Shown in pieces: positions 1-64,000 of a stretch of 64,000 nucleotides of DNA. How positions within the stretch are numbered: the stretch's first letter is position 1; every line of letters starts with the position of its first letter. The notes beneath the pieces are model-generated. The model was not told the origin of the DNA. It saw only the letters and a list, made by a program, of their open reading frames with translations, and did no database searches. Source of the stretch: Pseudomonadota bacterium (GTDB taxonomy: Bacteria > Pseudomonadota > Gammaproteobacteria > Burkholderiales > Rhodocyclaceae); assembly GCA_018262195.1 (NCBI GenBank), contig JAGTRS010000001.1, positions 62,001 to 126,000 on the forward strand, in the 5' to 3' direction. The position numbers were made by a program, and so were the translations under genes.

Positions 1-925
1 CCATCGGCAGCGGCAGGCCACGCACCGTCGCCTTCAGGGCCACCTGCACCTTGACCGGCTGGCCGAGCGGCAGCGTCAGGCCGGCGCCCGTCGCGTGGTT
101 CTCGAACATCAGCGGCAAGGCCTGCTCGCGCAGCCGGCGACTGGCGCCGATGTAGGTCAACGACACTGAACGCTCGCCGACCGCCACCGTCGCCGTCGCC
201 ACCTGGTCGAGCGGCAGGGCCTCGTAGGCGCTGGCCTCGATGTGCAGGCTGTCTGGGTCGATGACCTCGAAGATCAGTTCCTTCGGTTCGACGACCTGGC
301 CGACCACGGCATTGCTTGCCGCCAGCACGCCGGAGACCGGCGCGACCAGCGCCTCGCGCCCGGACAGGCCGGCACCGACCGCGGCGATCCGCCCCTTCAG
401 GCTGGCGACTTCGCTCTCGGCTGCCTCGATGTCCTTTTTCGGCACCGTATCGGCCAGCTCGTGCAGGCGGTTCAGCCGCTTTTCGGCCAAGCCCTGACTG
501 GCTTTCAGTTCGGCGAGCAGCGCCGACTGGTTGGAACGCTCGATGGCGCCGGACGACGGCACGACCCAGGCCAGCACCTCGCCCTTCTTCACCTTGCTGC
601 CGGCAGCCGGCAGGCCGTGCGGCCCGGCCGTCTCGATGCGGCCGGGAATCATCGCCTGGACACGCCCGCCCAAATGCGGGTCCATGATCACCCGACCGGC
701 CAGTTCCAGGGTTTTCGGCACGTCGGCCTCAACCGTCTTGACGGTCAACACGCCCATGCCGCGCTGCGCCGACTTGGGCAGAAAAACGCTGCCATCGGGC
801 AGGCGTTGCGGCGTATTGCCGGGCGCCACCAGCGGCTTCTTCTCGTCGTGATCGTGGCCTTCGTGGGCGGCCAGCGGCAGACTCAGGCTGACCAGCGCCA
901 GGCTCAACAGACAAAGTCGCTTCAT
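1..925 (-). CDS. Efflux RND transporter periplasmic adaptor subunit (HlyD/CzcB-like), C-terminus beyond window edge
   Basis: Minus-strand translation MKRLCLLSLALVSLSLPLAAHEGHDHDEKK... followed by barrel-sandwich/coiled-coil adaptor-like sequence (GRVIMDPHLGGRVQAMIPGRIE, VVEPKELIFEVIDPDSLHIEA); TolC gene downstream of it in the same operon order. Confidence 0.85.
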   Translation of the reverse strand, partial: MKRLCLLSLALVSLSLPLAAHEGHDHDEKKPLVAPGNTPQRLPDGSVFLPKSAQRGMGVLTVKTVEADVPKTLELAGRVIMDPHLGGRVQAMIPGRIETAGPHGLPAAGSKVKKGEVLAWVVPSSGAIERSNQSALLAELKASQGLAEKRLNRLHELADTVPKKDIEAAESEVASLKGRIAAVGAGLSGREALVAPVSGVLAASNAVVGQVVEPKELIFEVIDPDSLHIEASAYEALPLDQVATATVAVGERSVSLTYIGASRRLREQALPLMFENHATGAGLTLPLGQPVKVQVALKATVRGLPLPM

Positions 926-1434
926 GCCTTGCCTCCTTTCCGTGCCCGACGCCAGATCAGCACCACCGCCAGCAGCCCGGGCAGCACAAGCCACCAGCCG
1001 GCCCGGCCCAGTCCGGCGCCTGTCGCCGCATCAGCCGACGGCGCCGTGACCATGAAATCGGATGCCAGCAAATCGCTCTCATCACCAGCAATCACTGTAA
1101 ACGCCAGCGGATAGGTGCCCGGCTGGCGCAGCGGTTTGAGCCAGTCGGCATCGGCAATCAGGTAGTCACCGCGTTCGGCGCGAAATACTGCCTTGGCTGG
1201 CTTGCCTTCGCTCTCGACCTCAAGCGTTGCAGCCAGCACCGGCGCATTGCTGTCAGCCCGATCGATGTAGAAAACAAAACCGTCGTCCTCCATCCGACCG
1301 ACTACCTCGAACAGCTCGCTCTCGGCGACGGCGACCGGAATCGGCGCCGGCCCTTCCGCCGCCTGCGCGCTCAGGCCGGCCGCAAATACCACGCCTGCGG
1401 TCAACCGGAAAAAATGCCCAAAATTGAAATTCAT
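922..1434 (-). CDS. Hypothetical secreted/membrane-anchored protein of metal efflux operon
   Basis: Signal peptide MNFNFGHFFRLTAGVVFAAGLSAQA, C-terminal TM plus RRARKGGKA; ATGA overlap with adaptor gene. Confidence 0.7.
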   Translation of the reverse strand: MNFNFGHFFRLTAGVVFAAGLSAQAAEGPAPIPVAVAESELFEVVGRMEDDGFVFYIDRADSNAPVLAATLEVESEGKPAKAVFRAERGDYLIADADWLKPLRQPGTYPLAFTVIAGDESDLLASDFMVTAPSADAATGAGLGRAGWWLVLPGLLAVVLIWRRARKGGKA

Positions 1435-1439
1435 CTCTC

Positions 1440-2648
1440 TCACTCCGGCAACAGGCCAAGACTCTGGCGCCACTGCGATATGCCCTGCGCCAGCGCAATG
1501 CGCGCCCGGCTCAAAGCGCGTTCGGCCTCGAAGGCTTCGCTGTCGATACGCAGGCGCGTCGGCAGGTCGCTCTCGCCAAGGCGGAAGGACTTTTCGTAAA
1601 AACCACGGTTTTCGCGCGCCAGCCGCGCCCGTTCTTCAGCGGCGGCCAGTTGCCGGCGTGCCGCGGCGAGCTGCAGGCCGATGGCGGCCCCTTCCCGCTC
1701 AAGGCGCTCGCGCTCGCGCTCGACAGCCAGGCTGGCTTCGATGGCTTCGGCGTTGGCCGTCGCCACGCGGGCGTCCTGGCGCGGCCCGGCAGCAAATGGA
1801 ATACGCAAGGCCAAGGCCCAGGTCTGTTCGTTCGGCTCGCCGCTGGCGGCCCGGTCACGCCGGGTGGACAGCGCCAGTTCAGGATTGGCGCGCCCCTGCA
1901 GGCGGGCCAGTTCGACATTGCGCCGTGCCACTTCCCCGCGCGCCTGCAATTCGCGCAGCAACGGATGCCCAGCTGCCGGCCCTTGCGGCTCGGGTTCGGA
2001 AACGACGCTGGCTGCGTCGGCCGTTTTGCCGCTCAAGCTTTCCAGCCGGTAGCGGGCATTGGCCAGCAGCGACTCGGCCTCGGCCTGCTGCCCCAGGGCT
2101 TGTGCCAGAGCTCCCTCGGCCTGGTTAAGATCGGCTTTTGACAGATCGCCGGCAGCAAAGCGGCGGGCCACGTCGTCGCGCAGTTGCCGGGCAGCTGCCA
2201 CACGCTCGCCGGCCAGTGCGGACTCGTTGCGGGCTCCTTGCCAGACCCACCAGGTTTCACGCAGTACCTGCGCCAATTGCAGGCGCAACGCATCGGCACG
2301 CCCGGCAAGGGCATCGGCCTCCGCCTCGGCCAGCGACCAGCTGCCGCTGCGCTCGCCCGGCAGCCAGAGCGGCAGGACCAGCCCGACTTCATCCTCCTGC
2401 GCACCCTGGCGCCGATTGAATCGGTCGCTCCGGATACCGAGTTCAAGGCTGGGCGGTGCTGCCGTCCAGGCGCCGGCGGCCTCGCGCTGGGCGGCGACGG
2501 CGCGCTGCCGCTCGCTCAAGGCAGCGGCGGCCGGCTGCCGCTGCCAGGCGTCGGCGAAGGCGCGGGCGAGCGGCGTTTCGCCGTGGGCCGCAGTGGCCAG
2601 GCTCAGGGTAAACAGAATGCATTGCGCGAGGCCGAAAACGGTTCGCAT
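1440..2648 (-). CDS. TolC family outer membrane efflux protein (CzcC-like)
   Basis: 402 aa with signal peptide and alpha-helical repeats typical of TolC/CzcC; operon with HlyD adaptor. Confidence 0.85.
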   Translation of the reverse strand: MRTVFGLAQCILFTLSLATAAHGETPLARAFADAWQRQPAAAALSERQRAVAAQREAAGAWTAAPPSLELGIRSDRFNRRQGAQEDEVGLVLPLWLPGERSGSWSLAEAEADALAGRADALRLQLAQVLRETWWVWQGARNESALAGERVAAARQLRDDVARRFAAGDLSKADLNQAEGALAQALGQQAEAESLLANARYRLESLSGKTADAASVVSEPEPQGPAAGHPLLRELQARGEVARRNVELARLQGRANPELALSTRRDRAASGEPNEQTWALALRIPFAAGPRQDARVATANAEAIEASLAVERERERLEREGAAIGLQLAAARRQLAAAEERARLARENRGFYEKSFRLGESDLPTRLRIDSEAFEAERALSRARIALAQGISQWRQSLGLLPE

Positions 2649-2752
2649 GGGATTTCCTCCGGTTGCTGAATGACATCAACCGGCGGCGTGCCGCACCGGC
2701 CCACCAATGGGGCCTTCAGGGAAAGATCAGGGACGAGGCAAGCCGCCGCGAA

Positions 2753-3151
2753 TCAGGCGGCAGCTCTGGGAGGGCGTTCGAGCCCTTCGGCTATATGCGA
2801 GGAAAATGGCCATAGTTGGCCATCGAGCACCACGCTTCCTGCATCCGGCACAGGCAGTTGCAGACCGGATGACAGGCCACCCGGCATGTGTCCCAGCACG
2901 TGCCCGGGACAACAATGATGCTGCAGGTCGTTACAGGGCCCCGAATCGTGATCGAGGCAGCCGTCGCAGGCAGCCATGTCGTAATCATGCATGTCGGCCA
3001 TGGCCGCATGGTCATGATGGTCATCGTGCGTCATCGCTGCCTGTGCCGGCGCGGGCATGCCCTCCAGCGCTTCCCAGCCGAACGACGGCGAGAAGACGGT
3101 GGCCAGCATGACCAGCAACAGGTATCGGGAAATGGCGCGGGCGAATCGCAT
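2753..3151 (-). CDS. Small secreted His/Cys/Asp-rich putative metal-binding protein (CopL-like)
   Basis: Signal peptide then HDDHHDHAAMADMHDYDMAACDGCLDHDSGPCNDLQHHCCPGH; next to TolC/HlyD genes. Confidence 0.65.
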   Translation of the reverse strand: MRFARAISRYLLLVMLATVFSPSFGWEALEGMPAPAQAAMTHDDHHDHAAMADMHDYDMAACDGCLDHDSGPCNDLQHHCCPGHVLGHMPGGLSSGLQLPVPDAGSVVLDGQLWPFSSHIAEGLERPPRAAA

Positions 3152-3205
3152 GGCGATGACTATAACGGAAGGCTCAGCGATTTGAAAACGGGACAGATCA
3201 AAAGT

Positions 3206-4051
3206 TCAGACCGCGACCAGCGTCTGGCGGCCATACCATTCCTCGCCGGCCGGCAGGGTGACCGGACGGGTCGCCGCTGCCTCGATGCAAAGCATGTGGC
3301 GCCAGCCGTCAGCCGGCATGTCCTTCAATTCGGCACAGCGATCAACCCATGGGTTCCAGACCACGACATCAGGAAAACCCTGTGCCTGAATACCCACGCT
3401 CAGGTTACCGGCTTTCAGATGCTGTGGCCTCCGGACGTCGTGATAGGCACGATCGACTTCCTTGTCGATGATCAATTCGGTGCCGGTTTCGCGGACAACG
3501 CGATTGCCATTCACCGCATCCTGATAATCATGGCCGTGCAATCCTTCTATGGTGACATCCTCGACCTGCACAACACGCAGATAAGAATGCAGCGCAGCAG
3601 TAAAGTCGAATGGCGTACCGCCGGTGTTGGTCACCGCCAATTCCAGATCGATGCGATCCGCCTCAAGCATGACCGTCAATTCAGCCTGAAAGGAATGCGG
3701 CCAGAGACTGCGTGTCGCGTCATCGTCGGCACATTCCAGTGTCACCAGGGCGTAGTCGTCCCCCGAACGCCGGGTGCTGACCGACCACGGGCGGGTGCGG
3801 ACAAAACCATGCTTGGGCAAATCGCCAAGGCTGGAAAACTGCGGAAAACAAACCGGAACACCGCCACGAATGGCAACACTGCCATCGAACACTGCCTTGT
3901 CGGAAAGGAACAGGTGCTCACGGCCGTCGGAGGTCACCCAGGACAGGAGCTGCGCCCCCAATTTGCTGACAATGGCACTGACGCCACGCGGTCCGTTCAG
4001 GCGCAGCGCTTCGATGCCGTGGAATTCGATATCTTCAATGGAGGGTTTCAT
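3206..4051 (-). CDS. D-hexose-6-phosphate mutarotase (YeaD-like aldose 1-epimerase)
   Basis: 281 aa; RGGVPVCFPQFSSLGDLPKHGFVRTRPW and WNPWVDRCAELKDMPADGWRHMLCIEAA motifs. Confidence 0.9.
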   Translation of the reverse strand: MKPSIEDIEFHGIEALRLNGPRGVSAIVSKLGAQLLSWVTSDGREHLFLSDKAVFDGSVAIRGGVPVCFPQFSSLGDLPKHGFVRTRPWSVSTRRSGDDYALVTLECADDDATRSLWPHSFQAELTVMLEADRIDLELAVTNTGGTPFDFTAALHSYLRVVQVEDVTIEGLHGHDYQDAVNGNRVVRETGTELIIDKEVDRAYHDVRRPQHLKAGNLSVGIQAQGFPDVVVWNPWVDRCAELKDMPADGWRHMLCIEAAATRPVTLPAGEEWYGRQTLVAV

Positions 4052-4376
4052 GGGAATTTGGTATCACGTAAAGGTGGGGACGGACATGCAGAATTTCGAC
4101 CTCATGCCCGAGCAGGGTAACGCTGCCGGAGCAACGGTTGTCGCCCGTATCGCTGTATTCGAAAGTAAAGACACGACGCAACTTGAGAAGACCATCGTCA
4201 TCACGCACCAGTCGCAAGCCAGTTCCAACAACGGTTTCATCAAGAAACTGAAGGCCCTCTTCGCGACAGGCATCACGGGCGGCACGAACACCGATCTCCC
4301 GTGCTTTCAGGCTATCGAACCAGAACCAGACGACCAATGCCGTCAGGCAGAGAAACAGTAATTCATACAGATTCAT
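4035..4376 (-). CDS. DUF3301 domain-containing protein
   Basis: MNLYELLFLCLTALVVWFWFDSLKAREIGVRAARDACREEGLQFLDETV... typical DUF3301 architecture. Confidence 0.8.
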   Translation of the reverse strand: MNLYELLFLCLTALVVWFWFDSLKAREIGVRAARDACREEGLQFLDETVVGTGLRLVRDDDGLLKLRRVFTFEYSDTGDNRCSGSVTLLGHEVEILHVRPHLYVIPNSHETLH

Positions 4377-4464
4377 CGACCAAGTATACGTAAAGAGGAA
4401 ATACACCACAGAAAATTAAGCAAAATTACCGGATAATTCGCATGTCAAATTTTATCCAGCGACC

Positions 4465-5991
4465 ATGGACTCCCCCCTGCAACTTTTTCGCGAACTGCTT
4501 CCGTTCGGCCAGTTGAGTGCTGACCAGAAAAGTGCTGCCGCAGTTCGTGGATTGCTGGATACGGTCGCCGGCCTGTCGCCCCAGGAATCTGTGGCCAAAC
4601 TGGCGAGCAGCGTGTTGCCCAGCGTCAATCAGCAAAGCAATTTGCACATGCGCTTCAAGCTGCTGGAAGACATCCGCCATGAAACGGAGCAGGCGCTGCC
4701 CACGATGGAGGCAAGCATTGCCCAGGCCGTTTTGCCGCTACCGCTTGATGCGACAACCGCTGCGCTGCATGCTGACAACCTGTTGAAGGGCCTGGCCATT
4801 TCCTACGCCGGTATCGCCCGCAGCATCAACAAAAGCCAGCTGAACGATGCCCTGAGCCATCTTTACCATCGCAGCGTCCAGCGGGCGATGGCCATGATTG
4901 CCCGCCGCCAGTTGCTTGCTTATCGTGCCTACGCAACGCCGTCCGCCACCTCCTGGCAGACCCTGCACGAACTTTACCAGATGGTTCGCGGCCCCCAGAC
5001 CAAGCCGCTCAATGGCGAAACTGCCCCCATCGAGCACGAATATCTCGGGGCGCTGCTATTTGCCTATCTTGAGCCCAGCAAGTTCCCCCGGGCCGAGCTC
5101 GAGACGATCAATATCTGTTCGCGGCAATTGGCCGCCTATGCAACCGTGGGCGAGGTTCCGCCCGAGATCGGTTCCAGCAAAACAACGGACTCCTGCTTCC
5201 TGGTCAAGCCGGACGAAGGCACGCCTGGATACCCGCTGACACGCCTGCCCTCGAGCACATCCGTTTTCGGCAGCCTGCTGATCGACTGCACTCAGGTGCT
5301 CGCCGCGCTAGATCGCAACATTACCCGTCGCCCGGGAAAGACGGTTGAACCCGATCTCGATGCGACCCCCGCCATGCTGCAATGCCTGCGCGTCGCCATT
5401 GGCGGCAAGAGTGCCCGACGTTTCAGCCGGACCCGCTTCCGCCCCCGTGGCGACGTGGTTTCCGGCTTCGATCAGGTGATCAGCTTTCTTGACGGCAACA
5501 CGTTTTCCCGTCGTTCGGTCGATGCCTCCAGCCGTTACGACGGCCGAGGCTTTTCATCCAGCGAATGGGCCCTGATCGATGAAAGCCCGGACGGCTTTCT
5601 CTTGCGCTTCATCAAGGGAGACAAGCGCAACATGGGTTCCGGCGACATCGTGGCACTGCAGCCGCGCGAATCAAGCAAGATCCACGTCTGCCTGGTCCGC
5701 CGAATCTCTTCCTCCCAGGTTCGCCTTGAAGTAGGCCTGCAACTGATGTCGCCGCAAGTCAGCGTGGTCGATATCGTTGCCGAAGAGCAACCCGAACAAC
5801 GCGCGATCTTTCTTCACAGCCTGCCAGCCTATGGCAAGTTCTCCGGCCTGATTGCCGCCCCCGGCACCTACCGCCAGGGCCAGAAAATCATGATCAAGTT
5901 GCCGGGGCGTTCGCTGCACCGACAAATCGGGACATGCATGGAAGCCAACGAAGGGCTAGAATTCTTCGCCCTAGACCTGCTTCCGGACTAA
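4465..5991 (+). CDS. Hypothetical protein, 508 aa, C-terminal part PilZ-like
   Basis: Full-length ORF immediately upstream of rlmJ; weak beta-barrel-like C-terminus. Confidence 0.6.
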   Translation: MDSPLQLFRELLPFGQLSADQKSAAAVRGLLDTVAGLSPQESVAKLASSVLPSVNQQSNLHMRFKLLEDIRHETEQALPTMEASIAQAVLPLPLDATTAALHADNLLKGLAISYAGIARSINKSQLNDALSHLYHRSVQRAMAMIARRQLLAYRAYATPSATSWQTLHELYQMVRGPQTKPLNGETAPIEHEYLGALLFAYLEPSKFPRAELETINICSRQLAAYATVGEVPPEIGSSKTTDSCFLVKPDEGTPGYPLTRLPSSTSVFGSLLIDCTQVLAALDRNITRRPGKTVEPDLDATPAMLQCLRVAIGGKSARRFSRTRFRPRGDVVSGFDQVISFLDGNTFSRRSVDASSRYDGRGFSSSEWALIDESPDGFLLRFIKGDKRNMGSGDIVALQPRESSKIHVCLVRRISSSQVRLEVGLQLMSPQVSVVDIVAEEQPEQRAIFLHSLPAYGKFSGLIAAPGTYRQGQKIMIKLPGRSLHRQIGTCMEANEGLEFFALDLLPD

Positions 5992-6000
5992 CCCCACTTA

Positions 6001-6846
6001 ATGCTCAGCTACCGCCACGCCTTCCACGCCGGCAACCACGCCGACGTGCTGAAACACATCATCCTGCTCCAGATCGCTGAATACATGGCCGAAAAGCCAG
6101 CGCCGTTCTGGATCATCGACACCCATGCAGGTGCCGGGCGTTACGCGCTGGAATCAGCCCATGCCAGCAAGCTGGCCGAGTACAAGGACGGCATCGGCCG
6201 CCTGTGGGAAGCCAAGGGACTGCCGCCCGCGGCAAAAGACTATGTGGAGATGGTTCGTCAGCTCAACCCTGATGGCAAGCTGAAGCATTACCCAGGATCG
6301 CCCTGGCTGGCCCGCCAGATGTTGCGTGATAGCGACCGGCTACGTTTGTACGAAATGCACACCACCGACGCCAAGTTGCTGCTCGAATGTTTCAAGGGAA
6401 CCGGCCGCGAAGTGGCGATCACCGATGGCGACGGCTTCATTGGCCTGAAGGCCATCCTGCCGCCACCGCCGCGCCGGGCGCTGGTCCTGATCGATCCTTC
6501 GTATGAAACCAAAAGCGACTACACGGGCGTCGTCAAGGCCCTGCAGGAGGCGCTGAAGCGCTTCCCGACCGGCACCTACGCGCTGTGGTATCCGATGCTC
6601 TCCAAGCTCGAATCCCGGCAGCTGCCGGACAAGCTGAAGCGACTGGGTGCTGCCAACTGGCTGCACGCGACGCTGGAGGTCAAGGCACCGGCGCGCGACG
6701 GTTTCGGCATGAACGGCAGTGGCATGTTCATCATCAATCCGCCGTGGACGCTGGAAAAGAAACTGCACGAAACGCTGCCCAAGCTGACCGAACTGCTCGC
6801 TCAGGGCGATGGGGCGAAGTACACGCTGGAAAGCGAAACGACCTGA
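6001..6846 (+). CDS. rlmJ: 23S rRNA (adenine(2030)-N(6))-methyltransferase RlmJ
   Basis: MLSYRHAFHAGNHADVLKH, IDTHAGAGRY, LIDPSYE motifs. Confidence 0.95.
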   Translation: MLSYRHAFHAGNHADVLKHIILLQIAEYMAEKPAPFWIIDTHAGAGRYALESAHASKLAEYKDGIGRLWEAKGLPPAAKDYVEMVRQLNPDGKLKHYPGSPWLARQMLRDSDRLRLYEMHTTDAKLLLECFKGTGREVAITDGDGFIGLKAILPPPPRRALVLIDPSYETKSDYTGVVKALQEALKRFPTGTYALWYPMLSKLESRQLPDKLKRLGAANWLHATLEVKAPARDGFGMNGSGMFIINPPWTLEKKLHETLPKLTELLAQGDGAKYTLESETT

Positions 6847-6885
6847 ACCTGCCCGCTGCTCGCGGCGGGTATGAAAATCAGGGAA

Positions 6886-7242
6886 TCAACCCAGCTCGGT
6901 GTATTTGGCCCGCGAACCATAAGCCTTGTCCACCGGGTATTTCACCGCATTCTTGGCCAGTTTGGCGTGGGCGGCTTCTACAAGGTCGATGCCCGTCGTA
7001 TCGGCGATCAACAGCAGGTAGAGCAGGATATCGGCGCATTCGTCGCGCAGGGCCTCGGCCGCCTTCGGATCAGCCGGCAGCGCGTCGATTTCGGCATCCG
7101 TTTTCCACTGCGTCAGTTCAAGCAGCTCCGCTGCTTCGAGATTGAGCGATGTAATCAGGTTACGCAGCGAATGGAACTGTCGCCAGTCACGCGCATCGCG
7201 GAATGCCAGCAAGTCTGCGGTCAACGCTGATAAATCGCTCAT
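6886..7242 (-). CDS. MazG-like nucleotide pyrophosphohydrolase
   Basis: MSDLSALTADLLAFRDARDWRQFHSLRNLITSLNLEAAELLELTQW...DECADILLYLLLIAD. Confidence 0.9.
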   Translation of the reverse strand: MSDLSALTADLLAFRDARDWRQFHSLRNLITSLNLEAAELLELTQWKTDAEIDALPADPKAAEALRDECADILLYLLLIADTTGIDLVEAAHAKLAKNAVKYPVDKAYGSRAKYTELG

Positions 7243-7327
7243 TTTTTCAACCTGTCTGTCGTAATGGCCGGATGATGCCACAGGACAAGGCCGTTAGAAT
7301 GGCTGCTCTCTCAGCCCATTGCCCACG

Positions 7328-8560
7328 ATGAAATTTCCATCACTGAACACCCAGATCCTGATCGGCTGCCTGCTCGGCGTGGCGGGCGGCAGCTGGCTGG
7401 GCGGGAGCGGCGCAGCGGCCGCCCCCGATGCGCTCTACGGCGCCAAGATCGTCGGCAACCTCTTTCTCGATCTGCTGCGCATGGTGCTGGTGCCACTGGT
7501 CTTCTCGTCCATCGTCGTCGGCGTCGCCAACCTGCGCGCCCACGATCAGATGCACCGGGTATGGACGACCACGCTGGCCTTCTTTTTCGGCACCATGGGA
7601 CTGGCCATCGTCATCGGTTTCGGCGCTTCCCACATTTTCCGCCCCGGCGAGGGGCTACATCTGGAGATGTTTGCCGAGGCAACGCGCAACTATCAGGCAC
7701 GCCAGATGCCGCTGCCCGACTACATTGCGCAATTCCTGCGCGGCCTCTTCCAGAACCCGTTCAAGGCACTGGCCCAGGGCGAGATTCTCGCCATCGTGAT
7801 GATCGCCCTCTTCCTTGGCATCGCGCTGGTCGTCGGCGGCGAGCGCTACCGCAACATTCGGCTGCTGATCGGCGAGCTGCAGGAACTCTGCCTGATGATT
7901 GTCGGCTGGATCATGCGCCTCGCCCCGCTCGGCCTCGCCGCCCTGCTGCTGCAACTGGTGGCGACGCAGAACAGCGCCCTGCTCGCCAGCCTCGGCCATT
8001 TCATCACGGTGGTCGTCGGCTCGACGCTCTTCCATGGCGTCATCGTGCTGCCGCTGATCCTCTGGCTATTCACCAGGGTTTCGCCCATCGCCTTTTTCAA
8101 GGGTTCGCGCGAGGCGCTGATTACCGCCTTCGTGACAAGTTCGAGTGCGGCAACGCTGCCGATCACCCTACGCTGCACCGAGCAGCACCTGCACGTAAAG
8201 AAAGATATCGCCAGCTTCGTCGTTCCGCTCGGTGCCACGGTAAACATGGACGGCACTGCACTCTACGAGGCAGCCGCTGCGCTGTTCGTTGCAAGATTGG
8301 CCGGTATCGAGCTCGACATAGCCAGCCAGATGATCATCTTTTTTGTCGCCATGCTCGGCGCCATCGGTGCCCCGGGCATACCCAGCGTCGGCATGCTGTC
8401 GATGGTGCTGGTCCTCGAATCGGTGGGTTTGCCGACCGAGGCCATCGCCATCCTGTTGCCCATCGACCGCCTCCTCGACACTGTGCGCACCGCCGTCAAT
8501 GTCGAGGGCGACATGATCGGCAGCATGATTGTCCAGAAGATTGCCGGCGAAAAGTCCTAA
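7328..8560 (+). CDS. Dicarboxylate/amino acid:cation symporter (DAACS family)
   Basis: TSSSAATLPITL, PLGATVNMDGTALYEA, GAPGIPSVGMLSMVLVLESVGLP, DRLLDTVRTAVNVEGD. Confidence 0.93.
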   Translation: MKFPSLNTQILIGCLLGVAGGSWLGGSGAAAAPDALYGAKIVGNLFLDLLRMVLVPLVFSSIVVGVANLRAHDQMHRVWTTTLAFFFGTMGLAIVIGFGASHIFRPGEGLHLEMFAEATRNYQARQMPLPDYIAQFLRGLFQNPFKALAQGEILAIVMIALFLGIALVVGGERYRNIRLLIGELQELCLMIVGWIMRLAPLGLAALLLQLVATQNSALLASLGHFITVVVGSTLFHGVIVLPLILWLFTRVSPIAFFKGSREALITAFVTSSSAATLPITLRCTEQHLHVKKDIASFVVPLGATVNMDGTALYEAAAALFVARLAGIELDIASQMIIFFVAMLGAIGAPGIPSVGMLSMVLVLESVGLPTEAIAILLPIDRLLDTVRTAVNVEGDMIGSMIVQKIAGEKS

Positions 8561-8949
8561 CGGCGCAAGCGAGTGAAAAGGCAGTGGAACAAGGCGGGGG
8601 CAATGGCGACCCAGGCCAGCAGCAGAACCCAGAGCCGGCCGGCGGCCAAATTGTAGTTGGCCAGCAATTCCGCCCACGGGTGGCCTGCAACGTAGTGGAA
8701 AAACAGGAATTCAAAAGCGACGGTCATCGCCACCCAGAGAAAGCCGGCCAGCCAGGCGGCTGCCGTACTGGCAAATGGCCACCGCCAGTTGAAGGCGGCG
8801 ATCACCATGCCAAGCAGCGTCATGCCGTAAAGCGTCGACAACTGCTGGGCGAACAAGGGATCCAGATCACGCCCGTAGCCGACATCCCGGGCAACGCCGT
8901 TAAGTACGGAAACGACCAGCATGGCCAGCCAGGCGAGGACGAGGCGCAT
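8557..8949 (-). CDS. Hypothetical integral membrane protein
   Basis: 130 aa, multiple hydrophobic helices. Confidence 0.6.
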   Translation of the reverse strand: MRLVLAWLAMLVVSVLNGVARDVGYGRDLDPLFAQQLSTLYGMTLLGMVIAAFNWRWPFASTAAAWLAGFLWVAMTVAFEFLFFHYVAGHPWAELLANYNLAAGRLWVLLLAWVAIAPALFHCLFTRLRR

Positions 8950-9034
8950 CAGATTTCCTGAGTAATGCTCTGGTCGATCACGCCAACGGTCAACGCGAAA
9001 AAACGCCCAACATCAAAATATTTCCCGGCACGGC

Positions 9035-9472
9035 TCATGGCTTGTCGGGCACCTCGATGCCCTGCCGGCGCAGCCAGTTCTTGTCCAGCTCCCAGCGCAC
9101 ATCGCTGATGCCCGGCTGGGCGAGAACGATATCCTTGGCCTCGTCCTGCACCTGTCCGAGCAAGCGCTCGACGGCGATGAAGGCGGGGTTGTTGGCATCC
9201 TTGACGTTGATTTCCGGGTAGAGCACGCCGAGCATCCGGAAGGCCGGCGAATCGAAATTGCGCGGCGTGGACATGACCGCCGTCTTGCCCTCGACGCGAA
9301 TGACGCGGAACTGGTAGGGGTAGTCCTTCAGTTTCTGGCTGGCCTGCTTGCTCAGGACGTCGTTCAGTTCCCGCGTCTTCGGGTCCGGTCGCTGGATGGC
9401 CCAGTCGATGGTAAATAACAGGGCGACGACGATCAACGCCCATTGCCAGAACTTGATTTGCCGAAAATTCAT
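9035..9472 (-). CDS. Hypothetical protein with N-terminal TM helix
   Basis: [26 protein letters not shown]... 145 aa. Confidence 0.6.
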
Positions 9473-9595
9473 CTTGATGCGCTCCATGCTGCCAATTTGC
9501 TACGCTTGCTACCCCCAGCCGGCTCTCAGCGTAACATTAGCGCCTTTACTATGCCCCCGAAAAATCGGCTAATTCTGAAAACCCAAGGAGACGCG

Positions 9596-10117
9596 ATGCC
9601 TCTGTTCAAGCTCGGCGACAAACAACCGCAACTCGGCGACGAGGCCTGGGTCGCGCCCAACGCTACCGTGATCGGCGACGTGCGCCTCGGCAAGAATGCC
9701 TCGATCTGGTGGAACGCCACGCTGCGCGGCGACAACGACCCGATCCACATTGGCGACAACACCAACATCCAGGATGGCTCGGTGCTGCACACCGATGAAG
9801 GCGTGCCGATGCATATCGGCAACGACGTCACCGTCGGCCATCTGGTCATGCTGCACGGCTGCACGGTTGGCGACGGCAGCCTGATCGGCATCGGCTCGGT
9901 GATCCTCAACCGCGCCGTGATCGGCAAGGGCTGCATCGTCGGTGCCAATACGCTGATCCCCGAAGGCAAGGTCTTCCCCGATCGTTCGCTGATCGTCGGT
10001 TCACCGGGCAAGGTGGTGCGTGAATTGAGCGAGGAGGATGTCGCCAAGCTGAAAAAATCGGCCGAGCATTATGTCGACAACGCCCGCCGTTACCGCGACA
10101 CCCTGTCACCCCTCTAA
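9596..10117 (+). CDS. Gamma carbonic anhydrase family protein (left-handed beta-helix)
   Basis: Hexapeptide repeats, [47 protein letters not shown]. Confidence 0.93.
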
Positions 10118-10130
10118 GTCGCCACTGTTG

Positions 10131-10790
10131 ATGCGTGCTTCTTTCCTGCTGCCCCTGCTCGCCCTGCCCAGCCTTTGCTGGGCGGCCGACCCGTGTGATG
10201 AATTGCCAATACCGTCAGTTACGGTCAAACGGCTGGAGGAACGCATTACCTACAACACCACTTATGGCTTCCGCTCGCTGACCAATCTGGGTGCGTCCCA
10301 GAACCGCCCGGGCAGACAGGTGCTCGGGCTGACCCGCGGCAACGCCACGGTCAGTTTCGCTTCCAACTCCCCTGCCATCATCGACCCAAGCGGTCGCTGG
10401 GAATGTGCCAGCCCCCAGATCACGATGACCTTCGGTTTTACCCCGGTGACGGTCTATGTGGCCAAGGAGTTCCCCCAAGGGACATGCGCCTACAAGGAGA
10501 TTCACGAGCACGAAATGCGGCATTTCAAGACCTATCAGGATCACATGGCCAGCATCGAAAAAGCCCTCAACGAAACGCTGAGCAACCGATTTGCCACCGG
10601 CAAGGTCTGGCGCGGCCCGGCCGGACAAACTGCAGCGCTGCTCAAGAAGGAACTCGACGAGCGCTGGCTGCCTTATGTCCAGCGTGAAATCCAGAAAGTA
10701 GAAGCCGCGCAGGCGCTGATCGACACCTCTGAAGAATACGAGCGCGTCGCCGATGCCTGCGATGGCGAAATCAAGAAACGCCTGCGCTGA
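10131..10790 (+). CDS. Secreted putative Zn-dependent protease-like protein (DUF922-like)
   Basis: Signal peptide MRASFLLPLLALPSLCWA; HExxH motif in EIHEHEMRHFKTYQ. Confidence 0.65.
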   Translation: MRASFLLPLLALPSLCWAADPCDELPIPSVTVKRLEERITYNTTYGFRSLTNLGASQNRPGRQVLGLTRGNATVSFASNSPAIIDPSGRWECASPQITMTFGFTPVTVYVAKEFPQGTCAYKEIHEHEMRHFKTYQDHMASIEKALNETLSNRFATGKVWRGPAGQTAALLKKELDERWLPYVQREIQKVEAAQALIDTSEEYERVADACDGEIKKRLR

Positions 10791-10812
10791 AGGTTTCTTC
10801 CGAATCGCCGCC

Positions 10813-11466
10813 ATGAACGACTTCGCACAGCTGATTCAACGACAACTGCAGCCGTTGGCTGATCCCGCCAAAGCCAGCGGGATGGCTGCCTACATGAAGG
10901 GACAGTTCGCCTTTCTCGGCATCCAGACCCCGCAACGACGGCAGGCTTGCCAGCCCTTGATCCGTGCCTTTGTCGGAGATCCGATCAATGCCGCCCGGTC
11001 AATGTGGGCTATGCCTGAACGGGAGTATCAGTACGTTGCCGTCGACCTGCTGCGTCGCGAAAGCAAGCGACTGAACGGCGACCACCTCACGCCGCTTGAA
11101 GAACTGGTCCAGAGCAAGTCGTGGTGGGATAGCGTCGACGGGCTGGCCGTCACCATCGGCGGCATCATCTTGCGGCAACCGGAACTTGCCCGCCGGATGG
11201 ATGCACTGATCGCCTCACCCAACATGTGGTTACGCCGTGTCGCACTCTTGCATCAGCTGGAATGGAAAGCAAAAACCGACGAAGGGCGGCTGTTTGACTA
11301 TTGCCGGCGCTGCGCCGAGGAGAAGGAATTCTTCATCCGCAAAGCCATCGGCTGGGCATTGCGCCATTATGCGCGAACGAATCCGGACGCTGTTCGCAAC
11401 TTCCTGTCATGCCATCGCGAACTTTTATCCGGCTTGTCGTTTCGCGAAGCCTCGAAACATCTTTAG
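10813..11466 (+). CDS. DNA alkylation repair protein (AlkD-like HEAT-repeat)
   Basis: YMKGQFAFLGIQTPQRR, WDSVDGLAVTIGG, FIRKAIGWALRHYARTNPDAVRNFL. Confidence 0.9.
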   Translation: MNDFAQLIQRQLQPLADPAKASGMAAYMKGQFAFLGIQTPQRRQACQPLIRAFVGDPINAARSMWAMPEREYQYVAVDLLRRESKRLNGDHLTPLEELVQSKSWWDSVDGLAVTIGGIILRQPELARRMDALIASPNMWLRRVALLHQLEWKAKTDEGRLFDYCRRCAEEKEFFIRKAIGWALRHYARTNPDAVRNFLSCHRELLSGLSFREASKHL

Positions 11467-11618
11467 GGCGTATTCACAGTAAGCGACGGGCTGCGCAAGG
11501 GGTTGGCGGGGATGCAGGGCAAGGCGCCGCTCTGGCGGTGCAGTGATCTGTACAAGTGAGCGGCAACACAGCAATGCGCCCAGCCAACGCAGTCCCGCCG
11601 GTTACTGTGAATACGCCC
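11466..11618. repeat. 153-bp MITE/REP-like element with perfect 17-bp terminal inverted repeats
   Basis: GGGCGTATTCACAGTAA at 11466-11482 and its exact reverse complement TTACTGTGAATACGCCC at 11602-11618; interior partly self-complementary. Confidence 0.75.
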
Positions 11619-11629
11619 TGACCCACAAT

Positions 11630-11662
11630 GAAAAAAGCCACCGTCAAATCGACGATGGCTTT
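11630..11662 (-). terminator. Putative intrinsic terminator of fliW
   Basis: Stem AGCCACCGTC/GACGATGGCT (one mismatch) with A-run at 11630-11635 giving a U-tract on the minus strand. Confidence 0.65.
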
Positions 11663-11690
11663 CCTAGTGTCAACGGCAGTGTGTCAGGTC

Positions 11691-12134
11691 TTAGACAGCG
11701 CTGGCCAGATTCGACAGCGTGAGATTCGGCTGCATGGTTTCCATGACCTTCTGCAAACCGATCCGGGCCTTGGTATTGATGACCAGCGGTGCCCGCAGGT
11801 TCGGCGTGATCGACGCCTTGCCATCTTCCTCTTTCTTGAACAGCACCTGCATCACGGCAACTTCTTCCGGTGCCGGTGACTGCAGCAGCGCGGTTTCTGC
11901 ATCACTCAGGGCCAGCTCATAGTTGTAACCGAGGGTCACCGGATCGACGATCTGGAAGGCCAGTGTCGGCACATCCAATGATTGCAGCGTGTAGCTGGTT
12001 GGCTGAGCAGTGCCTTCCTCATGGGCCAGCATGAAGCGCTTGCTCTGCTCGAAGCCGACCAGGCCGTTCGGGAAAGTAATGATTTTTTCCGGGCTAACTT
12101 CGACAGAACCAAACAAATAGGTGTCTACCTTCAT
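11691..12134 (-). CDS. fliW: Flagellar assembly factor FliW
   Basis: [36 protein letters not shown]...[17 protein letters not shown]. Confidence 0.92.
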
Positions 12135-12251
12135 TATTTTTCTCCTCTCAAATGGAATGCAGCGTGGATGCATCCTACACCAAGCCGGCACGGTTGTATT
12201 TTCCGGCTGGATTGCGCATAGTGCACCCCCTTTTGCTGCACTGCCGCACCC

Positions 12252-14573
12252 ATGCTGCCACCCATTGAACACCGCATCGCCATTGAACTGGGCGTCCGCC
12301 CGGCTCAGGTCAACGCCGCCATCGCCCTGCTCGACGAAGGCGCCACCGTGCCCTTCATCTCGCGCTACCGCAAGGAGGCAACCGACGGCCTGGACGATAC
12401 CCAACTGCGCAATCTGGAAGAACGCCTGACCTACCTGCGCGATCTCGAAGAGCGCCGCACTTCCATCCTCGCCAGCATCGAGGAACAGGGCAAATTGACG
12501 CCAGAATTGAAGGCCGAAATCAGCGATGCCGAAACCAAGCAGCGCCTTGAAGACCTTTACCTTCCGTACAAGCAGAAGCGCCGGACCAAGGCCCAGATCG
12601 CCCGCGAAGCCGGTATCGAGCCGCTGGCCCTCAGCCTGCTGGAAAATCCCGACCTGACGCCGGACGACGAAGCCGAAAAGTTCATCAACGTCGACGCCGG
12701 TTTTGCCGACGCCAAGGCGGTGCTCGACGGCGCCCGCCAGATCCTGATGGAAAAATTCGCCGAAGATGCCGAACTGCTGGGTCAATTGCGCGAATACCTC
12801 AACGACCACGGTCACGTCCGGTCGACGGTCGTCGAAGGCAAGGAAACCGAAGGCGCCAAGTTCCGCGACTGGTTCGACTTCGCCGAACCGATTGCCAGCA
12901 TGCCCTCGCACCGCGCCCTTGCCCTGCTCCGTGGCCGCAACGAAGGCATGCTCCAGGTTTCGCTGGTCCTCGACTCCGAACTCGACCCCGACGCCGTCAA
13001 ACCCGGCACGCAGAACCCCTGCGAACAGCGCATCGCCGTCCGCTTCGGCATCAAGCCACAAAACCGCCCGGCCGACAAATGGCTAAGCGACACCGTGCGC
13101 TGGACCTGGAAAATCAAGGTCTTCACCCACCTTGAACTTGAGCTGATGAACGAGTTGCGCGAGCGGGCCGAGGAAGAAGCGATCCGCATCTTCGGCAAGA
13201 ACCTGAAAGACCTGCTGCTAGCCGCCCCGGCCGGCCAGCACGTGACCATGGGCATCGACCCGGGCATCCGCACCGGCTGCAAGCTGGCCATCGTAGATGC
13301 CACCGGCAAAATGCTCGACCACGCCACCATCTACCCGCATGAACCACGCTGTGACTGGGACGGCTCGATGTCGACCATCGCCCGCCTTGCTTCCAAGCAT
13401 CAGGTCAGCCTGGTCGCCATTGGCAACGGCACAGCCAGCCGCGAAACCGACAAGCTGGTACAGGATGTGATGAAGCGCTACCCGGAAGCCCGACTGCAAA
13501 AAATCGTCGTTTCCGAAGCCGGCGCCTCCGTCTATTCCGCCTCCGAACTGGCGGCCAAGGAATTCCCCGATCTCGACGTTTCGATTCGCGGCGCCGTATC
13601 GATTGCCCGCCGCCTGCAGGACCCGCTGGCCGAGCTGGTCAAGATCGATCCAAAGTCAATCGGCGTCGGCCAGTACCAGCATGATGTGTCGCAGACCAAG
13701 CTGGCGCGCAACCTCGATGCTGTGGTCGAAGACTGCGTCAATGCCGTCGGCGTTGACGTCAATACCGCCTCGGTGCCGCTGCTGACGCGCATTTCCGGCC
13801 TCAATGCCGGGCTGGCCGCCAACATCGTAAGCTACCGCGACGCCAACGGCGCCTTCCGCTCACGCGATGCCCTGAAAAAAGTGCCCCGCCTCGGCGACAA
13901 GACTTTTGAACAAGCCGCTGGTTTCCTGCGCGTGCCGAACGGTGACAACCCGCTCGACAGTTCCTCCGTGCATCCGGAAGCCTATCCGGTGGTCGAGAAA
14001 ATCATTGTCGACCTCAAGAAGCCGATCAAGGAAATCCTCGGCGACAGCCGCGCCCTCAAGGGCCTCAACCCGTCGAAATACACCGACGAGCGCTTCGGCC
14101 TGCCAACCGTCCAGGACATTTTCAAGGAACTGGAAAAACCGGGCCGCGACCCGCGTCCCGAGTTCAAGACGGCAACCTTCGCCGATGGCGTCGAGAAGGT
14201 CAGCGACCTGCGCCCAGGGATGATCCTTGAAGGCGTCGTCACCAACGTGGCTGCCTTCGGCGCTTTCGTCGACATCGGTGTGCATCAGGACGGCCTGGTG
14301 CACGTTTCCGCCCTATCCAACACCTTCGTCAAGGATCCGCACGAAGTCGTCAAGGCCGGACAGATCGTCAAGGTCAAGGTACTGGAAGTCGACCTGCAAC
14401 GTCAGCGTATTGCACTGACCATGCGCATGGGCGATGAGCCGAGTCAGGCCAAGCGCCAGGACAACGCCCCGAGCGGCCGTGGCAATGCACCCAGCCGGCC
14501 GCAACAGCGCAGCACCGGCCCGGCCCCGGCCGGCAACGCCATGGCGTCGGCCTTCGCCAAGCTGCGCAAGTGA
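12252..14573 (+). CDS. tex: Tex family S1-domain RNA-binding protein
   Basis: 773 aa; [29 protein letters not shown]-terminal S1 domain ([31 protein letters not shown]). Confidence 0.95.
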
Positions 14574-14726
14574 TTGCTAGGGTCAACCGGGCCTGCTACG
14601 GAACGTGAAAAAAGCCAAAAAATGAAATACCAGTTTCATTTGCTTACAACCTGAAACAGCATTCAGACAACCAGAGGGCAACTTGCGGCGTAGACTGATG
14701 TCATCAGTCCATCGGCCAACGCCATC

Positions 14727-16082
14727 ATGAAACGCCCTCTGTTTCTGCTAGCCCTCATCCCCCTCGCACTATGGGGAATCTTCGCCTTACCCGACGTACT
14801 CGCCGCCAACCCGGAAGGCCCTTGGGCTTGGCGTCGACCGCTGATCATCCTGTCCGGCCTGCTCGCCCTGTGGTGGATGAGCGCCGGTATGCTGCTCGCC
14901 ACCCGTTCGCCCTGGCTCGAACAACGCTTCGGCGGCCTCGACAAGCTCTACCGCCTGCACAAGAACATCGGCATCGGCGCCGGCATCCTCGTCTTCACGC
15001 ACTGGATGATCGAATGGCTGCCCAAAAATCTTTCGAAGGCCGGCCTGATTACCGGCCCACGCGGCCCGCGTGGACCGCGTGGCGAACCAGACATGTGGAT
15101 CGATCTGGCCAAGGATGTCGGCGAATGGGCCGGCTACATCCTGCTGGCGCTGGTCGTCGTCGCCCTCGTCAAACGCATCCCCTACCGATATTTCCGCTGG
15201 GTGCATAAGGCCTTTGGCGCTGTTTTCCTGGCCGGTGCCTTCCACGGCCTGATGCTCATGCCGACGACTTTCTGGCAAAGCCCGCTTGGCTGTCTGACTG
15301 CCGTGCTCGCTGCCGCTGGCGTTGTGCCCGCCCTCCTCTCGCTGTCGAATCGCATTGGCCGCAACCGCCAGCACTCGGCCGAGATCGTTTCGATCAGCCA
15401 GCACGATGGCAAGCTGCTCGAAATCGTCTGCCGTCCCGAAAACAACTGGCCCGGTCACAAGGCCGGACAATTCCTCTTTGCCAACTTCGGCCAGCGCGGC
15501 GAAGGCGCTCATCCCTTCACAATCGCCTCGGCCTGGAATCCGCAGGATGGCACGCTGACCCTGGACATCAAGGCACTCGGCGACTTCACGGCCCAGCTCC
15601 CGGCATTGATCGAGGCCGGCCAGACAATCACCCTCGAAGGCCCTTACGGCGCATTTGATTTTTCGGCCAAAATTCCGGTTGACCGCACCCCACAGGTAGC
15701 ACCCTTGGAGTGTGGCAACAACGAGCACCAGGTCTGGATCGCCGGCGGCATAGGCGTCACGCCTTTCCTTGCCAAGCTCGGCGAACGGGCAGCCAACCCG
15801 CCACCCGCGGCAAATACCGACCTCTTCTATTGCACGCCGCGCGACAGCAGTTTTCCGGAGCGGCTAGACATGCTTTGCCAACAGGCAGGTGTCCGCCTGC
15901 ATCGCCGATTGACCGATCGCGATGGTCCGCTTGACCCAGCTGAAATACAGGCCTGCCTGAAATCCGGCAGCAGCGTCTGGTTCTGTGGGCCGGCCAAATG
16001 GGGTCAATCATTGGCTGGCAAGCTGATCGGCCAAGGCTTGCCGAAATCCGCGTTTCATCGCGAAGCCTTCGAGTTCAGATAA
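14727..16082 (+). CDS. Ferric reductase-like transmembrane/FAD-NAD(P)H oxidoreductase
   Basis: N-terminal ferric-reductase TM domain with heme-ligand-like histidines, C-terminal FNR-type domain (HPFTIASAW, IAGGIGVTPFLA). Confidence 0.9.
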   Translation: MKRPLFLLALIPLALWGIFALPDVLAANPEGPWAWRRPLIILSGLLALWWMSAGMLLATRSPWLEQRFGGLDKLYRLHKNIGIGAGILVFTHWMIEWLPKNLSKAGLITGPRGPRGPRGEPDMWIDLAKDVGEWAGYILLALVVVALVKRIPYRYFRWVHKAFGAVFLAGAFHGLMLMPTTFWQSPLGCLTAVLAAAGVVPALLSLSNRIGRNRQHSAEIVSISQHDGKLLEIVCRPENNWPGHKAGQFLFANFGQRGEGAHPFTIASAWNPQDGTLTLDIKALGDFTAQLPALIEAGQTITLEGPYGAFDFSAKIPVDRTPQVAPLECGNNEHQVWIAGGIGVTPFLAKLGERAANPPPAANTDLFYCTPRDSSFPERLDMLCQQAGVRLHRRLTDRDGPLDPAEIQACLKSGSSVWFCGPAKWGQSLAGKLIGQGLPKSAFHREAFEFR

Positions 16083-16163
16083 GCCAAGCGCATACTTCCG
16101 AAAATACCAATCAGCAACCGGGCTGTTATTATTCGCATTCTTTCAAGCGAAACACAGGCTGCA

Positions 16164-16508
16164 ATGATCAAGGTATTTGGCATCAAGAATTGCGACACCA
16201 TGAAGAAAGCCATGAACTGGCTGACTGAGAATGGCATCGCCTACGAATTCATCGACTACAAGAAGGCCGGCGTGGCCGAAGCCAATCTGCCGGACTGGAG
16301 CGCCCGCGCGAGCTGGGAAAAGCTGCTCAACACGCGCGGCCTGATGTGGAAAAAGCTGACTGACGAAGAGCGCTCCGCCGTCGACCAATCAAAAGCACTC
16401 AAGCTGATGGCGCAATACCCGGCCCTGATCAAGCGACCGGTGCTCGACACCGGCGGCAAGCTGCTGGTTGGCTTTAGCCCTGAAACCTATGCGGCAGAAC
16501 TGAAATGA
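16164..16508 (+). CDS. ArsC/Spx family reductase (YffB-like)
   Basis: MIKVFGIKNCDTMKKAMNWL...IKRPVLDTGGKLLVGFSPETY. Confidence 0.92.
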   Translation: MIKVFGIKNCDTMKKAMNWLTENGIAYEFIDYKKAGVAEANLPDWSARASWEKLLNTRGLMWKKLTDEERSAVDQSKALKLMAQYPALIKRPVLDTGGKLLVGFSPETYAAELK

Positions 16509-17386
16509 GCGACAGTTTCGTCCGCCGATTTCTGTTCGAAGGCCTGGATATTCGGGGTGCCATCGTCCATCTGGGCGATGCCTGGGAATACATGCAGCAC
16601 GACCGCAACTACCAGCCGACCGTCGCTCAGCTGCTTGGTGAAACTGCCGCCGTCACCGCGCTGATCGCCGGCCAGCTCAAGCAGCCGGGCCGCCTGACGC
16701 TGCAGCTACGCGGCAACGGGGCTATCCAGCTGCTGGTCATGGATTGCAACGAGCAGTTGCAGATGCGCGGCATGGCGCGCAGCAATCCGGTCGTCCTGCC
16801 CGCCCCGGTGCCCGAACTGCTCGGTGCGCATCAGGGCGGCCAGTTGCTGATGAGCCTGGACATGCCGGATGCCCGCCAGCCTTACCAGAGCTACGTGCCG
16901 ATGGTCGGCGAAAGCATTGCCGAGATTTTCGAGCACTATCTTGAGCAATCCGAGCAACAACCGTCGCGCCTGTTCGCCATCGCTGGCCCCAAGGCGGCGG
17001 TCTGCCTCTTCCTGCAAAAGATGCCGGATACCGACAAGCACGACGCCGATGCCTGGAATCGCATTACGCAATTGGCAAGCACCGTCAAGCCGGCCGAACT
17101 GCTCGAACTCGATGCGGAAAGCCTGCTGACGCGGCTTTTCCACGAAGACATGGATAAACACGGCATTCGCGTCTATGACCCGCAGCCGGTCGTTTATCAC
17201 TGCCCCAAGGACTGGGACAAGGTGCGCGACATGATCCGCAGCATCGGCCGCGAGGATGCGGAAGCGATCCTGGCCGAACACGGCGAAATACTGATCCGTG
17301 ACGACATCTGCAATCACGAATATCAGTTCTCGGCAGAGGATGTGGCAGCGATCTTCGCCGTCAGCGAAGGAAAGGCACTCCATTGA
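16505..17386 (+). CDS. hslO: Hsp33 family redox-regulated chaperone
   Basis: FVRRFLFEGLDIRGAIVHLGDAWE...; ATGA overlap with upstream gene. Confidence 0.93.
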   Translation: MSDSFVRRFLFEGLDIRGAIVHLGDAWEYMQHDRNYQPTVAQLLGETAAVTALIAGQLKQPGRLTLQLRGNGAIQLLVMDCNEQLQMRGMARSNPVVLPAPVPELLGAHQGGQLLMSLDMPDARQPYQSYVPMVGESIAEIFEHYLEQSEQQPSRLFAIAGPKAAVCLFLQKMPDTDKHDADAWNRITQLASTVKPAELLELDAESLLTRLFHEDMDKHGIRVYDPQPVVYHCPKDWDKVRDMIRSIGREDAEAILAEHGEILIRDDICNHEYQFSAEDVAAIFAVSEGKALH

Positions 17387-18741
17387 GCAAATCCGTCGAT
17401 CGCCACGCGCTCAGCTACAAGATCGAGCTGATCTACCGGAACCAGAAACTCGGTCAGGTCCTCTCGCTGCTGATTGCCAGCTATCTGGCGTGGATTGCGG
17501 TCGAACAGGTCGGTGCCGACAAGGCGCTGTTTCTCTGGTGGCTCAGTGCCATCGCCATCGCTGTCGTGCGGCTCGTGTTTGCCGCGCGTTACATGCGACT
17601 GGCGCAGGCTGACAAGGAAAAGGATATTGACGCCTGGGCCTACCGTGTCCGGATCGGGGCGCTGGTCAGTGGCCTGATCTGGGGCGCCGGCACCCTGCTG
17701 ATCACGCTGAGTGGCGACATCATCCTGCAACTTTTTACTGCCTTCGTCATGGCCGGCATGGCAGCCGGCGCGCTGCCCGTTCTGGGGCCTGACCGCTTTT
17801 CCTATCGCGCCTATGCCTGGCCTATCGTTCTGGCCGTCATTGTCGGGGTCTTTGGCACCGATCACATGCATATGGCGTTCAGTGTGATGTCCTTCCTCTG
17901 CCTGATCATTTTTACGCGCGGCGCTGACCACTTCAGCGAAATGCTCGATGACACGCTCCGCCTGGAACGCGAAAAAACCGATCTGCTGAACTCGGTCAAT
18001 CGGGCACATGAAGCTGCCGACCGTTCAAACCTGGCCAAGACTGAGTTTCTGGCCAATATCAGCCATGAGCTGCGGACGCCAATGAACGGCATTCTCGGCC
18101 TGTCAGATCTCCTCGATCAGGAAAACCTGACCGATGCCCAGCGCGAGCTGCTCACTCCGCTGCGCGCTTCGGCCAATGACCTGCTCAAGCTGATCAATGA
18201 CCTGATCCAGCTTTCGGCGCTGGAAGCCGGGCATGTCAAACTCAACCCGACGACGTTTGCCCTGAGCGATCTGGGCACCAGCCTGCAGGCCACCTACTTT
18301 CACCAATGCAACACCAGGGGCATCGATCTGCTCGAGCGTTTCGACAACAACCTGCCGGCCGTCGTTAGCGGTGACATTGCGCTACTGCAAAAGATTTTCG
18401 TCCAGCTGGCCGGCAATGCCATCAAATTTACCGAGCGTGGCAGCATTACCCTGTCGGCCCGGATTCACGAGCTATCCTCAGACCGGGTCGAAATCGAATT
18501 CACGGTCGCCGATACCGGGCCGGGCATTTCAGCAGACAAACTGAGCATGCTCGATGGCATCTTCGTTCAGGCCGACACCTCCGTTTCACGGCGCCACGGC
18601 GGTACCGGCATCGGCCTGCGGATCGCCCGCAAGCTGATCGAATTGATGGGTGGCAGCCTGAAGATCGAAAGCGAAGTCGGCGTCGGCAGCCGTTTCAGCT
18701 TCATCCTGCCATTTGGCCTCAACGATCAGCACGCTGACTGA
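17383..18741 (+). CDS. Membrane sensor histidine kinase (TTG start overlapping hslO stop)
   Basis: Multi-TM N-terminus, H-box NISHELRTPMNGILGLSDLL, HATPase motifs. Confidence 0.9.
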   Translation: MSKSVDRHALSYKIELIYRNQKLGQVLSLLIASYLAWIAVEQVGADKALFLWWLSAIAIAVVRLVFAARYMRLAQADKEKDIDAWAYRVRIGALVSGLIWGAGTLLITLSGDIILQLFTAFVMAGMAAGALPVLGPDRFSYRAYAWPIVLAVIVGVFGTDHMHMAFSVMSFLCLIIFTRGADHFSEMLDDTLRLEREKTDLLNSVNRAHEAADRSNLAKTEFLANISHELRTPMNGILGLSDLLDQENLTDAQRELLTPLRASANDLLKLINDLIQLSALEAGHVKLNPTTFALSDLGTSLQATYFHQCNTRGIDLLERFDNNLPAVVSGDIALLQKIFVQLAGNAIKFTERGSITLSARIHELSSDRVEIEFTVADTGPGISADKLSMLDGIFVQADTSVSRRHGGTGIGLRIARKLIELMGGSLKIESEVGVGSRFSFILPFGLNDQHAD

Positions 18742-18754
18742 GTCACGCAGCCCT

Positions 18755-20161
18755 TCAGACCACCTTGCCGGGATTCATCAGACCGCGTGGATCAAGCGCC
18801 TGTTTGATCGAGCGCATCAGCGCCATTTCGACCGGACTCTTGTAGCGCAGTATTTCTTCGCGCTTGAGCTGGCCAATGCCATGCTCGGCTGAAATCGAGC
18901 CATTCAGCGCATGCACGATGTCATGCACGAGGCGATTCGCTTCGGGCTGGGCAGCGATGAATGCCTCGTTGGCCTGAGCGTCCGCTTTTGACAGGTTGTA
19001 GTGCAGGTTGCCGTCGCCAACATGCCCGAAGGCGACAATGCGGATAGCGGGAAACGCATGCGCCAACGCCGCATCAGCCGCAGCAAGGAACTCGGGAATG
19101 CGTGATACCGGCACCGAGATGTCGTGCTTGATGCTGACGCCTTCAATCTTCTGCGCCTCGGAAATATTTTCGCGCAAGGCCCAGAGCTTTTTCGCTTGGC
19201 TTTCGGTCTGAGCAACAACGCCATCGCTGACCGCACCGGATTCCAGCACTTCGGCCAGCCAGCGCTCGACAGCAGCCGGCTCAGCATCGGAAAACTCTGC
19301 CAGTACGGCCCATGGGCTGACCCCGGTCGGTCGCTGGGCATCGGGAATGTTCTTCAACACCAGCCCGAGCGACACCTCGGAAATCAGTTCAAAAGCGGTC
19401 AGCTGGGCGTCGAATGTCGCCTTGGCGGCATTGAGCAGGTCGACCGCCGCGGCCGGCGAATCGACATTCAACCAGCAGGTCACCTGTGTTTTCGGCAACG
19501 GAAAAAGCTTGAGCACGGCACCGGTGATGATGCCCAATGTTCCCTCGGCACCGATGAACAGTTGCTTCAGGTCGTAGCCGGTATTGTCCTTGCGCAGGCC
19601 GCGCAGGCCATCCCAGATGTCGCCGTTCGGCAATACCACTTCCAGCCCGAGCGTCAGTTCGCGTGTGTTGCCGTAGCGCAGCACCTGTACGCCACCGGCA
19701 TTGGTCGACAGATTGCCGCCGATCTGGCACGTCCCTTCGGAGGCCAGTGCCAGCGGGAACAGACGATCAACGGCCCGCGCTGCTTCCTGTACCGCGGCCA
19801 GCGTGCAGCCGGCTTCTACTGAAATCGTGTTGTTTTTCGCGTCGACCGTGACAATGCGGTTCAGGCGGCTCAAGCAAAGAACGACCGCCGCACCGCTCGC
19901 ATCCGGCGTTGCCGCACCGCAATGCCCGGTATTGCCACCCTGCGGCACGATGGGCACACCGGCTTCGACGCAGGCTTTGACCACAACCGCCACCTCGGTG
20001 GTATTGCCGGGACGGATGACGCATTGTGCCGCGCCGTGATAGCGGCCGCGCCAGTCGGTCAGGAAGGGCACGAGGTCAGCCGGGTCAGTCAACACCTGAG
20101 CGGTGCCGACGATCCCTTGTAGCGTTGCGATCAGTTCAGACGACCTGGGCGTAGAGGTCAT
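18755..20161 (-). CDS. FAD-binding oxidoreductase (D-lactate dehydrogenase/glycolate oxidase GlcD-like)
   Basis: [58 protein letters not shown]. Confidence 0.92.
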
Positions 20162-21409
20162 GGTGGTCGGCATCGATGACCTTGACCTGCAGGAAATCGC
20201 CCGGCTGGGCATCGAAATGGCCGTCGAGGTAAACCAGACCATCGATTTCCGGCGCATCGGCCTTGGAACGGGCGATGGTGCCTTCTTCGTCCACTTCGTC
20301 GACCAGCACCTGGATGACCGTGTCGATCTTGGCGGCCAGCTTGTCGGCGGAAATGTCTTCCTGGACCTGCATCAGCCAGCGGCGGCGGTCTTCGCGGATT
20401 TCTTCCGGCAACAGTTCGCCCAGTTCGTTGGCCTTGGCCCCTTCGACCGGCGAGTAGGCGAAGGCACCGACGCGATCGAGCTTGGCGTCTTCGAGGAACT
20501 GGATCAGCTGGTCGAAATCTTCCTCGGTCTCGCCGGGGAAGCCGGTGATGAAGGTTGAGCGGATGACGATTTCCGGGCAGATCTCGCGCCATTTGGCGAT
20601 GCGTTCCAGCGTGTTCTCAGCCGAGGCCGGACGCTTCATCGCCTTCAGGATCTTCGGGCTGGCGTGCTGGAAGGGCACGTCGAGGTAAGGCAGGATCTTG
20701 CCTTCGGCCATCAGCGGGATGACGTCGTCGACCGACGGATACGGATAAACGTAGTGCAGGCGGACCCAGATACCGAAGCTGGCCAGCGCCTCGCACAACT
20801 CCTTGAGGCGCGACTTGACCGGCTTGCCGCCCCAGAAGGCGGTGCGGTACTTGAGATCGACACCGTAGGCGCTGGTGTCCTGCGAAATGACCAGGATTTC
20901 CTTGACGCCGGCCCGGGCCAGATTCTCGGCCTCGGCCAGCACATCGCCGACCGGCCGCGAGACCAGCGGGCCGCGCAGCGACGGGATGATGCAGAAGGTG
21001 CAGCTGTGGTTGCAGCCTTCGGAAATCTTCAGATAGGCGAAGTGGTCCGGCGTCAGGCGGATGCCCTGCGGCGGCAGCCCATGACCTCGTCGGCGGCATG
21101 CGGGCCGGTCACGGCGAGCACAGCCGGGTGCGTGGTCTGGACGATGTCACCCTTGGCGCCGAGGCAGCCGGTGACGATGACCTTGCCGTTCTCGTTCAGC
21201 GCCTCGCCGATGGCGTCGAGCGACTCCTCGACGGCCGCGTCGATGAAGCCGCAGGTGTTGACGATCACCAGGTCGGAATTGTCGTAGCTCGGCGAAATCT
21301 CGTAGCCTTCGGCGCGCAGCTTGGTCAGGATGCGCTCTGCGTCGGAGGAAGCCTTGGGGCAGCCCAGGGAAACGAAGCCGACGGTCGGCACTTTTTGCTG
21401 AATAGTCAT
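20136..21409 (-). pseudogene. rimO: Ribosomal protein S12 methylthiotransferase RimO, interrupted by frameshift plus apparent small deletion near 21078
   Basis: N-terminal half [28 protein letters not shown]...[10 protein letters not shown] in frame ending 21053; radical-SAM half [36 protein letters not shown]... continues in another frame to 20136. Confidence 0.85.
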
Positions 21410-21465
21410 GCGATGAAAACCTTATCCGGACTGGCCGGCAAACAAAGGGCGTATTTTACAGGCAC

Positions 21466-22800
21466 TTAACCGGGCAGACGGGCAAGGGCCTGTTTCAATG
21501 CCTCAAAACATTGCGGGTCGATGGCCGTGCCGACGTTTTCGGCCATGATCTCCAGTGTCTTCGGGATCGGCACGGCACCGCGATACGGGCGCTCGGCGGT
21601 GATCGCATCGAAGATGTCGGCAGTCGTGATGATCCGCGTTTCGAGACAGATTTCATCGGCCATCACACCGCGCGGATAGCCCTTGCCGTCCAGCCGCTCG
21701 TGATGGGCCGCCGAGACGCGGGCAAGTTCCGAGAAAGCGTCGATCCGCGACAGGATGGCCTCGGTATAGGCGGCATGCGCCTGCACCGCTGCCCACTCGT
21801 CGGCGTCCAGCTTGCCCGGCTTGTCGAGCACGCTGTTACTGACGCCGAGCTTGCCGACGTCGTGCAGCAACGCGCCGCGTTTCAACCAACGCCGGCGTTC
21901 CGCCGACAGGCCAAGCGCCTCGGCGATCAGGTCGGTGTAGAGCGCGACGCGGGCGCTGTGGCCACTGGTATAGGGGCTCTTCGAGTCGACTACCTGACCG
22001 AAGGCAGCGGCAATGTCGTCGAGATAGTCATCATCGAGCGCCACGACATGCGAGGCGGGCTCAAGGGCCAACACGGCGGCCATGATGTCTGGTGCCACCA
22101 GCGTGGCCCAGAAGGTTTCGTCTGCCACCGCCTCGACTGCCTCGACCAGCACCGGGTCGAACCAGCGCCCGGCCCGCAGCCGGATTTCTTCCAGCGCCGC
22201 CTGTGGCCCACCGGCCGTGTGAAAAACATCGATAACCTGAGCCAGCAGCGCAATTCGCGAATAGAGCGGAATCGCCTCGCCGGCCAGCCGCTCGGGCTTG
22301 CCCTCGCCATTGAAATGTTCGTCCAGGCTGTAAATGCCGGCCGAGACGCTTTCCGGAAAGCGCAGTAGCCGGGCGATTTCGGCGCCACGCTGGCAACGGG
22401 TGGCGATCAGTTCGGTCGCGATCTGCTCGCCGTCGCGCATGATCGTCAGCACACTGCGGAAACGCTCAGCCAGTCCGGCTTTCAGCCCGGTGTGGCTGAG
22501 CACGAACTGGAGCACCTTGGGCAGGCTGTCGCCGACTGTCTTGAAATCGCGCTTGAAACTCAGGTCGTCGGTCAGGTAGAGCTCGCAGATACGCGCCGCG
22601 TTACTGCTGCAGCCCAGGTCTTTCAGCAGCAGCGTGTAATAGAGATTCCACAACTCCCCCTCATCAAGCCCGATTCGCCGCCCGACATGCATGCCGATCC
22701 AGCAACAACGGACGCAATGCCCCTCCGGCTGGCCTTCGGTAATGTCCAGCGCGTGGCTGAGCGCCGAAATCAGTTCAGACAGCTTGAGATTAGAAGTCAT
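21466..22800 (-). CDS. HD-GYP domain c-di-GMP phosphodiesterase-like protein
   Basis: HDVGKLGVSN and HHERLDGKGYPRG motifs. Confidence 0.93.
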   Translation of the reverse strand: MTSNLKLSELISALSHALDITEGQPEGHCVRCCWIGMHVGRRIGLDEGELWNLYYTLLLKDLGCSSNAARICELYLTDDLSFKRDFKTVGDSLPKVLQFVLSHTGLKAGLAERFRSVLTIMRDGEQIATELIATRCQRGAEIARLLRFPESVSAGIYSLDEHFNGEGKPERLAGEAIPLYSRIALLAQVIDVFHTAGGPQAALEEIRLRAGRWFDPVLVEAVEAVADETFWATLVAPDIMAAVLALEPASHVVALDDDYLDDIAAAFGQVVDSKSPYTSGHSARVALYTDLIAEALGLSAERRRWLKRGALLHDVGKLGVSNSVLDKPGKLDADEWAAVQAHAAYTEAILSRIDAFSELARVSAAHHERLDGKGYPRGVMADEICLETRIITTADIFDAITAERPYRGAVPIPKTLEIMAENVGTAIDPQCFEALKQALARLPG

Positions 22801-22929
22801 GGGAATGTCAGAGGTGGAAGGATGGTGGGTATTTACCGCTCATTATGATTCAGCAAAAACGCCGCAGTTCCGATAAATACAAAAATCATCGGAAACTACC
22901 ATTCACTTCTGGCATGCAGTGAGGCTTGC

Positions 22930-23280
22930 CTACCAGTCGGCGCCATCAAAGGGCAGCATCGGATGACCGCGCAACACCGTCTCGGAAAAGATGATGCCGC
23001 CCCCCGGCAAACCAACCCGCCCCGCTTCAAATACCGCTTGAAACACGGTCTCCAGAAAATCCTGCTCGACCAGGAGCAAGACCACATCGCGTTCCCGAAA
23101 GAACATCTGCCCGGTCCTGATCCGCTGACTCCCCACTCCCCGGGCGTGGTGATGTGAAATCGACAATACCCCCGGCGCTTCACAGAACTGTTCGATGAGT
23201 TTTTGTCCGAGCCCAGTTTCGACAATGGCAGTGATCAGTTGTTTTTCGACGCCACGGCCGATGTGCGCCAGGACGCTCAT
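22930..23280 (-). CDS. PII-like signalling protein (second copy)
   Basis: MSVLAHIGRGVEKQLITAIVETGLGQKLIEQFCEAPGVLSISHHHARGVG...; ATGA-coupled to next gene. Confidence 0.75.
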   Translation of the reverse strand: MSVLAHIGRGVEKQLITAIVETGLGQKLIEQFCEAPGVLSISHHHARGVGSQRIRTGQMFFRERDVVLLLVEQDFLETVFQAVFEAGRVGLPGGGIIFSETVLRGHPMLPFDGADW

Positions 23281-23660
23281 GGCTTCTTGGTCTCGACGTG
23301 GATGCCGAAGCGGGCGGCGACCTCGTGCGGAACGTGGGTTGCCATCCGGTTGATCGGCGATACCCACAGGATGCCCATGCCCGGTGTATCCATCTTGGCG
23401 CAGACGAAGATGCGCTCGAAGATGATGTCCGCCTGATCGGCCGGCGCCACGATGTAAATCACTTCCTTTTCGGCATTGATGGTCAGGCCGAGGATGCCCA
23501 TGCGCTTTTGTCGAACACCGGTGCCATGGGCATGGAAGATCGTGGCTCCCTGGGCGCCAGCTTCCTGCGCCGTCTGAACCACCAGATCGGCCATGCCGCG
23601 CTGGACGATGGCCGTAATCAGCACCGCATCCGTCAAAACGATCATGCCGCTTTGGCTCAT
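23277..23660 (-). CDS. PII-like signalling protein
   Basis: MSQSGMIVLTDAVLITAIVQRGMADLVVQTAQEAGAQGATIFHAHGTG...; ATGA-coupled to DUF1538 gene. Confidence 0.8.
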   Translation of the reverse strand: MSQSGMIVLTDAVLITAIVQRGMADLVVQTAQEAGAQGATIFHAHGTGVRQKRMGILGLTINAEKEVIYIVAPADQADIIFERIFVCAKMDTPGMGILWVSPINRMATHVPHEVAARFGIHVETKKP

Positions 23661-25375
23661 GTTGTCTTCGCTCCTTGATTTGAACGCGTTTTCCAGTCGA
23701 TCCACAGGCCAAAGGACATGACGCTGATGATCGGCCCGACCGAACACATAGCCAGAATCCCGAAGCCCTCAACGGCACCCACCGCTTCCGCAAGGCCGAC
23801 GCCGAGCGCCAGCAACAGGGGCACGGTGACCGGACCTGTGGTCACACCAGCGCTGTCCCAGGCCAGATTGACGAGTTCCTCCTTCGAAAACCAGGTCAGC
23901 GCAAGCGCGATCGCGTAGGCTCCCAGCAACAAGGCAGCAAGGTTCAGGCTGAAAAGAATCTTGGCCACGCCAACCGCCGCACCGACACCGACGCCAAGCG
24001 CGACGGCGCGAATCAGAAGGCGCTTCTTGAAGGCTCCATCAGTCAGGTTCTCGACGGTCAGCCCCATGGCGTTGAGCGCCGGTTCAGCCATGGTCGCCCC
24101 AAAGCCAATGCAGAAAGCAAAGATCAGCACCATGGTCAGGCCAAGCATTCGTGGATAGAGCGGCGGCGCTCCCGACAACCGGTGTTTGGAAAAGGCCCAA
24201 GGCACATTGTTGCCGGCCTCGTTCCCCAGTGCGACCAAGCCCTCGGTCAGGCCAACGTTGAAAATCATCATGCCAAGCAAGGCCACCACGATGCCGTAGG
24301 TCAATACACTGACGTGCTTGATGCGCTGGCGAAGCACAAAGCGCTGCATGATGAAAAGCAGCAGAACCAGCGGCAGAACAGCACGACAAGCCCCAAGCAT
24401 TTCAGCGACCGGCGTCTGCTCAAACCACGCCTGTTCGCCGGAGGCAGTCAAAATCGCCTGCGTCATGCCCTGCCCGTCGAGGTAAATAGCCACACCTAGC
24501 ACGCCGATCACCGGCAGCAACGAGGCCAGTGTCACGATACCGAAGCCGGATAGCGGGTTTTCGCCCCGCCCGGTCGAGGCCGCCAGACCAATACCGACGG
24601 CCAGCACCAGCGGCACGGTTACCGGGCCAGTGGTAATCCCGCCACAATCCCAGGCCAGACCCAACACCTTGTCCAGCCCCGGGGTCAACGCGGCATAAAC
24701 CGTCATCGCCAGACAAACGGGAACAATGATCGCCACCAGCGTTTTCAGTCGCCAGCCAAACATCGAACGCAGCAAGCCGAGAACGACCGCGGCACCAACG
24801 CTACATGCCACCGCCAGCACAAGGAGAAGCACATTCGAACCAAGCAGTGATTTGAGCAAGGCTGCATGTTCGGCCGAAACCGAGGCTCCGGCCGCCTGCA
24901 GCGCGCCGATGGCCGGCTCTGCGACCGTGGCTGCGGCACCAAGCAGGCAACCAAACATCAGGATGGCCAGCGAACTGGAACGGCTCGGCATCAAAAACCC
25001 GATATTTTCGGCAAAGGGCATCAGCCCGAGCTTGACGCCTTCCATGAAGAACATCAGCCCGAGGATCACTGCACCAATGCCCAGCCCGATCACTTCAGCC
25101 TCGTCCGGCGTAGCGCGCAGCGCCAGTGCCTGGAAGGCAATCAGCATCAAGGCCAGCGGAATGACTGCCCACATCTGCTCACTGAGGCGAACGGATACGT
25201 ATGGTGTCAGCAAGCGATGCAAGTCGACCAGTCGCAAACGCGCTCGCGTCTTCGGCATGCTCCGCTCCATCGCATAGACTTCGCTGTAGCTGATCTGGCG
25301 ATGCTGCCGGCGAACGGCGGACAGATAATCGCCGTAGCGGATATTTTTCTCTTGGCCTTGCTCAAGCTTGGACAT
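23657..25375 (-). CDS. DUF1538 domain-containing membrane protein, tandem-duplicated
   Basis: WDCGGITTGPVTVPLVLAVGIGLA and WDSAGVTTGPVTVPLLLALGVGLA internal repeats; many TM helices. Confidence 0.85.
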   Translation of the reverse strand: MSKLEQGQEKNIRYGDYLSAVRRQHRQISYSEVYAMERSMPKTRARLRLVDLHRLLTPYVSVRLSEQMWAVIPLALMLIAFQALALRATPDEAEVIGLGIGAVILGLMFFMEGVKLGLMPFAENIGFLMPSRSSSLAILMFGCLLGAAATVAEPAIGALQAAGASVSAEHAALLKSLLGSNVLLLVLAVACSVGAAVVLGLLRSMFGWRLKTLVAIIVPVCLAMTVYAALTPGLDKVLGLAWDCGGITTGPVTVPLVLAVGIGLAASTGRGENPLSGFGIVTLASLLPVIGVLGVAIYLDGQGMTQAILTASGEQAWFEQTPVAEMLGACRAVLPLVLLLFIMQRFVLRQRIKHVSVLTYGIVVALLGMMIFNVGLTEGLVALGNEAGNNVPWAFSKHRLSGAPPLYPRMLGLTMVLIFAFCIGFGATMAEPALNAMGLTVENLTDGAFKKRLLIRAVALGVGVGAAVGVAKILFSLNLAALLLGAYAIALALTWFSKEELVNLAWDSAGVTTGPVTVPLLLALGVGLAEAVGAVEGFGILAMCSVGPIISVMSFGLWIDWKTRSNQGAKTT

Positions 25376-25607
25376 ATTGTCAATTTTGCCACAACAAGCG
25401 ACGGCCCCGAGGTAAAACCAGGGAAATCAATCAGCGGGGGAATCGCAATAATTGACGGAAACAAGCCCTAAGGCGACTTTTACAAGAGGCTTACGCTGAC
25501 GCACGGCGGAAAAAAGGCCAGGGATCAGAATCCGGCCGGGCTAATTGCGGCTGAGCAGGGAGCGCCGCAATTCCGATACGCTCGGATAAAGGAGGCTTCG
25601 TACCTGA

Positions 25608-28600
25608 TCAACGCCTGAGCCATTTCAGCAGCATCGCGTAAAGGGCTTCCGGCTCCACCGGCTTCGAAAGGAAATCGTTCATGCCTGCCTCGAGACACTT
25701 GTCGCGATCCTCACTGAAGGCATTGGCCGTCATGGCGATGATGGGCAGGTTTTCGCGGCCGGATAACCGGCGGATCTGACGGGTGGTGGCCAGACCATCC
25801 ATGACCGGCATCTGCATGTCCATCAACACCAACTGGTAATCGTTCGCCTCGACGAGGGCCAGCGACTCCCTGCCGTTCGCGGCCACATCGATCATCCAGC
25901 CGATTTCTTCAAGAATAGCCAGTGCGACTTCCTGATTGATCGGCTCATCTTCGACCAGAAGAATCCGCGCGCCGCCAAATTCGGTTTTCAGGGTGGACTC
26001 GGCATCCGATCTCGTCGGACTATCGCCGGCCAGCAGAGCGTCCCCGGTTTGGCCGGAAATAACAGCCAGATGCCGGGACAGGCAGTCGTTGAGCATGCTG
26101 GGCGACAAGGGTTTGAGCAGCACTTCGGCAAAACCCACTCTGGTAGCATCTTCGAGAATCTCGGGATCGCTGGAGGCAGTGACCAGGATGGCCAGAGGCT
26201 GCTGCCGCAAAGGCAGAGCGCGCAATCGGGTCAATGTTTCGAAACCATCCATGCCGGGCATCAGCAAATCAATCAAAACCAGTTCGTAGGGCTTGCCGTT
26301 CCGCTCAGCAGATTCGATTTCCTGTAGTGCGACAGCCCCCCCGGCCGCACCTTCGCCCTCCAGCCCGATCATGCGCAGCAACTGCGACTGCACCAGCCGC
26401 GTCACCGGCATGTCATCAATCACCAGCGCCCGTTTGCCGCGCAGGCTGGGAATGCGATGGCGCCCGTTCGCCGACCGGACTCGCCCGAGGCGAGCCGTCA
26501 GCCAGAAAGTGCTGCCGACGCCCAAAGTACTCTCGGCGCCTGCCTCACCGTCCATCAATTGGGCCAAGCGTCGCGTGATGGCCAAACCAAGGCCGGTTCC
26601 GCCATAGCGACGCGTTGTCGTGCTGTCGCCCTGCTCGAACACCTGGAACAGGCGCGGCAGCTTTTCAGGGGCAATGCCGACCCCCGAGTCCTCGACCTCG
26701 AAGCGGATCAGGACATCGTCGGCGTTTTCCTCGATCATCCGGGCGCGCAACACGATGCTGCCGTAGTCGGTAAATTTGACTGCATTGCCAAGATAGTTGA
26801 TCAGTGCCTGACCGAGGCGCGTTGCATCGCCCATCAGCACGCCCAGACCGGCGTCGGCATCGATCACCAGTTCAAGACGTTTCTCGCGAACCCGGTCGAT
26901 CACCATCGAGGAAGCGCGCATCAGGAGTTCCTCGAGATTGAACTCCGACTTGTCGAGGACCAGCTTGTTCGCTTCGATCTTGGAAATATCGAGGATGTCA
27001 TTGATCACGCCCAGCAAGTGATCGGCGCTCGAGGCGATCTTGCCGAGCTTGTCGGCCTGCGCCGGATCGGTAACCGTGCGCCGCAGCACGTAAGTCAGGC
27101 CGACAATGGCATTCATCGGTGTCCGGATTTCATGGCTCATGTTGGCCAGGAACGCACTCTTTGCCCTCGACGCGGCCTCGGCCGCCTCATGCGCCACGGC
27201 CAGTTCGGCGGTGCGTGCCTCGACCAGTTCCTCCAGATGATGGCGGTGAAGTTCCAGTTCATCGGCATTGCGGCGCTTCTCGGTGACATCTTCCTTGACT
27301 GCGACGTAATGGGTAACGTGACCATCCTGACGAATGGGCATGATCGTCAGGCGTTCGGTGTAGGTTTCACCACTCTTGCGCTGATTGATCAACTCGCCCT
27401 GCCAAAGCAGGCCGCGCGACAACGTCGCCCACATGTCAGTGTAGGTTTCCTGCGGCGTCAGACCAGAACTCAGCATGCGCGGCGTCTGCCCGATGGCCTC
27501 CTCGCGACTGAAGCCGGAAATGCGGACAAACGCCTCATTGACGTATTCGATATTGCCGTCGACATCGGTAATCAGGATGCCCTCGTTGCTCTGCTCGACG
27601 GCCATGGAGAGCAGGAGCAACTGCCTTTCAGCCATCTTGCGGGCAGTGATGTCGATCCGGTTGCCGACCAGGTAACCACTGGGTGTGCGATTTTCGATAA
27701 TCAGCAGCCAGCGCCCGTCACCCAGTTCCTGCTCGATCGTCAAACCATCCGGATGCTGATGCTGGGCGACGCGACGCTTGACCCAGCCGTCGATGTCGCC
27801 TTGCGCATCCGGATACTGGCCGCGCTCGGCACCTTTACGAATGATGTCCTCGAAGCGCATGCCAGGAACGATCAGGTCGCGGCTGGTGGAATAAATATCC
27901 AGATAGGTTTCGTTGCAGATAACCAGTCGATCTTCTTCATCGTAGATCGTGAAGCCTACCGAGACGTTTTCAACGGCCTCCCGCAGCAGTTTGGCCGATT
28001 TCTCAGCCGCCAGCTCCAGGTCTTTGCGCGCCGTGATGTTTTGCCCAATACCCCGATAGCCTGCAAAGCGCCCCTCCTTGTCGAAGTATGGAACACCGCT
28101 GGCCAAAAGCCACAAGCGCTCGCCCCTATCATTCAGCAGGCAGTATTCAAAATCGCGGAATGGCACCCGGCTTTCAAGAACGGCCAGATGATTCGTCAGA
28201 ACCTCTCGTGAATTGACTTCATCGTTCAGCCAGAGCTCGCTGCGCGACTTGCCCAAGGCCTTTTGGGGATCAATACCGCAGATGCGCTGAAGGTTCTCGG
28301 AAAAATAGGAAAACCGCAGACTGGCATCCGTTTCCCAAAGCCAGTCAGCCGAACTCTCTGAAAAATCACGAAATCTTTGATTGGACGCTTCAAGATCTTC
28401 ATTGGTCTGGACGACATGTTGCTCGACACGGCCAACGCGACGGTGCAGCGCCAGCATCAGCAGAACGATGAAAACCACGCATGCCGCTCCAACGAAAAAC
28501 AAAAGTTGGGTACGTGACGTCCGTTCCGCAGCGGTATCCCGCAAAATGGCCATCGAAGCGACCGGCTGCTGATTGTTATCCGGCAAGGCAATCAGTCGGC

Positions 28601-29429
28601 CCGACCAGATACGCTCTCCCTTGGTCACGTCGAAAATGCCCGGATCGCTGCCCCTGGCAAACGCCTGCCAGGAGGCAATCAGCGATGCAGGAGCCCCGGG
28701 GAAAGACTGGCTGAGCAAGGCGATATCGGCATGATCACCCCAGTTTCCTGTCAGACCAAAGGCCTTCTTGCCGTTGGCAAACGCCTCGGCTGAAGAATAG
28801 GCCTTATGCACCGCCGTCAGCACCTCCAGACCTGTCAGCCGCTTGATTTCCCGGGCAAAGGACTCAACCTCCATGCCCAACTCGACATAACCGATCAAGA
28901 CCCCATTGACACGCCAGGGCATGACCTGTCTGAGCGTAAAGACGGAAGTCGTCCCAAGTTCGAGACCCGTCGTCATCTGGCCGCTTGCCTCGGCATCCAG
29001 CAAACCTTTGCGGCGCACCTCATCCCCGGCTCGCTCCGGATCGTGCACGCGCAAAAGCACGCGACGATCGAGCGAAATGAAATACCAGTGACTAAGGTCA
29101 AACTGGGCATGCAATTCGCGGTACCTGGGTGCTGCCAAGGCCAGCAGAGCAGCGCGATCGCCCCGCTGCATCGCCTCGATAAACCGGTTGTCACCAACAA
29201 CCTGTGTCGCCATCCAGCGTAAATGGCGACCGTTAATATCGACCATATCCTGCCAGATGCGCTCGACTTGCTCGCTTGCGAGCGCCGTTCGCTCAGTTTC
29301 GCGCCAATCCAGATAAGCCGCGAAGCTGACCAATATCAGCATGGCCAGCCCAATGGTGGCCACCAGTACCGGCATGATGATCTGCCGGCGGAAACGCAGG
29401 ACTGACGACGGGGAAGTCATCTTGGACAC
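25608..29429 (-). CDS. PAS-containing hybrid sensor histidine kinase/response regulator, 1273 aa
   Basis: N-terminal TM plus periplasmic sensor, several PAS domains, [21 protein letters not shown], two receiver domains ([22 protein letters not shown]). Confidence 0.93.
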
Positions 29430-29651
29430 AGACAGTTTTTTAGAATTTGATGTATTACTTAAGTATAACCTGATACAGCGTATGGACTTTGCTTATCCCC
29501 CGACTTTCCAGCAAAGCCAAAGCGAATTCCAGTCGGGAATCGCAACAACGTAGCCAGATGATTGGTTCTCCAACCGCCCACTAAAACGCCGCCGAGGACA
29601 ATTATTGACCTGCAAAAAGGAAGAAATACGTGCCAAAACGCGGATATTGGT

Positions 29652-29657
29652 TATAAT
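29652..29657 (+). promoter_or_regulatory. -10 element of tRNA-Val with GC-rich discriminator
   Basis: TATAAT followed by GCGCGCCC, directly upstream of tRNA. Confidence 0.55.
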
Positions 29658-29669
29658 GCGCGCCCTTCA

Positions 29670-29745
29670 GCGTTCTTAGCTCAGTTGGTAGAGCGTCTGC
29701 CTTACACGCAGAATGTCGGCGGTTCGAGCCCGTCAGGACGCACCA
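29670..29745 (+). tRNA. tRNA-Val (anticodon TAC), encoded CCA
   Basis: GCGTTCTTAGCTCAGTTGGTAGAGCGTCTGCCTTACACGCAGAATGTCGGCGGTTCGAGCCCGTCAGGACGCACCA folds into a cloverleaf, 76 nt. Confidence 0.95.
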
Positions 29746-29776
29746 AATTCCACTCCGATGAAATTCATCGAAGTCC

Positions 29777-29804
29777 AAAAAACCCCGCCAATGCGGGGTT
29801 TTTT
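29777..29804 (+). terminator. Intrinsic terminator after tRNA-Val
   Basis: AACCCCGC-CAAT-GCGGGGTTTTTT. Confidence 0.85.
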
Positions 29805-30030
29805 GCATCTCAACCGGGAAAAAATCCAGAACAGCGCGCGCAGGCGTTGAGAGGCATCAACCTCTGAACGACCGCTTGACGGCGTACTCGCCCAAGGGCG
29901 ACACGTCGGCCGGCGCCGCCGCTCAGTCGTCGCGCCTGGTCACTCGGCAATGGGCAGCAAATCAATCGGACATTGCCAGATCGTTGCTAACCCCAGCCTC
30001 CCCACCCGGCGATGGGTATCAGGCACTAGC

Positions 30031-30159
30031 TCAGCGAGGAATCAGCGGATGGGGCGCTGACTTCTCCTGTTTCTTGACTTGCTTGGCCACTTTCTTTTCC
30101 TTCTGGGTCAAGACTGCCTGTTTCTTGCCTTCCTTGGTTCCGTGCTTTTCCTTGCCCAT
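30031..30159 (-). CDS. Small lysine-rich protein, 42 aa (not in supplied ORF track)
   Basis: MGKEKHGTKEGKKQAVLTQKEKKVAKQVKKQEKSAPHPLIPR*, GGAGAAAG Shine-Dalgarno; motif F promoter upstream. Confidence 0.65.
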   Translation of the reverse strand: MGKEKHGTKEGKKQAVLTQKEKKVAKQVKKQEKSAPHPLIPR

Positions 30160-30219
30160 GGTCTTTCTCCTGTAGTCGATGGTGGAATTTTGAAACTAGC
30201 CAGAAATCGATTGCCTGTA

Positions 30220-30235
30220 TGTTCGCGAGCGTACA
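30220..30235. promoter_or_regulatory. Crp/Fnr-like palindrome, site F (TGTTCGCGAGCGTACA), divergent promoter
   Basis: -10-like TAGTTT (minus, 30198-30193) and TATCAT (plus, 30257-30262), both 37 nt from motif start. Confidence 0.6.
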
Positions 30236-30415
30236 TATCGATTTGGCTTTGTTCTGTATCATGCAAATTGGTTGGGGATTACATAAATGACTGGCGCCCA
30301 TGGCAGCCGGCCTTGAATTTGAGAAAGCACAAAAAACCCTGACACCGATCGACACCAGCAGCATGTGTCATCAAATTTCCGAGAAGTGCCGAGCGGATAA
30401 AACAATGGAGGCGCG

Positions 30416-31735
30416 ATGCCATCCGAATTGATATACAGCCCGAAACAGAACCGCATTCTTGGCTCACTGGCCACCAATGACTACTCACGCCTGCAGGATG
30501 ACCTTGAACTTGTTCATCTGGAACTGGGCCAGGTTCTTTATGAATCCGGCGATACCCTTGGCTACATTTTTTTCCCGATCACCTGCATCGTCTCCCTGAT
30601 CTTCACCACCAGAAAAGGTGGCACGGCAGAACTGGCCATTACCGGCAACGATGGACTGGTCGGCATTCCGCTGGTCCTGGGCGGCGACACAACCACGCAC
30701 CGGGTGGTTGTGCAGAGCGCCGGCGCCGCCTACCGGCTCAAGGTTGAAGTCGTCCGCTGGGAACTGGACCAGGGCGGCGAGTTGCAGCACCTGGCGCTGC
30801 GCTACACCCAGGCCCTGATGACCCAGATGGCGCAGAGCATCGTCTGCAACCGATTCCATGCCGTCGATCAGCAGCTATGTCGCTGGCTGCTGTTCAGCCT
30901 CGACCTGCTGCCCGGCAACCAACTGAACATGACGCAGGAACTGATTGCCAACATGCTGGGCGTTCGCCGTGAAGCGATCACCGAAGCCGCCGGAAAGCTG
31001 CAGGCCGCCGGCCTGATCGAATACAGCCGCGGCCATATCACCGTGCTCGACCGCCCCGGCCTGGAAGCCCGGGCATGCGAGTGCTACGCCGCCGTCAAAA
31101 GCGAATATGAGCGGATATTCCGCCTGCAATCCGATGTCCGCGGCCCCAGCCGGGCTCGCCCCAATCCGGCCAGCGTGCGCAATCGCGCCGAGGCCCGCTT
31201 GCTGCAATCGCCCCATCCGGAACCTAAAACTGCCTGGGACAACGCCCAGCTGGTGCACGAACTGCAGGTGCATCAGATCGAACTTGAAATGAGCAACGAA
31301 GAGCTCCGCCATGCCTATGAAGAAGCGGACAACCTGCGCGAACGTTATGCCGACATCTACGACTTCGCCCCGGTCGGCTATCTGACCCTGGATCCGCTTG
31401 GTGTCATCATCGACATGAATCTGGCCGGCGCCATGTTGCTTGGCACCAAAGGTTCCCAGAAAGGCCGGCATCGCTTTGCCGCGTTCCTTGAGCCCAATCA
31501 TGCCGAGGCATTCAATCGCTTTGTCGACGACGTTCTCCACTCGAGAAAGAAGCTGCGCTGCGAATCCGTACTGGCGGCCAATGTCCATCGCCCGGCAACG
31601 AATATCCGGATCGAGGCGGTTCCCGATGCCGACGGTCGCGAATGCCGGATGGTCGTCATCGATACCTCTGGCAACGCCACAAGATCCAAACACCAATCAC
31701 GGCGCGACACCGACAACACCAACGCAAAGGAGTAG
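30416..31735 (+). CDS. Crp/Fnr family transcriptional regulator fused to C-terminal PAS domain
   Basis: cNMP-like N-terminal domain, HTH MTQELIANMLGVRREAITEAAGKLQAAGLIEYSRGHITVLDRPGLE, then PAS (FAPVGYLTLDPLGVIIDMNLAGAMLLG). Confidence 0.9.
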   Translation: MPSELIYSPKQNRILGSLATNDYSRLQDDLELVHLELGQVLYESGDTLGYIFFPITCIVSLIFTTRKGGTAELAITGNDGLVGIPLVLGGDTTTHRVVVQSAGAAYRLKVEVVRWELDQGGELQHLALRYTQALMTQMAQSIVCNRFHAVDQQLCRWLLFSLDLLPGNQLNMTQELIANMLGVRREAITEAAGKLQAAGLIEYSRGHITVLDRPGLEARACECYAAVKSEYERIFRLQSDVRGPSRARPNPASVRNRAEARLLQSPHPEPKTAWDNAQLVHELQVHQIELEMSNEELRHAYEEADNLRERYADIYDFAPVGYLTLDPLGVIIDMNLAGAMLLGTKGSQKGRHRFAAFLEPNHAEAFNRFVDDVLHSRKKLRCESVLAANVHRPATNIRIEAVPDADGRECRMVVIDTSGNATRSKHQSRRDTDNTNAKE

Positions 31736-31740
31736 TCACC

Positions 31741-32061
31741 ATGCTTGTTACCTTCAAATCAGCCAACAACGCCGACCTGATCATGCACGAAAAGAGCGCC
31801 AGGGAAATTCTTGCCCTGCTCGGTAAAAGTCAGGACGACGCGCGTGGAATCATTACCGTTGAACAGTTGCCCGAAGCCATCTCGACGCTGCAGAAATCCA
31901 TCGTAGCCGACAAGGCCAGCCCGCAGAAAATAGCCGCCAGCCCGAGCAAAAACGAAACAGACGACGAGCCGCCGGTCAGCCTCACCCAACGCGCCACGCC
32001 CTTCGTCGAGATGCTCGAACGTGCCGTAAAAGCCGGCGAGCCGGTCGTCTGGGGGGTATGA
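31741..32061 (+). CDS. DUF1840 domain-containing protein
   Basis: MLVTFKSANNADLIMHEKSAREILALLGKSQDDARGIITVEQLPEAISTL. Confidence 0.85.
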   Translation: MLVTFKSANNADLIMHEKSAREILALLGKSQDDARGIITVEQLPEAISTLQKSIVADKASPQKIAASPSKNETDDEPPVSLTQRATPFVEMLERAVKAGEPVVWGV

Positions 32062-32068
32062 TCCGCCA

Positions 32069-34690
32069 ATGCCGTCCACCGGGAAGCGCGAGCGCATCCA
32101 CCCCCCCTCCGCAGTAGCCGATGACCAGCGCTTTCCGATCATCGGCATAGGTGCGTCAGCCGGCGGCCTCGAAGCGCTCGAGCAGTTTCTCGGCGGCGTG
32201 CCGGTCAATAGCGGCATGGCTTTTGTCGTCGTCCAGCACCTCGACCCCAACCGCTACGGCATGCTGCCGGAACTCCTGCAACGCACCACCACGATGGTGG
32301 TCAAGCAGGCGGGCAACCGGATGAAGATCAAGCCGGACTGCGTTTATGTCATTCCGCCCAACAAGGATCTGTCGATCCTCCATGACACCCTCTACCTGCT
32401 CGAACCGGTCGCGTCGCGAGGATTGCGTCTGCCGATCAACTCGTTTCTCTGCAGTCTGGCCGAAGACCGGCGCGAACGGGCCATCGGCATCATTCTTTCC
32501 GGCATGGGCTCGGATGGAACGCTGGGGCTGCTGGCGATCAGCGACCATGGCGGACTGTCGCTCGTGCAGGATCCGGCCACCGCCAAATTCGATGCCATGC
32601 CGCGCAGCGCGATTGACGCCCGCCTGGCGGATATCGTCGCCCCGCCGGGCGATCTGGCCAGACTGATTATCGACCGCCTGCAACACCCGCCTCGCCTTTT
32701 GCCCCCCGAAACGGTTCTCGAGCCGGATAGCGAGGCCAAAAGTTCGGCCTTCGACAAGATCTGCATCCTGCTGCGCGCCCAGACCGGTCACGATTTCTCG
32801 CTGTACAAGAAAAGTACGATCTATCGGCGGGTCGAGCGCCGGATGGGCATTCATCGGCTGGGCGGCATTGCCGACTACGTCGGCTTTCTCCAGACCAACC
32901 CCCAGGAAGTCGACCTGCTCTTCAAGGAATTGCTGATCGGCGTCACCAGCTTCTTCCGCGACCCCGCTGCCTGGGCCTATCTGCAGGAAGCAGTACTGCC
33001 CGGGATGATCCGCGCCAAAACCCACGACAATCTGCTGCGCGCCTGGGTGGCCGGTTGCTCGAGTGGCGAGGAGGCTTATACGCTGGCCATGATTTTCCAT
33101 GAGGCAATGGACCATGCCAAACCCGCCAACCGGATCGACCTGCAGATTTTCGCTACCGACCTCGATCCGGATGCCATCGCCAAGGCAAGGCAGGGAACCT
33201 ATCCGTCCAGCATTGCCAGTGACGTTTCACCGGAGCGTCTGGCGCGGTTTTTCGTTGAGGAAAATGGCCGCTACCGGATCTGCCAGGAAATACGCCAGAT
33301 GGTGGTTTTCGCACCGCACAACCTGACGATGGACCCGCCGTTTACCCGGCTGGATATCCTGACCTGCCGAAATGTCCTGATCTATCTGGGTGCCGACCTG
33401 CAAAAACGCTTGCTGCCGCTGTTCCACTACAGCCTGAAACCCGGTGGCACGCTTTTCCTGGGTTCGGCCGAAAGCATCGGCAACTTTACCGAGCTGTTCA
33501 ACCCGCTTGAAGCCAAGGCACGCATCTATCGCCGCGAAGAAGCGAAGCAAAGAGCCATCGATGTCGACTTCCCGACCCGCCATCTGGACGATTCCCCCAA
33601 CCCCATTCTGATACCGTCACCGACCATGCAACCAGCCAATCTGCAAACCCTGGCCGACCAACTGCTGCTGCAGAAATTCTCGCCAGCCGCCGTACTGACC
33701 AATGCGGAAGGGGACATCCTTTTCATCAACGGGCGGACCGGAAAATATCTCGAGCCGGCAGCCGGCAAGGCCAACTGGAACATCCATGCCATGGCCCGCG
33801 AGGGCTTGCGCCAGGAGCTGATTCTCGCCCTGCCCAAAGCACTGCGCAGCGCCGAGCCGGTGGTTGTCAAAAATCTGACGATCGAGGACAACGGCGAAAG
33901 TCACAGCCTTGACCTGACCGTTTACCCCATCGACGAACCAGCCCCCCTCCACGGCATGGCGATGATCGTCTTTGCCGATGTCGTCGCGGCAAAACCGGAG
34001 CCCAAGCGCCGTTCGAGAAAGCAGCTTGCCGATGTCCGCGTTGCCGACCTGGAACAGGCCCTGCTCAAGGCAAGGGAAGAGGTTCAGAGCATTCGCGAGG
34101 AGATGCAGACCTCGCACGAAGAACTCAAATCGACCAACGAGGAGTTGCAGTCGACCAATGAAGAGTTGCAGTCGACCAACGAGGAACTGACTACCTCCAA
34201 GGAGGAAATGCAGTCTCTCAACGAAGAGTTGCAGACGGTCAACGCCGAGCTTCAGTCCAAGGTCGACGAATGGTCCGCGACCAGCAATGACATGAAGAAC
34301 CTGCTCAACAGCACCGATATCGCCACGGTTTTTCTCGACAACATGCTGCATGTCCGGCGTTATACCAGCCAGGCGACCAAAATCTTCAAGTTCATTCCAA
34401 ACGACATCGGACGGCCGCTGGCCGATATTGTCCACAAACTCGACTACCTCGATTTGCAGGACGATGCCCAGGACGTCCTGCGGACGCTGGCCTTTTCCGA
34501 AAAGCAGATCACCAGCAAGGATGGATCCTGGTACATCGTCCGGATCATGCCCTACCGAACGCTGGAAAACGTGATCGACGGCGTGGTCATCACCTTCATC
34601 GACATCAGCGAGGCGAAACGGCTTGAAGCCGAGTTGCGGGCAGCCAGGGCAACCGGCGAGCCAGGCCCGACCACCAGGGATCAGCCATGA
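32069..34690 (+). CDS. CheB/CheR fusion protein with coiled coil and PAS domain
   Basis: CheB methylesterase motifs (IGIGASAGGLEALEQFL, GMGSDGTLGL), CheR methyltransferase (FFRDPAAWAYLQE, CSSGEEAYTLAM), coiled coil, PAS. Confidence 0.93.
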   Translation: MPSTGKRERIHPPSAVADDQRFPIIGIGASAGGLEALEQFLGGVPVNSGMAFVVVQHLDPNRYGMLPELLQRTTTMVVKQAGNRMKIKPDCVYVIPPNKDLSILHDTLYLLEPVASRGLRLPINSFLCSLAEDRRERAIGIILSGMGSDGTLGLLAISDHGGLSLVQDPATAKFDAMPRSAIDARLADIVAPPGDLARLIIDRLQHPPRLLPPETVLEPDSEAKSSAFDKICILLRAQTGHDFSLYKKSTIYRRVERRMGIHRLGGIADYVGFLQTNPQEVDLLFKELLIGVTSFFRDPAAWAYLQEAVLPGMIRAKTHDNLLRAWVAGCSSGEEAYTLAMIFHEAMDHAKPANRIDLQIFATDLDPDAIAKARQGTYPSSIASDVSPERLARFFVEENGRYRICQEIRQMVVFAPHNLTMDPPFTRLDILTCRNVLIYLGADLQKRLLPLFHYSLKPGGTLFLGSAESIGNFTELFNPLEAKARIYRREEAKQRAIDVDFPTRHLDDSPNPILIPSPTMQPANLQTLADQLLLQKFSPAAVLTNAEGDILFINGRTGKYLEPAAGKANWNIHAMAREGLRQELILALPKALRSAEPVVVKNLTIEDNGESHSLDLTVYPIDEPAPLHGMAMIVFADVVAAKPEPKRRSRKQLADVRVADLEQALLKAREEVQSIREEMQTSHEELKSTNEELQSTNEELQSTNEELTTSKEEMQSLNEELQTVNAELQSKVDEWSATSNDMKNLLNSTDIATVFLDNMLHVRRYTSQATKIFKFIPNDIGRPLADIVHKLDYLDLQDDAQDVLRTLAFSEKQITSKDGSWYIVRIMPYRTLENVIDGVVITFIDISEAKRLEAELRAARATGEPGPTTRDQP

Positions 34691-36471
34691 CACCCCCGCC
34701 GTTGACCAACCCGACCGAGTTACGGCGCCGGGCGGAAGATCAGCTCAATGCCACGCCGGGCGGCAAGCCGGCGGCCATGCCGCATGCCGACCAGACGCGG
34801 CTATTGCAGGAACTTCAAGTCCACCAGGTCGAGCTTGAAATGCAAAACCAGGTGTTGATCGAGGCGCAGACGGAAATATCCCGCAACCTCGCGCAATTGA
34901 CCGAACTGTACGATCTGGCCCCGATTGCCTATTTCACCCTGGATCGAACTGGCCGCATTACCAAATCGAATGCCATGGCCAGAAAGCTGATCGGCAGCCC
35001 GTTTCTGGCCATGGACGGTTGCCATCTGTCGCGCTTTATCCAGACAGATTCATTGCTGGCGTTCAAGGAGTTCATCACCCGGATATTCTCCATGCGGCGC
35101 CTGGAGGCTTGCCATCTGACACTACTGTCGTCACTCGGCCGTCCACCGGTCTATGTTGTCATGGAGGGGGTGGCCGATGAGAGCGAGCAGGAATGTCGTC
35201 TGGTCGTCACCGACCTGACGCGCCAGCATGCTTCGGAGGAGGCCCTGGCCTCGCTGGCCGTACGGACCGATGAACTGGCGGCGGCAAAGGCGGCAGCCGA
35301 AGCAGCCAACCGGACCAAGGCGGCTTTTCTCGCCAACATGAGCCACGAAATCCGTACGCCGATGAGTGCCATACTCGGCATGGCACATCTGATGCAGCGC
35401 TCTGAGCTCAATCCCGAGCAGCAGGTCCGGCTGGCCAAGATCGATGCGGCAGGAAAACACCTGCTCGGCATCATCAATGACATTCTTGACCTTTCCAAGA
35501 TCGAGGCCGATCAACTCGTCATCGAGAAAACGGCATTCATGGTCAACGACGTTCTGGCTGACGTGACCAATCTGGTAGCCGACAGGATCAGCGCCAATGA
35601 TCTCGAACTGCAGGTCAATCTGGCGCCTGAACTGCAGGGCTTGAACATGCTCGGCGACCCCTTGCGCTTGAAACAGGTGCTGCTGAATTTGCTGGGCAAT
35701 GCGATCAAATTCACCGAGCGGGGCCGTGTCGAAATCAGCGCCAGCGTTGCCGCTCAAAATGGGAATGACTGGCTGATCTCCTTTGCGGTCCGGGATAGCG
35801 GTTGCGGCATTCCGCCGGGCGCTCTGGAACGCATCTTCACGCCGTTTGAACAGGCCGATACCTCGACTACCCGGCAATACGGCGGCACAGGCCTGGGCCT
35901 GAGCATCTCGAAGCGACTGGTTCAATTGATGGGCGGCGATATTTCAGTAACCAGCAGGCTCGAGCAAGGCAGCACTTTTACCTTCTCGGTCCATCTTGAA
36001 AAAGATGGAAACCGGGAAAAGATGCCGGACGCCCGTCTGTTGCCGGACGCCCCGGATGCAGAGCAGCTACTGCGCACCCGCTATCGCGACAAATACATCC
36101 TGCTGGTCGAAGACGACGAAATCAATCAGGAAGTGGCGCTGGAAATACTGCATGAAGATATCGGCTTGCGCGTCGATGTGGCTGGTGATGGTGCCCAGGC
36201 GCTCGTCCTTGCGGCAAGCAATCCCTACGACCTCATCCTGATGGACATGCAGATGCCGGTCATGGATGGCCTGACGGCCACCCGATCCATCCGGCATCTG
36301 GCAGGCCACCACAAGACGCCGATCCTGGCCATGACCGCCAATGCCTTTACCGATGACCATCAACGCTGCCTTGAGGCCGGCATGAACGGCTTCATCCCGA
36401 AGCCGGTAGAGCCCAAGGCGTTATTTGAGATCATCGCGAAATGGCTGGAAGTTGCCTCGCCGCTCAACTAG
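34687..36471 (+). CDS. PAS hybrid sensor histidine kinase with receiver domain
   Basis: [24 protein letters not shown], HATPase, REC ([11 protein letters not shown]); ATGA overlap with CheB/CheR gene. Confidence 0.93.
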
Positions 36472-39400
36472 CCGGGACTGAACTGGCGACGATCACGACC
36501 TGATGTGCGACCAGGTCATTGACCAGTTGAATCACACAGTCCGCTTGTTCCATGCCATCAACCATGACGCTGCACCGCGTGTTTGTGCCTAGCGTGACAG
36601 CGATGTGATAAACCGTCGCCCGATAGCGGTAGCGGATCTTGAACCCCGGCCAGCCTGCCGGCAGACAGGGCGACAGGTATAGCTTGTCACCTGCCAGTCG
36701 CAGACCAAGCAGCGATTCGAGCATCAGCCGGTACATCCAGCCGGCCGAGCCGGAGTACCACGACCAGCCGGCGCGACCGGTATGGGGGGCCAGCGCATAG
36801 ACATCGGCGGCCATCACGTAGGGCTCGGCCTTGTAGGTGGCGACAGCGGCGACCGAGCTTGTATGGCTGATCGGGTTGATCATCGTCGTCAGTTCCCAGG
36901 CTCGTTCCCGATCGCCCAAAGCGGCGAAGGCCATCGCCGCCCAGATCGCGCCGTGGGTATATTGCCCGCCGTTTTCCCGCACGCCCGGCACATAGCCGCG
37001 GATATAGCCGGGGTCGAGCTTCGCCTTGTCGAAGGGAGGATCGAGCAGTTGAATCAGACCAGCCTGCCGGCGTACCAGATGCTCGTCGACAGCCTGCATG
37101 GCCTGTCGCCCGCGTGACGCATCGGCCACGCCAGACAAGACAGACCAGCTCTGCGAGATGGAATCGATCCGGCATTCGGGACTGGTACTGGAACCGAGGG
37201 GGGTTCCGTCGTCGAAATAGGCCCGGCGATACCAGGCGCCATCCCAGCCCTGTTGATCGATGCTCTGGTGCAGACGGGCCGCCTCGCCCCGGCAGAATTC
37301 GGCAAAAGCCGGATCGCCATGATTTTCTGCCACCGCGCTGAATTGTCTCAGCACGTCATAGAGGAAGAAGCCCAGCCAGACGCTCTCGCCCCGACCCAGA
37401 ATGCCGACCCGGCTCATGCCGTCGTTCCAGTCGCCGGAACCGATCAGCGGTAGACCATGCACGCCGAAGCGCAGGCCATGGCGGATGGCGCGGATACTGT
37501 GTTCGTACAGGCTGCCGATCTCACCCGAGCGGACCGGCAGATCGTAGTAGGAGTCGTCTTCCGGGTTGACCGGACGACCTTCAAGGAAACAGACGGTTTC
37601 ATCCAGCACGCCCGTGTCGCCGGTGCTCTGCACATAGCGGCTGACGGCCAGCGGCAGCCACAGGTAGTCGTCGGAACAGCGGGTGCGAACGCCGCGCCCT
37701 GAAGGCGGGTGCCACCAGTGCTGGACATCGCCCTCGGCAAACTGCCGGCTGGCACAGAGCAGCAAATGAGCGCGAACCAGGGCCGGTTCGGTATGAACCA
37801 GCGCCATCATGTCCTGCAACTGGTCGCGGAAGCCGAAAGCGCCACCTGACTGGTAATAGCCACTGCGCGCCCAGACCCGGCAGGCCAGCGTCTGATAGAC
37901 CAGCCAGCCATTGGCCAGCAGATCGAGCGCCGGGTCCGGCGTCTCGACCTGCACGGCACCGAGCGAATGCGTCCAGTACGCGGCAACCGCTTCGAGCGCC
38001 ATGCGCGCAGCCAGCGGGCCGCGGAAACGCTGGATCAATTGACTCGCCTCATCGCTGCCATGCCCGACACCAAGGCGGAAAGTAACTTCGCGTTCCTCGC
38101 CGTCGGCCAGGTCACAAACGAGCTGGATGGCGCCGCACGGATCCAGCCCGGCCCCGACCTTGCCGGAAAGACGGGCGCGCTTCAGTGCCGCCGGTTCATC
38201 CGGCGACCCGTTGCGCCCGATGAATTCGTTGCGGTCGCCAGTCAGCGTACGGCTGGTTTCATCGACATCGAAGAAGGCAACCCGCGCCGAGAATTCGGGG
38301 CTGTAGGGATTTCGCGCCAGCAGCGCGCCGCTGCCGGCCGCAACCTCGGTGCTGACATGCATGGCCGTTTTGGCCCGCAGATCACCGAGCACCCATTCGA
38401 CGTAGCCGGTGGCCGAAATTTGCCGCGGCCGGCCGGAATTGTTGGTCAGTTTCAGCACGGAGAATTTGACCGGCGCATCAATGGCGACATAAACCTTGAG
38501 TTCGGAGTGAATCCCGCCGGCACTGGTTTCAAAAGTGCTGACCCCAAAACCATGGCGGATCGTGTAAGGCATGGCGCCGCGCACCGGCAGAGGCGTTGGC
38601 GACCAGACGTGTCCTGTCTCTTCGTCGCGCAGGTAGATGGCCTCGCCGGCGGCATCGCTGACCGGATCGTCATGCCAGGGCGTCAGGCGAAATTCGTGGG
38701 CGTTGTCGCACCAGCTGTAGGCGCTGCCACTTTCCGAAATCACCGTGCCGAAATGCGGATTGGCCAGCACGTTGGCCCACGGCGCCGGGGTGGAGTGGCT
38801 GGCGGCCAGCGTAATGACGTATTCCCGGCCATCGGCGGCAAAGCCACCCAGTCCGTTGTGGAACAGCAGATCAAGACCACTGACGGTCGCTGCCGGCGGC
38901 GCTTCGGGGCGATAGCGCCGGCTCGGCACCAGACGTGGCACGCGTGACTCAACCGGCGCGCGCTGGTCGAGCTGTTCGGCCAGACTGCCGCGGCAGTCGG
39001 TAATCACGGCCCGCGCCACGGATTGCAGCAGGATGCGGTCTTCGCTCGAAATCTGTTCGGCCAGCCGCACGAATATGCCGCCCGGCCGATCGATGACACT
39101 GGCCTCGATGCCCGACGCGATGAGTCCCATGATCTGATCCTGCAAGCGCTGCCGGTAGCCGGCATGGTCTTCGTTCCAGATCACCAGATCGACGACCAGG
39201 CCTTTCAGGCGCCAGTAGGCGTGGGCCTGCACCAATTGGCGGACAAGATCGATATTGGCCGCATCGCCGATCTGCAGCAGGACGATGGGCAGGTCGCCGG
39301 AAATGGCGTAGCCCCAGAGACCGGACTGGCCGCGCTGATTGCGGATGAGCACCGAAGCGTCGGCGCGCAGCGAGGGATTGGCATGGATGACCGAACCGGC

Positions 39401-42400
39401 CAGGTGAGCGTAAAGCTGGGCATCTGCCTCGGTGGCATTGAGTTGGCGCAGCACAACCTGGCTGTGTGTCCAGGTCAGTTCGAAAACGCGGTCGGCGAGA
39501 TGCCGGTCCTGATATTTCTCGACCAGTCCGAGCGCCATGGCCCGAGTTTCAACAATGCCCGTCACCAGATCGATGGTCACCGACTGCTCGGGCTCGAGCA
39601 CGATCCGATGGCGAACGGCGACGATGGGGTCGAGCACCGAGCCGTCGCTACCGGACAGGCGGCCGGCTTCGTCCATGGCCAGCGGACTGGCGGTGCTCCG
39701 GGTACGGCCGATAAAGCGGGAGCGATCGGTCTCGGCGGACACAGCCACCGACACGGCATCATGAACCGCCATCAGGTGCAGCATCCAGGGCGCCTGCTCG
39801 TCGAGCGAACGTGGCCGGCGGGTGCACAGCACGGCATTGCGCCCATGCAGGATTTCGCTCTGCACGAACAGGTTGCTGAAGGCCGGGTGCAGCTCGTCCG
39901 CCGCCGCCGGGGCGATGACCACCTCGGCATAACTGGTCACCTCGATCTCGCGACGCTGCCTGGTCCGGTTGGTGATCCTGGTCCGGCGCAGCTCGATATC
40001 GTCCTCGGGCGAGACGACGATGTCGGTGTAGGTTTCGAACTCCCCTTCCCCGCCATCGAGCGAATCACGCCGGCGGAATTCGGCGCGCCCTTCGGAGAAG
40101 ATCGCCTCGTAATGGTCCGGCCGTTTCAGCGTCGGCTGATAGGCGGTCGACCAGACGGTGCCGCTGGCCAGTTCGCGGATGTAGCAGAAGCTGCCCCGGT
40201 TGTCGCGGGTGCCATCCTCGCGCCAGCGTGTGACGGCCAGATCGTTCCAGCGGCTGTAACCGCCACCGGCATTGGTCACCATCACGTGGTAGCGGCCGTT
40301 CGACAGCAGTTGGACTTCCGGCACCGGCGTATCGGGCGTGTTGAAGACGCGGATGGGCGTTTCTTCAACGCTCAATGCCGAACGCGCGTCAGCCAGTTCG
40401 GCCGTATGCGAGAACAGCGTGGTGACCTTGGGAATGCGTTCCTGAAGCAGGAGCAGGATGGCCTGGAACAGGCGGTCGGCGACAAAGCGCTTTTGCATCG
40501 GCTGATTGAGCAGCAGGTAGTCCAGGGCGAGCAGGCTCATGCCCTGGTGGTGGGCCATGAAAGAACGGACGACGACATGCGACTGGCCGCGCCGCTGACG
40601 AGCCGGCGTGTAGTCGATGGCCTCGAAGAAGCCGTATTTGCCGACAAAACCCTCGTCGGCCATGCGCTGCAGGTTGAGGCAGGCCGCTTCGGGTGCCACC
40701 ATCAGGGCCAGCGCCGAAGCATAGGGGGCAATGACCAGATCCTCGGCCAGCCCGCGCTTGAGGCCCAGCCCCGGGACGCCGAAGGCGCGGTACTGGTAGT
40801 TGAGGTGCAGATCGACCGTGTTGTAACCGGATTCGGAGACGCCCCACGGCACGCCGCGCTGCTTGCCGTACTCGATCTGGCGCGCCACGGCGGCCTTGCA
40901 GGTCTGGTCGAGCAAGGTGTTTTCGTAATTGGGCATGACCAGCATCGGCATCAGGTACTCGAACATCGAGCCGCTCCACGACAGCAAGGCCGGTTCGCCG
41001 CCGGTGCCGGTGAGCAGCCGGCCAAGCGAGAACCAGCTTTCCTGCGGCAGTTGCCCCTGGGCGATGGCGACGAAGTTGCACAGCCGGGCTTCAGAAGCCA
41101 GCAGGTCGTAATAACTGGTATCGACCCGGCGTTCGGTGACGTTGTAGCCGATGGTCAAGAGGTGGCGCGCCTTGTCGAACAGGAAGCTGTAATCCATCTG
41201 CGCCAGGTCGCCGGATTGCTCGGCGATGGCGTCGATCAGGGCGATGCGCCGGGTGGCGACTTTGCCGGCCAGCGTAATCTGGCGAGACAGTTCAAGCAGC
41301 CAGTGACGTTGCTCGGGGCTCAAGTCCATCGCCAGGTGCGTCTCGATGTCCGGACAACGTTCGGCCGACAGGCGGGCCAGGCCGCGCAGGGTCGGCAAGG
41401 CTGCCTCATTGGCGATCCGGGCAAATAACTCCAGCCCGGCCGGCGCTGGCGGCAGGCTCAGCCAGGGAGCCAGTTGTTCGAGTTCGGACTGCGACTCGGC
41501 CAGCTGACGAACGAGCGCCTGCACCCATTCCGCAGCTTCATTCTCGATCGGTGTTTCATCAAGGACCGAAAGACTTGCCGCAACGTCGGTGGCCAATTCA
41601 TCGGCGCACTTGCCCAGTAGCTGCAACTGCCGCGCCATGGCCGAGATGGTCTGCGGCGGGTTGAGCATCGCTGCATTCAGCGCCTTGCGGAAGGCAGCCA
41701 GCGTGCCGGCCACTGCTTCATCAGCGCTTTCAGCCAGCAAGCCGAGCGTGTCGTTCAGGCCGGCGAGCAAGCATGGCTGCAATATCGTCACATCGGCCAG
41801 CCCGAGCAGACCGCCGCGCAGGGTGAGTAAATGCCCGGCCAGGTTGCCACTATCGACCGTCGAGATGTAGAGCAGCGGCAGCGGTTGCAGGGTCTGCGTG
41901 TCGTACCAGTTGTAGAAATGGCCGCGATAACGCTCCAGTCCGGCCATGGTCCGCAGCGTGTTGGCGGTCCGTTCGAGCAGCTTGCCGGTCGGAATGTAGC
42001 CAAAATCCCAGGCGCTCAGGTTGGCCAGCAGGGCCATCCCCATATTGGTCGGCGAGGTGCGGTGAGCGATGGCGGCAACACGGTACTCCTGATAATTGTC
42101 AGGGGCCAGCCAGTGATCGTCCGGGCCGGCGAAATGCTCGAAGAAGGCCCAGGTCCGCCGGGCGATCCGACGCAGGAAAAAGCCCTGCTCTTCCGTCAGG
42201 TGAGCCTTGTGAGCAGCCAGCGGGCGGCTCAGCCACCAGGCGATGAATGGTGAACTCAGCCAGAGCAGCAGAACCGGTGCGGCGATGAACATCTCGACCG
42301 GACCGGCGAACACCAGCCAGCTACCCAGCACGATGGCCAGTAGCGGGCCGATCCACATGCTGCGCAGGCAGGCGACCAGTTCGCTACGGCGGCGGCCGGC

Positions 42401-45244
42401 CAACTGGCGCTCGACCTCGCTCGACGGATTCCATTCGAGCAGACGACGATGTGAAACCAGCAGGCGCCAGGAGGTGCGGGCGATGGCGTCAAGGCTGAAC
42501 CAGGCCTCGTAAGGCAGACAGGCCACCTCAAAGCCAAGCTGCCGGAAGTGGCGCCAGGCCGAGCCGGCCACGGCGGCCAGATGCTGGCGGAACAGGATTT
42601 CGTCAGGCTTGCGACAGGCGTCGAGCAAGGCGACAAAAATCGGCGGCACGATCAGGATGCCGAGGATCGATAGCGTCCACCACGCCACCGGCGCGAGCAC
42701 CGTCCAGCCAAGCACCAGAAGCACGCTCAGCGCAGCTGGCACAAGGCTGCGCCGCAGGTTGTCGATCAGCTTCCACTGCGAGAGCCGCGACAGCGGATTG
42801 CGATGCCGGCACATGCCCTCGCCCGGCACGCGCCGGAACAGCCAGCCGGCCAGTTGCCAGTCACCGCGCAGCCAGCGATGGCGACGTATGACATCTGCCC
42901 GGTAACTGGCCGGACAGTCTTCGTAGAGCTGCACGTCACTGAGCAGGCCCGCCCGGGCGTAGCAGCCTTCGAGCAGGTCATGGCTGAGAATGCGGTTTTC
43001 CGGGAAGCATCCCCCGAGCGCACGCTCAAAGGCTTCGATGTCGTAGATGCCCTTGCCGATGAACGAGCCTTCGCCGAAGACATCCTGGTAGACATCCGAC
43101 ACGGCACGGGTATAGGGATCGATCCCGGGTTCGCCGCCATACAGTCTGGCGAGTCGCGAACGGTTGGTACCCGGCAGGCTGACTGCAACACGCGGTTGCA
43201 GAATGCCGTAGCCGCTGATCACCCGCTGCAGCGTTTCGTCAAAGCAGGGACGATTGAGCGGATGGGCCATCGTGCCGACAAACTGCAGCGCTGCATCGCG
43301 TGGCAACTGGGTGTCGGTATCCAGCGTGATGACATAGCGGGTGCCAAGCAGCGCGGCGGTATCGCCGGCAATCAGCGAGAAGCTGTCGCGTGTGCCGTTG
43401 AGGAGCAGCGCATTCAGATCAGCCAGTTTGCCGCGTTTGCGTTCGTAGCCCATCCAGACTTGTTCTTCCGGATTCCAGCGGCGCGGCCGGTGGAACAGGA
43501 AGAAGATGTCGGCGGCGTCAGATTCGTCCTGGGTGCGATATTTCGCATTCAAGGCGGCGATTCGTTCGCCAGCCAGCTGCGTCAGGGCAGCGTCTTCGGG
43601 CAGTGTTTCCTGCCCGGCATCGAGGAAATCGCTGAGCAGCGCAAAGTGCAGGCTGGGATCGCGGTTGGCCAGGAACCTGACCTCCAGAGCCTCGATCAGA
43701 CTCTCGACACCACCCGCACTGGTCAGCATGGTCGGCACGACGACCAGCGTTCGCGAGGCGGACGGGATGCCTTCGGAAAAATCCATTTTCGGCAGGGGCT
43801 GCGGCGACACCAGCAGACTGGCCAGCCAGTTCACCAGGGATACCGCCAGTTGGCTGGTTGCCAGCAAGGCGACCAGGCCCAGCAATATCATGGCCCACAG
43901 CGGCAAACCGGCCGGAAGGGCGCGGATGACAAGGCTGCCGGCCAGCAAGCCGGCGATTAGCTTGACACCGCCCAGGTAGAGCGTCAGCGGCATGCGGCTT
44001 GCCGCTCGGCGCACGCTTTCGGGGAAGGTATGGCGGACTTCGACCGCGCTTTCGAGCCGTGGCAAACCCGGACCCACCAGATAGAAACCGACGTGGCCAG
44101 CCGCCCCGCCCTCTTCCGCACCGGCACGGGCCAGTTCGACCACCCGCGCGGCCAATGCGCCTTCGCTGAGGTCGGTCTTGCGGGCTATCGATTCGGTGGC
44201 ATGGCGATAGCGGTCGCGGGTAGCGAAATCCATTTCGCCATAGATGCCGCCGGGATCGCCGAGCAAGGTTTGTTCGACAATGCTCTGGGTCTCGACGAAG
44301 GTCTGCCAGTCCATGGCCCCGATGATGCGCAGACTGCCGATGCTGTTGCTGATCGACACCTGATCGGCCGCCTGCAGCTGGTTCTCGGCCTGTACCATCT
44401 GGGCGATGGTCAGGCCGGATTCAGCCAGATGCTGTTCCATCCAGGTCAGCGGCAGTGCCAGTGCCGGGCCTCGACCTTGCAGGCGGCGAGCCAGTTCGGC
44501 GACAAAAGCGCTGACCATAGGCGGCTGCGAGCGCGCCATGTCGGCGATGGTCAGGATCAGATTCTTCGGGTCATGCTCGGCGGCCTCGATCATCCGGTCC
44601 GCCCAGAGTTCGGCCAGGTTGCGCTCGTCCCAGCCGGCGGCGATACGGACCCCGACCCGGCGCAGGTTTTCGATCACGGCCAGACGCAGCATGATCGGAA
44701 TGGCCCACAGCTCGCCCAGTCGCAGATCCGTGACCGTTTGATAGGCAGCCACGAAGCGACTCAGCGTTTCCGGATCGACCCGGCCATCGCCATGCGCCAC
44801 GGTTTCCAGCGCAATGTCGTACACGCGCGGATGACCGGCCGATGGACCGTTGGCCAGGCGCGGCAACTCGCGGCTGTAACCCTTGGGCAGGTGCCGCTTG
44901 GCGGTACGAATCTGCTCCTCGATCAGATAAAAGTTATCGAGCAGCCACTCCCCGGCCGGTGTAATCCGGCGCTGTTCGGCAGCAACCGAGGTCAGTTGGC
45001 GGCAAACATCGACCAGGGTATTTTCGTTGGCAGCCAGGCGGCCGAGCAGGCGGTCAGCGACCGGGCCAGCGGCCAGGCGGTGCGCTGCGGCCAGCGCCTT
45101 GCCATGCTGCGCCATCTGATCGGTGCTGTACAAGGCAGCCCGCAACGGTGCCTCTTCAGCGGGCTGAGCAGCTGACCATTCTGCCTCGCCGAGGCCTTTG
45201 ACCAGGCGACGAAAAAGTTCCGGGAACGACTTGCCTGATTTCAA
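36464..45244 (-). CDS. ndvB: Cyclic beta-1,2-glucan synthase-like giant protein (NdvB/ChvB family; ORF track start 45280)
   Basis: ~2930 aa; GT84-like region (TLDTDTQLPRDAA, RHRWLRGDWQ), glucoamylase-like domain, GH94 C-terminal (GSGDWNDGMSRVG). Confidence 0.88.
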   Translation of the reverse strand: MKSGKSFPELFRRLVKGLGEAEWSAAQPAEEAPLRAALYSTDQMAQHGKALAAAHRLAAGPVADRLLGRLAANENTLVDVCRQLTSVAAEQRRITPAGEWLLDNFYLIEEQIRTAKRHLPKGYSRELPRLANGPSAGHPRVYDIALETVAHGDGRVDPETLSRFVAAYQTVTDLRLGELWAIPIMLRLAVIENLRRVGVRIAAGWDERNLAELWADRMIEAAEHDPKNLILTIADMARSQPPMVSAFVAELARRLQGRGPALALPLTWMEQHLAESGLTIAQMVQAENQLQAADQVSISNSIGSLRIIGAMDWQTFVETQSIVEQTLLGDPGGIYGEMDFATRDRYRHATESIARKTDLSEGALAARVVELARAGAEEGGAAGHVGFYLVGPGLPRLESAVEVRHTFPESVRRAASRMPLTLYLGGVKLIAGLLAGSLVIRALPAGLPLWAMILLGLVALLATSQLAVSLVNWLASLLVSPQPLPKMDFSEGIPSASRTLVVVPTMLTSAGGVESLIEALEVRFLANRDPSLHFALLSDFLDAGQETLPEDAALTQLAGERIAALNAKYRTQDESDAADIFFLFHRPRRWNPEEQVWMGYERKRGKLADLNALLLNGTRDSFSLIAGDTAALLGTRYVITLDTDTQLPRDAALQFVGTMAHPLNRPCFDETLQRVISGYGILQPRVAVSLPGTNRSRLARLYGGEPGIDPYTRAVSDVYQDVFGEGSFIGKGIYDIEAFERALGGCFPENRILSHDLLEGCYARAGLLSDVQLYEDCPASYRADVIRRHRWLRGDWQLAGWLFRRVPGEGMCRHRNPLSRLSQWKLIDNLRRSLVPAALSVLLVLGWTVLAPVAWWTLSILGILIVPPIFVALLDACRKPDEILFRQHLAAVAGSAWRHFRQLGFEVACLPYEAWFSLDAIARTSWRLLVSHRRLLEWNPSSEVERQLAGRRRSELVACLRSMWIGPLLAIVLGSWLVFAGPVEMFIAAPVLLLWLSSPFIAWWLSRPLAAHKAHLTEEQGFFLRRIARRTWAFFEHFAGPDDHWLAPDNYQEYRVAAIAHRTSPTNMGMALLANLSAWDFGYIPTGKLLERTANTLRTMAGLERYRGHFYNWYDTQTLQPLPLLYISTVDSGNLAGHLLTLRGGLLGLADVTILQPCLLAGLNDTLGLLAESADEAVAGTLAAFRKALNAAMLNPPQTISAMARQLQLLGKCADELATDVAASLSVLDETPIENEAAEWVQALVRQLAESQSELEQLAPWLSLPPAPAGLELFARIANEAALPTLRGLARLSAERCPDIETHLAMDLSPEQRHWLLELSRQITLAGKVATRRIALIDAIAEQSGDLAQMDYSFLFDKARHLLTIGYNVTERRVDTSYYDLLASEARLCNFVAIAQGQLPQESWFSLGRLLTGTGGEPALLSWSGSMFEYLMPMLVMPNYENTLLDQTCKAAVARQIEYGKQRGVPWGVSESGYNTVDLHLNYQYRAFGVPGLGLKRGLAEDLVIAPYASALALMVAPEAACLNLQRMADEGFVGKYGFFEAIDYTPARQRRGQSHVVVRSFMAHHQGMSLLALDYLLLNQPMQKRFVADRLFQAILLLLQERIPKVTTLFSHTAELADARSALSVEETPIRVFNTPDTPVPEVQLLSNGRYHVMVTNAGGGYSRWNDLAVTRWREDGTRDNRGSFCYIRELASGTVWSTAYQPTLKRPDHYEAIFSEGRAEFRRRDSLDGGEGEFETYTDIVVSPEDDIELRRTRITNRTRQRREIEVTSYAEVVIAPAAADELHPAFSNLFVQSEILHGRNAVLCTRRPRSLDEQAPWMLHLMAVHDAVSVAVSAETDRSRFIGRTRSTASPLAMDEAGRLSGSDGSVLDPIVAVRHRIVLEPEQSVTIDLVTGIVETRAMALGLVEKYQDRHLADRVFELTWTHSQVVLRQLNATEADAQLYAHLAGSVIHANPSLRADASVLIRNQRGQSGLWGYAISGDLPIVLLQIGDAANIDLVRQLVQAHAYWRLKGLVVDLVIWNEDHAGYRQRLQDQIMGLIASGIEASVIDRPGGIFVRLAEQISSEDRILLQSVARAVITDCRGSLAEQLDQRAPVESRVPRLVPSRRYRPEAPPAATVSGLDLLFHNGLGGFAADGREYVITLAASHSTPAPWANVLANPHFGTVISESGSAYSWCDNAHEFRLTPWHDDPVSDAAGEAIYLRDEETGHVWSPTPLPVRGAMPYTIRHGFGVSTFETSAGGIHSELKVYVAIDAPVKFSVLKLTNNSGRPRQISATGYVEWVLGDLRAKTAMHVSTEVAAGSGALLARNPYSPEFSARVAFFDVDETSRTLTGDRNEFIGRNGSPDEPAALKRARLSGKVGAGLDPCGAIQLVCDLADGEEREVTFRLGVGHGSDEASQLIQRFRGPLAARMALEAVAAYWTHSLGAVQVETPDPALDLLANGWLVYQTLACRVWARSGYYQSGGAFGFRDQLQDMMALVHTEPALVRAHLLLCASRQFAEGDVQHWWHPPSGRGVRTRCSDDYLWLPLAVSRYVQSTGDTGVLDETVCFLEGRPVNPEDDSYYDLPVRSGEIGSLYEHSIRAIRHGLRFGVHGLPLIGSGDWNDGMSRVGILGRGESVWLGFFLYDVLRQFSAVAENHGDPAFAEFCRGEAARLHQSIDQQGWDGAWYRRAYFDDGTPLGSSTSPECRIDSISQSWSVLSGVADASRGRQAMQAVDEHLVRRQAGLIQLLDPPFDKAKLDPGYIRGYVPGVRENGGQYTHGAIWAAMAFAALGDRERAWELTTMINPISHTSSVAAVATYKAEPYVMAADVYALAPHTGRAGWSWYSGSAGWMYRLMLESLLGLRLAGDKLYLSPCLPAGWPGFKIRYRYRATVYHIAVTLGTNTRCSVMVDGMEQADCVIQLVNDLVAHQVVIVASSVPAS

Positions 45245-45266
45245 ATTGAATCGCCTTTCGAGATGC

Positions 45267-45303
45267 AAAAAAAATCTCACGATGCTTGGCGCACCGTGAG
45301 ATT
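45267..45303 (-). terminator. Intrinsic terminator of BON gene, overlapping ORF-track start of ndvB-like gene
   Basis: AATCTCACG...CGTGAGATT 9-bp stem with 8-nt T run on minus strand. Confidence 0.8.
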
Positions 45304-45370
45304 GACTGCCTCAATCCGACGACCCGGTGCCAGACCAAATTCCTGCACCGTGCCGCGAGTTGATCATCAA

Positions 45371-45685
45371 TTACTTGATACGCATGTCATTCTTGACAGA
45401 GCTCACACCCTTGACTGCACGGGCCAGATCGACAGCCTTGCTGGCCGCAGCCTGCGAACTGACGAAGCCGCTCAGTTGAACAACACCCTTGTAGGTTTCG
45501 ACATTGATTTCGGCGGATTTCAGGGTGGATTCGCCAAGAATGGCGGCCTTGACCTTGCTGGTGATCACTGCGTCATCGACGTATTCGCCTGTGCTTTCCG
45601 ACTTGGAAGTAGATGTGCAACCAACGGCAGTGAGCAGCGTCAGTGACAGAAACAAGGCGGACAGATATTTGTTGAACTGATTCAT
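45371..45685 (-). CDS. BON domain-containing lipoprotein
   Basis: Signal and lipobox-like AVGCTS; VKAAILGESTLKSAEINVETYKGVVQLSGFVSSQAAASKAVDLARAVKGVSSVKNDM. Confidence 0.88.
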   Translation of the reverse strand: MNQFNKYLSALFLSLTLLTAVGCTSTSKSESTGEYVDDAVITSKVKAAILGESTLKSAEINVETYKGVVQLSGFVSSQAAASKAVDLARAVKGVSSVKNDMRIK

Positions 45686-45793
45686 GGGACTCTCCTGATG
45701 GGGGAAATTCGGAACTTCCTGATTCCGGCACCGTTTCCCTTTGGAACCCCGATGCCTCAGAGTCAGAGACTAGTCAGGCAGGCCCAATGCGTC

Positions 45794-45809
45794 GGTGCGT
45801 TGGCACACA
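45794..45809. promoter_or_regulatory. Crp/Fnr-like palindrome, site D (GGTGCGTTGGCACACA)
   Basis: One mismatch to TGTNNGNNNNCNNACA; minus-strand -10-like TAGTCT at 45772-45767, offset 37. Confidence 0.55.
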
Positions 45810-45821
45810 TAACCCACGCTA

Positions 45822-48308
45822 TCAGATCGGTTCGGCAGAAATGCCGTGATCATCGAGCAGGAGAAGGGCGAATTCATCCGCCGGTAAAGGACGGCCGAAC
45901 AGAAAGCCCTGGCCTTCATCGCAATGCAGCGTGCGCAGGAAGGCCAGTTGCTCCTCGGTTTCCACGCCCTCGGCGACGACGCGCTGCTTGAGGTTTTTGC
46001 CCATGCCGATCATGGCGCCGACGATATTGGCATCGTCCGGATCAATAGCGATGTCATGAACAAAGGACTGATCGATCTTCAGCGTGTTGATCGGAAACCG
46101 CTTCAGATAGCTGAGACTTGAATAGCCGGTACCAAAGTCGTCGATGGCCAGTTGCATACCCATCGCCTTCAGCGCTTCCAGGACAGTTGCCGACGATTCC
46201 GCATCGTGCATCAGGATGCTTTCGGTCAGTTCCAGTTCAAGGAAACTGGGGAGCATCCCGGTCTCCATCAGGATCAGCGCCACCCCCTCGAGAAAGTCCT
46301 TGTGGCGAAACTCGACGGCGGAAATATTGACCGAAACGGGCACGGCCAGCAGTCCGGAATCCTGCCAGGCGCGCACTTGCCGGCAGGCCTCGCGCAGTAC
46401 CCAACTGCCGATAGGCACGATCAAACCCGATTCTTCGGCAATCGGCACGAACTGCTTGGGATAGACCAGACCATGTTCCGGATCCTGCCAGCGGATCAAG
46501 GCTTCGCTGCCGATCATCAGTCCGGAAGCAAGATCGATCTTGGGCTGGTAATAAAGCTGGAACTCGCCCTGCTTCAGGGCACGGCGCAGGTTGCCCTCGA
46601 TAAACAGGCGCCGGACGGCGCGGGTATTCATCTCGGTGGTGAAAAACTGGTAATTGTTCCGGCCGTTGGCCTTGGCGTGATACATCGCGGTGTCTGCATT
46701 CTTCATCACGGCATCGGCATCCATCCCGTCATCCGGATAAATACTGATCCCGATGCTCAATGAGACATGGAGTTCATGTCCGGCGATCAGACAAGGCTCA
46801 GCGAAGGCAGCAAGCAGTTTTTCGGCAATCGGGGCGGCATCGCGGGCCTGTTCGATCTCGGCGAGCAGGATCACGAACTCATCCCCACCCTGCCGGCAGA
46901 CCGTGTCGGTATCGCGGATGCAAAGCATCAGTCGCTCGGCAACGACTTGCAGCAACTGGTCGCCCACGGCGTGGCCCAGCGAGTCGTTGATGTGCTTGAA
47001 ATAATCGAGGTCGAGGAACATCAGCCCGACCCGTTTGCTGTGCCGTCGGGCCTGGCCAATGGCACGAGACAAGCGCTCGGTCAGCAAGGCCCGATTGGGC
47101 AAGCCAGTCAGGAAATCGTGCTGGGCCAGATGGGCCATCTTCAACGCCATCGCCCGCGACTCGCTGACATCGTGAAAAACAATGACGGCACCGGCCACCT
47201 GGCCATCCCGGTTATGAATCGGTGCCGCCGAGTCCTCGATCGCCGATTCGAGGCCGTCACGGCGCAGCAGGATGCTGTCTGCCGCCAGCCCGACCGTACG
47301 ATTCTCCCGGATGGCCCGCTGGGCGGGATTCGGGGCAGCCTCGCGGGTGGTGCCATCGACGATCCGGAACACCTCGGAAAGCGGCCGCCCGATCGCTTTT
47401 TCCCGGGACCACCCGGTCATCTTTTCGGCGACCAGATTCAGGTAGGTGACATTGCCCGGCAGATTGGTCGTCAGCACGGCATCGCCGATGGAATTGAGCG
47501 TCACCTGGGCGCGCTCCTTTTCCTCGAACAAGGCATCTTCCGCCGCCTTGCGTTCGCTGATGTCTTCCACCGTCTGAACATGGCCGCGCGAATGCCGGCC
47601 ATCAAACATGGCCGCTGCGTTCAGACGGGCCCAGACGATGCTGCCATCGGTACGCAGAAAACGGGCCTCGGACTTGAATGTAGCTTCACCGAGCGCCGCT
47701 GCCCGCCATTCGATCAGGACGCGCTGGCGATCATCGGGATGAATCGCCATGCTCCATTTCGTGCCCAGCGTCTGTTCCAGATTCAACCCGGAAATCTTGT
47801 GATAGGCCTCGTTGGTATAGACACATTCACCATGCACATCCGAAACGAAGATACCGAGCGGCGAGGCATCGCTCATGGCGCGAAAACGGGCTTCGCTGAG
47901 CGTCAGGGCCAGACGTGTGGCCTTGCGTTCGATCAGATAATTCAGGGTGCGTGGCAACCAGTGGGCATCGACCAGACCCTTGACGAGGTAATCGTCGGCT
48001 CCGTTCTGGACCGCGTGGCGCGCCATCTCCTCATCGTCAGCCGAACTGAGGATAAGGATCAGGGCATTGGCTGCTGCCTGCGAGACCTGATCGAAAACAG
48101 CAAGACCCTGGCCATCCGGCAAACGGAGGTCAAGCAGGACGATATCGAAGTTCGCCATGCCCAAACCTGCCAAGGCATCGGACAGGCAGGCTGCCCGCTC
48201 GATCCGGTACGGCGCCCCACTGTCGTCGGCCAGCGCGGCTTCGATCAGTCGGGCTTCGTCCGGATTATCCTCAACCAGAAGTACACGAAGTGCAGCATCA
48301 GTCATCAC
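45822..48308 (-). CDS. REC-PAS-GGDEF-EAL signalling protein
   Basis: N-terminal receiver, PAS domains, intact GGDEF (RQGGDEFVILLAE) and EAL (SEALIRWQD) motifs. Confidence 0.93.
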   Translation of the reverse strand: MMTDAALRVLLVEDNPDEARLIEAALADDSGAPYRIERAACLSDALAGLGMANFDIVLLDLRLPDGQGLAVFDQVSQAAANALILILSSADDEEMARHAVQNGADDYLVKGLVDAHWLPRTLNYLIERKATRLALTLSEARFRAMSDASPLGIFVSDVHGECVYTNEAYHKISGLNLEQTLGTKWSMAIHPDDRQRVLIEWRAAALGEATFKSEARFLRTDGSIVWARLNAAAMFDGRHSRGHVQTVEDISERKAAEDALFEEKERAQVTLNSIGDAVLTTNLPGNVTYLNLVAEKMTGWSREKAIGRPLSEVFRIVDGTTREAAPNPAQRAIRENRTVGLAADSILLRRDGLESAIEDSAAPIHNRDGQVAGAVIVFHDVSESRAMALKMAHLAQHDFLTGLPNRALLTERLSRAIGQARRHSKRVGLMFLDLDYFKHINDSLGHAVGDQLLQVVAERLMLCIRDTDTVCRQGGDEFVILLAEIEQARDAAPIAEKLLAAFAEPCLIAGHELHVSLSIGISIYPDDGMDADAVMKNADTAMYHAKANGRNNYQFFTTEMNTRAVRRLFIEGNLRRALKQGEFQLYYQPKIDLASGLMIGSEALIRWQDPEHGLVYPKQFVPIAEESGLIVPIGSWVLREACRQVRAWQDSGLLAVPVSVNISAVEFRHKDFLEGVALILMETGMLPSFLELELTESILMHDAESSATVLEALKAMGMQLAIDDFGTGYSSLSYLKRFPINTLKIDQSFVHDIAIDPDDANIVGAMIGMGKNLKQRVVAEGVETEEQLAFLRTLHCDEGQGFLFGRPLPADEFALLLLDDHGISAEPI

Positions 48309-48343
48309 CTGCCCTCCTCTCGTGATTCAAAACCGGACGCCAG

Positions 48344-48631
48344 TCACTGATGAGCCACCGGTTGGTCGGTTAAAAGATACTCTTTCAGCTGCCCGGAAAA
48401 TCGCGCGTCCTGCCGCCTGATCCACTCCAGGAGCATGGCGGCGTGCTCCTTCTCCTCATCGCGGTTGTGTTCGATGATCGCCTTCAATTCGGCGTCCTCG
48501 CAGGCGGCGGCGCGCTGGTTGTACCAGTCGACCGCCTCCAGTTCCTCCATCAGGGAAACGAGGGCCCGGTGCATGTCGCGGGTTTCGGCGGGTAGTTCGT
48601 CTACGGGTTCGTGATAACCGACACTGGACAT
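48344..48631 (-). CDS. EncFtn-type (encapsulin-associated) ferritin-like protein lacking C-terminal extension
   Basis: HRALVSLMEELEAVDWYNQRAAACEDAELKAIIEHNRDEEKEHAAMLLEWIRRQDARFSGQLKEYLLT; EncFtn signature. Confidence 0.88.
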   Translation of the reverse strand: MSSVGYHEPVDELPAETRDMHRALVSLMEELEAVDWYNQRAAACEDAELKAIIEHNRDEEKEHAAMLLEWIRRQDARFSGQLKEYLLTDQPVAHQ

Positions 48632-48669
48632 TCGTGGCTCCTCAGAGAGTTATGGCTGTGCGGAGCCAA

Positions 48670-48948
48670 TCAGCGGCGACTGATCAGGGCACCGATGAAG
48701 GCACCGGCTGCAGCAGCAATCCCGATGATCTTCCAGGGGTTGGCCCGAACGTATTCATGGGTGGCAGTGGCGGCGCCGCAGGCTTTTTCCGACATCGCAT
48801 GGCGCGTGGCGGAAAACTCTTCGGCCACCGTATGACCGGCGTCCTTGAGCAGATGGTCGGCCTTGCCGACTATCCCCTTCAAGTCCCTGACCAGGCTGTC
48901 CTTCGAGCTTTCGGTCGATCCCGGGGTGGTAGTGATATCTGTGCTCAT
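48670..48948 (-). CDS. DUF883 (ElaB/YqjD-like) membrane-anchored protein
   Basis: DLKGIVGKADHLLKDAGHTVAEEFSATRHAMSEK...HEYVRANPWKIIGIAAAAGAFIGALISRR. Confidence 0.88.
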   Translation of the reverse strand: MSTDITTTPGSTESSKDSLVRDLKGIVGKADHLLKDAGHTVAEEFSATRHAMSEKACGAATATHEYVRANPWKIIGIAAAAGAFIGALISRR

Positions 48949-49055
48949 GATTTCTCCTGATGTCTGTAATGCGTAGGGGGAGAGGTGGGGCTATCCGACG
49001 GGATGGCCGATCCATTCCTCTGGCATTCATCTTCAGCGATGCCGGATGCCGGGTC

Positions 49056-49071
49056 TGTGCGCTGGCGAACA
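49056..49071. promoter_or_regulatory. Crp/Fnr-like palindrome, site A (TGTGCGCTGGCGAACA)
   Basis: Exact motif; plus-strand -10-like TAGCAT at 49092-49097, offset 36. Confidence 0.6.
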
Positions 49072-49148
49072 GACCCCCTTAACAGTCCACGTAGCATGAG
49101 AAGCACGGCATTGAACATTGATGCCCTGCCACGCTGAGGAGAAATGAA

Positions 49149-49307
49149 ATGTCACTGGGAACCATTCTGCTGATCATTCTGGTCCTGTTATTGATCGGCG
49201 CCATTCCAAGCTGGCCGCATAGCCGGGGCTGGGGCTACGGCCCGAGCGGCGGCATTGGCCTGCTGTTGGTGATCCTGCTTGTTCTTGTTCTGCTGGGCAG
49301 GATTTAG
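49149..49307 (+). CDS. DUF3309 family small membrane protein
   Basis: MSLGTILLIILVLLLIGAIPSWPHSRGWGYGPSGGIGLLLVILLVLVLLGRI* (52 aa, not in ORF track). Confidence 0.9.
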   Translation: MSLGTILLIILVLLLIGAIPSWPHSRGWGYGPSGGIGLLLVILLVLVLLGRI

Positions 49308-49337
49308 ACACCCAAAACCATACCGGAGATTCAAATC

Positions 49338-49757
49338 ATGATGAAAAACAAAACCACGCTGATCGCTGCATCACTTCTTCTTGCCCTCGGCCTGAGCGCC
49401 TGCGACAAGCCCGGGCCGGCCGAACAGGCGGGCAAGAAAATGGATCAGGTCGCCAGCGATACCGGCAAGAAGGTCGGCGAGACCGTCGACAAGGCAGAAA
49501 AGAAGATGACCGAACAGGGCGAGAAGACCGCCCAGGCCTTCGATGACACCGAAATCACCGCCAAGGTCAAAGCCGAACTCTTGGGCGAGCCTGGCCTGAA
49601 ATCGATGCAAATCAGTGTCGATACCGTCAAGGGAGTCGTCACGCTGACCGGTACGGTTGATTCGAAAGCCAACAGCGACAAGGCCAAAGCCAGAACGATG
49701 GCGATTAGCGGCGTCAAGGACGTGACAAATCAGCTCGTCGTCACAGCCAGCAAATAA
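49338..49757 (+). CDS. BON domain-containing lipoprotein
   Basis: LALGLSACDKPGPAEQ lipobox; VKAELLGEPGLKSMQISVDTVKGVVTLTGTVDSKANSDKAKARTMAISGVKDVTNQL. Confidence 0.9.
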   Translation: MMKNKTTLIAASLLLALGLSACDKPGPAEQAGKKMDQVASDTGKKVGETVDKAEKKMTEQGEKTAQAFDDTEITAKVKAELLGEPGLKSMQISVDTVKGVVTLTGTVDSKANSDKAKARTMAISGVKDVTNQLVVTASK

Positions 49758-49791
49758 GTAGGAACCACCACCCGCACCGAAGGAGCAAGTC

Positions 49792-50082
49792 ATGGAACTG
49801 CATAAGGAATATAAGGAAAAAATGAGCGCACAACTCAAGGAGTGGAGCGCTCAGGTCAATCTGCTTGAAGCCAAGATGGACAGTTTTACCGCCGACATGA
49901 AAATCATGCGCGCTGAGGAAATTCAGGCCCTGCGCGCCAAGCAGCACGCCGCCGCCGACAAGATGAAAGAACTCGGCAAGGCCAGTGGCGAAGCCTGGGA
50001 TCAAGTCAGGATAACCGCCGACAAGATGTGGGACGACCTGAAGACCGGACTGACCGACGCCCAGTCGAAATTCAGGCAGTAA
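49792..50082 (+). CDS. Coiled-coil stress-type hypothetical protein
   Basis: MELHKEYKEKMSAQLKEWSAQVNLLEAKMDSF... helical, 96 aa. Confidence 0.75.
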   Translation: MELHKEYKEKMSAQLKEWSAQVNLLEAKMDSFTADMKIMRAEEIQALRAKQHAAADKMKELGKASGEAWDQVRITADKMWDDLKTGLTDAQSKFRQ

Positions 50083-50087
50083 TCAGA

Positions 50088-50113
50088 ATGGCGCCTGAGG
50101 GCGCCATTTTTTT
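50088..50113 (+). terminator. Intrinsic terminator
   Basis: ATGGCGCC-TGAG-GGCGCCAT followed by T run. Confidence 0.88.
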
Positions 50114-50156
50114 CATCCAAAAACAGGATGCTTGGTAAATCGAGTCTGCCCCTCTG

Positions 50157-50172
50157 TGTGGGCTAACCCACA
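50157..50172. promoter_or_regulatory. Crp/Fnr-like palindrome, site C (TGTGGGCTAACCCACA)
   Basis: Exact motif; plus-strand GATAAT at 50191-50196 (offset 34). Confidence 0.55.
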
Positions 50173-50269
50173 GACTTTCCCCGCCCCTCGGATAATCATT
50201 CTGATGAATGGGCAACCGGCCGGCAATTGACCGACTCACCGTTGCCACCTCTTGAAATGGAGTATGGCA

Positions 50270-51265
50270 ATGCGTAAACAACTGATCGTCCTGGGAATGT
50301 TGCTCCACTTTGCTGCGCCGGCACCGGCACAAGTCAGCTTTGGCTTTGGTTTCCAGACGGATAACGTCAGCATCAGCCTGTCGACCTACCCGAATCTGGT
50401 CCGCGTACCTGGCTACCCCGTCTATTACGCCTCGGGCTTGAATTCGAACTACTTTTTCTACGACGGCATGTACTGGGTTTTCGAGGGAGACCGCTGGTAT
50501 TCGAGCTCCTGGTATAACGGTCCATGGATGATGGTCGACGCGGAATTCATTCCGCTCTACCTGCTGCGGGTTCCGGTGCGCTACTACCGTCGTCCGCCAG
50601 CTTTCTTTGTCGGCTGGCAAGCCAACTCGCCGCCTCGCTGGGGCGACCACTGGGGCAATGACTGGTCGCAACGCCGCAGCGGCTGGGATCGCTGGGATCG
50701 CCGAGCCATGCCCGCCCCGGCCCCGTTACCAAGCTATCAACGCAAATACACCGGGGATCGTTACCCATCACCGGACCGGCAGCCGGAACTGCGCAGCCAG
50801 AACTATCGCCACGAAGCACGCGATCCACTGGTTCGCCAGCAATCCCGGGGATCGCCAGCGCAGACAAGCCAGCCTGAACATGATCAGCGCGGCAGAGGGG
50901 AAGCACCACAACGGAGAAATGCCGAGCCGATGGCGGCACCGCAACGCCCCGCTCCTTCGGTCAGGCAGGATGCCCCGGCCGCCCCTCAGGAGCAGCAGCC
51001 CCAACGGGCTCGCGAAAATCGGGAACAGCAGCGACCACCCCAGGCGCCACGAATGGAAGAGCGCCCTGCCCCCCGCGCCGCACCCCAGCCTCAGCGCGAG
51101 TCAGCCCGCGAACCCAACATGCGTCAGCAAGCCGAACCGAACCGGCAGCAGGCTCGGCCGCCCACTGAGGACCGCTCAGGCTCCCGCCAGCCAGATCAGG
51201 GCCAGCGTGGGCAACAACGGGATAGAGATAATTCCGACGAGCGCGGTCAGGGACGCGGAAGATAA
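50270..51265 (+). CDS. Secreted protein with Q/P/R-rich disordered C-terminal tail
   Basis: MRKQLIVLGMLLHFAAPAPA signal, Tyr-rich core, repetitive Gln/Pro/Arg tail. Confidence 0.7.
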   Translation: MRKQLIVLGMLLHFAAPAPAQVSFGFGFQTDNVSISLSTYPNLVRVPGYPVYYASGLNSNYFFYDGMYWVFEGDRWYSSSWYNGPWMMVDAEFIPLYLLRVPVRYYRRPPAFFVGWQANSPPRWGDHWGNDWSQRRSGWDRWDRRAMPAPAPLPSYQRKYTGDRYPSPDRQPELRSQNYRHEARDPLVRQQSRGSPAQTSQPEHDQRGRGEAPQRRNAEPMAAPQRPAPSVRQDAPAAPQEQQPQRARENREQQRPPQAPRMEERPAPRAAPQPQRESAREPNMRQQAEPNRQQARPPTEDRSGSRQPDQGQRGQQRDRDNSDERGQGRGR

Positions 51266-51504
51266 GTCAGGAATGGCGAGCCATTCAAGCGCTGAAGTGC
51301 ACCTTCCAGCACGATATTCCTGTTTCAAAATTCAGCTTGAAGTGGCCACAAGATAATTTTCTGCCATCTGACAGAAGCTGCCAGTCAATCGTCCAGGGTG
51401 AGGACTGAAATGAAGTCTGCGGTCACTTATCACTCAAATATCACAATGATGCGAGGGCGCCGTCACCATCAAAAATATATCAGGGGCATTTGATCCGACT
51501 TGGA

Positions 51505-51526
51505 TGGCTGGCTGGCTGGCTGGCTG
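51505..51526. repeat. (TGGC)n tetranucleotide tract, ~5.5 copies
   Basis: TGGCTGGCTGGCTGGCTGGCTG. Confidence 0.95.
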
Positions 51527-51664
51527 AAATTAGTAAAACTGACCATCCGAAATTGGGAGATATAAAAATAATAACCACACTGATGTGTCGGTAATTCTTA
51601 CAGCTATTAAGCCGACAAACACCCGGATAATTTCAAGCAATTGAATTATTGAATTTATTAAATT

Positions 51665-51680
51665 AGGCACTGAAAATGCT
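51665..51680 (+). promoter_or_regulatory. Putative sigma-54 -24/-12 promoter
   Basis: AGGCACTGAAAATGCT: GG-N10-GC, 3 mismatches to TGGCACGN4TTGCW; 116 nt before PEP-CTERM gene. Confidence 0.4.
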
Positions 51681-51795
51681 AGAGGTTGATATCTATTTCC
51701 ATTGCTGAATTTAATCGAAGTTTTGAAAGCTCCTGGAAATAGCAGGCATGAAATATTCATATTTAATATTTTATGCTTATTAACTAGGGAGAAAT

Positions 51796-52452
51796 ATGAT
51801 GATCAAAACCTTGACCTTAATTTCAGCTTTGATAGCGAGCCTAAGTCTGAGTGGGCCGGTGCAGGCCAACCTCTATTCGCTGGATGATGGAACATCTACG
51901 AACAGTATCGGCATTGGTGGTGGAGCCATTACATGGATGAACCAATTCACTGTCCTTGGCGGCAACAACACAATCAGTTCGATCAGCGTTGCGTGGGGCC
52001 AGGTAGCAAATGGAACCAGTGCATCAATTGTTGTATGGAACGACCCAAACAATGACGGAAATCCTTTTGATGCACAGGTAGTTGGAACGCCGCTTAACAT
52101 TCTGACCAGTAATAGTGAGACTGATATTTTCAACCTTTACGATATTGCAGATGTAGTCGTAAGCAATTCATTTTTCGTAGGTGTTTTTATGAACTCACCG
52201 TCCGGCTCATACCCCGCCAGCATAGACGAAACATCTACATCCCGTAGGAGTTGGGTCGCAGCAGCTGGGAATGACTTGAATGATTTAGGGTCATGGACCC
52301 TTCCTGTCGACCTTATCGATAATTACGGTTTCCCCGGGAATTGGATGATTCGTGCTGAAAGTGGAAGCAGCAATGTTCCCGAACCCGCTTCTGTTGCCCT
52401 TCTGGGCATTGGGCTTGCTGGCTTGGCAGCAACTCGTCGTCGCAAGGTCTGA
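51796..52452 (+). CDS. PEP-CTERM sorting domain-containing exoprotein
   Basis: Signal peptide and C-terminal VPEPASVALLGIGLAGLAATRRRKV. Confidence 0.93.
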   Translation: MMIKTLTLISALIASLSLSGPVQANLYSLDDGTSTNSIGIGGGAITWMNQFTVLGGNNTISSISVAWGQVANGTSASIVVWNDPNNDGNPFDAQVVGTPLNILTSNSETDIFNLYDIADVVVSNSFFVGVFMNSPSGSYPASIDETSTSRRSWVAAAGNDLNDLGSWTLPVDLIDNYGFPGNWMIRAESGSSNVPEPASVALLGIGLAGLAATRRRKV

Positions 52453-52466
52453 TGATCATTCCCATG

Positions 52467-52494
52467 AAAGCCCCACTCTTGTGGGGCTTTTTTT
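52467..52494 (+). terminator. Intrinsic terminator of PEP-CTERM gene
   Basis: AAAGCCCCAC-TCTT-GTGGGGCTTTTTTT. Confidence 0.9.
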
Positions 52495-52621
52495 CGGCCA
52501 TACAACGAGGAACGATGATGTTTGATGCCAGCAGGCAGTTAAGGATATGAAGCAGAAAATCATCGCAACAAGAGTAGCCAATCACCCTGCTTGAGGGACA
52601 CAACTGCAATAGCCAATCGAT

Positions 52622-52771
52622 CTAAAGAACCCTGCCACCCCGGATCACCCGAAGCAGGATGGCGACGATGGCGATGACCAGCAGAATGTGGATCAGGCCG
52701 CCGGCGGTATAGGCAGTGAGCAGGCCAAATAGCCACAGGATGATTAGTACAACGGCGATCGTATAGAGCAT
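52622..52771 (-). CDS. lmo0937 family small membrane protein
   Basis: MLYTIAVVLIILWLFGLLTAYTAGGLIHILLVIAIVAILLRVIRGGRVL. Confidence 0.9.
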   Translation of the reverse strand: MLYTIAVVLIILWLFGLLTAYTAGGLIHILLVIAIVAILLRVIRGGRVL

Positions 52772-52914
52772 GGTGTTTCTCCTTCGGTATCCGGTTGTAT
52801 GGCACAAGGAGCTATCAGCCGCTCAGGCGCTCCCGTGAGCCCTACCGGGACAGAGGAAACCTCTCGGTCGCCTCTCGTCCCGGCCAGGCCTGCCGGAAGC
52901 AGGCTCTGGTTGAA

Positions 52915-53478
52915 TCAACGCTTGATGCGGCTGATCTTGGTACCTTCGATGCTCAGGCTGGCCATCAGGCCCTGCTGGTCGAAGATGAAGGCATAGGCGT
53001 CGTTCTTCAGTGTCGAAGTCGACAGGTTCTTGGCAATGCCTTCATTGACGACGACAACGCTCGGGCCGACACCAAATTCCCAGCCCTTCGAGCTGTCGAG
53101 GTACTTGACGGCCTTGTCGCTCATCAGGAAGACGACGTAGCCGTAGGATTCAGCACCGGCTTGCCAGCCCCAGGAAGCGGAGACGGAGTTGAAATAGCCG
53201 GACTGCTTGCCGGCCTTGGTCAGCACGCCTTCGCCATAACTGCCGCCGAAGACCAAACCAGCTTTGACGATCTTCGGAAAGACGAGGATCCCCTTGGCCT
53301 TCTTGGAAAGGTCTTCGGCAACCGGGTTGCTCTTGTAAAGGGATTGCAGGGCCTGAGCGGCGTCCTGGTCGAGATCTTCTGCGCTGGCGGCGATCGCTTG
53401 GCCGCTTAATGTGCCCAGGGAAAATGTGGCGGCTGTGATGAGCAGAAGGCTTTTCAATGCGTGGCGTCTGGTAGTCAT
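52915..53478 (-). CDS. SYLF (YSC84-like) lipid-binding domain protein
   Basis: KAKGILVFPKIVKAGLVFGGSYGEGVLTKAGKQSGYFNSVSASWGWQAGAESYGYVVFLMSDKAVKYL. Confidence 0.92.
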   Translation of the reverse strand: MTTRRHALKSLLLITAATFSLGTLSGQAIAASAEDLDQDAAQALQSLYKSNPVAEDLSKKAKGILVFPKIVKAGLVFGGSYGEGVLTKAGKQSGYFNSVSASWGWQAGAESYGYVVFLMSDKAVKYLDSSKGWEFGVGPSVVVVNEGIAKNLSTSTLKNDAYAFIFDQQGLMASLSIEGTKISRIKR

Positions 53479-53604
53479 GGTTTTATCCTGTCGATTGTTT
53501 ACTTGCATGGAATGAGGCTTTCGACACCAAGGCGAACGTGACAGTGTTTTCTCAGGTATGCCTTGAATCGATGATTCAGCTTAGGAGCAAGTCTGCCCAC
53601 GTAC

Positions 53605-53620
53605 CGTTCGCTGGCACACA
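53605..53620. promoter_or_regulatory. Crp/Fnr-like palindrome, site E (CGTTCGCTGGCACACA)
   Basis: One mismatch; minus-strand -10-like TAAGCT at 53583-53578, offset 37, upstream of SYLF gene. Confidence 0.55.
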
Positions 53621-53674
53621 TAGGAGGCGTACATCGGCTAGACTGGGGCAGCCCGCAAAATGCTTTGTCACAAG

Positions 53675-53690
53675 CGTGCGGTGGCGCACG
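53675..53690. promoter_or_regulatory. Crp/Fnr-like palindrome, site G (CGTGCGGTGGCGCACG)
   Basis: Two outer mismatches, inverted-repeat arms perfect; plus-strand TATATC at 53712-53717, offset 37, upstream of protease gene. Confidence 0.45.
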
Positions 53691-53755
53691 GAAGGCCTGC
53701 GGAAAAGTCGCTATATCTAGATCAACTGTTCCATTTTTCGTCACACACTACATCA

Positions 53756-54484
53756 ATGATTGAGCCGATCCTTCTTACCGCCGCCCGCATTTCGACTTTC
53801 AATGACAAGGTGCTGCTGACCAATGCCAGCGGCTTTTTCTTTGAGCGCGACGAACGACTGTTTCTGGTCACCAGCCGGCATGTGCTGTTCGGCAAGACCA
53901 GCAAGCATTTTCCGACCCGAATCGAGATCGAACTGCACACCAATGCAGCCAACGTCGCCGAATCCACTGGCTTTTCCATTCCGCTTTACCGCAATGGGAA
54001 AAGCATCTGGCGCCAGGGTCTGGATGCGGCAGGCGAAATCGACGTCGGCGTCATCGAAATCGACCGCAAGGCCTTGCCCAAGACAGCCGTCTATCGGGCC
54101 TTCAGCCCGACGCACCTGTTGAGCAGCCTCGATCAGGTTGAGGTTGGCTCCTCATTGCTGATTGTCGGCTTCCCGCTCGGCTTTCATGACGCACTGCATC
54201 ACACGCCGGTGGTACGCCATGCCATCATCGCCTCGTCGTTCGGTCTGCGTTTTCAGGGGGAAGGGTTCTTTTTGACCGATGCCCGCACCCATCGCGGCAG
54301 CAGTGGTGCGCCGGTGGTCATGCGAATAGCCCAGTCGACACCGGGTCACGGCGATCTGCCGTGGATGCTGCTCGGCATTCATTCCTCTCGCTTCGATGTC
54401 GGGAATCGTGATCTGGTCGAGGATGAAGCGCTGGGGCTGAACGGTGCCTGGTACGCCGACATCCTGCTCAAGCTGACCGAGTAG
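53756..54484 (+). CDS. Trypsin-like serine protease family protein
   Basis: LFLVTSRHVLFG (His), DVGVIEID (Asp), THRGSSGAPV (Ser). Confidence 0.85.
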   Translation: MIEPILLTAARISTFNDKVLLTNASGFFFERDERLFLVTSRHVLFGKTSKHFPTRIEIELHTNAANVAESTGFSIPLYRNGKSIWRQGLDAAGEIDVGVIEIDRKALPKTAVYRAFSPTHLLSSLDQVEVGSSLLIVGFPLGFHDALHHTPVVRHAIIASSFGLRFQGEGFFLTDARTHRGSSGAPVVMRIAQSTPGHGDLPWMLLGIHSSRFDVGNRDLVEDEALGLNGAWYADILLKLTE

Positions 54485-54497
54485 CAGAACTCCTGAT

Positions 54498-55622
54498 TCA
54501 ATGCCCTGCCGGCGTGGCGTTTTCCGCCTGCAGGCCAAGCAATATCTTTTCATAAGCTTCGGCAAACAACTGCACGCCGTCCAGTTGCAGGCTTTCACCG
54601 ACTGCATTCAGGTCGATGCCCAGTTCCATCAGCGCTTCAATGTGAATTTGGGCTTCATCCAGCCCAACCGGCAGGCTATTGGCCACCTGCCCGTGTTTTC
54701 GAAAAGCCGCCAGCGTTGCATCAGGCAGCGTATTGATGCTTTCTGCTCCGATCAGCGGTTCGACATAGAGCACATCGCTGTACGCCAGGTTCTTGCTGCC
54801 AGTGCTGGCCCACAAGGGAGTCTGCGGTCTGGCGCCGGCCAGACGAAGCAGCGCAAAGTCCGGCCCATGGAAAATATCGCGGTATCGGCCATGACAGCAT
54901 TTGGCCAGCGCGACACCGGCTCGCCCGCTGAGTCGTGCAGCGTGCGCGGTAGCCAGTGCATCGAGACGTTTATCGACCACCGTATCGACTCGACTGAGAA
55001 AGATGCTGGCCACCGAACGCAAGTGCCGGGCTTGCCCCCCACTCTCCACCCAGCGCAAAGCGCCGCGCAGGTAGGCCTGAGCAACTGCCTCGTACTGCGC
55101 CAGTGAAAAAATCAGGGTGACGTTAACCGACACCCCTGCCGCGCTCAAAGCTTCGAAAGCAGCAATTCCCGCTGGCGTCCCCGGTACCTTGATCAGCAGA
55201 TTGTCGCGCCCGACCGCAGCGGACAGACGATGGGCTGCGGCGATGGTGCCGGCCGTATCGTTGGCCAGCGCCGGCGAAACCTCCAGACTGACATATCCGC
55301 TTTCACCACGGCTGGCCCGGAAAGCCGGCAGCAACATGGCACAGGCCGCACGGATATCGGCGATGACCAGCGATTCGTAACAGGCCTCGGCATCCAGACC
55401 TTCGCCCCGCAAGCGTTCCAGGTCGTCACGGTAATAGGGACTGCCGGCGATGGCCTTCTCGAAAATGGACGGGTTGGAGGTGACGCCATCGACCCCGTCC
55501 TCGTTGATCAGGCGTTGCAGGCCACCTTCGCGCAGCAAGGTGCGTGACAGGTTGTCGAGCCAGATGTGTTGGCCGAGTTTCTTGAGCGCCAGCAGCGGGT
55601 TGGTATTTACGGATCTGTTCAT
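54498..55622 (-). CDS. tal: Transaldolase
   Basis: IWLDNLSRTLLREGGLQRLINEDGVDGVTSNPSIFEKAI, LIKVPGTPAG. Confidence 0.93.
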   Translation of the reverse strand: MNRSVNTNPLLALKKLGQHIWLDNLSRTLLREGGLQRLINEDGVDGVTSNPSIFEKAIAGSPYYRDDLERLRGEGLDAEACYESLVIADIRAACAMLLPAFRASRGESGYVSLEVSPALANDTAGTIAAAHRLSAAVGRDNLLIKVPGTPAGIAAFEALSAAGVSVNVTLIFSLAQYEAVAQAYLRGALRWVESGGQARHLRSVASIFLSRVDTVVDKRLDALATAHAARLSGRAGVALAKCCHGRYRDIFHGPDFALLRLAGARPQTPLWASTGSKNLAYSDVLYVEPLIGAESINTLPDATLAAFRKHGQVANSLPVGLDEAQIHIEALMELGIDLNAVGESLQLDGVQLFAEAYEKILLGLQAENATPAGH

Positions 55623-58009
55623 CACTTCGCTCCCGGCCATTGCCAGTCGAGGATTTCCGGCATGTCCTCACCGTGTTCAAGGATGTATTGCGTGTGCTCG
55701 TTGAGCTTGTCACGCATGGCCTGCTTGATGTGCGCTGCCTGGGCGTGCAGTTTCGGCACCCGCTTGGCCACGTCCATGACCAGATGAAAACGGTCCAGAT
55801 GGTTGAGCACGACCATGTCGAAAGGCGTCGTCGTCGTACCCTCTTCCTTGTAGCCGCGCACGTGCAGGTTGGTGTTAGTGCGCCGGTAGGTCAGCCGGTG
55901 AATCAGCCAGGGGTAGCCGTGGTAGGCGAAGATGATCGGCTTGTCCGTGGTGAACAGCGAATCGAACTCGTCGCTCGACAGCCCGTGTGGATGCTCTTCC
56001 TGCGGCTGCAGGGTCATCAGGTCGACGACGTTGATGCAGCGGATTTTGAGGGTCGGCGTCAGTTTGTGCAGGATGTCGATGGCGGCCAGCATTTCCAGCG
56101 TCGGCACGTCGCCGGCCGAAGCAAGCACGATGTCCGGTTCGCCCGGCTGGTCGTTGCAGGCCCATTCCCACAGGCCGATACCGGCGCTGGCGTGGTTGAT
56201 CGCTGCTTCCATATCCAGCCACTGCCAGTCCGGCTGCTTGCCGGCGACGATGACATTGACCAGGTTGCGGCTCTTCAGGCAGCGGTCGGTGACGTACAGC
56301 AGCGTGTTGGCATCCGGCGGCAGATAGACGCGGATGATGTCGGCCTTCTTATTCACGACGTGGTCGATGAAGCCGGGGTCCTGATGCGAAAAGCCGTTGT
56401 GATCCTGCCGCCAGACATGCGAGGTGAGCAGGATGTTGAGCGAGGCAATCGGCCGCCGCCAGGGAATCTCGCCGCACATCTTGAGCCATTTGGCGTGCTG
56501 GTTGAACATCGAATCGACGATGTGGATGAAGGCTTCGTAGCAGGAAAAAAGGCCATGGCGACCGGTCAGCAGGTAGCCTTCGAGCCAGCCCTGGCAGGCA
56601 TGTTCGGACAGCACTTCCATGACCCGGCCATCGGGCGCCAGATGGTCGTCACCTTCGAGATGCTCGGCCATCCAGGTCCGGTTGGTGACTTCAAACAGCG
56701 CACCGAGACGGTTGGAGGCCGTTTCATCCGGCCCGAAGACGCGGAAATTGTCGGGGTTCTGGCGCATCACGTCGCGCAGGAAGACGCCCATGGCTCGCGT
56801 TGCTTCGGCCACCGATCCACCTGGGCTCGGCACCGCCACGGCGTAGTCGCGAAAATCCGGCAAACGGAGGTCGCGCAACAGGGCGCCGCCGTTGGCGTTC
56901 AGGTTGGCGCCCATGCGCCGTTGGCCTGTTGGAGCCAGCGCGGCGATCTCCGGCATCAGCCGGCCATCTTTATCAAACAATTCCGCTGGCTTGTAAGAGG
57001 CCATCCATTCACCCAGCAATTGGACGTGCTCCGGCTTGTCCATGTCGCTGAACGGCACCTGATGCGAACGCCAGGAGCCTTCGCTCTGCTTGCCATCGAC
57101 GGTTTTCGGCCCGGTCCACCCTTTGGGCGAACGGAGGATGATCATCGGCCAGCGCGGCCGGCTTTCATCGCCACCTTCGCGCGCCCGACGCTGAATGGCG
57201 GCAATGCTCGCCATTGCGGTGTCGACTGCCGCCGCCATCAACTGGTGCATGGTTTCCGGATCGTCGCCCTCGACAAAGATCGGCTGGTAGCCGTAGCCAA
57301 CGAACAGGCATTCCAGTTCCATGTGGCTGATCCGGGCCAGGATGGTCGGGTTGGCGATCTTGTAACCATTGAGGTGAAGGATGGGCAGCACGGCACCATC
57401 AGTGCGCGGATTAAGGAATTTGTTGGAGTGCCAGGAAGTCGCCAGCGGTCCGGTCTCCGCCTCACCATCACCGACGACACAGCAGGTGATCAGGTGCGGG
57501 TTGTCGAACACCGCACCGTAGGCATGGAACAGGGCGTAACCGAGTTCGCCGCCTTCGTGGATCGAGCCCGGCGTATCCGGCGAGGCATGGCTGGGAATGC
57601 CGCCAGGGAAGGAGAACTGGCGGAACAGCCGGCGCATGCCCTCCTCGTCTTGGGATATGTTCTGGTAAAACTCGCTGTAGCTGCCTTCCAGCCAGGTGTT
57701 CGCCACCACGCCCGGACCACCGTGGCCTGGGCCGGCGATGAAGATCATGTTCAGACCGTGCTGCCGGATCGCCCGGTTCATATGCACGTAGATGAAGTTA
57801 AGACCCGGCGTCGTGCCCCAGTGCCCCAGTAGCCGTGGCTTGATGTGTGCCAGCGTGAGCGGCGTTTTGAGCAGCGGGTTGTCAAGCAAATAGATCTGCC
57901 CGACCGACAGATAATTGGCGGCGCGCCACCAGGCGTTCATTCGGTCGAGTTCGTCGGCCGCCAGCGGAGTGTGAGTGGTGAGCATTTGCTTATCCTTGAT
58001 CGTGTTCAT
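55622..58009 (-). CDS. xfp: Phosphoketolase (xylulose-5-P/fructose-6-P)
   Basis: 795 aa; [74 protein letters not shown]. Confidence 0.95.
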
Positions 58010-58332
58010 TGGGCACCTGCCTTGCGTAGACGGGCTTGCAGGGATTCGAGTTCGTCGAGTAGTTGCAGGGCCAGCGCGGCGCCGGCCAGATTGACGCCGA
58101 GGTCGCGTTGCAGCCGGATGGCGACCGTGGCACGTCGCAGGTGGGTGCCGGTGAAACGCCAGCGATGCGGTTCCCGGCCGATGGGTGACAAAACCCCTTC
58201 ATCGACCAGTTCGACGATGGTTTCTACCTGCACGGCGCAGGCCTGGCAGACTTCGCTGATGGTCAGGTCGGTTTGCTCTTCAAGAATGATCGCGCTGGGT
58301 TGCGGCAGCATTTTGTCTTTATCCTTATCCAT
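58006..58332 (-). CDS. cbpM: Chaperone modulator CbpM (MerR-like)
   Basis: [73 protein letters not shown]. Confidence 0.88.
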
Positions 58333-58334
58333 GC

Positions 58335-59282
58335 TTACGCTCCCAGTCTGGATCGCGGCTTGAAGGACTTGAACTGCTCGGCCATGCCGGCATAGAAGGC
58401 CTGGTCGGCGTCGTTTTCGGCCACCGGCAAAACCACCTGCAGCACAACGTAAAAGTCGCCGGGCGTAGTGCCCGGAATGCCCCGCCCCTTGAGCCGCAGC
58501 TTGCCGCCGGCTTTCGAATTGGGCGGAACCTTCAGGTCGACCGTGGCATTCGGCGTCGGCACACTGACTGTTGCCCCGAGGGCCGCTTCCCATGGCGCCA
58601 GCGGCAAGTCGAGAAAGACATCGCGCTGCTCGACACGAAAATGGGCATGTGGATTGAACGCCACCTCCAGATAGAGATCGCCCGCCTTGCCTTGCCCGAT
58701 GCCCGGTGCGCCCTGCCCGGCCAGCCGAATATGCTGCCCGGCGCGAACGCCGCGCGGAATGGTCACATTCAGCTTGTGGGAGCGCATCGTCACCCGGCCG
58801 TTGGCATCCGCCTCAGGCGTGCCGAGCGTAATCACCCGGGTCGCGCCGCTATAGGTGTCGGCCAGATCGATCATGACCTGGGCGTGCCTGTCCTCGCCGC
58901 GGGCATGAAACGCCTGCTGGCCCCGACTGGCACCAGCGAAACCATGCCCATACAGGGATTCGAAAAAATCGCTGAAATCCTCGGCGCCCCTGGCGTTTGC
59001 ACCGTCGCCGGAGAACTCGAACCCGGCGTTCCAGTCCGGCGGCGGCCGGAAATCCTGCCCAGCCTGCCAATTGGCGCCCAGCCGGTCGTAGGCGGCACGC
59101 TTTTCCAGATCCTTGAGCACCGCATTGGCTTCGCCGAGTTCCTTGAAACGGACTTCGGCCTCGGGATCCTTGCTGACATCCGGATGGTACTTGCGAGCCA
59201 GTTTGCGATAGGCCCGCTTGATCTCGTCCTGGGTCGCGTCCCGCGCCACACCCATGATCTTGTAATAGTCCTTGAATTCCAT
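58335..59282 (-). CDS. cbpA: DnaJ-like co-chaperone CbpA
   Basis: J domain MEFKDYYKIMGVARDATQDEIKRAYRKLARKYHPDVSKDPEAE plus DnaJ C-terminal domain. Confidence 0.93.
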   Translation of the reverse strand: MEFKDYYKIMGVARDATQDEIKRAYRKLARKYHPDVSKDPEAEVRFKELGEANAVLKDLEKRAAYDRLGANWQAGQDFRPPPDWNAGFEFSGDGANARGAEDFSDFFESLYGHGFAGASRGQQAFHARGEDRHAQVMIDLADTYSGATRVITLGTPEADANGRVTMRSHKLNVTIPRGVRAGQHIRLAGQGAPGIGQGKAGDLYLEVAFNPHAHFRVEQRDVFLDLPLAPWEAALGATVSVPTPNATVDLKVPPNSKAGGKLRLKGRGIPGTTPGDFYVVLQVVLPVAENDADQAFYAGMAEQFKSFKPRSRLGA

Positions 59283-59295
59283 GGTGAGGCTTTCC

Positions 59296-59475
59296 TCAGG
59301 CCGGATCTGTCCCGACCACAACCGGCGGGGACTCGGCCGGTTCCGGCATCACCGCTCTTTCCCCGGAGCCATCCTTCTCTGCCGGCAGCAACGAAGCAAT
59401 CGGCGCCCAGTGGCGACAACCGGTTTGTGTCGCGCGGTGTCGCGTACCCGGCAGGTATTCGATTTCGTCATTCAT
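59296..59475 (-). CDS. Small hypothetical protein, 59 aa, leading gene of cbpA operon
   Basis: MNDEIEYLPGTRHRATQTGCRHWAPIASLLPAEKDGSGERAVMPEPAESPPVVVGTDPA; GGAGA Shine-Dalgarno. Confidence 0.5.
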   Translation of the reverse strand: MNDEIEYLPGTRHRATQTGCRHWAPIASLLPAEKDGSGERAVMPEPAESPPVVVGTDPA

Positions 59476-59583
59476 TACGGATCTCCGTTGCCTGAGCAGC
59501 CGATTGCTGTCGTCACGACTATGCATGCCCTCGGCAAACGATTCGGTGTGCCAGCCAACATAGATGCCAATGAATTTCACATG

Positions 59584-59599
59584 TGTGTGTTGGCGAACA
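59584..59599. promoter_or_regulatory. Crp/Fnr-like palindrome, site B (TGTGTGTTGGCGAACA), divergent promoter
   Basis: Minus TATGTT at 59562-59557 and plus CACCAT at 59621-59626, both offset 37. Confidence 0.6.
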
Positions 59600-59659
59600 G
59601 AGCCAGTTATCTCTCCGGCGCACCATCAAGACTCACCCACTGATTTGAAGGCGTAAAAA

Positions 59660-60112
59660 ATGACCATCCAATCACGACCCGCCCGCCTGCTCTGCCGCCT
59701 TGTACCGCTGGCAATATTGTTGGCCGCCACCAACCTCTACGCCGACTCACCAATTTCCGTTTCCCTGACCGGTGCCGCCGAGGTGCCGCCAGTGACCACC
59801 GCGGCCACCGGCATGGTGAACATCAGCGTTATGCCGAATCGCACCGTCAGCGGCAGTATCGACACCAGGGGCATGGTCCCGACGATGGCGCACATCCATG
59901 AGGGCGCCGTCGGCAAGAATGGGCCGCCGATCATCACCCTGATCAAAAAGGACGAGAACGTTTTCACCGTCCCGGCCGATGCCAGATTCAGCGAAGCCCA
60001 ATACACCAGCTACCTGGCCGGCAATATGTACGTGAACGTGCATAGCCAGGCTTATCCGAACGGCGAAATCCGCGCCCAGCTGCCCGGCAAGCCGATACGC
60101 ATCGCCAATTGA
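59660..60112 (+). CDS. CHRD domain-containing secreted protein
   Basis: PISVSLTGAAEVPPVTTAATGMVNISVMPNRTVSGSIDTRGM...AHIHEGAVGKNGPPIITL...YVNVHSQAYPNGEIRAQL. Confidence 0.92.
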   Translation: MTIQSRPARLLCRLVPLAILLAATNLYADSPISVSLTGAAEVPPVTTAATGMVNISVMPNRTVSGSIDTRGMVPTMAHIHEGAVGKNGPPIITLIKKDENVFTVPADARFSEAQYTSYLAGNMYVNVHSQAYPNGEIRAQLPGKPIRIAN

Positions 60113-60133
60113 CCTGAACCCCGAGGACTAACC

Positions 60134-60331
60134 ATGAAAAAACTACTCGTACTGATGCTCGCCGTCGGTAGTCTGCTCTCCGGCTGCGTCGTTTACGACA
60201 CGCCATACCGGGATAGCGGCGAACATCGCCGGGATCGCGATGGCGGCCCGAATCGAGGCGAACGGGATCATGACCGCGATGGTGTTCCGGATAGCCAGGA
60301 CAGGCGTCCGAATAACCCCAGCCGATACTGA
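60134..60331 (+). CDS. Small lipoprotein with Asp-rich tail
   Basis: MKKLLVLMLAVGSLLSGCVVYD lipobox; DRDGVPDSQDRRPNNP Ca-binding-like. Confidence 0.75.
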   Translation: MKKLLVLMLAVGSLLSGCVVYDTPYRDSGEHRRDRDGGPNRGERDHDRDGVPDSQDRRPNNPSRY

Positions 60332-60546
60332 GAAATCACATCCGTTGATCAGCTGACTACCGAATTTCCCTGTAAAAGCGGGACTCCCGGCGACTATTGC
60401 ATCATCGTCGCCATCCACTGGCGGACCATCCTGATCAACGGTGACTTCATCACCAGCCACTTCATTCCCTGAAGCAGGCAGCGCTTGGGAACAAGCCGGT
60501 TTTCCCGTTGTCCAGCGTAGACCAGGCCGCAAAGGCGGAGACAGGC

Positions 60547-61982
<1,436 letters not shown>

Positions 61983-61986
<4 letters not shown>

Positions 61987-63446
61987 ACTGCGCCACCGAA
62001 TCGCACGCCTATGTGATCTTCGGGGCAACGGGCAATCTGGCAATGGCCAAGCTCCTGCCTGCCTTGTACCAGTTGCACCGCCTCGGGCAGCTGGCGCCGG
62101 ATGTCCGCATTCTCGGTTGCGGTCGCACGCCTTATACGCGAGATGGCTGGCATGGCGAAGTGCGGCAGCGTCTGGAGGTCAGCGATCCGGTACTGGTCGA
62201 CAGCTTTCTCCAGCGCCTCGACTATCTCGCCGGCAACCTGGAAGACACGGTCTTCTATCAGGCGCTGGACAGCTGGATTGGCGCCGGCGAATGCGGCAGC
62301 AACGTGATTTTCTACCTCTCGGTCAGCCCTGCGTTCTACGCGCCGATCACCGTCAGGCTGGCCCAGGCCGGTTTGCTGGCGGAGCGCACTGGCTGGCGGC
62401 GGATGGTGATCGAAAAACCCTTCGGCCACGACCTCCAATCGGCCCGCGACTTGCAGCATGAGCTCAATACGCACCTGAAAGAAGAGCAGATTTACCGGAT
62501 CGATCATTACGTTGGCAAGGAATCCGTCCAGAACCTGTTGGTACTGCGCTTTGCCAACATGATCCTCGAACCCTTGTGGAACCGGCACTACATCGACCAG
62601 GTTCAGATCACGCATGCCGAAACCATTGGTCTGGATGGGCGAGCCAATTACTACGACCGGCATGGCGGCGCGACGCGCGACATGATCCAGAGCCACCTGC
62701 TGCAGGTTCTCGCCTTGCTGGCGATGGAGCCGCCGGTCTCGCTGGAGGCCGAGTCGCTGCGTGATGAAAAGGTCAAGGTGATGCGCTCGATTCGCCGACT
62801 TGAGGCACCACAACTGGCCAGCCACGCGGTGCGTGCCCAGTACGCCGGCTATCAGCAGGAAACCGGCGTCGCCGCCGGCAGCCATACCGAGACCTATGCC
62901 GCGCTGAAGCTCTACGTGGATAACTGGCGCTGGCGCGACGTGCCCTTCTATCTGCGCACCGGCAAGCGCCTCAAGGAACGGCGTTCGATGGTTGCCGTGC
63001 GTTTCCGCGAACCGCCAATGCAGCTGTTTCAGGGAACCGGCGCCTCTGCCGTGCACCCGAACTGGCTGCTGATCGGCATTCAGCCGGACGATGTGGTGCA
63101 GATGGAAATATCGGCCAAGGTGCCCGGCCAGGAAACGCGCACCCGTCAGATATCGATGGATGCCTCGGTCGGCAATCCTGGCGAACGCAAGGCCGATGCA
63201 TACGAAGACTTGCTGATGGATGTCATTCAAGGCGATCGATCCCTCTTCCTGCGCTATGACGAGGTGAAGGCGGCGTGGAATGTCGTCGATCCTGTCATGC
63301 GCGGCTGGGCCGAGGATGAACGCCCGCCATTGCAGTATCCGGTCGGCAGTTGGGGCCCGAAAGCAGCCGACCAGATATTTGGTCAGGCAGACCGGTCATG
63401 GCGGCAGACATTAAGCTGCAATGGCAAACCGGAAGGCGAAATCTGA
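61983..63446 (+). CDS. zwf: Glucose-6-phosphate dehydrogenase
   Basis: VIFGATGNLAMAKLLPALY, RIDHYVGKESVQNLLVLRFAN; ATGA overlap with gnd. Confidence 0.95.
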
Positions 63447-64000
63447 TGCTGCCGGTCAACACCAAAATATTGGCAAATCCGGAGGAGGTAGCCGCTCAGG
63501 CCTGCCGCATCATCATCGCCGAAGCCGAGGCCGCGATTCGCGAACGGCAGGTATTTCGTATCGTTCTGGCAGGTGGCAGCACGCCGCAGCGGACCTATGA
63601 AATGCTCGCCGGAATGGTTCAGGACTGGCGTGCCTGGGAAATATTCTGGAGCGACGAACGCTGCCTGCCGGCGGACCACCCCGGACGAAATTCACAGTTG
63701 GCACACGAGGTCTGGCTGGCACGCGTCGCGATACCGGCCGGGCAGATACACCTGATTCCGGCCGAACATGGTGCGGCGCGTTCAGCTGAAGAATATTCAG
63801 CCCTCATTCGAGATAAACAGCCGTTCGATCTGGTGCTGCTCGGCATGGGGGAAGATGGGCATACGGCCAGTCTGTTTTCGGCGAACAGCAACCCCGCCAC
63901 CCCGGTGATCGCGGTGCACAGCTCCCCCAAGCCACCCAGCGAGCGGGTCAGCCTGAACTTCCAGACATTGCGGGCCTGCCGCAAGCAACTGGTCCTGGTC
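63446..64000 (+). CDS. pgl: 6-phosphogluconolactonase (truncated by window end)
   Basis: LAGGSTPQRTYEML, FWSDERCLPADHPGRNSQLA, LGMGEDGHTASLF; TGATG coupling with zwf. Confidence 0.93.
   Translation, partial: MLPVNTKILANPEEVAAQACRIIIAEAEAAIRERQVFRIVLAGGSTPQRTYEMLAGMVQDWRAWEIFWSDERCLPADHPGRNSQLAHEVWLARVAIPAGQIHLIPAEHGAARSAEEYSALIRDKQPFDLVLLGMGEDGHTASLFSANSNPATPVIAVHSSPKPPSERVSLNFQTLRACRKQLVLV

Follow-up and report, generated by a model that had tools for sequence, protein, structure and literature searches.

A palindromic element recurs between the genes of a 64,000-nucleotide stretch of a Rhodocyclaceae contig (JAGTRS010000001.1, positions 62,001–126,000; hereafter the window), and it was assigned, with a probability of roughly 0.83, as the operator of a distinct branch of CRP/FNR regulators that would act by class II activation, autoregulate and control clustered stress genes. 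The element lies at one exact distance before many stress-protection genes and this, together with a comparison of dozens of bacteria, indicates a real circuit rather than chance. The regulon is real and conserved, and its geometry is that of class II CRP promoters. Its proposed reader is represented in the window by a 439 aa protein, Crp-PAS.

The first-pass annotation of the window had described seven 16-bp palindromes (A–G), and all of them were found again (Table 1). Four of them (A, B, C and F) are exact instances of TGTNNGNNNNCNNACA. The other three deviate only at the outermost bases, D and E at base 1 and G at bases 1 and 16, and according to the gene calls of the window all seven sites lie between genes. 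The distances to −10-like hexamers were also reproduced (36 nt for A, whose hexamer is TAGCAT, 34 nt for C and 37 nt for the other five sites); the spacing of site C is the weakest of the set. An eighth site, overlooked previously, was found in the gap between the CHRD gene and cbpA. Exact 16-mer matches are enriched in the window (4 against 0.47 expected from 31 matches of the reversed pattern in 4.227 Mb, P ~ 0.0014), and nine exact matches fall in a 57-kb island of the window's contig, C9 (92–149 kb, P ~ 7e-10), where the cluster of sites continues beyond the window to position 149,067. The earlier consensus is enriched as exact matches; with two mismatches allowed it is not (197 matches in the window against 231 expected from shuffling). 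Since the 16-mer is loose and not enriched at up to two mismatches, the evidence rests on a refined 20-bp motif.

Table 1. Palindromic sites, proposed reader and neighbouring genes in the window. Sites are the 16-bp cores; offsets are counted from the core start; PWM, weight-matrix score.
Feature	Position in window	Strand	PWM	−10 hexamer (offset, nt)	Context or evidence
42-aa Lys-rich protein	30031..30159	-			Site F target; gene call
Site F	30220..30235	.	22.2	TAGTTT (-), TATCAT (+); each 37	Between 42-aa Lys-rich gene (-) and crp-PAS (+)
Crp-PAS regulator gene, 439 aa	30416..31735	+			Proposed motif reader; HTH_Crp_2 PF13545 3.7e-15
BON lipoprotein, OsmY-like	45371..45685	-			PF04972 7.7e-21; NCBIfam OsmY model below cut-off
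Site D	45794..45809	-	21.4	TAGTCT (37)	Upstream of BON lipoprotein
DUF883 (YqjD/ElaB-like) protein	48670..48948	-			PF19029 2.7e-13
Site A	49056..49071	.	28.4		Gap between DUF883/EncFtn (-) and DUF3309-BON-coiled-coil operon (+)
DUF3309-BON-coiled-coil operon	49149..50082	+			PF11752, PF04972; third gene from sequence only
Site C	50157..50172	+	16.0	GATAAT (34)	Upstream of secreted Q/P/R-rich protein
SYLF/Ysc84-domain secreted protein	52915..53478	-			PF04366 1.5e-10
Site E	53605..53620	-	18.6	TAAGCT (37)	Upstream of SYLF gene
Site G	53675..53690	+	14.2	TATATC (37)	Upstream of trypsin-like serine protease
Trypsin-like serine protease	53756..54484	+			PF13365 2.4e-10
cbpA-cbpM-phosphoketolase-like-transaldolase-like operon	54498..59282	-			DnaJ, MerR_2 families for CbpA/CbpM; other two names from sequence reading in the first-pass annotation
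Eighth site	59545..59560	-	16.5		cbpA/CHRD gap
Site B	59584..59599	.	21.2	TATGTT (-), CACCAT (+); each 37	Between cbpA operon (-) and CHRD gene (+)
CHRD-domain secreted protein	59660..60112	+			PF07452 1.7e-27

The full element, derived from other genomes, is the 20-bp palindrome TMTGTKCGCYRGCGMACAKA. A weight matrix (PWM) trained on other genomes only and used at a threshold of at least 14 recovered all of A–G as well as the site at 59545. The scan of the 277-kb contig with this matrix bore out the expectation that the motif keeps to the DNA between genes and is not equally common inside them: 21 places scored at least 14, 21/21 were intergenic, and all were located within the 57-kb island, which starts inside the window and extends 23 kb past its end. 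The other 219 kb of the contig contained no place at or above the threshold. Genes were called with a simple gene caller, and genome-wide counts rest on pattern searching, controlled with the reversed patterns, and on selected stretches. In the whole genome, the 20-mer with up to two mismatches occurs 27 times and its reversed control 6 times. Of the 27 matches, the C9 island accounts for 14 and contigs C14 and C58 for 6, and the other 7 correspond to the chance level. Matches bearing TGTNCGYYRRCGNACA concentrate, in the whole-genome list, on the window's contig and beside Crp-like genes of two others, C14 and C58. For these two, and not for the window's contig, it matters that the draft genome has an estimated contamination of 9.95%. 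In-gene matches on C26, C31, C32, C39 and C45 were rejected as sites, as they have no promoter context and their number is that of chance.

The class II geometry proposed for the window was also found beyond it. Of 219 oriented sites, 55 have the hexamer TANNNT at precisely 37 nt from the start of the core, against a background of 1.3, and six each have it at offsets 36 and 38; with one site counted per locus it was at 37 nt in 15 of 60. This one-nucleotide preference places the operator centre at −41.5, i.e., in the class II position. In the 55 sites with the 37-nt spacing, the downstream flank contains GAC 24 times and the mirror flank 3 times; this GAC is read as a partial, degenerate −35 element with a 17-bp spacer to the −10. 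A full TTGACA was absent from the promoters at motif sites. Class II CRP promoters are activator-dependent and have a poor −35 element, and the features of such promoters (operator at −41.5, a −10, a poor −35) were all recognizable in the sequences. In addition, C occurs in 51% of the −10 regions at −13 and in 53% at −8, which may be taken as a weak hint of RpoS-like promoters.

The same regulator and operator might instead act mainly in repression, or in a dual manner, by covering the −35 region. The operator does overlap the degenerate −35, repressors also occupy such regions, and autoregulation is often negative. This reading was considered unlikely, because the observed distribution of offsets is far tighter than ordinary promoter spacers of 16–18 bp require and because the lack of a full TTGACA is expected of activator-dependent promoters. 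It is very improbable that the palindromes represent structural or repetitive DNA such as REP-like elements, RNA hairpins or terminators. In being GC-rich and intergenic they would fit this reading, but they keep a fixed phase to the −10, are placed ahead of gene starts, and are conserved together with the −10 across beta- and gammaproteobacteria.

To evaluate the link between the motif and the Crp-PAS family, 80 orthologue loci from public genomes were analyzed, mostly from beta- and gammaproteobacteria and not independent of each other. They contained 17 exact and 67 one-mismatch occurrences of the consensus, compared with 0.09 and 2.5 for 300 permuted palindromes. An assumption-free palindrome search (4096 half-sites × 15 gaps) upstream of 78 orthologues ranked TGTGCG-N4-CGCACA first, with 24 loci at up to one mismatch, where the mean of the searched palindromes was 0.09; the connection with the Crp-PAS family, like the class II geometry, holds on data independent of the first-pass annotation. 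When the class was sampled evenly (184 genomes), 49 motif matches (7 for the control) fell to the 19 genomes with the regulator and 25 (67 for the control) to the 165 genomes without it. The co-occurrence of motif and regulator was significant across the class sample (P = 6e-14) and within genus (P = 0.001).

The orthologues differ in the recognition helix. An upstream site with up to one mismatch was found for 41 of 71 RRE-type genes and for 0 of 6 RRS-type genes (P = 0.008, with kinship ignored), the latter originating only from Cupriavidus, Ralstonia and Paraburkholderia. The RRS-helix Burkholderiaceae orthologues without an upstream motif are those of loci L070, L087, L094, L104, L113 and L114; RRS-type proteins may read another operator. 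No close upstream site was found for 30 of the 71 RRE-type genes. The regulator-bearing genomes G026, G085, G106 and G150 contained no 20-mer match, and the regulators of G085 and G106 have altered recognition helices.

Another protein, namely canonical CRP, FNR or an unrelated regulator of the island, could read the motif, with Crp-PAS being merely a target. The site upstream of the Crp-PAS gene would fit this, as would genome G212, where five strong sites precede CsbD, DUF1328, entericidin-like and GlsB-like genes (L234–L236) and no RRE-type regulator was found in a draft in which several of these sites lie near contig ends. We consider this explanation improbable, slightly more so than repression. 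The CRP operator TGTGA-N6-TCACA was found upstream in 0 of the 80 loci at up to one mismatch and the FNR operator TTGAT-N4-ATCAA in 2, with no FNR-type match in the C9 island, and both were rejected as candidates. Moreover, the motif excess follows the Crp-PAS branch across the class and inside the genus, and sites are missing where the recognition helix becomes RRS.

The Crp-PAS protein showed weak matches to the cNMP_binding (just below the cut-off) and PAS families, and NCBIfam contained no family for it. The AlphaFold2 model (pLDDT 90) has a complete CRP/FNR fold with the beta-roll sensor, dimer helix and Crp-type winged helix-turn-helix of the superfamily, and its top PDB matches were all CRP/FNR proteins (E ~ 1e-13). 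The 20-bp palindrome likewise has the appearance of the two-fold symmetric operator of ~14–22 bp that is typical of the superfamily. In the alignment with E. coli CRP, E72 falls in a gap and R82 and S83 are aligned with Thr, so cAMP is unlikely as the signal. An FNR-type N-terminal cysteine cluster was not found in the window protein, which has one cysteine (C57) within the first 140 residues. Cysteines 144, 155, 221 and 223 are invariant and could be candidate redox or metal ligands. Crp-PAS represents a branch that has the CRP fold and lacks both the cAMP pocket and the FNR cysteine cluster. The recognition helix (VRREGVTE / GVRREGVTEAAGKLQ) is near-invariant among orthologues and altered in comparison with CRP: the equivalents of R180 and E181 are retained, while S179 is replaced with Arg and R185 with Glu. 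When helix residues were matched to half-site bases using the known CRP–DNA contacts, these replacements appeared to agree with the invariant G at the second base of the half-site (CRP position 5), the relaxed position 7 and the change of positions 8–9 to CG.

The genome contains four copies of the Crp-PAS gene, of which three (on C9, C14 and C58) adjoin motif sites; the assignment of the four Crp-like paralogues to individual sites is provisional. The C14 paralogue (L042:1495-3702; from C14:85487 onward) is a Crp-PAS-PAS-PAS-GGDEF fusion, a DNA-binding CRP-type protein with a diguanylate cyclase domain, and a perfect site lies upstream of its gene (C14:85384). In the window (30416-36471), the Crp-PAS gene is located in a run with genes for DUF1840, a CheB-CheR-PAS hybrid and a receiver-bearing histidine kinase, which is possibly a signal-input module. 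A CheB-like gene likewise adjoins the Crp-PAS gene in G197. Next to this run, a minus-strand gene (36464-45244) encodes a 2926-aa protein, probably of the cyclic glucan synthase type judging by its size and start.

The sites are conserved upstream of orthologous genes in sister species, as the first-pass annotation had anticipated. Site F has the same divergent arrangement, Lys-rich gene and crp-PAS, in sister genome G186 (L240). Site A is a full match to the 20-mer, which is identical in G186, G190, G191 and G195. It is flanked by divergent units, the DUF3309 operon on one side and DUF883/EncFtn on the other; G186 and G197 retain this DUF3309/DUF883 arrangement, as well as the CHRD/cbpA arrangement around site B, with paired sites at the place equivalent to the eighth site. 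The encapsulated-ferritin-like EncFtn gene (TIGR04535; 48344-48631) lies downstream of site A, and none of the genes examined was recognized as coding for an encapsulin shell. Site D and its −10 are kept in the orthologues of G190, G195 and G186, with 3–4 mismatches to the 20-mer. The SYLF orthologues of G186, G190, G195 and G197 retain site E and its −10, and those of the regulator-less G204, G210, G212 and G214 have no site. In G186 and G197, sites were also found at SYLF, BON, CsbD, DUF1328 and collagen-like lipoprotein genes, with orthology established partly by eye. In other families, sites distant from the regulator genes precede SYLF, BON, DUF883 and PRC-barrel-like genes, along with entericidin-like, catalase-like and polysaccharide-export genes, all of them identified by eye from the sequence. 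Pfam analysis of 108 site-adjacent genes in the orthologue loci revealed Crp HTH in 20, CsbD in 8 and BON in 7, compared with 5, 2 and 2 among 108 control genes.

These characteristics allow us to assume the following mechanism. The TMTGTKCGCYRGCGMACAKA palindrome would be the operator of the CRP/FNR branch with the helix GVRREGVTEAAGKLQ, and TGTGCGCTAGCGCACA is the form expected to bind Crp-PAS or its C14/C58 paralogues. A dimer would sit centred at −41.5 over the degenerate −35 and touch RNA polymerase in the manner of class II activators, autoregulating the Crp-PAS gene and switching on physically clustered envelope, desiccation/osmotic and oxidative stress genes (BON, CsbD, DUF883, DUF3309, SYLF, DUF1328, CbpA, CHRD, VIT, PLD and others). 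The signal would be neither cAMP nor an FNR-type Fe-S cluster and would probably enter via the PAS extension, the neighbouring CheB-CheR-PAS/kinase genes or the invariant cysteines. Direct binding, activation, the signal and a stress function of Crp-PAS are what we infer, and the "general stress" label of the regulon is suggested by gene families only.

We know of no common regulator for CsbD, BON, DUF883, DUF3309, SYLF, DUF1328 and CHRD in environmental proteobacteria, where CsbD, BON, DUF883 and similar genes are among the commonest stress genes of unknown function. No description of the operator or of the regulator branch was found in the open-access literature searched; the control circuit is apparently undescribed and this CRP/FNR branch little-studied. 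A defined operator with a defined regulator family makes the control of these genes testable, the motif can be used in the annotation of many genomes, and the CRP/FNR code gains a new recognition-helix/operator pair. It may tentatively be suggested that a portable stress island of beta- and gammaproteobacteria is under the control of an unnamed, widespread CRP/FNR branch, which has an operator code of its own and couples the island to signalling by PAS fusion and, in the C14 paralogue, by fusion with a diguanylate cyclase, so that one protein would both read the operator and make c-di-GMP.

A comparison with known systems indicated that the system resembles E. coli CRP and its class II promoters in the fold, the retained R180 and E181 equivalents, the 16-bp two-fold core, the half-site spacing, the TGT...ACA ends and the centre at −41.5. 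It differs in the half-site (TGTGCG instead of TGTGAT), in the S179 and R185 replacements and in the pocket residues E72, R82 and S83, which are not conserved. FNR/DNR/FixK-type regulators, which are often class II activators, belong to the same superfamily as Crp-PAS; unlike them, Crp-PAS has no N-terminal cysteine cluster. With the sigma-B/RpoS general stress regulons the proposed regulon shares overlapping families (CsbD, OsmY and YqjD-type genes). CsbD is cited as a sigma-B stress protein of B. subtilis in a passage of PMC7660261, and in an Achromobacter mutant a CsbD-DUF1328-BON cluster was upregulated together with capsule genes (PMC11719878). Unlike in those regulons, the common feature here is a CRP-like operator and not a sigma-factor promoter.
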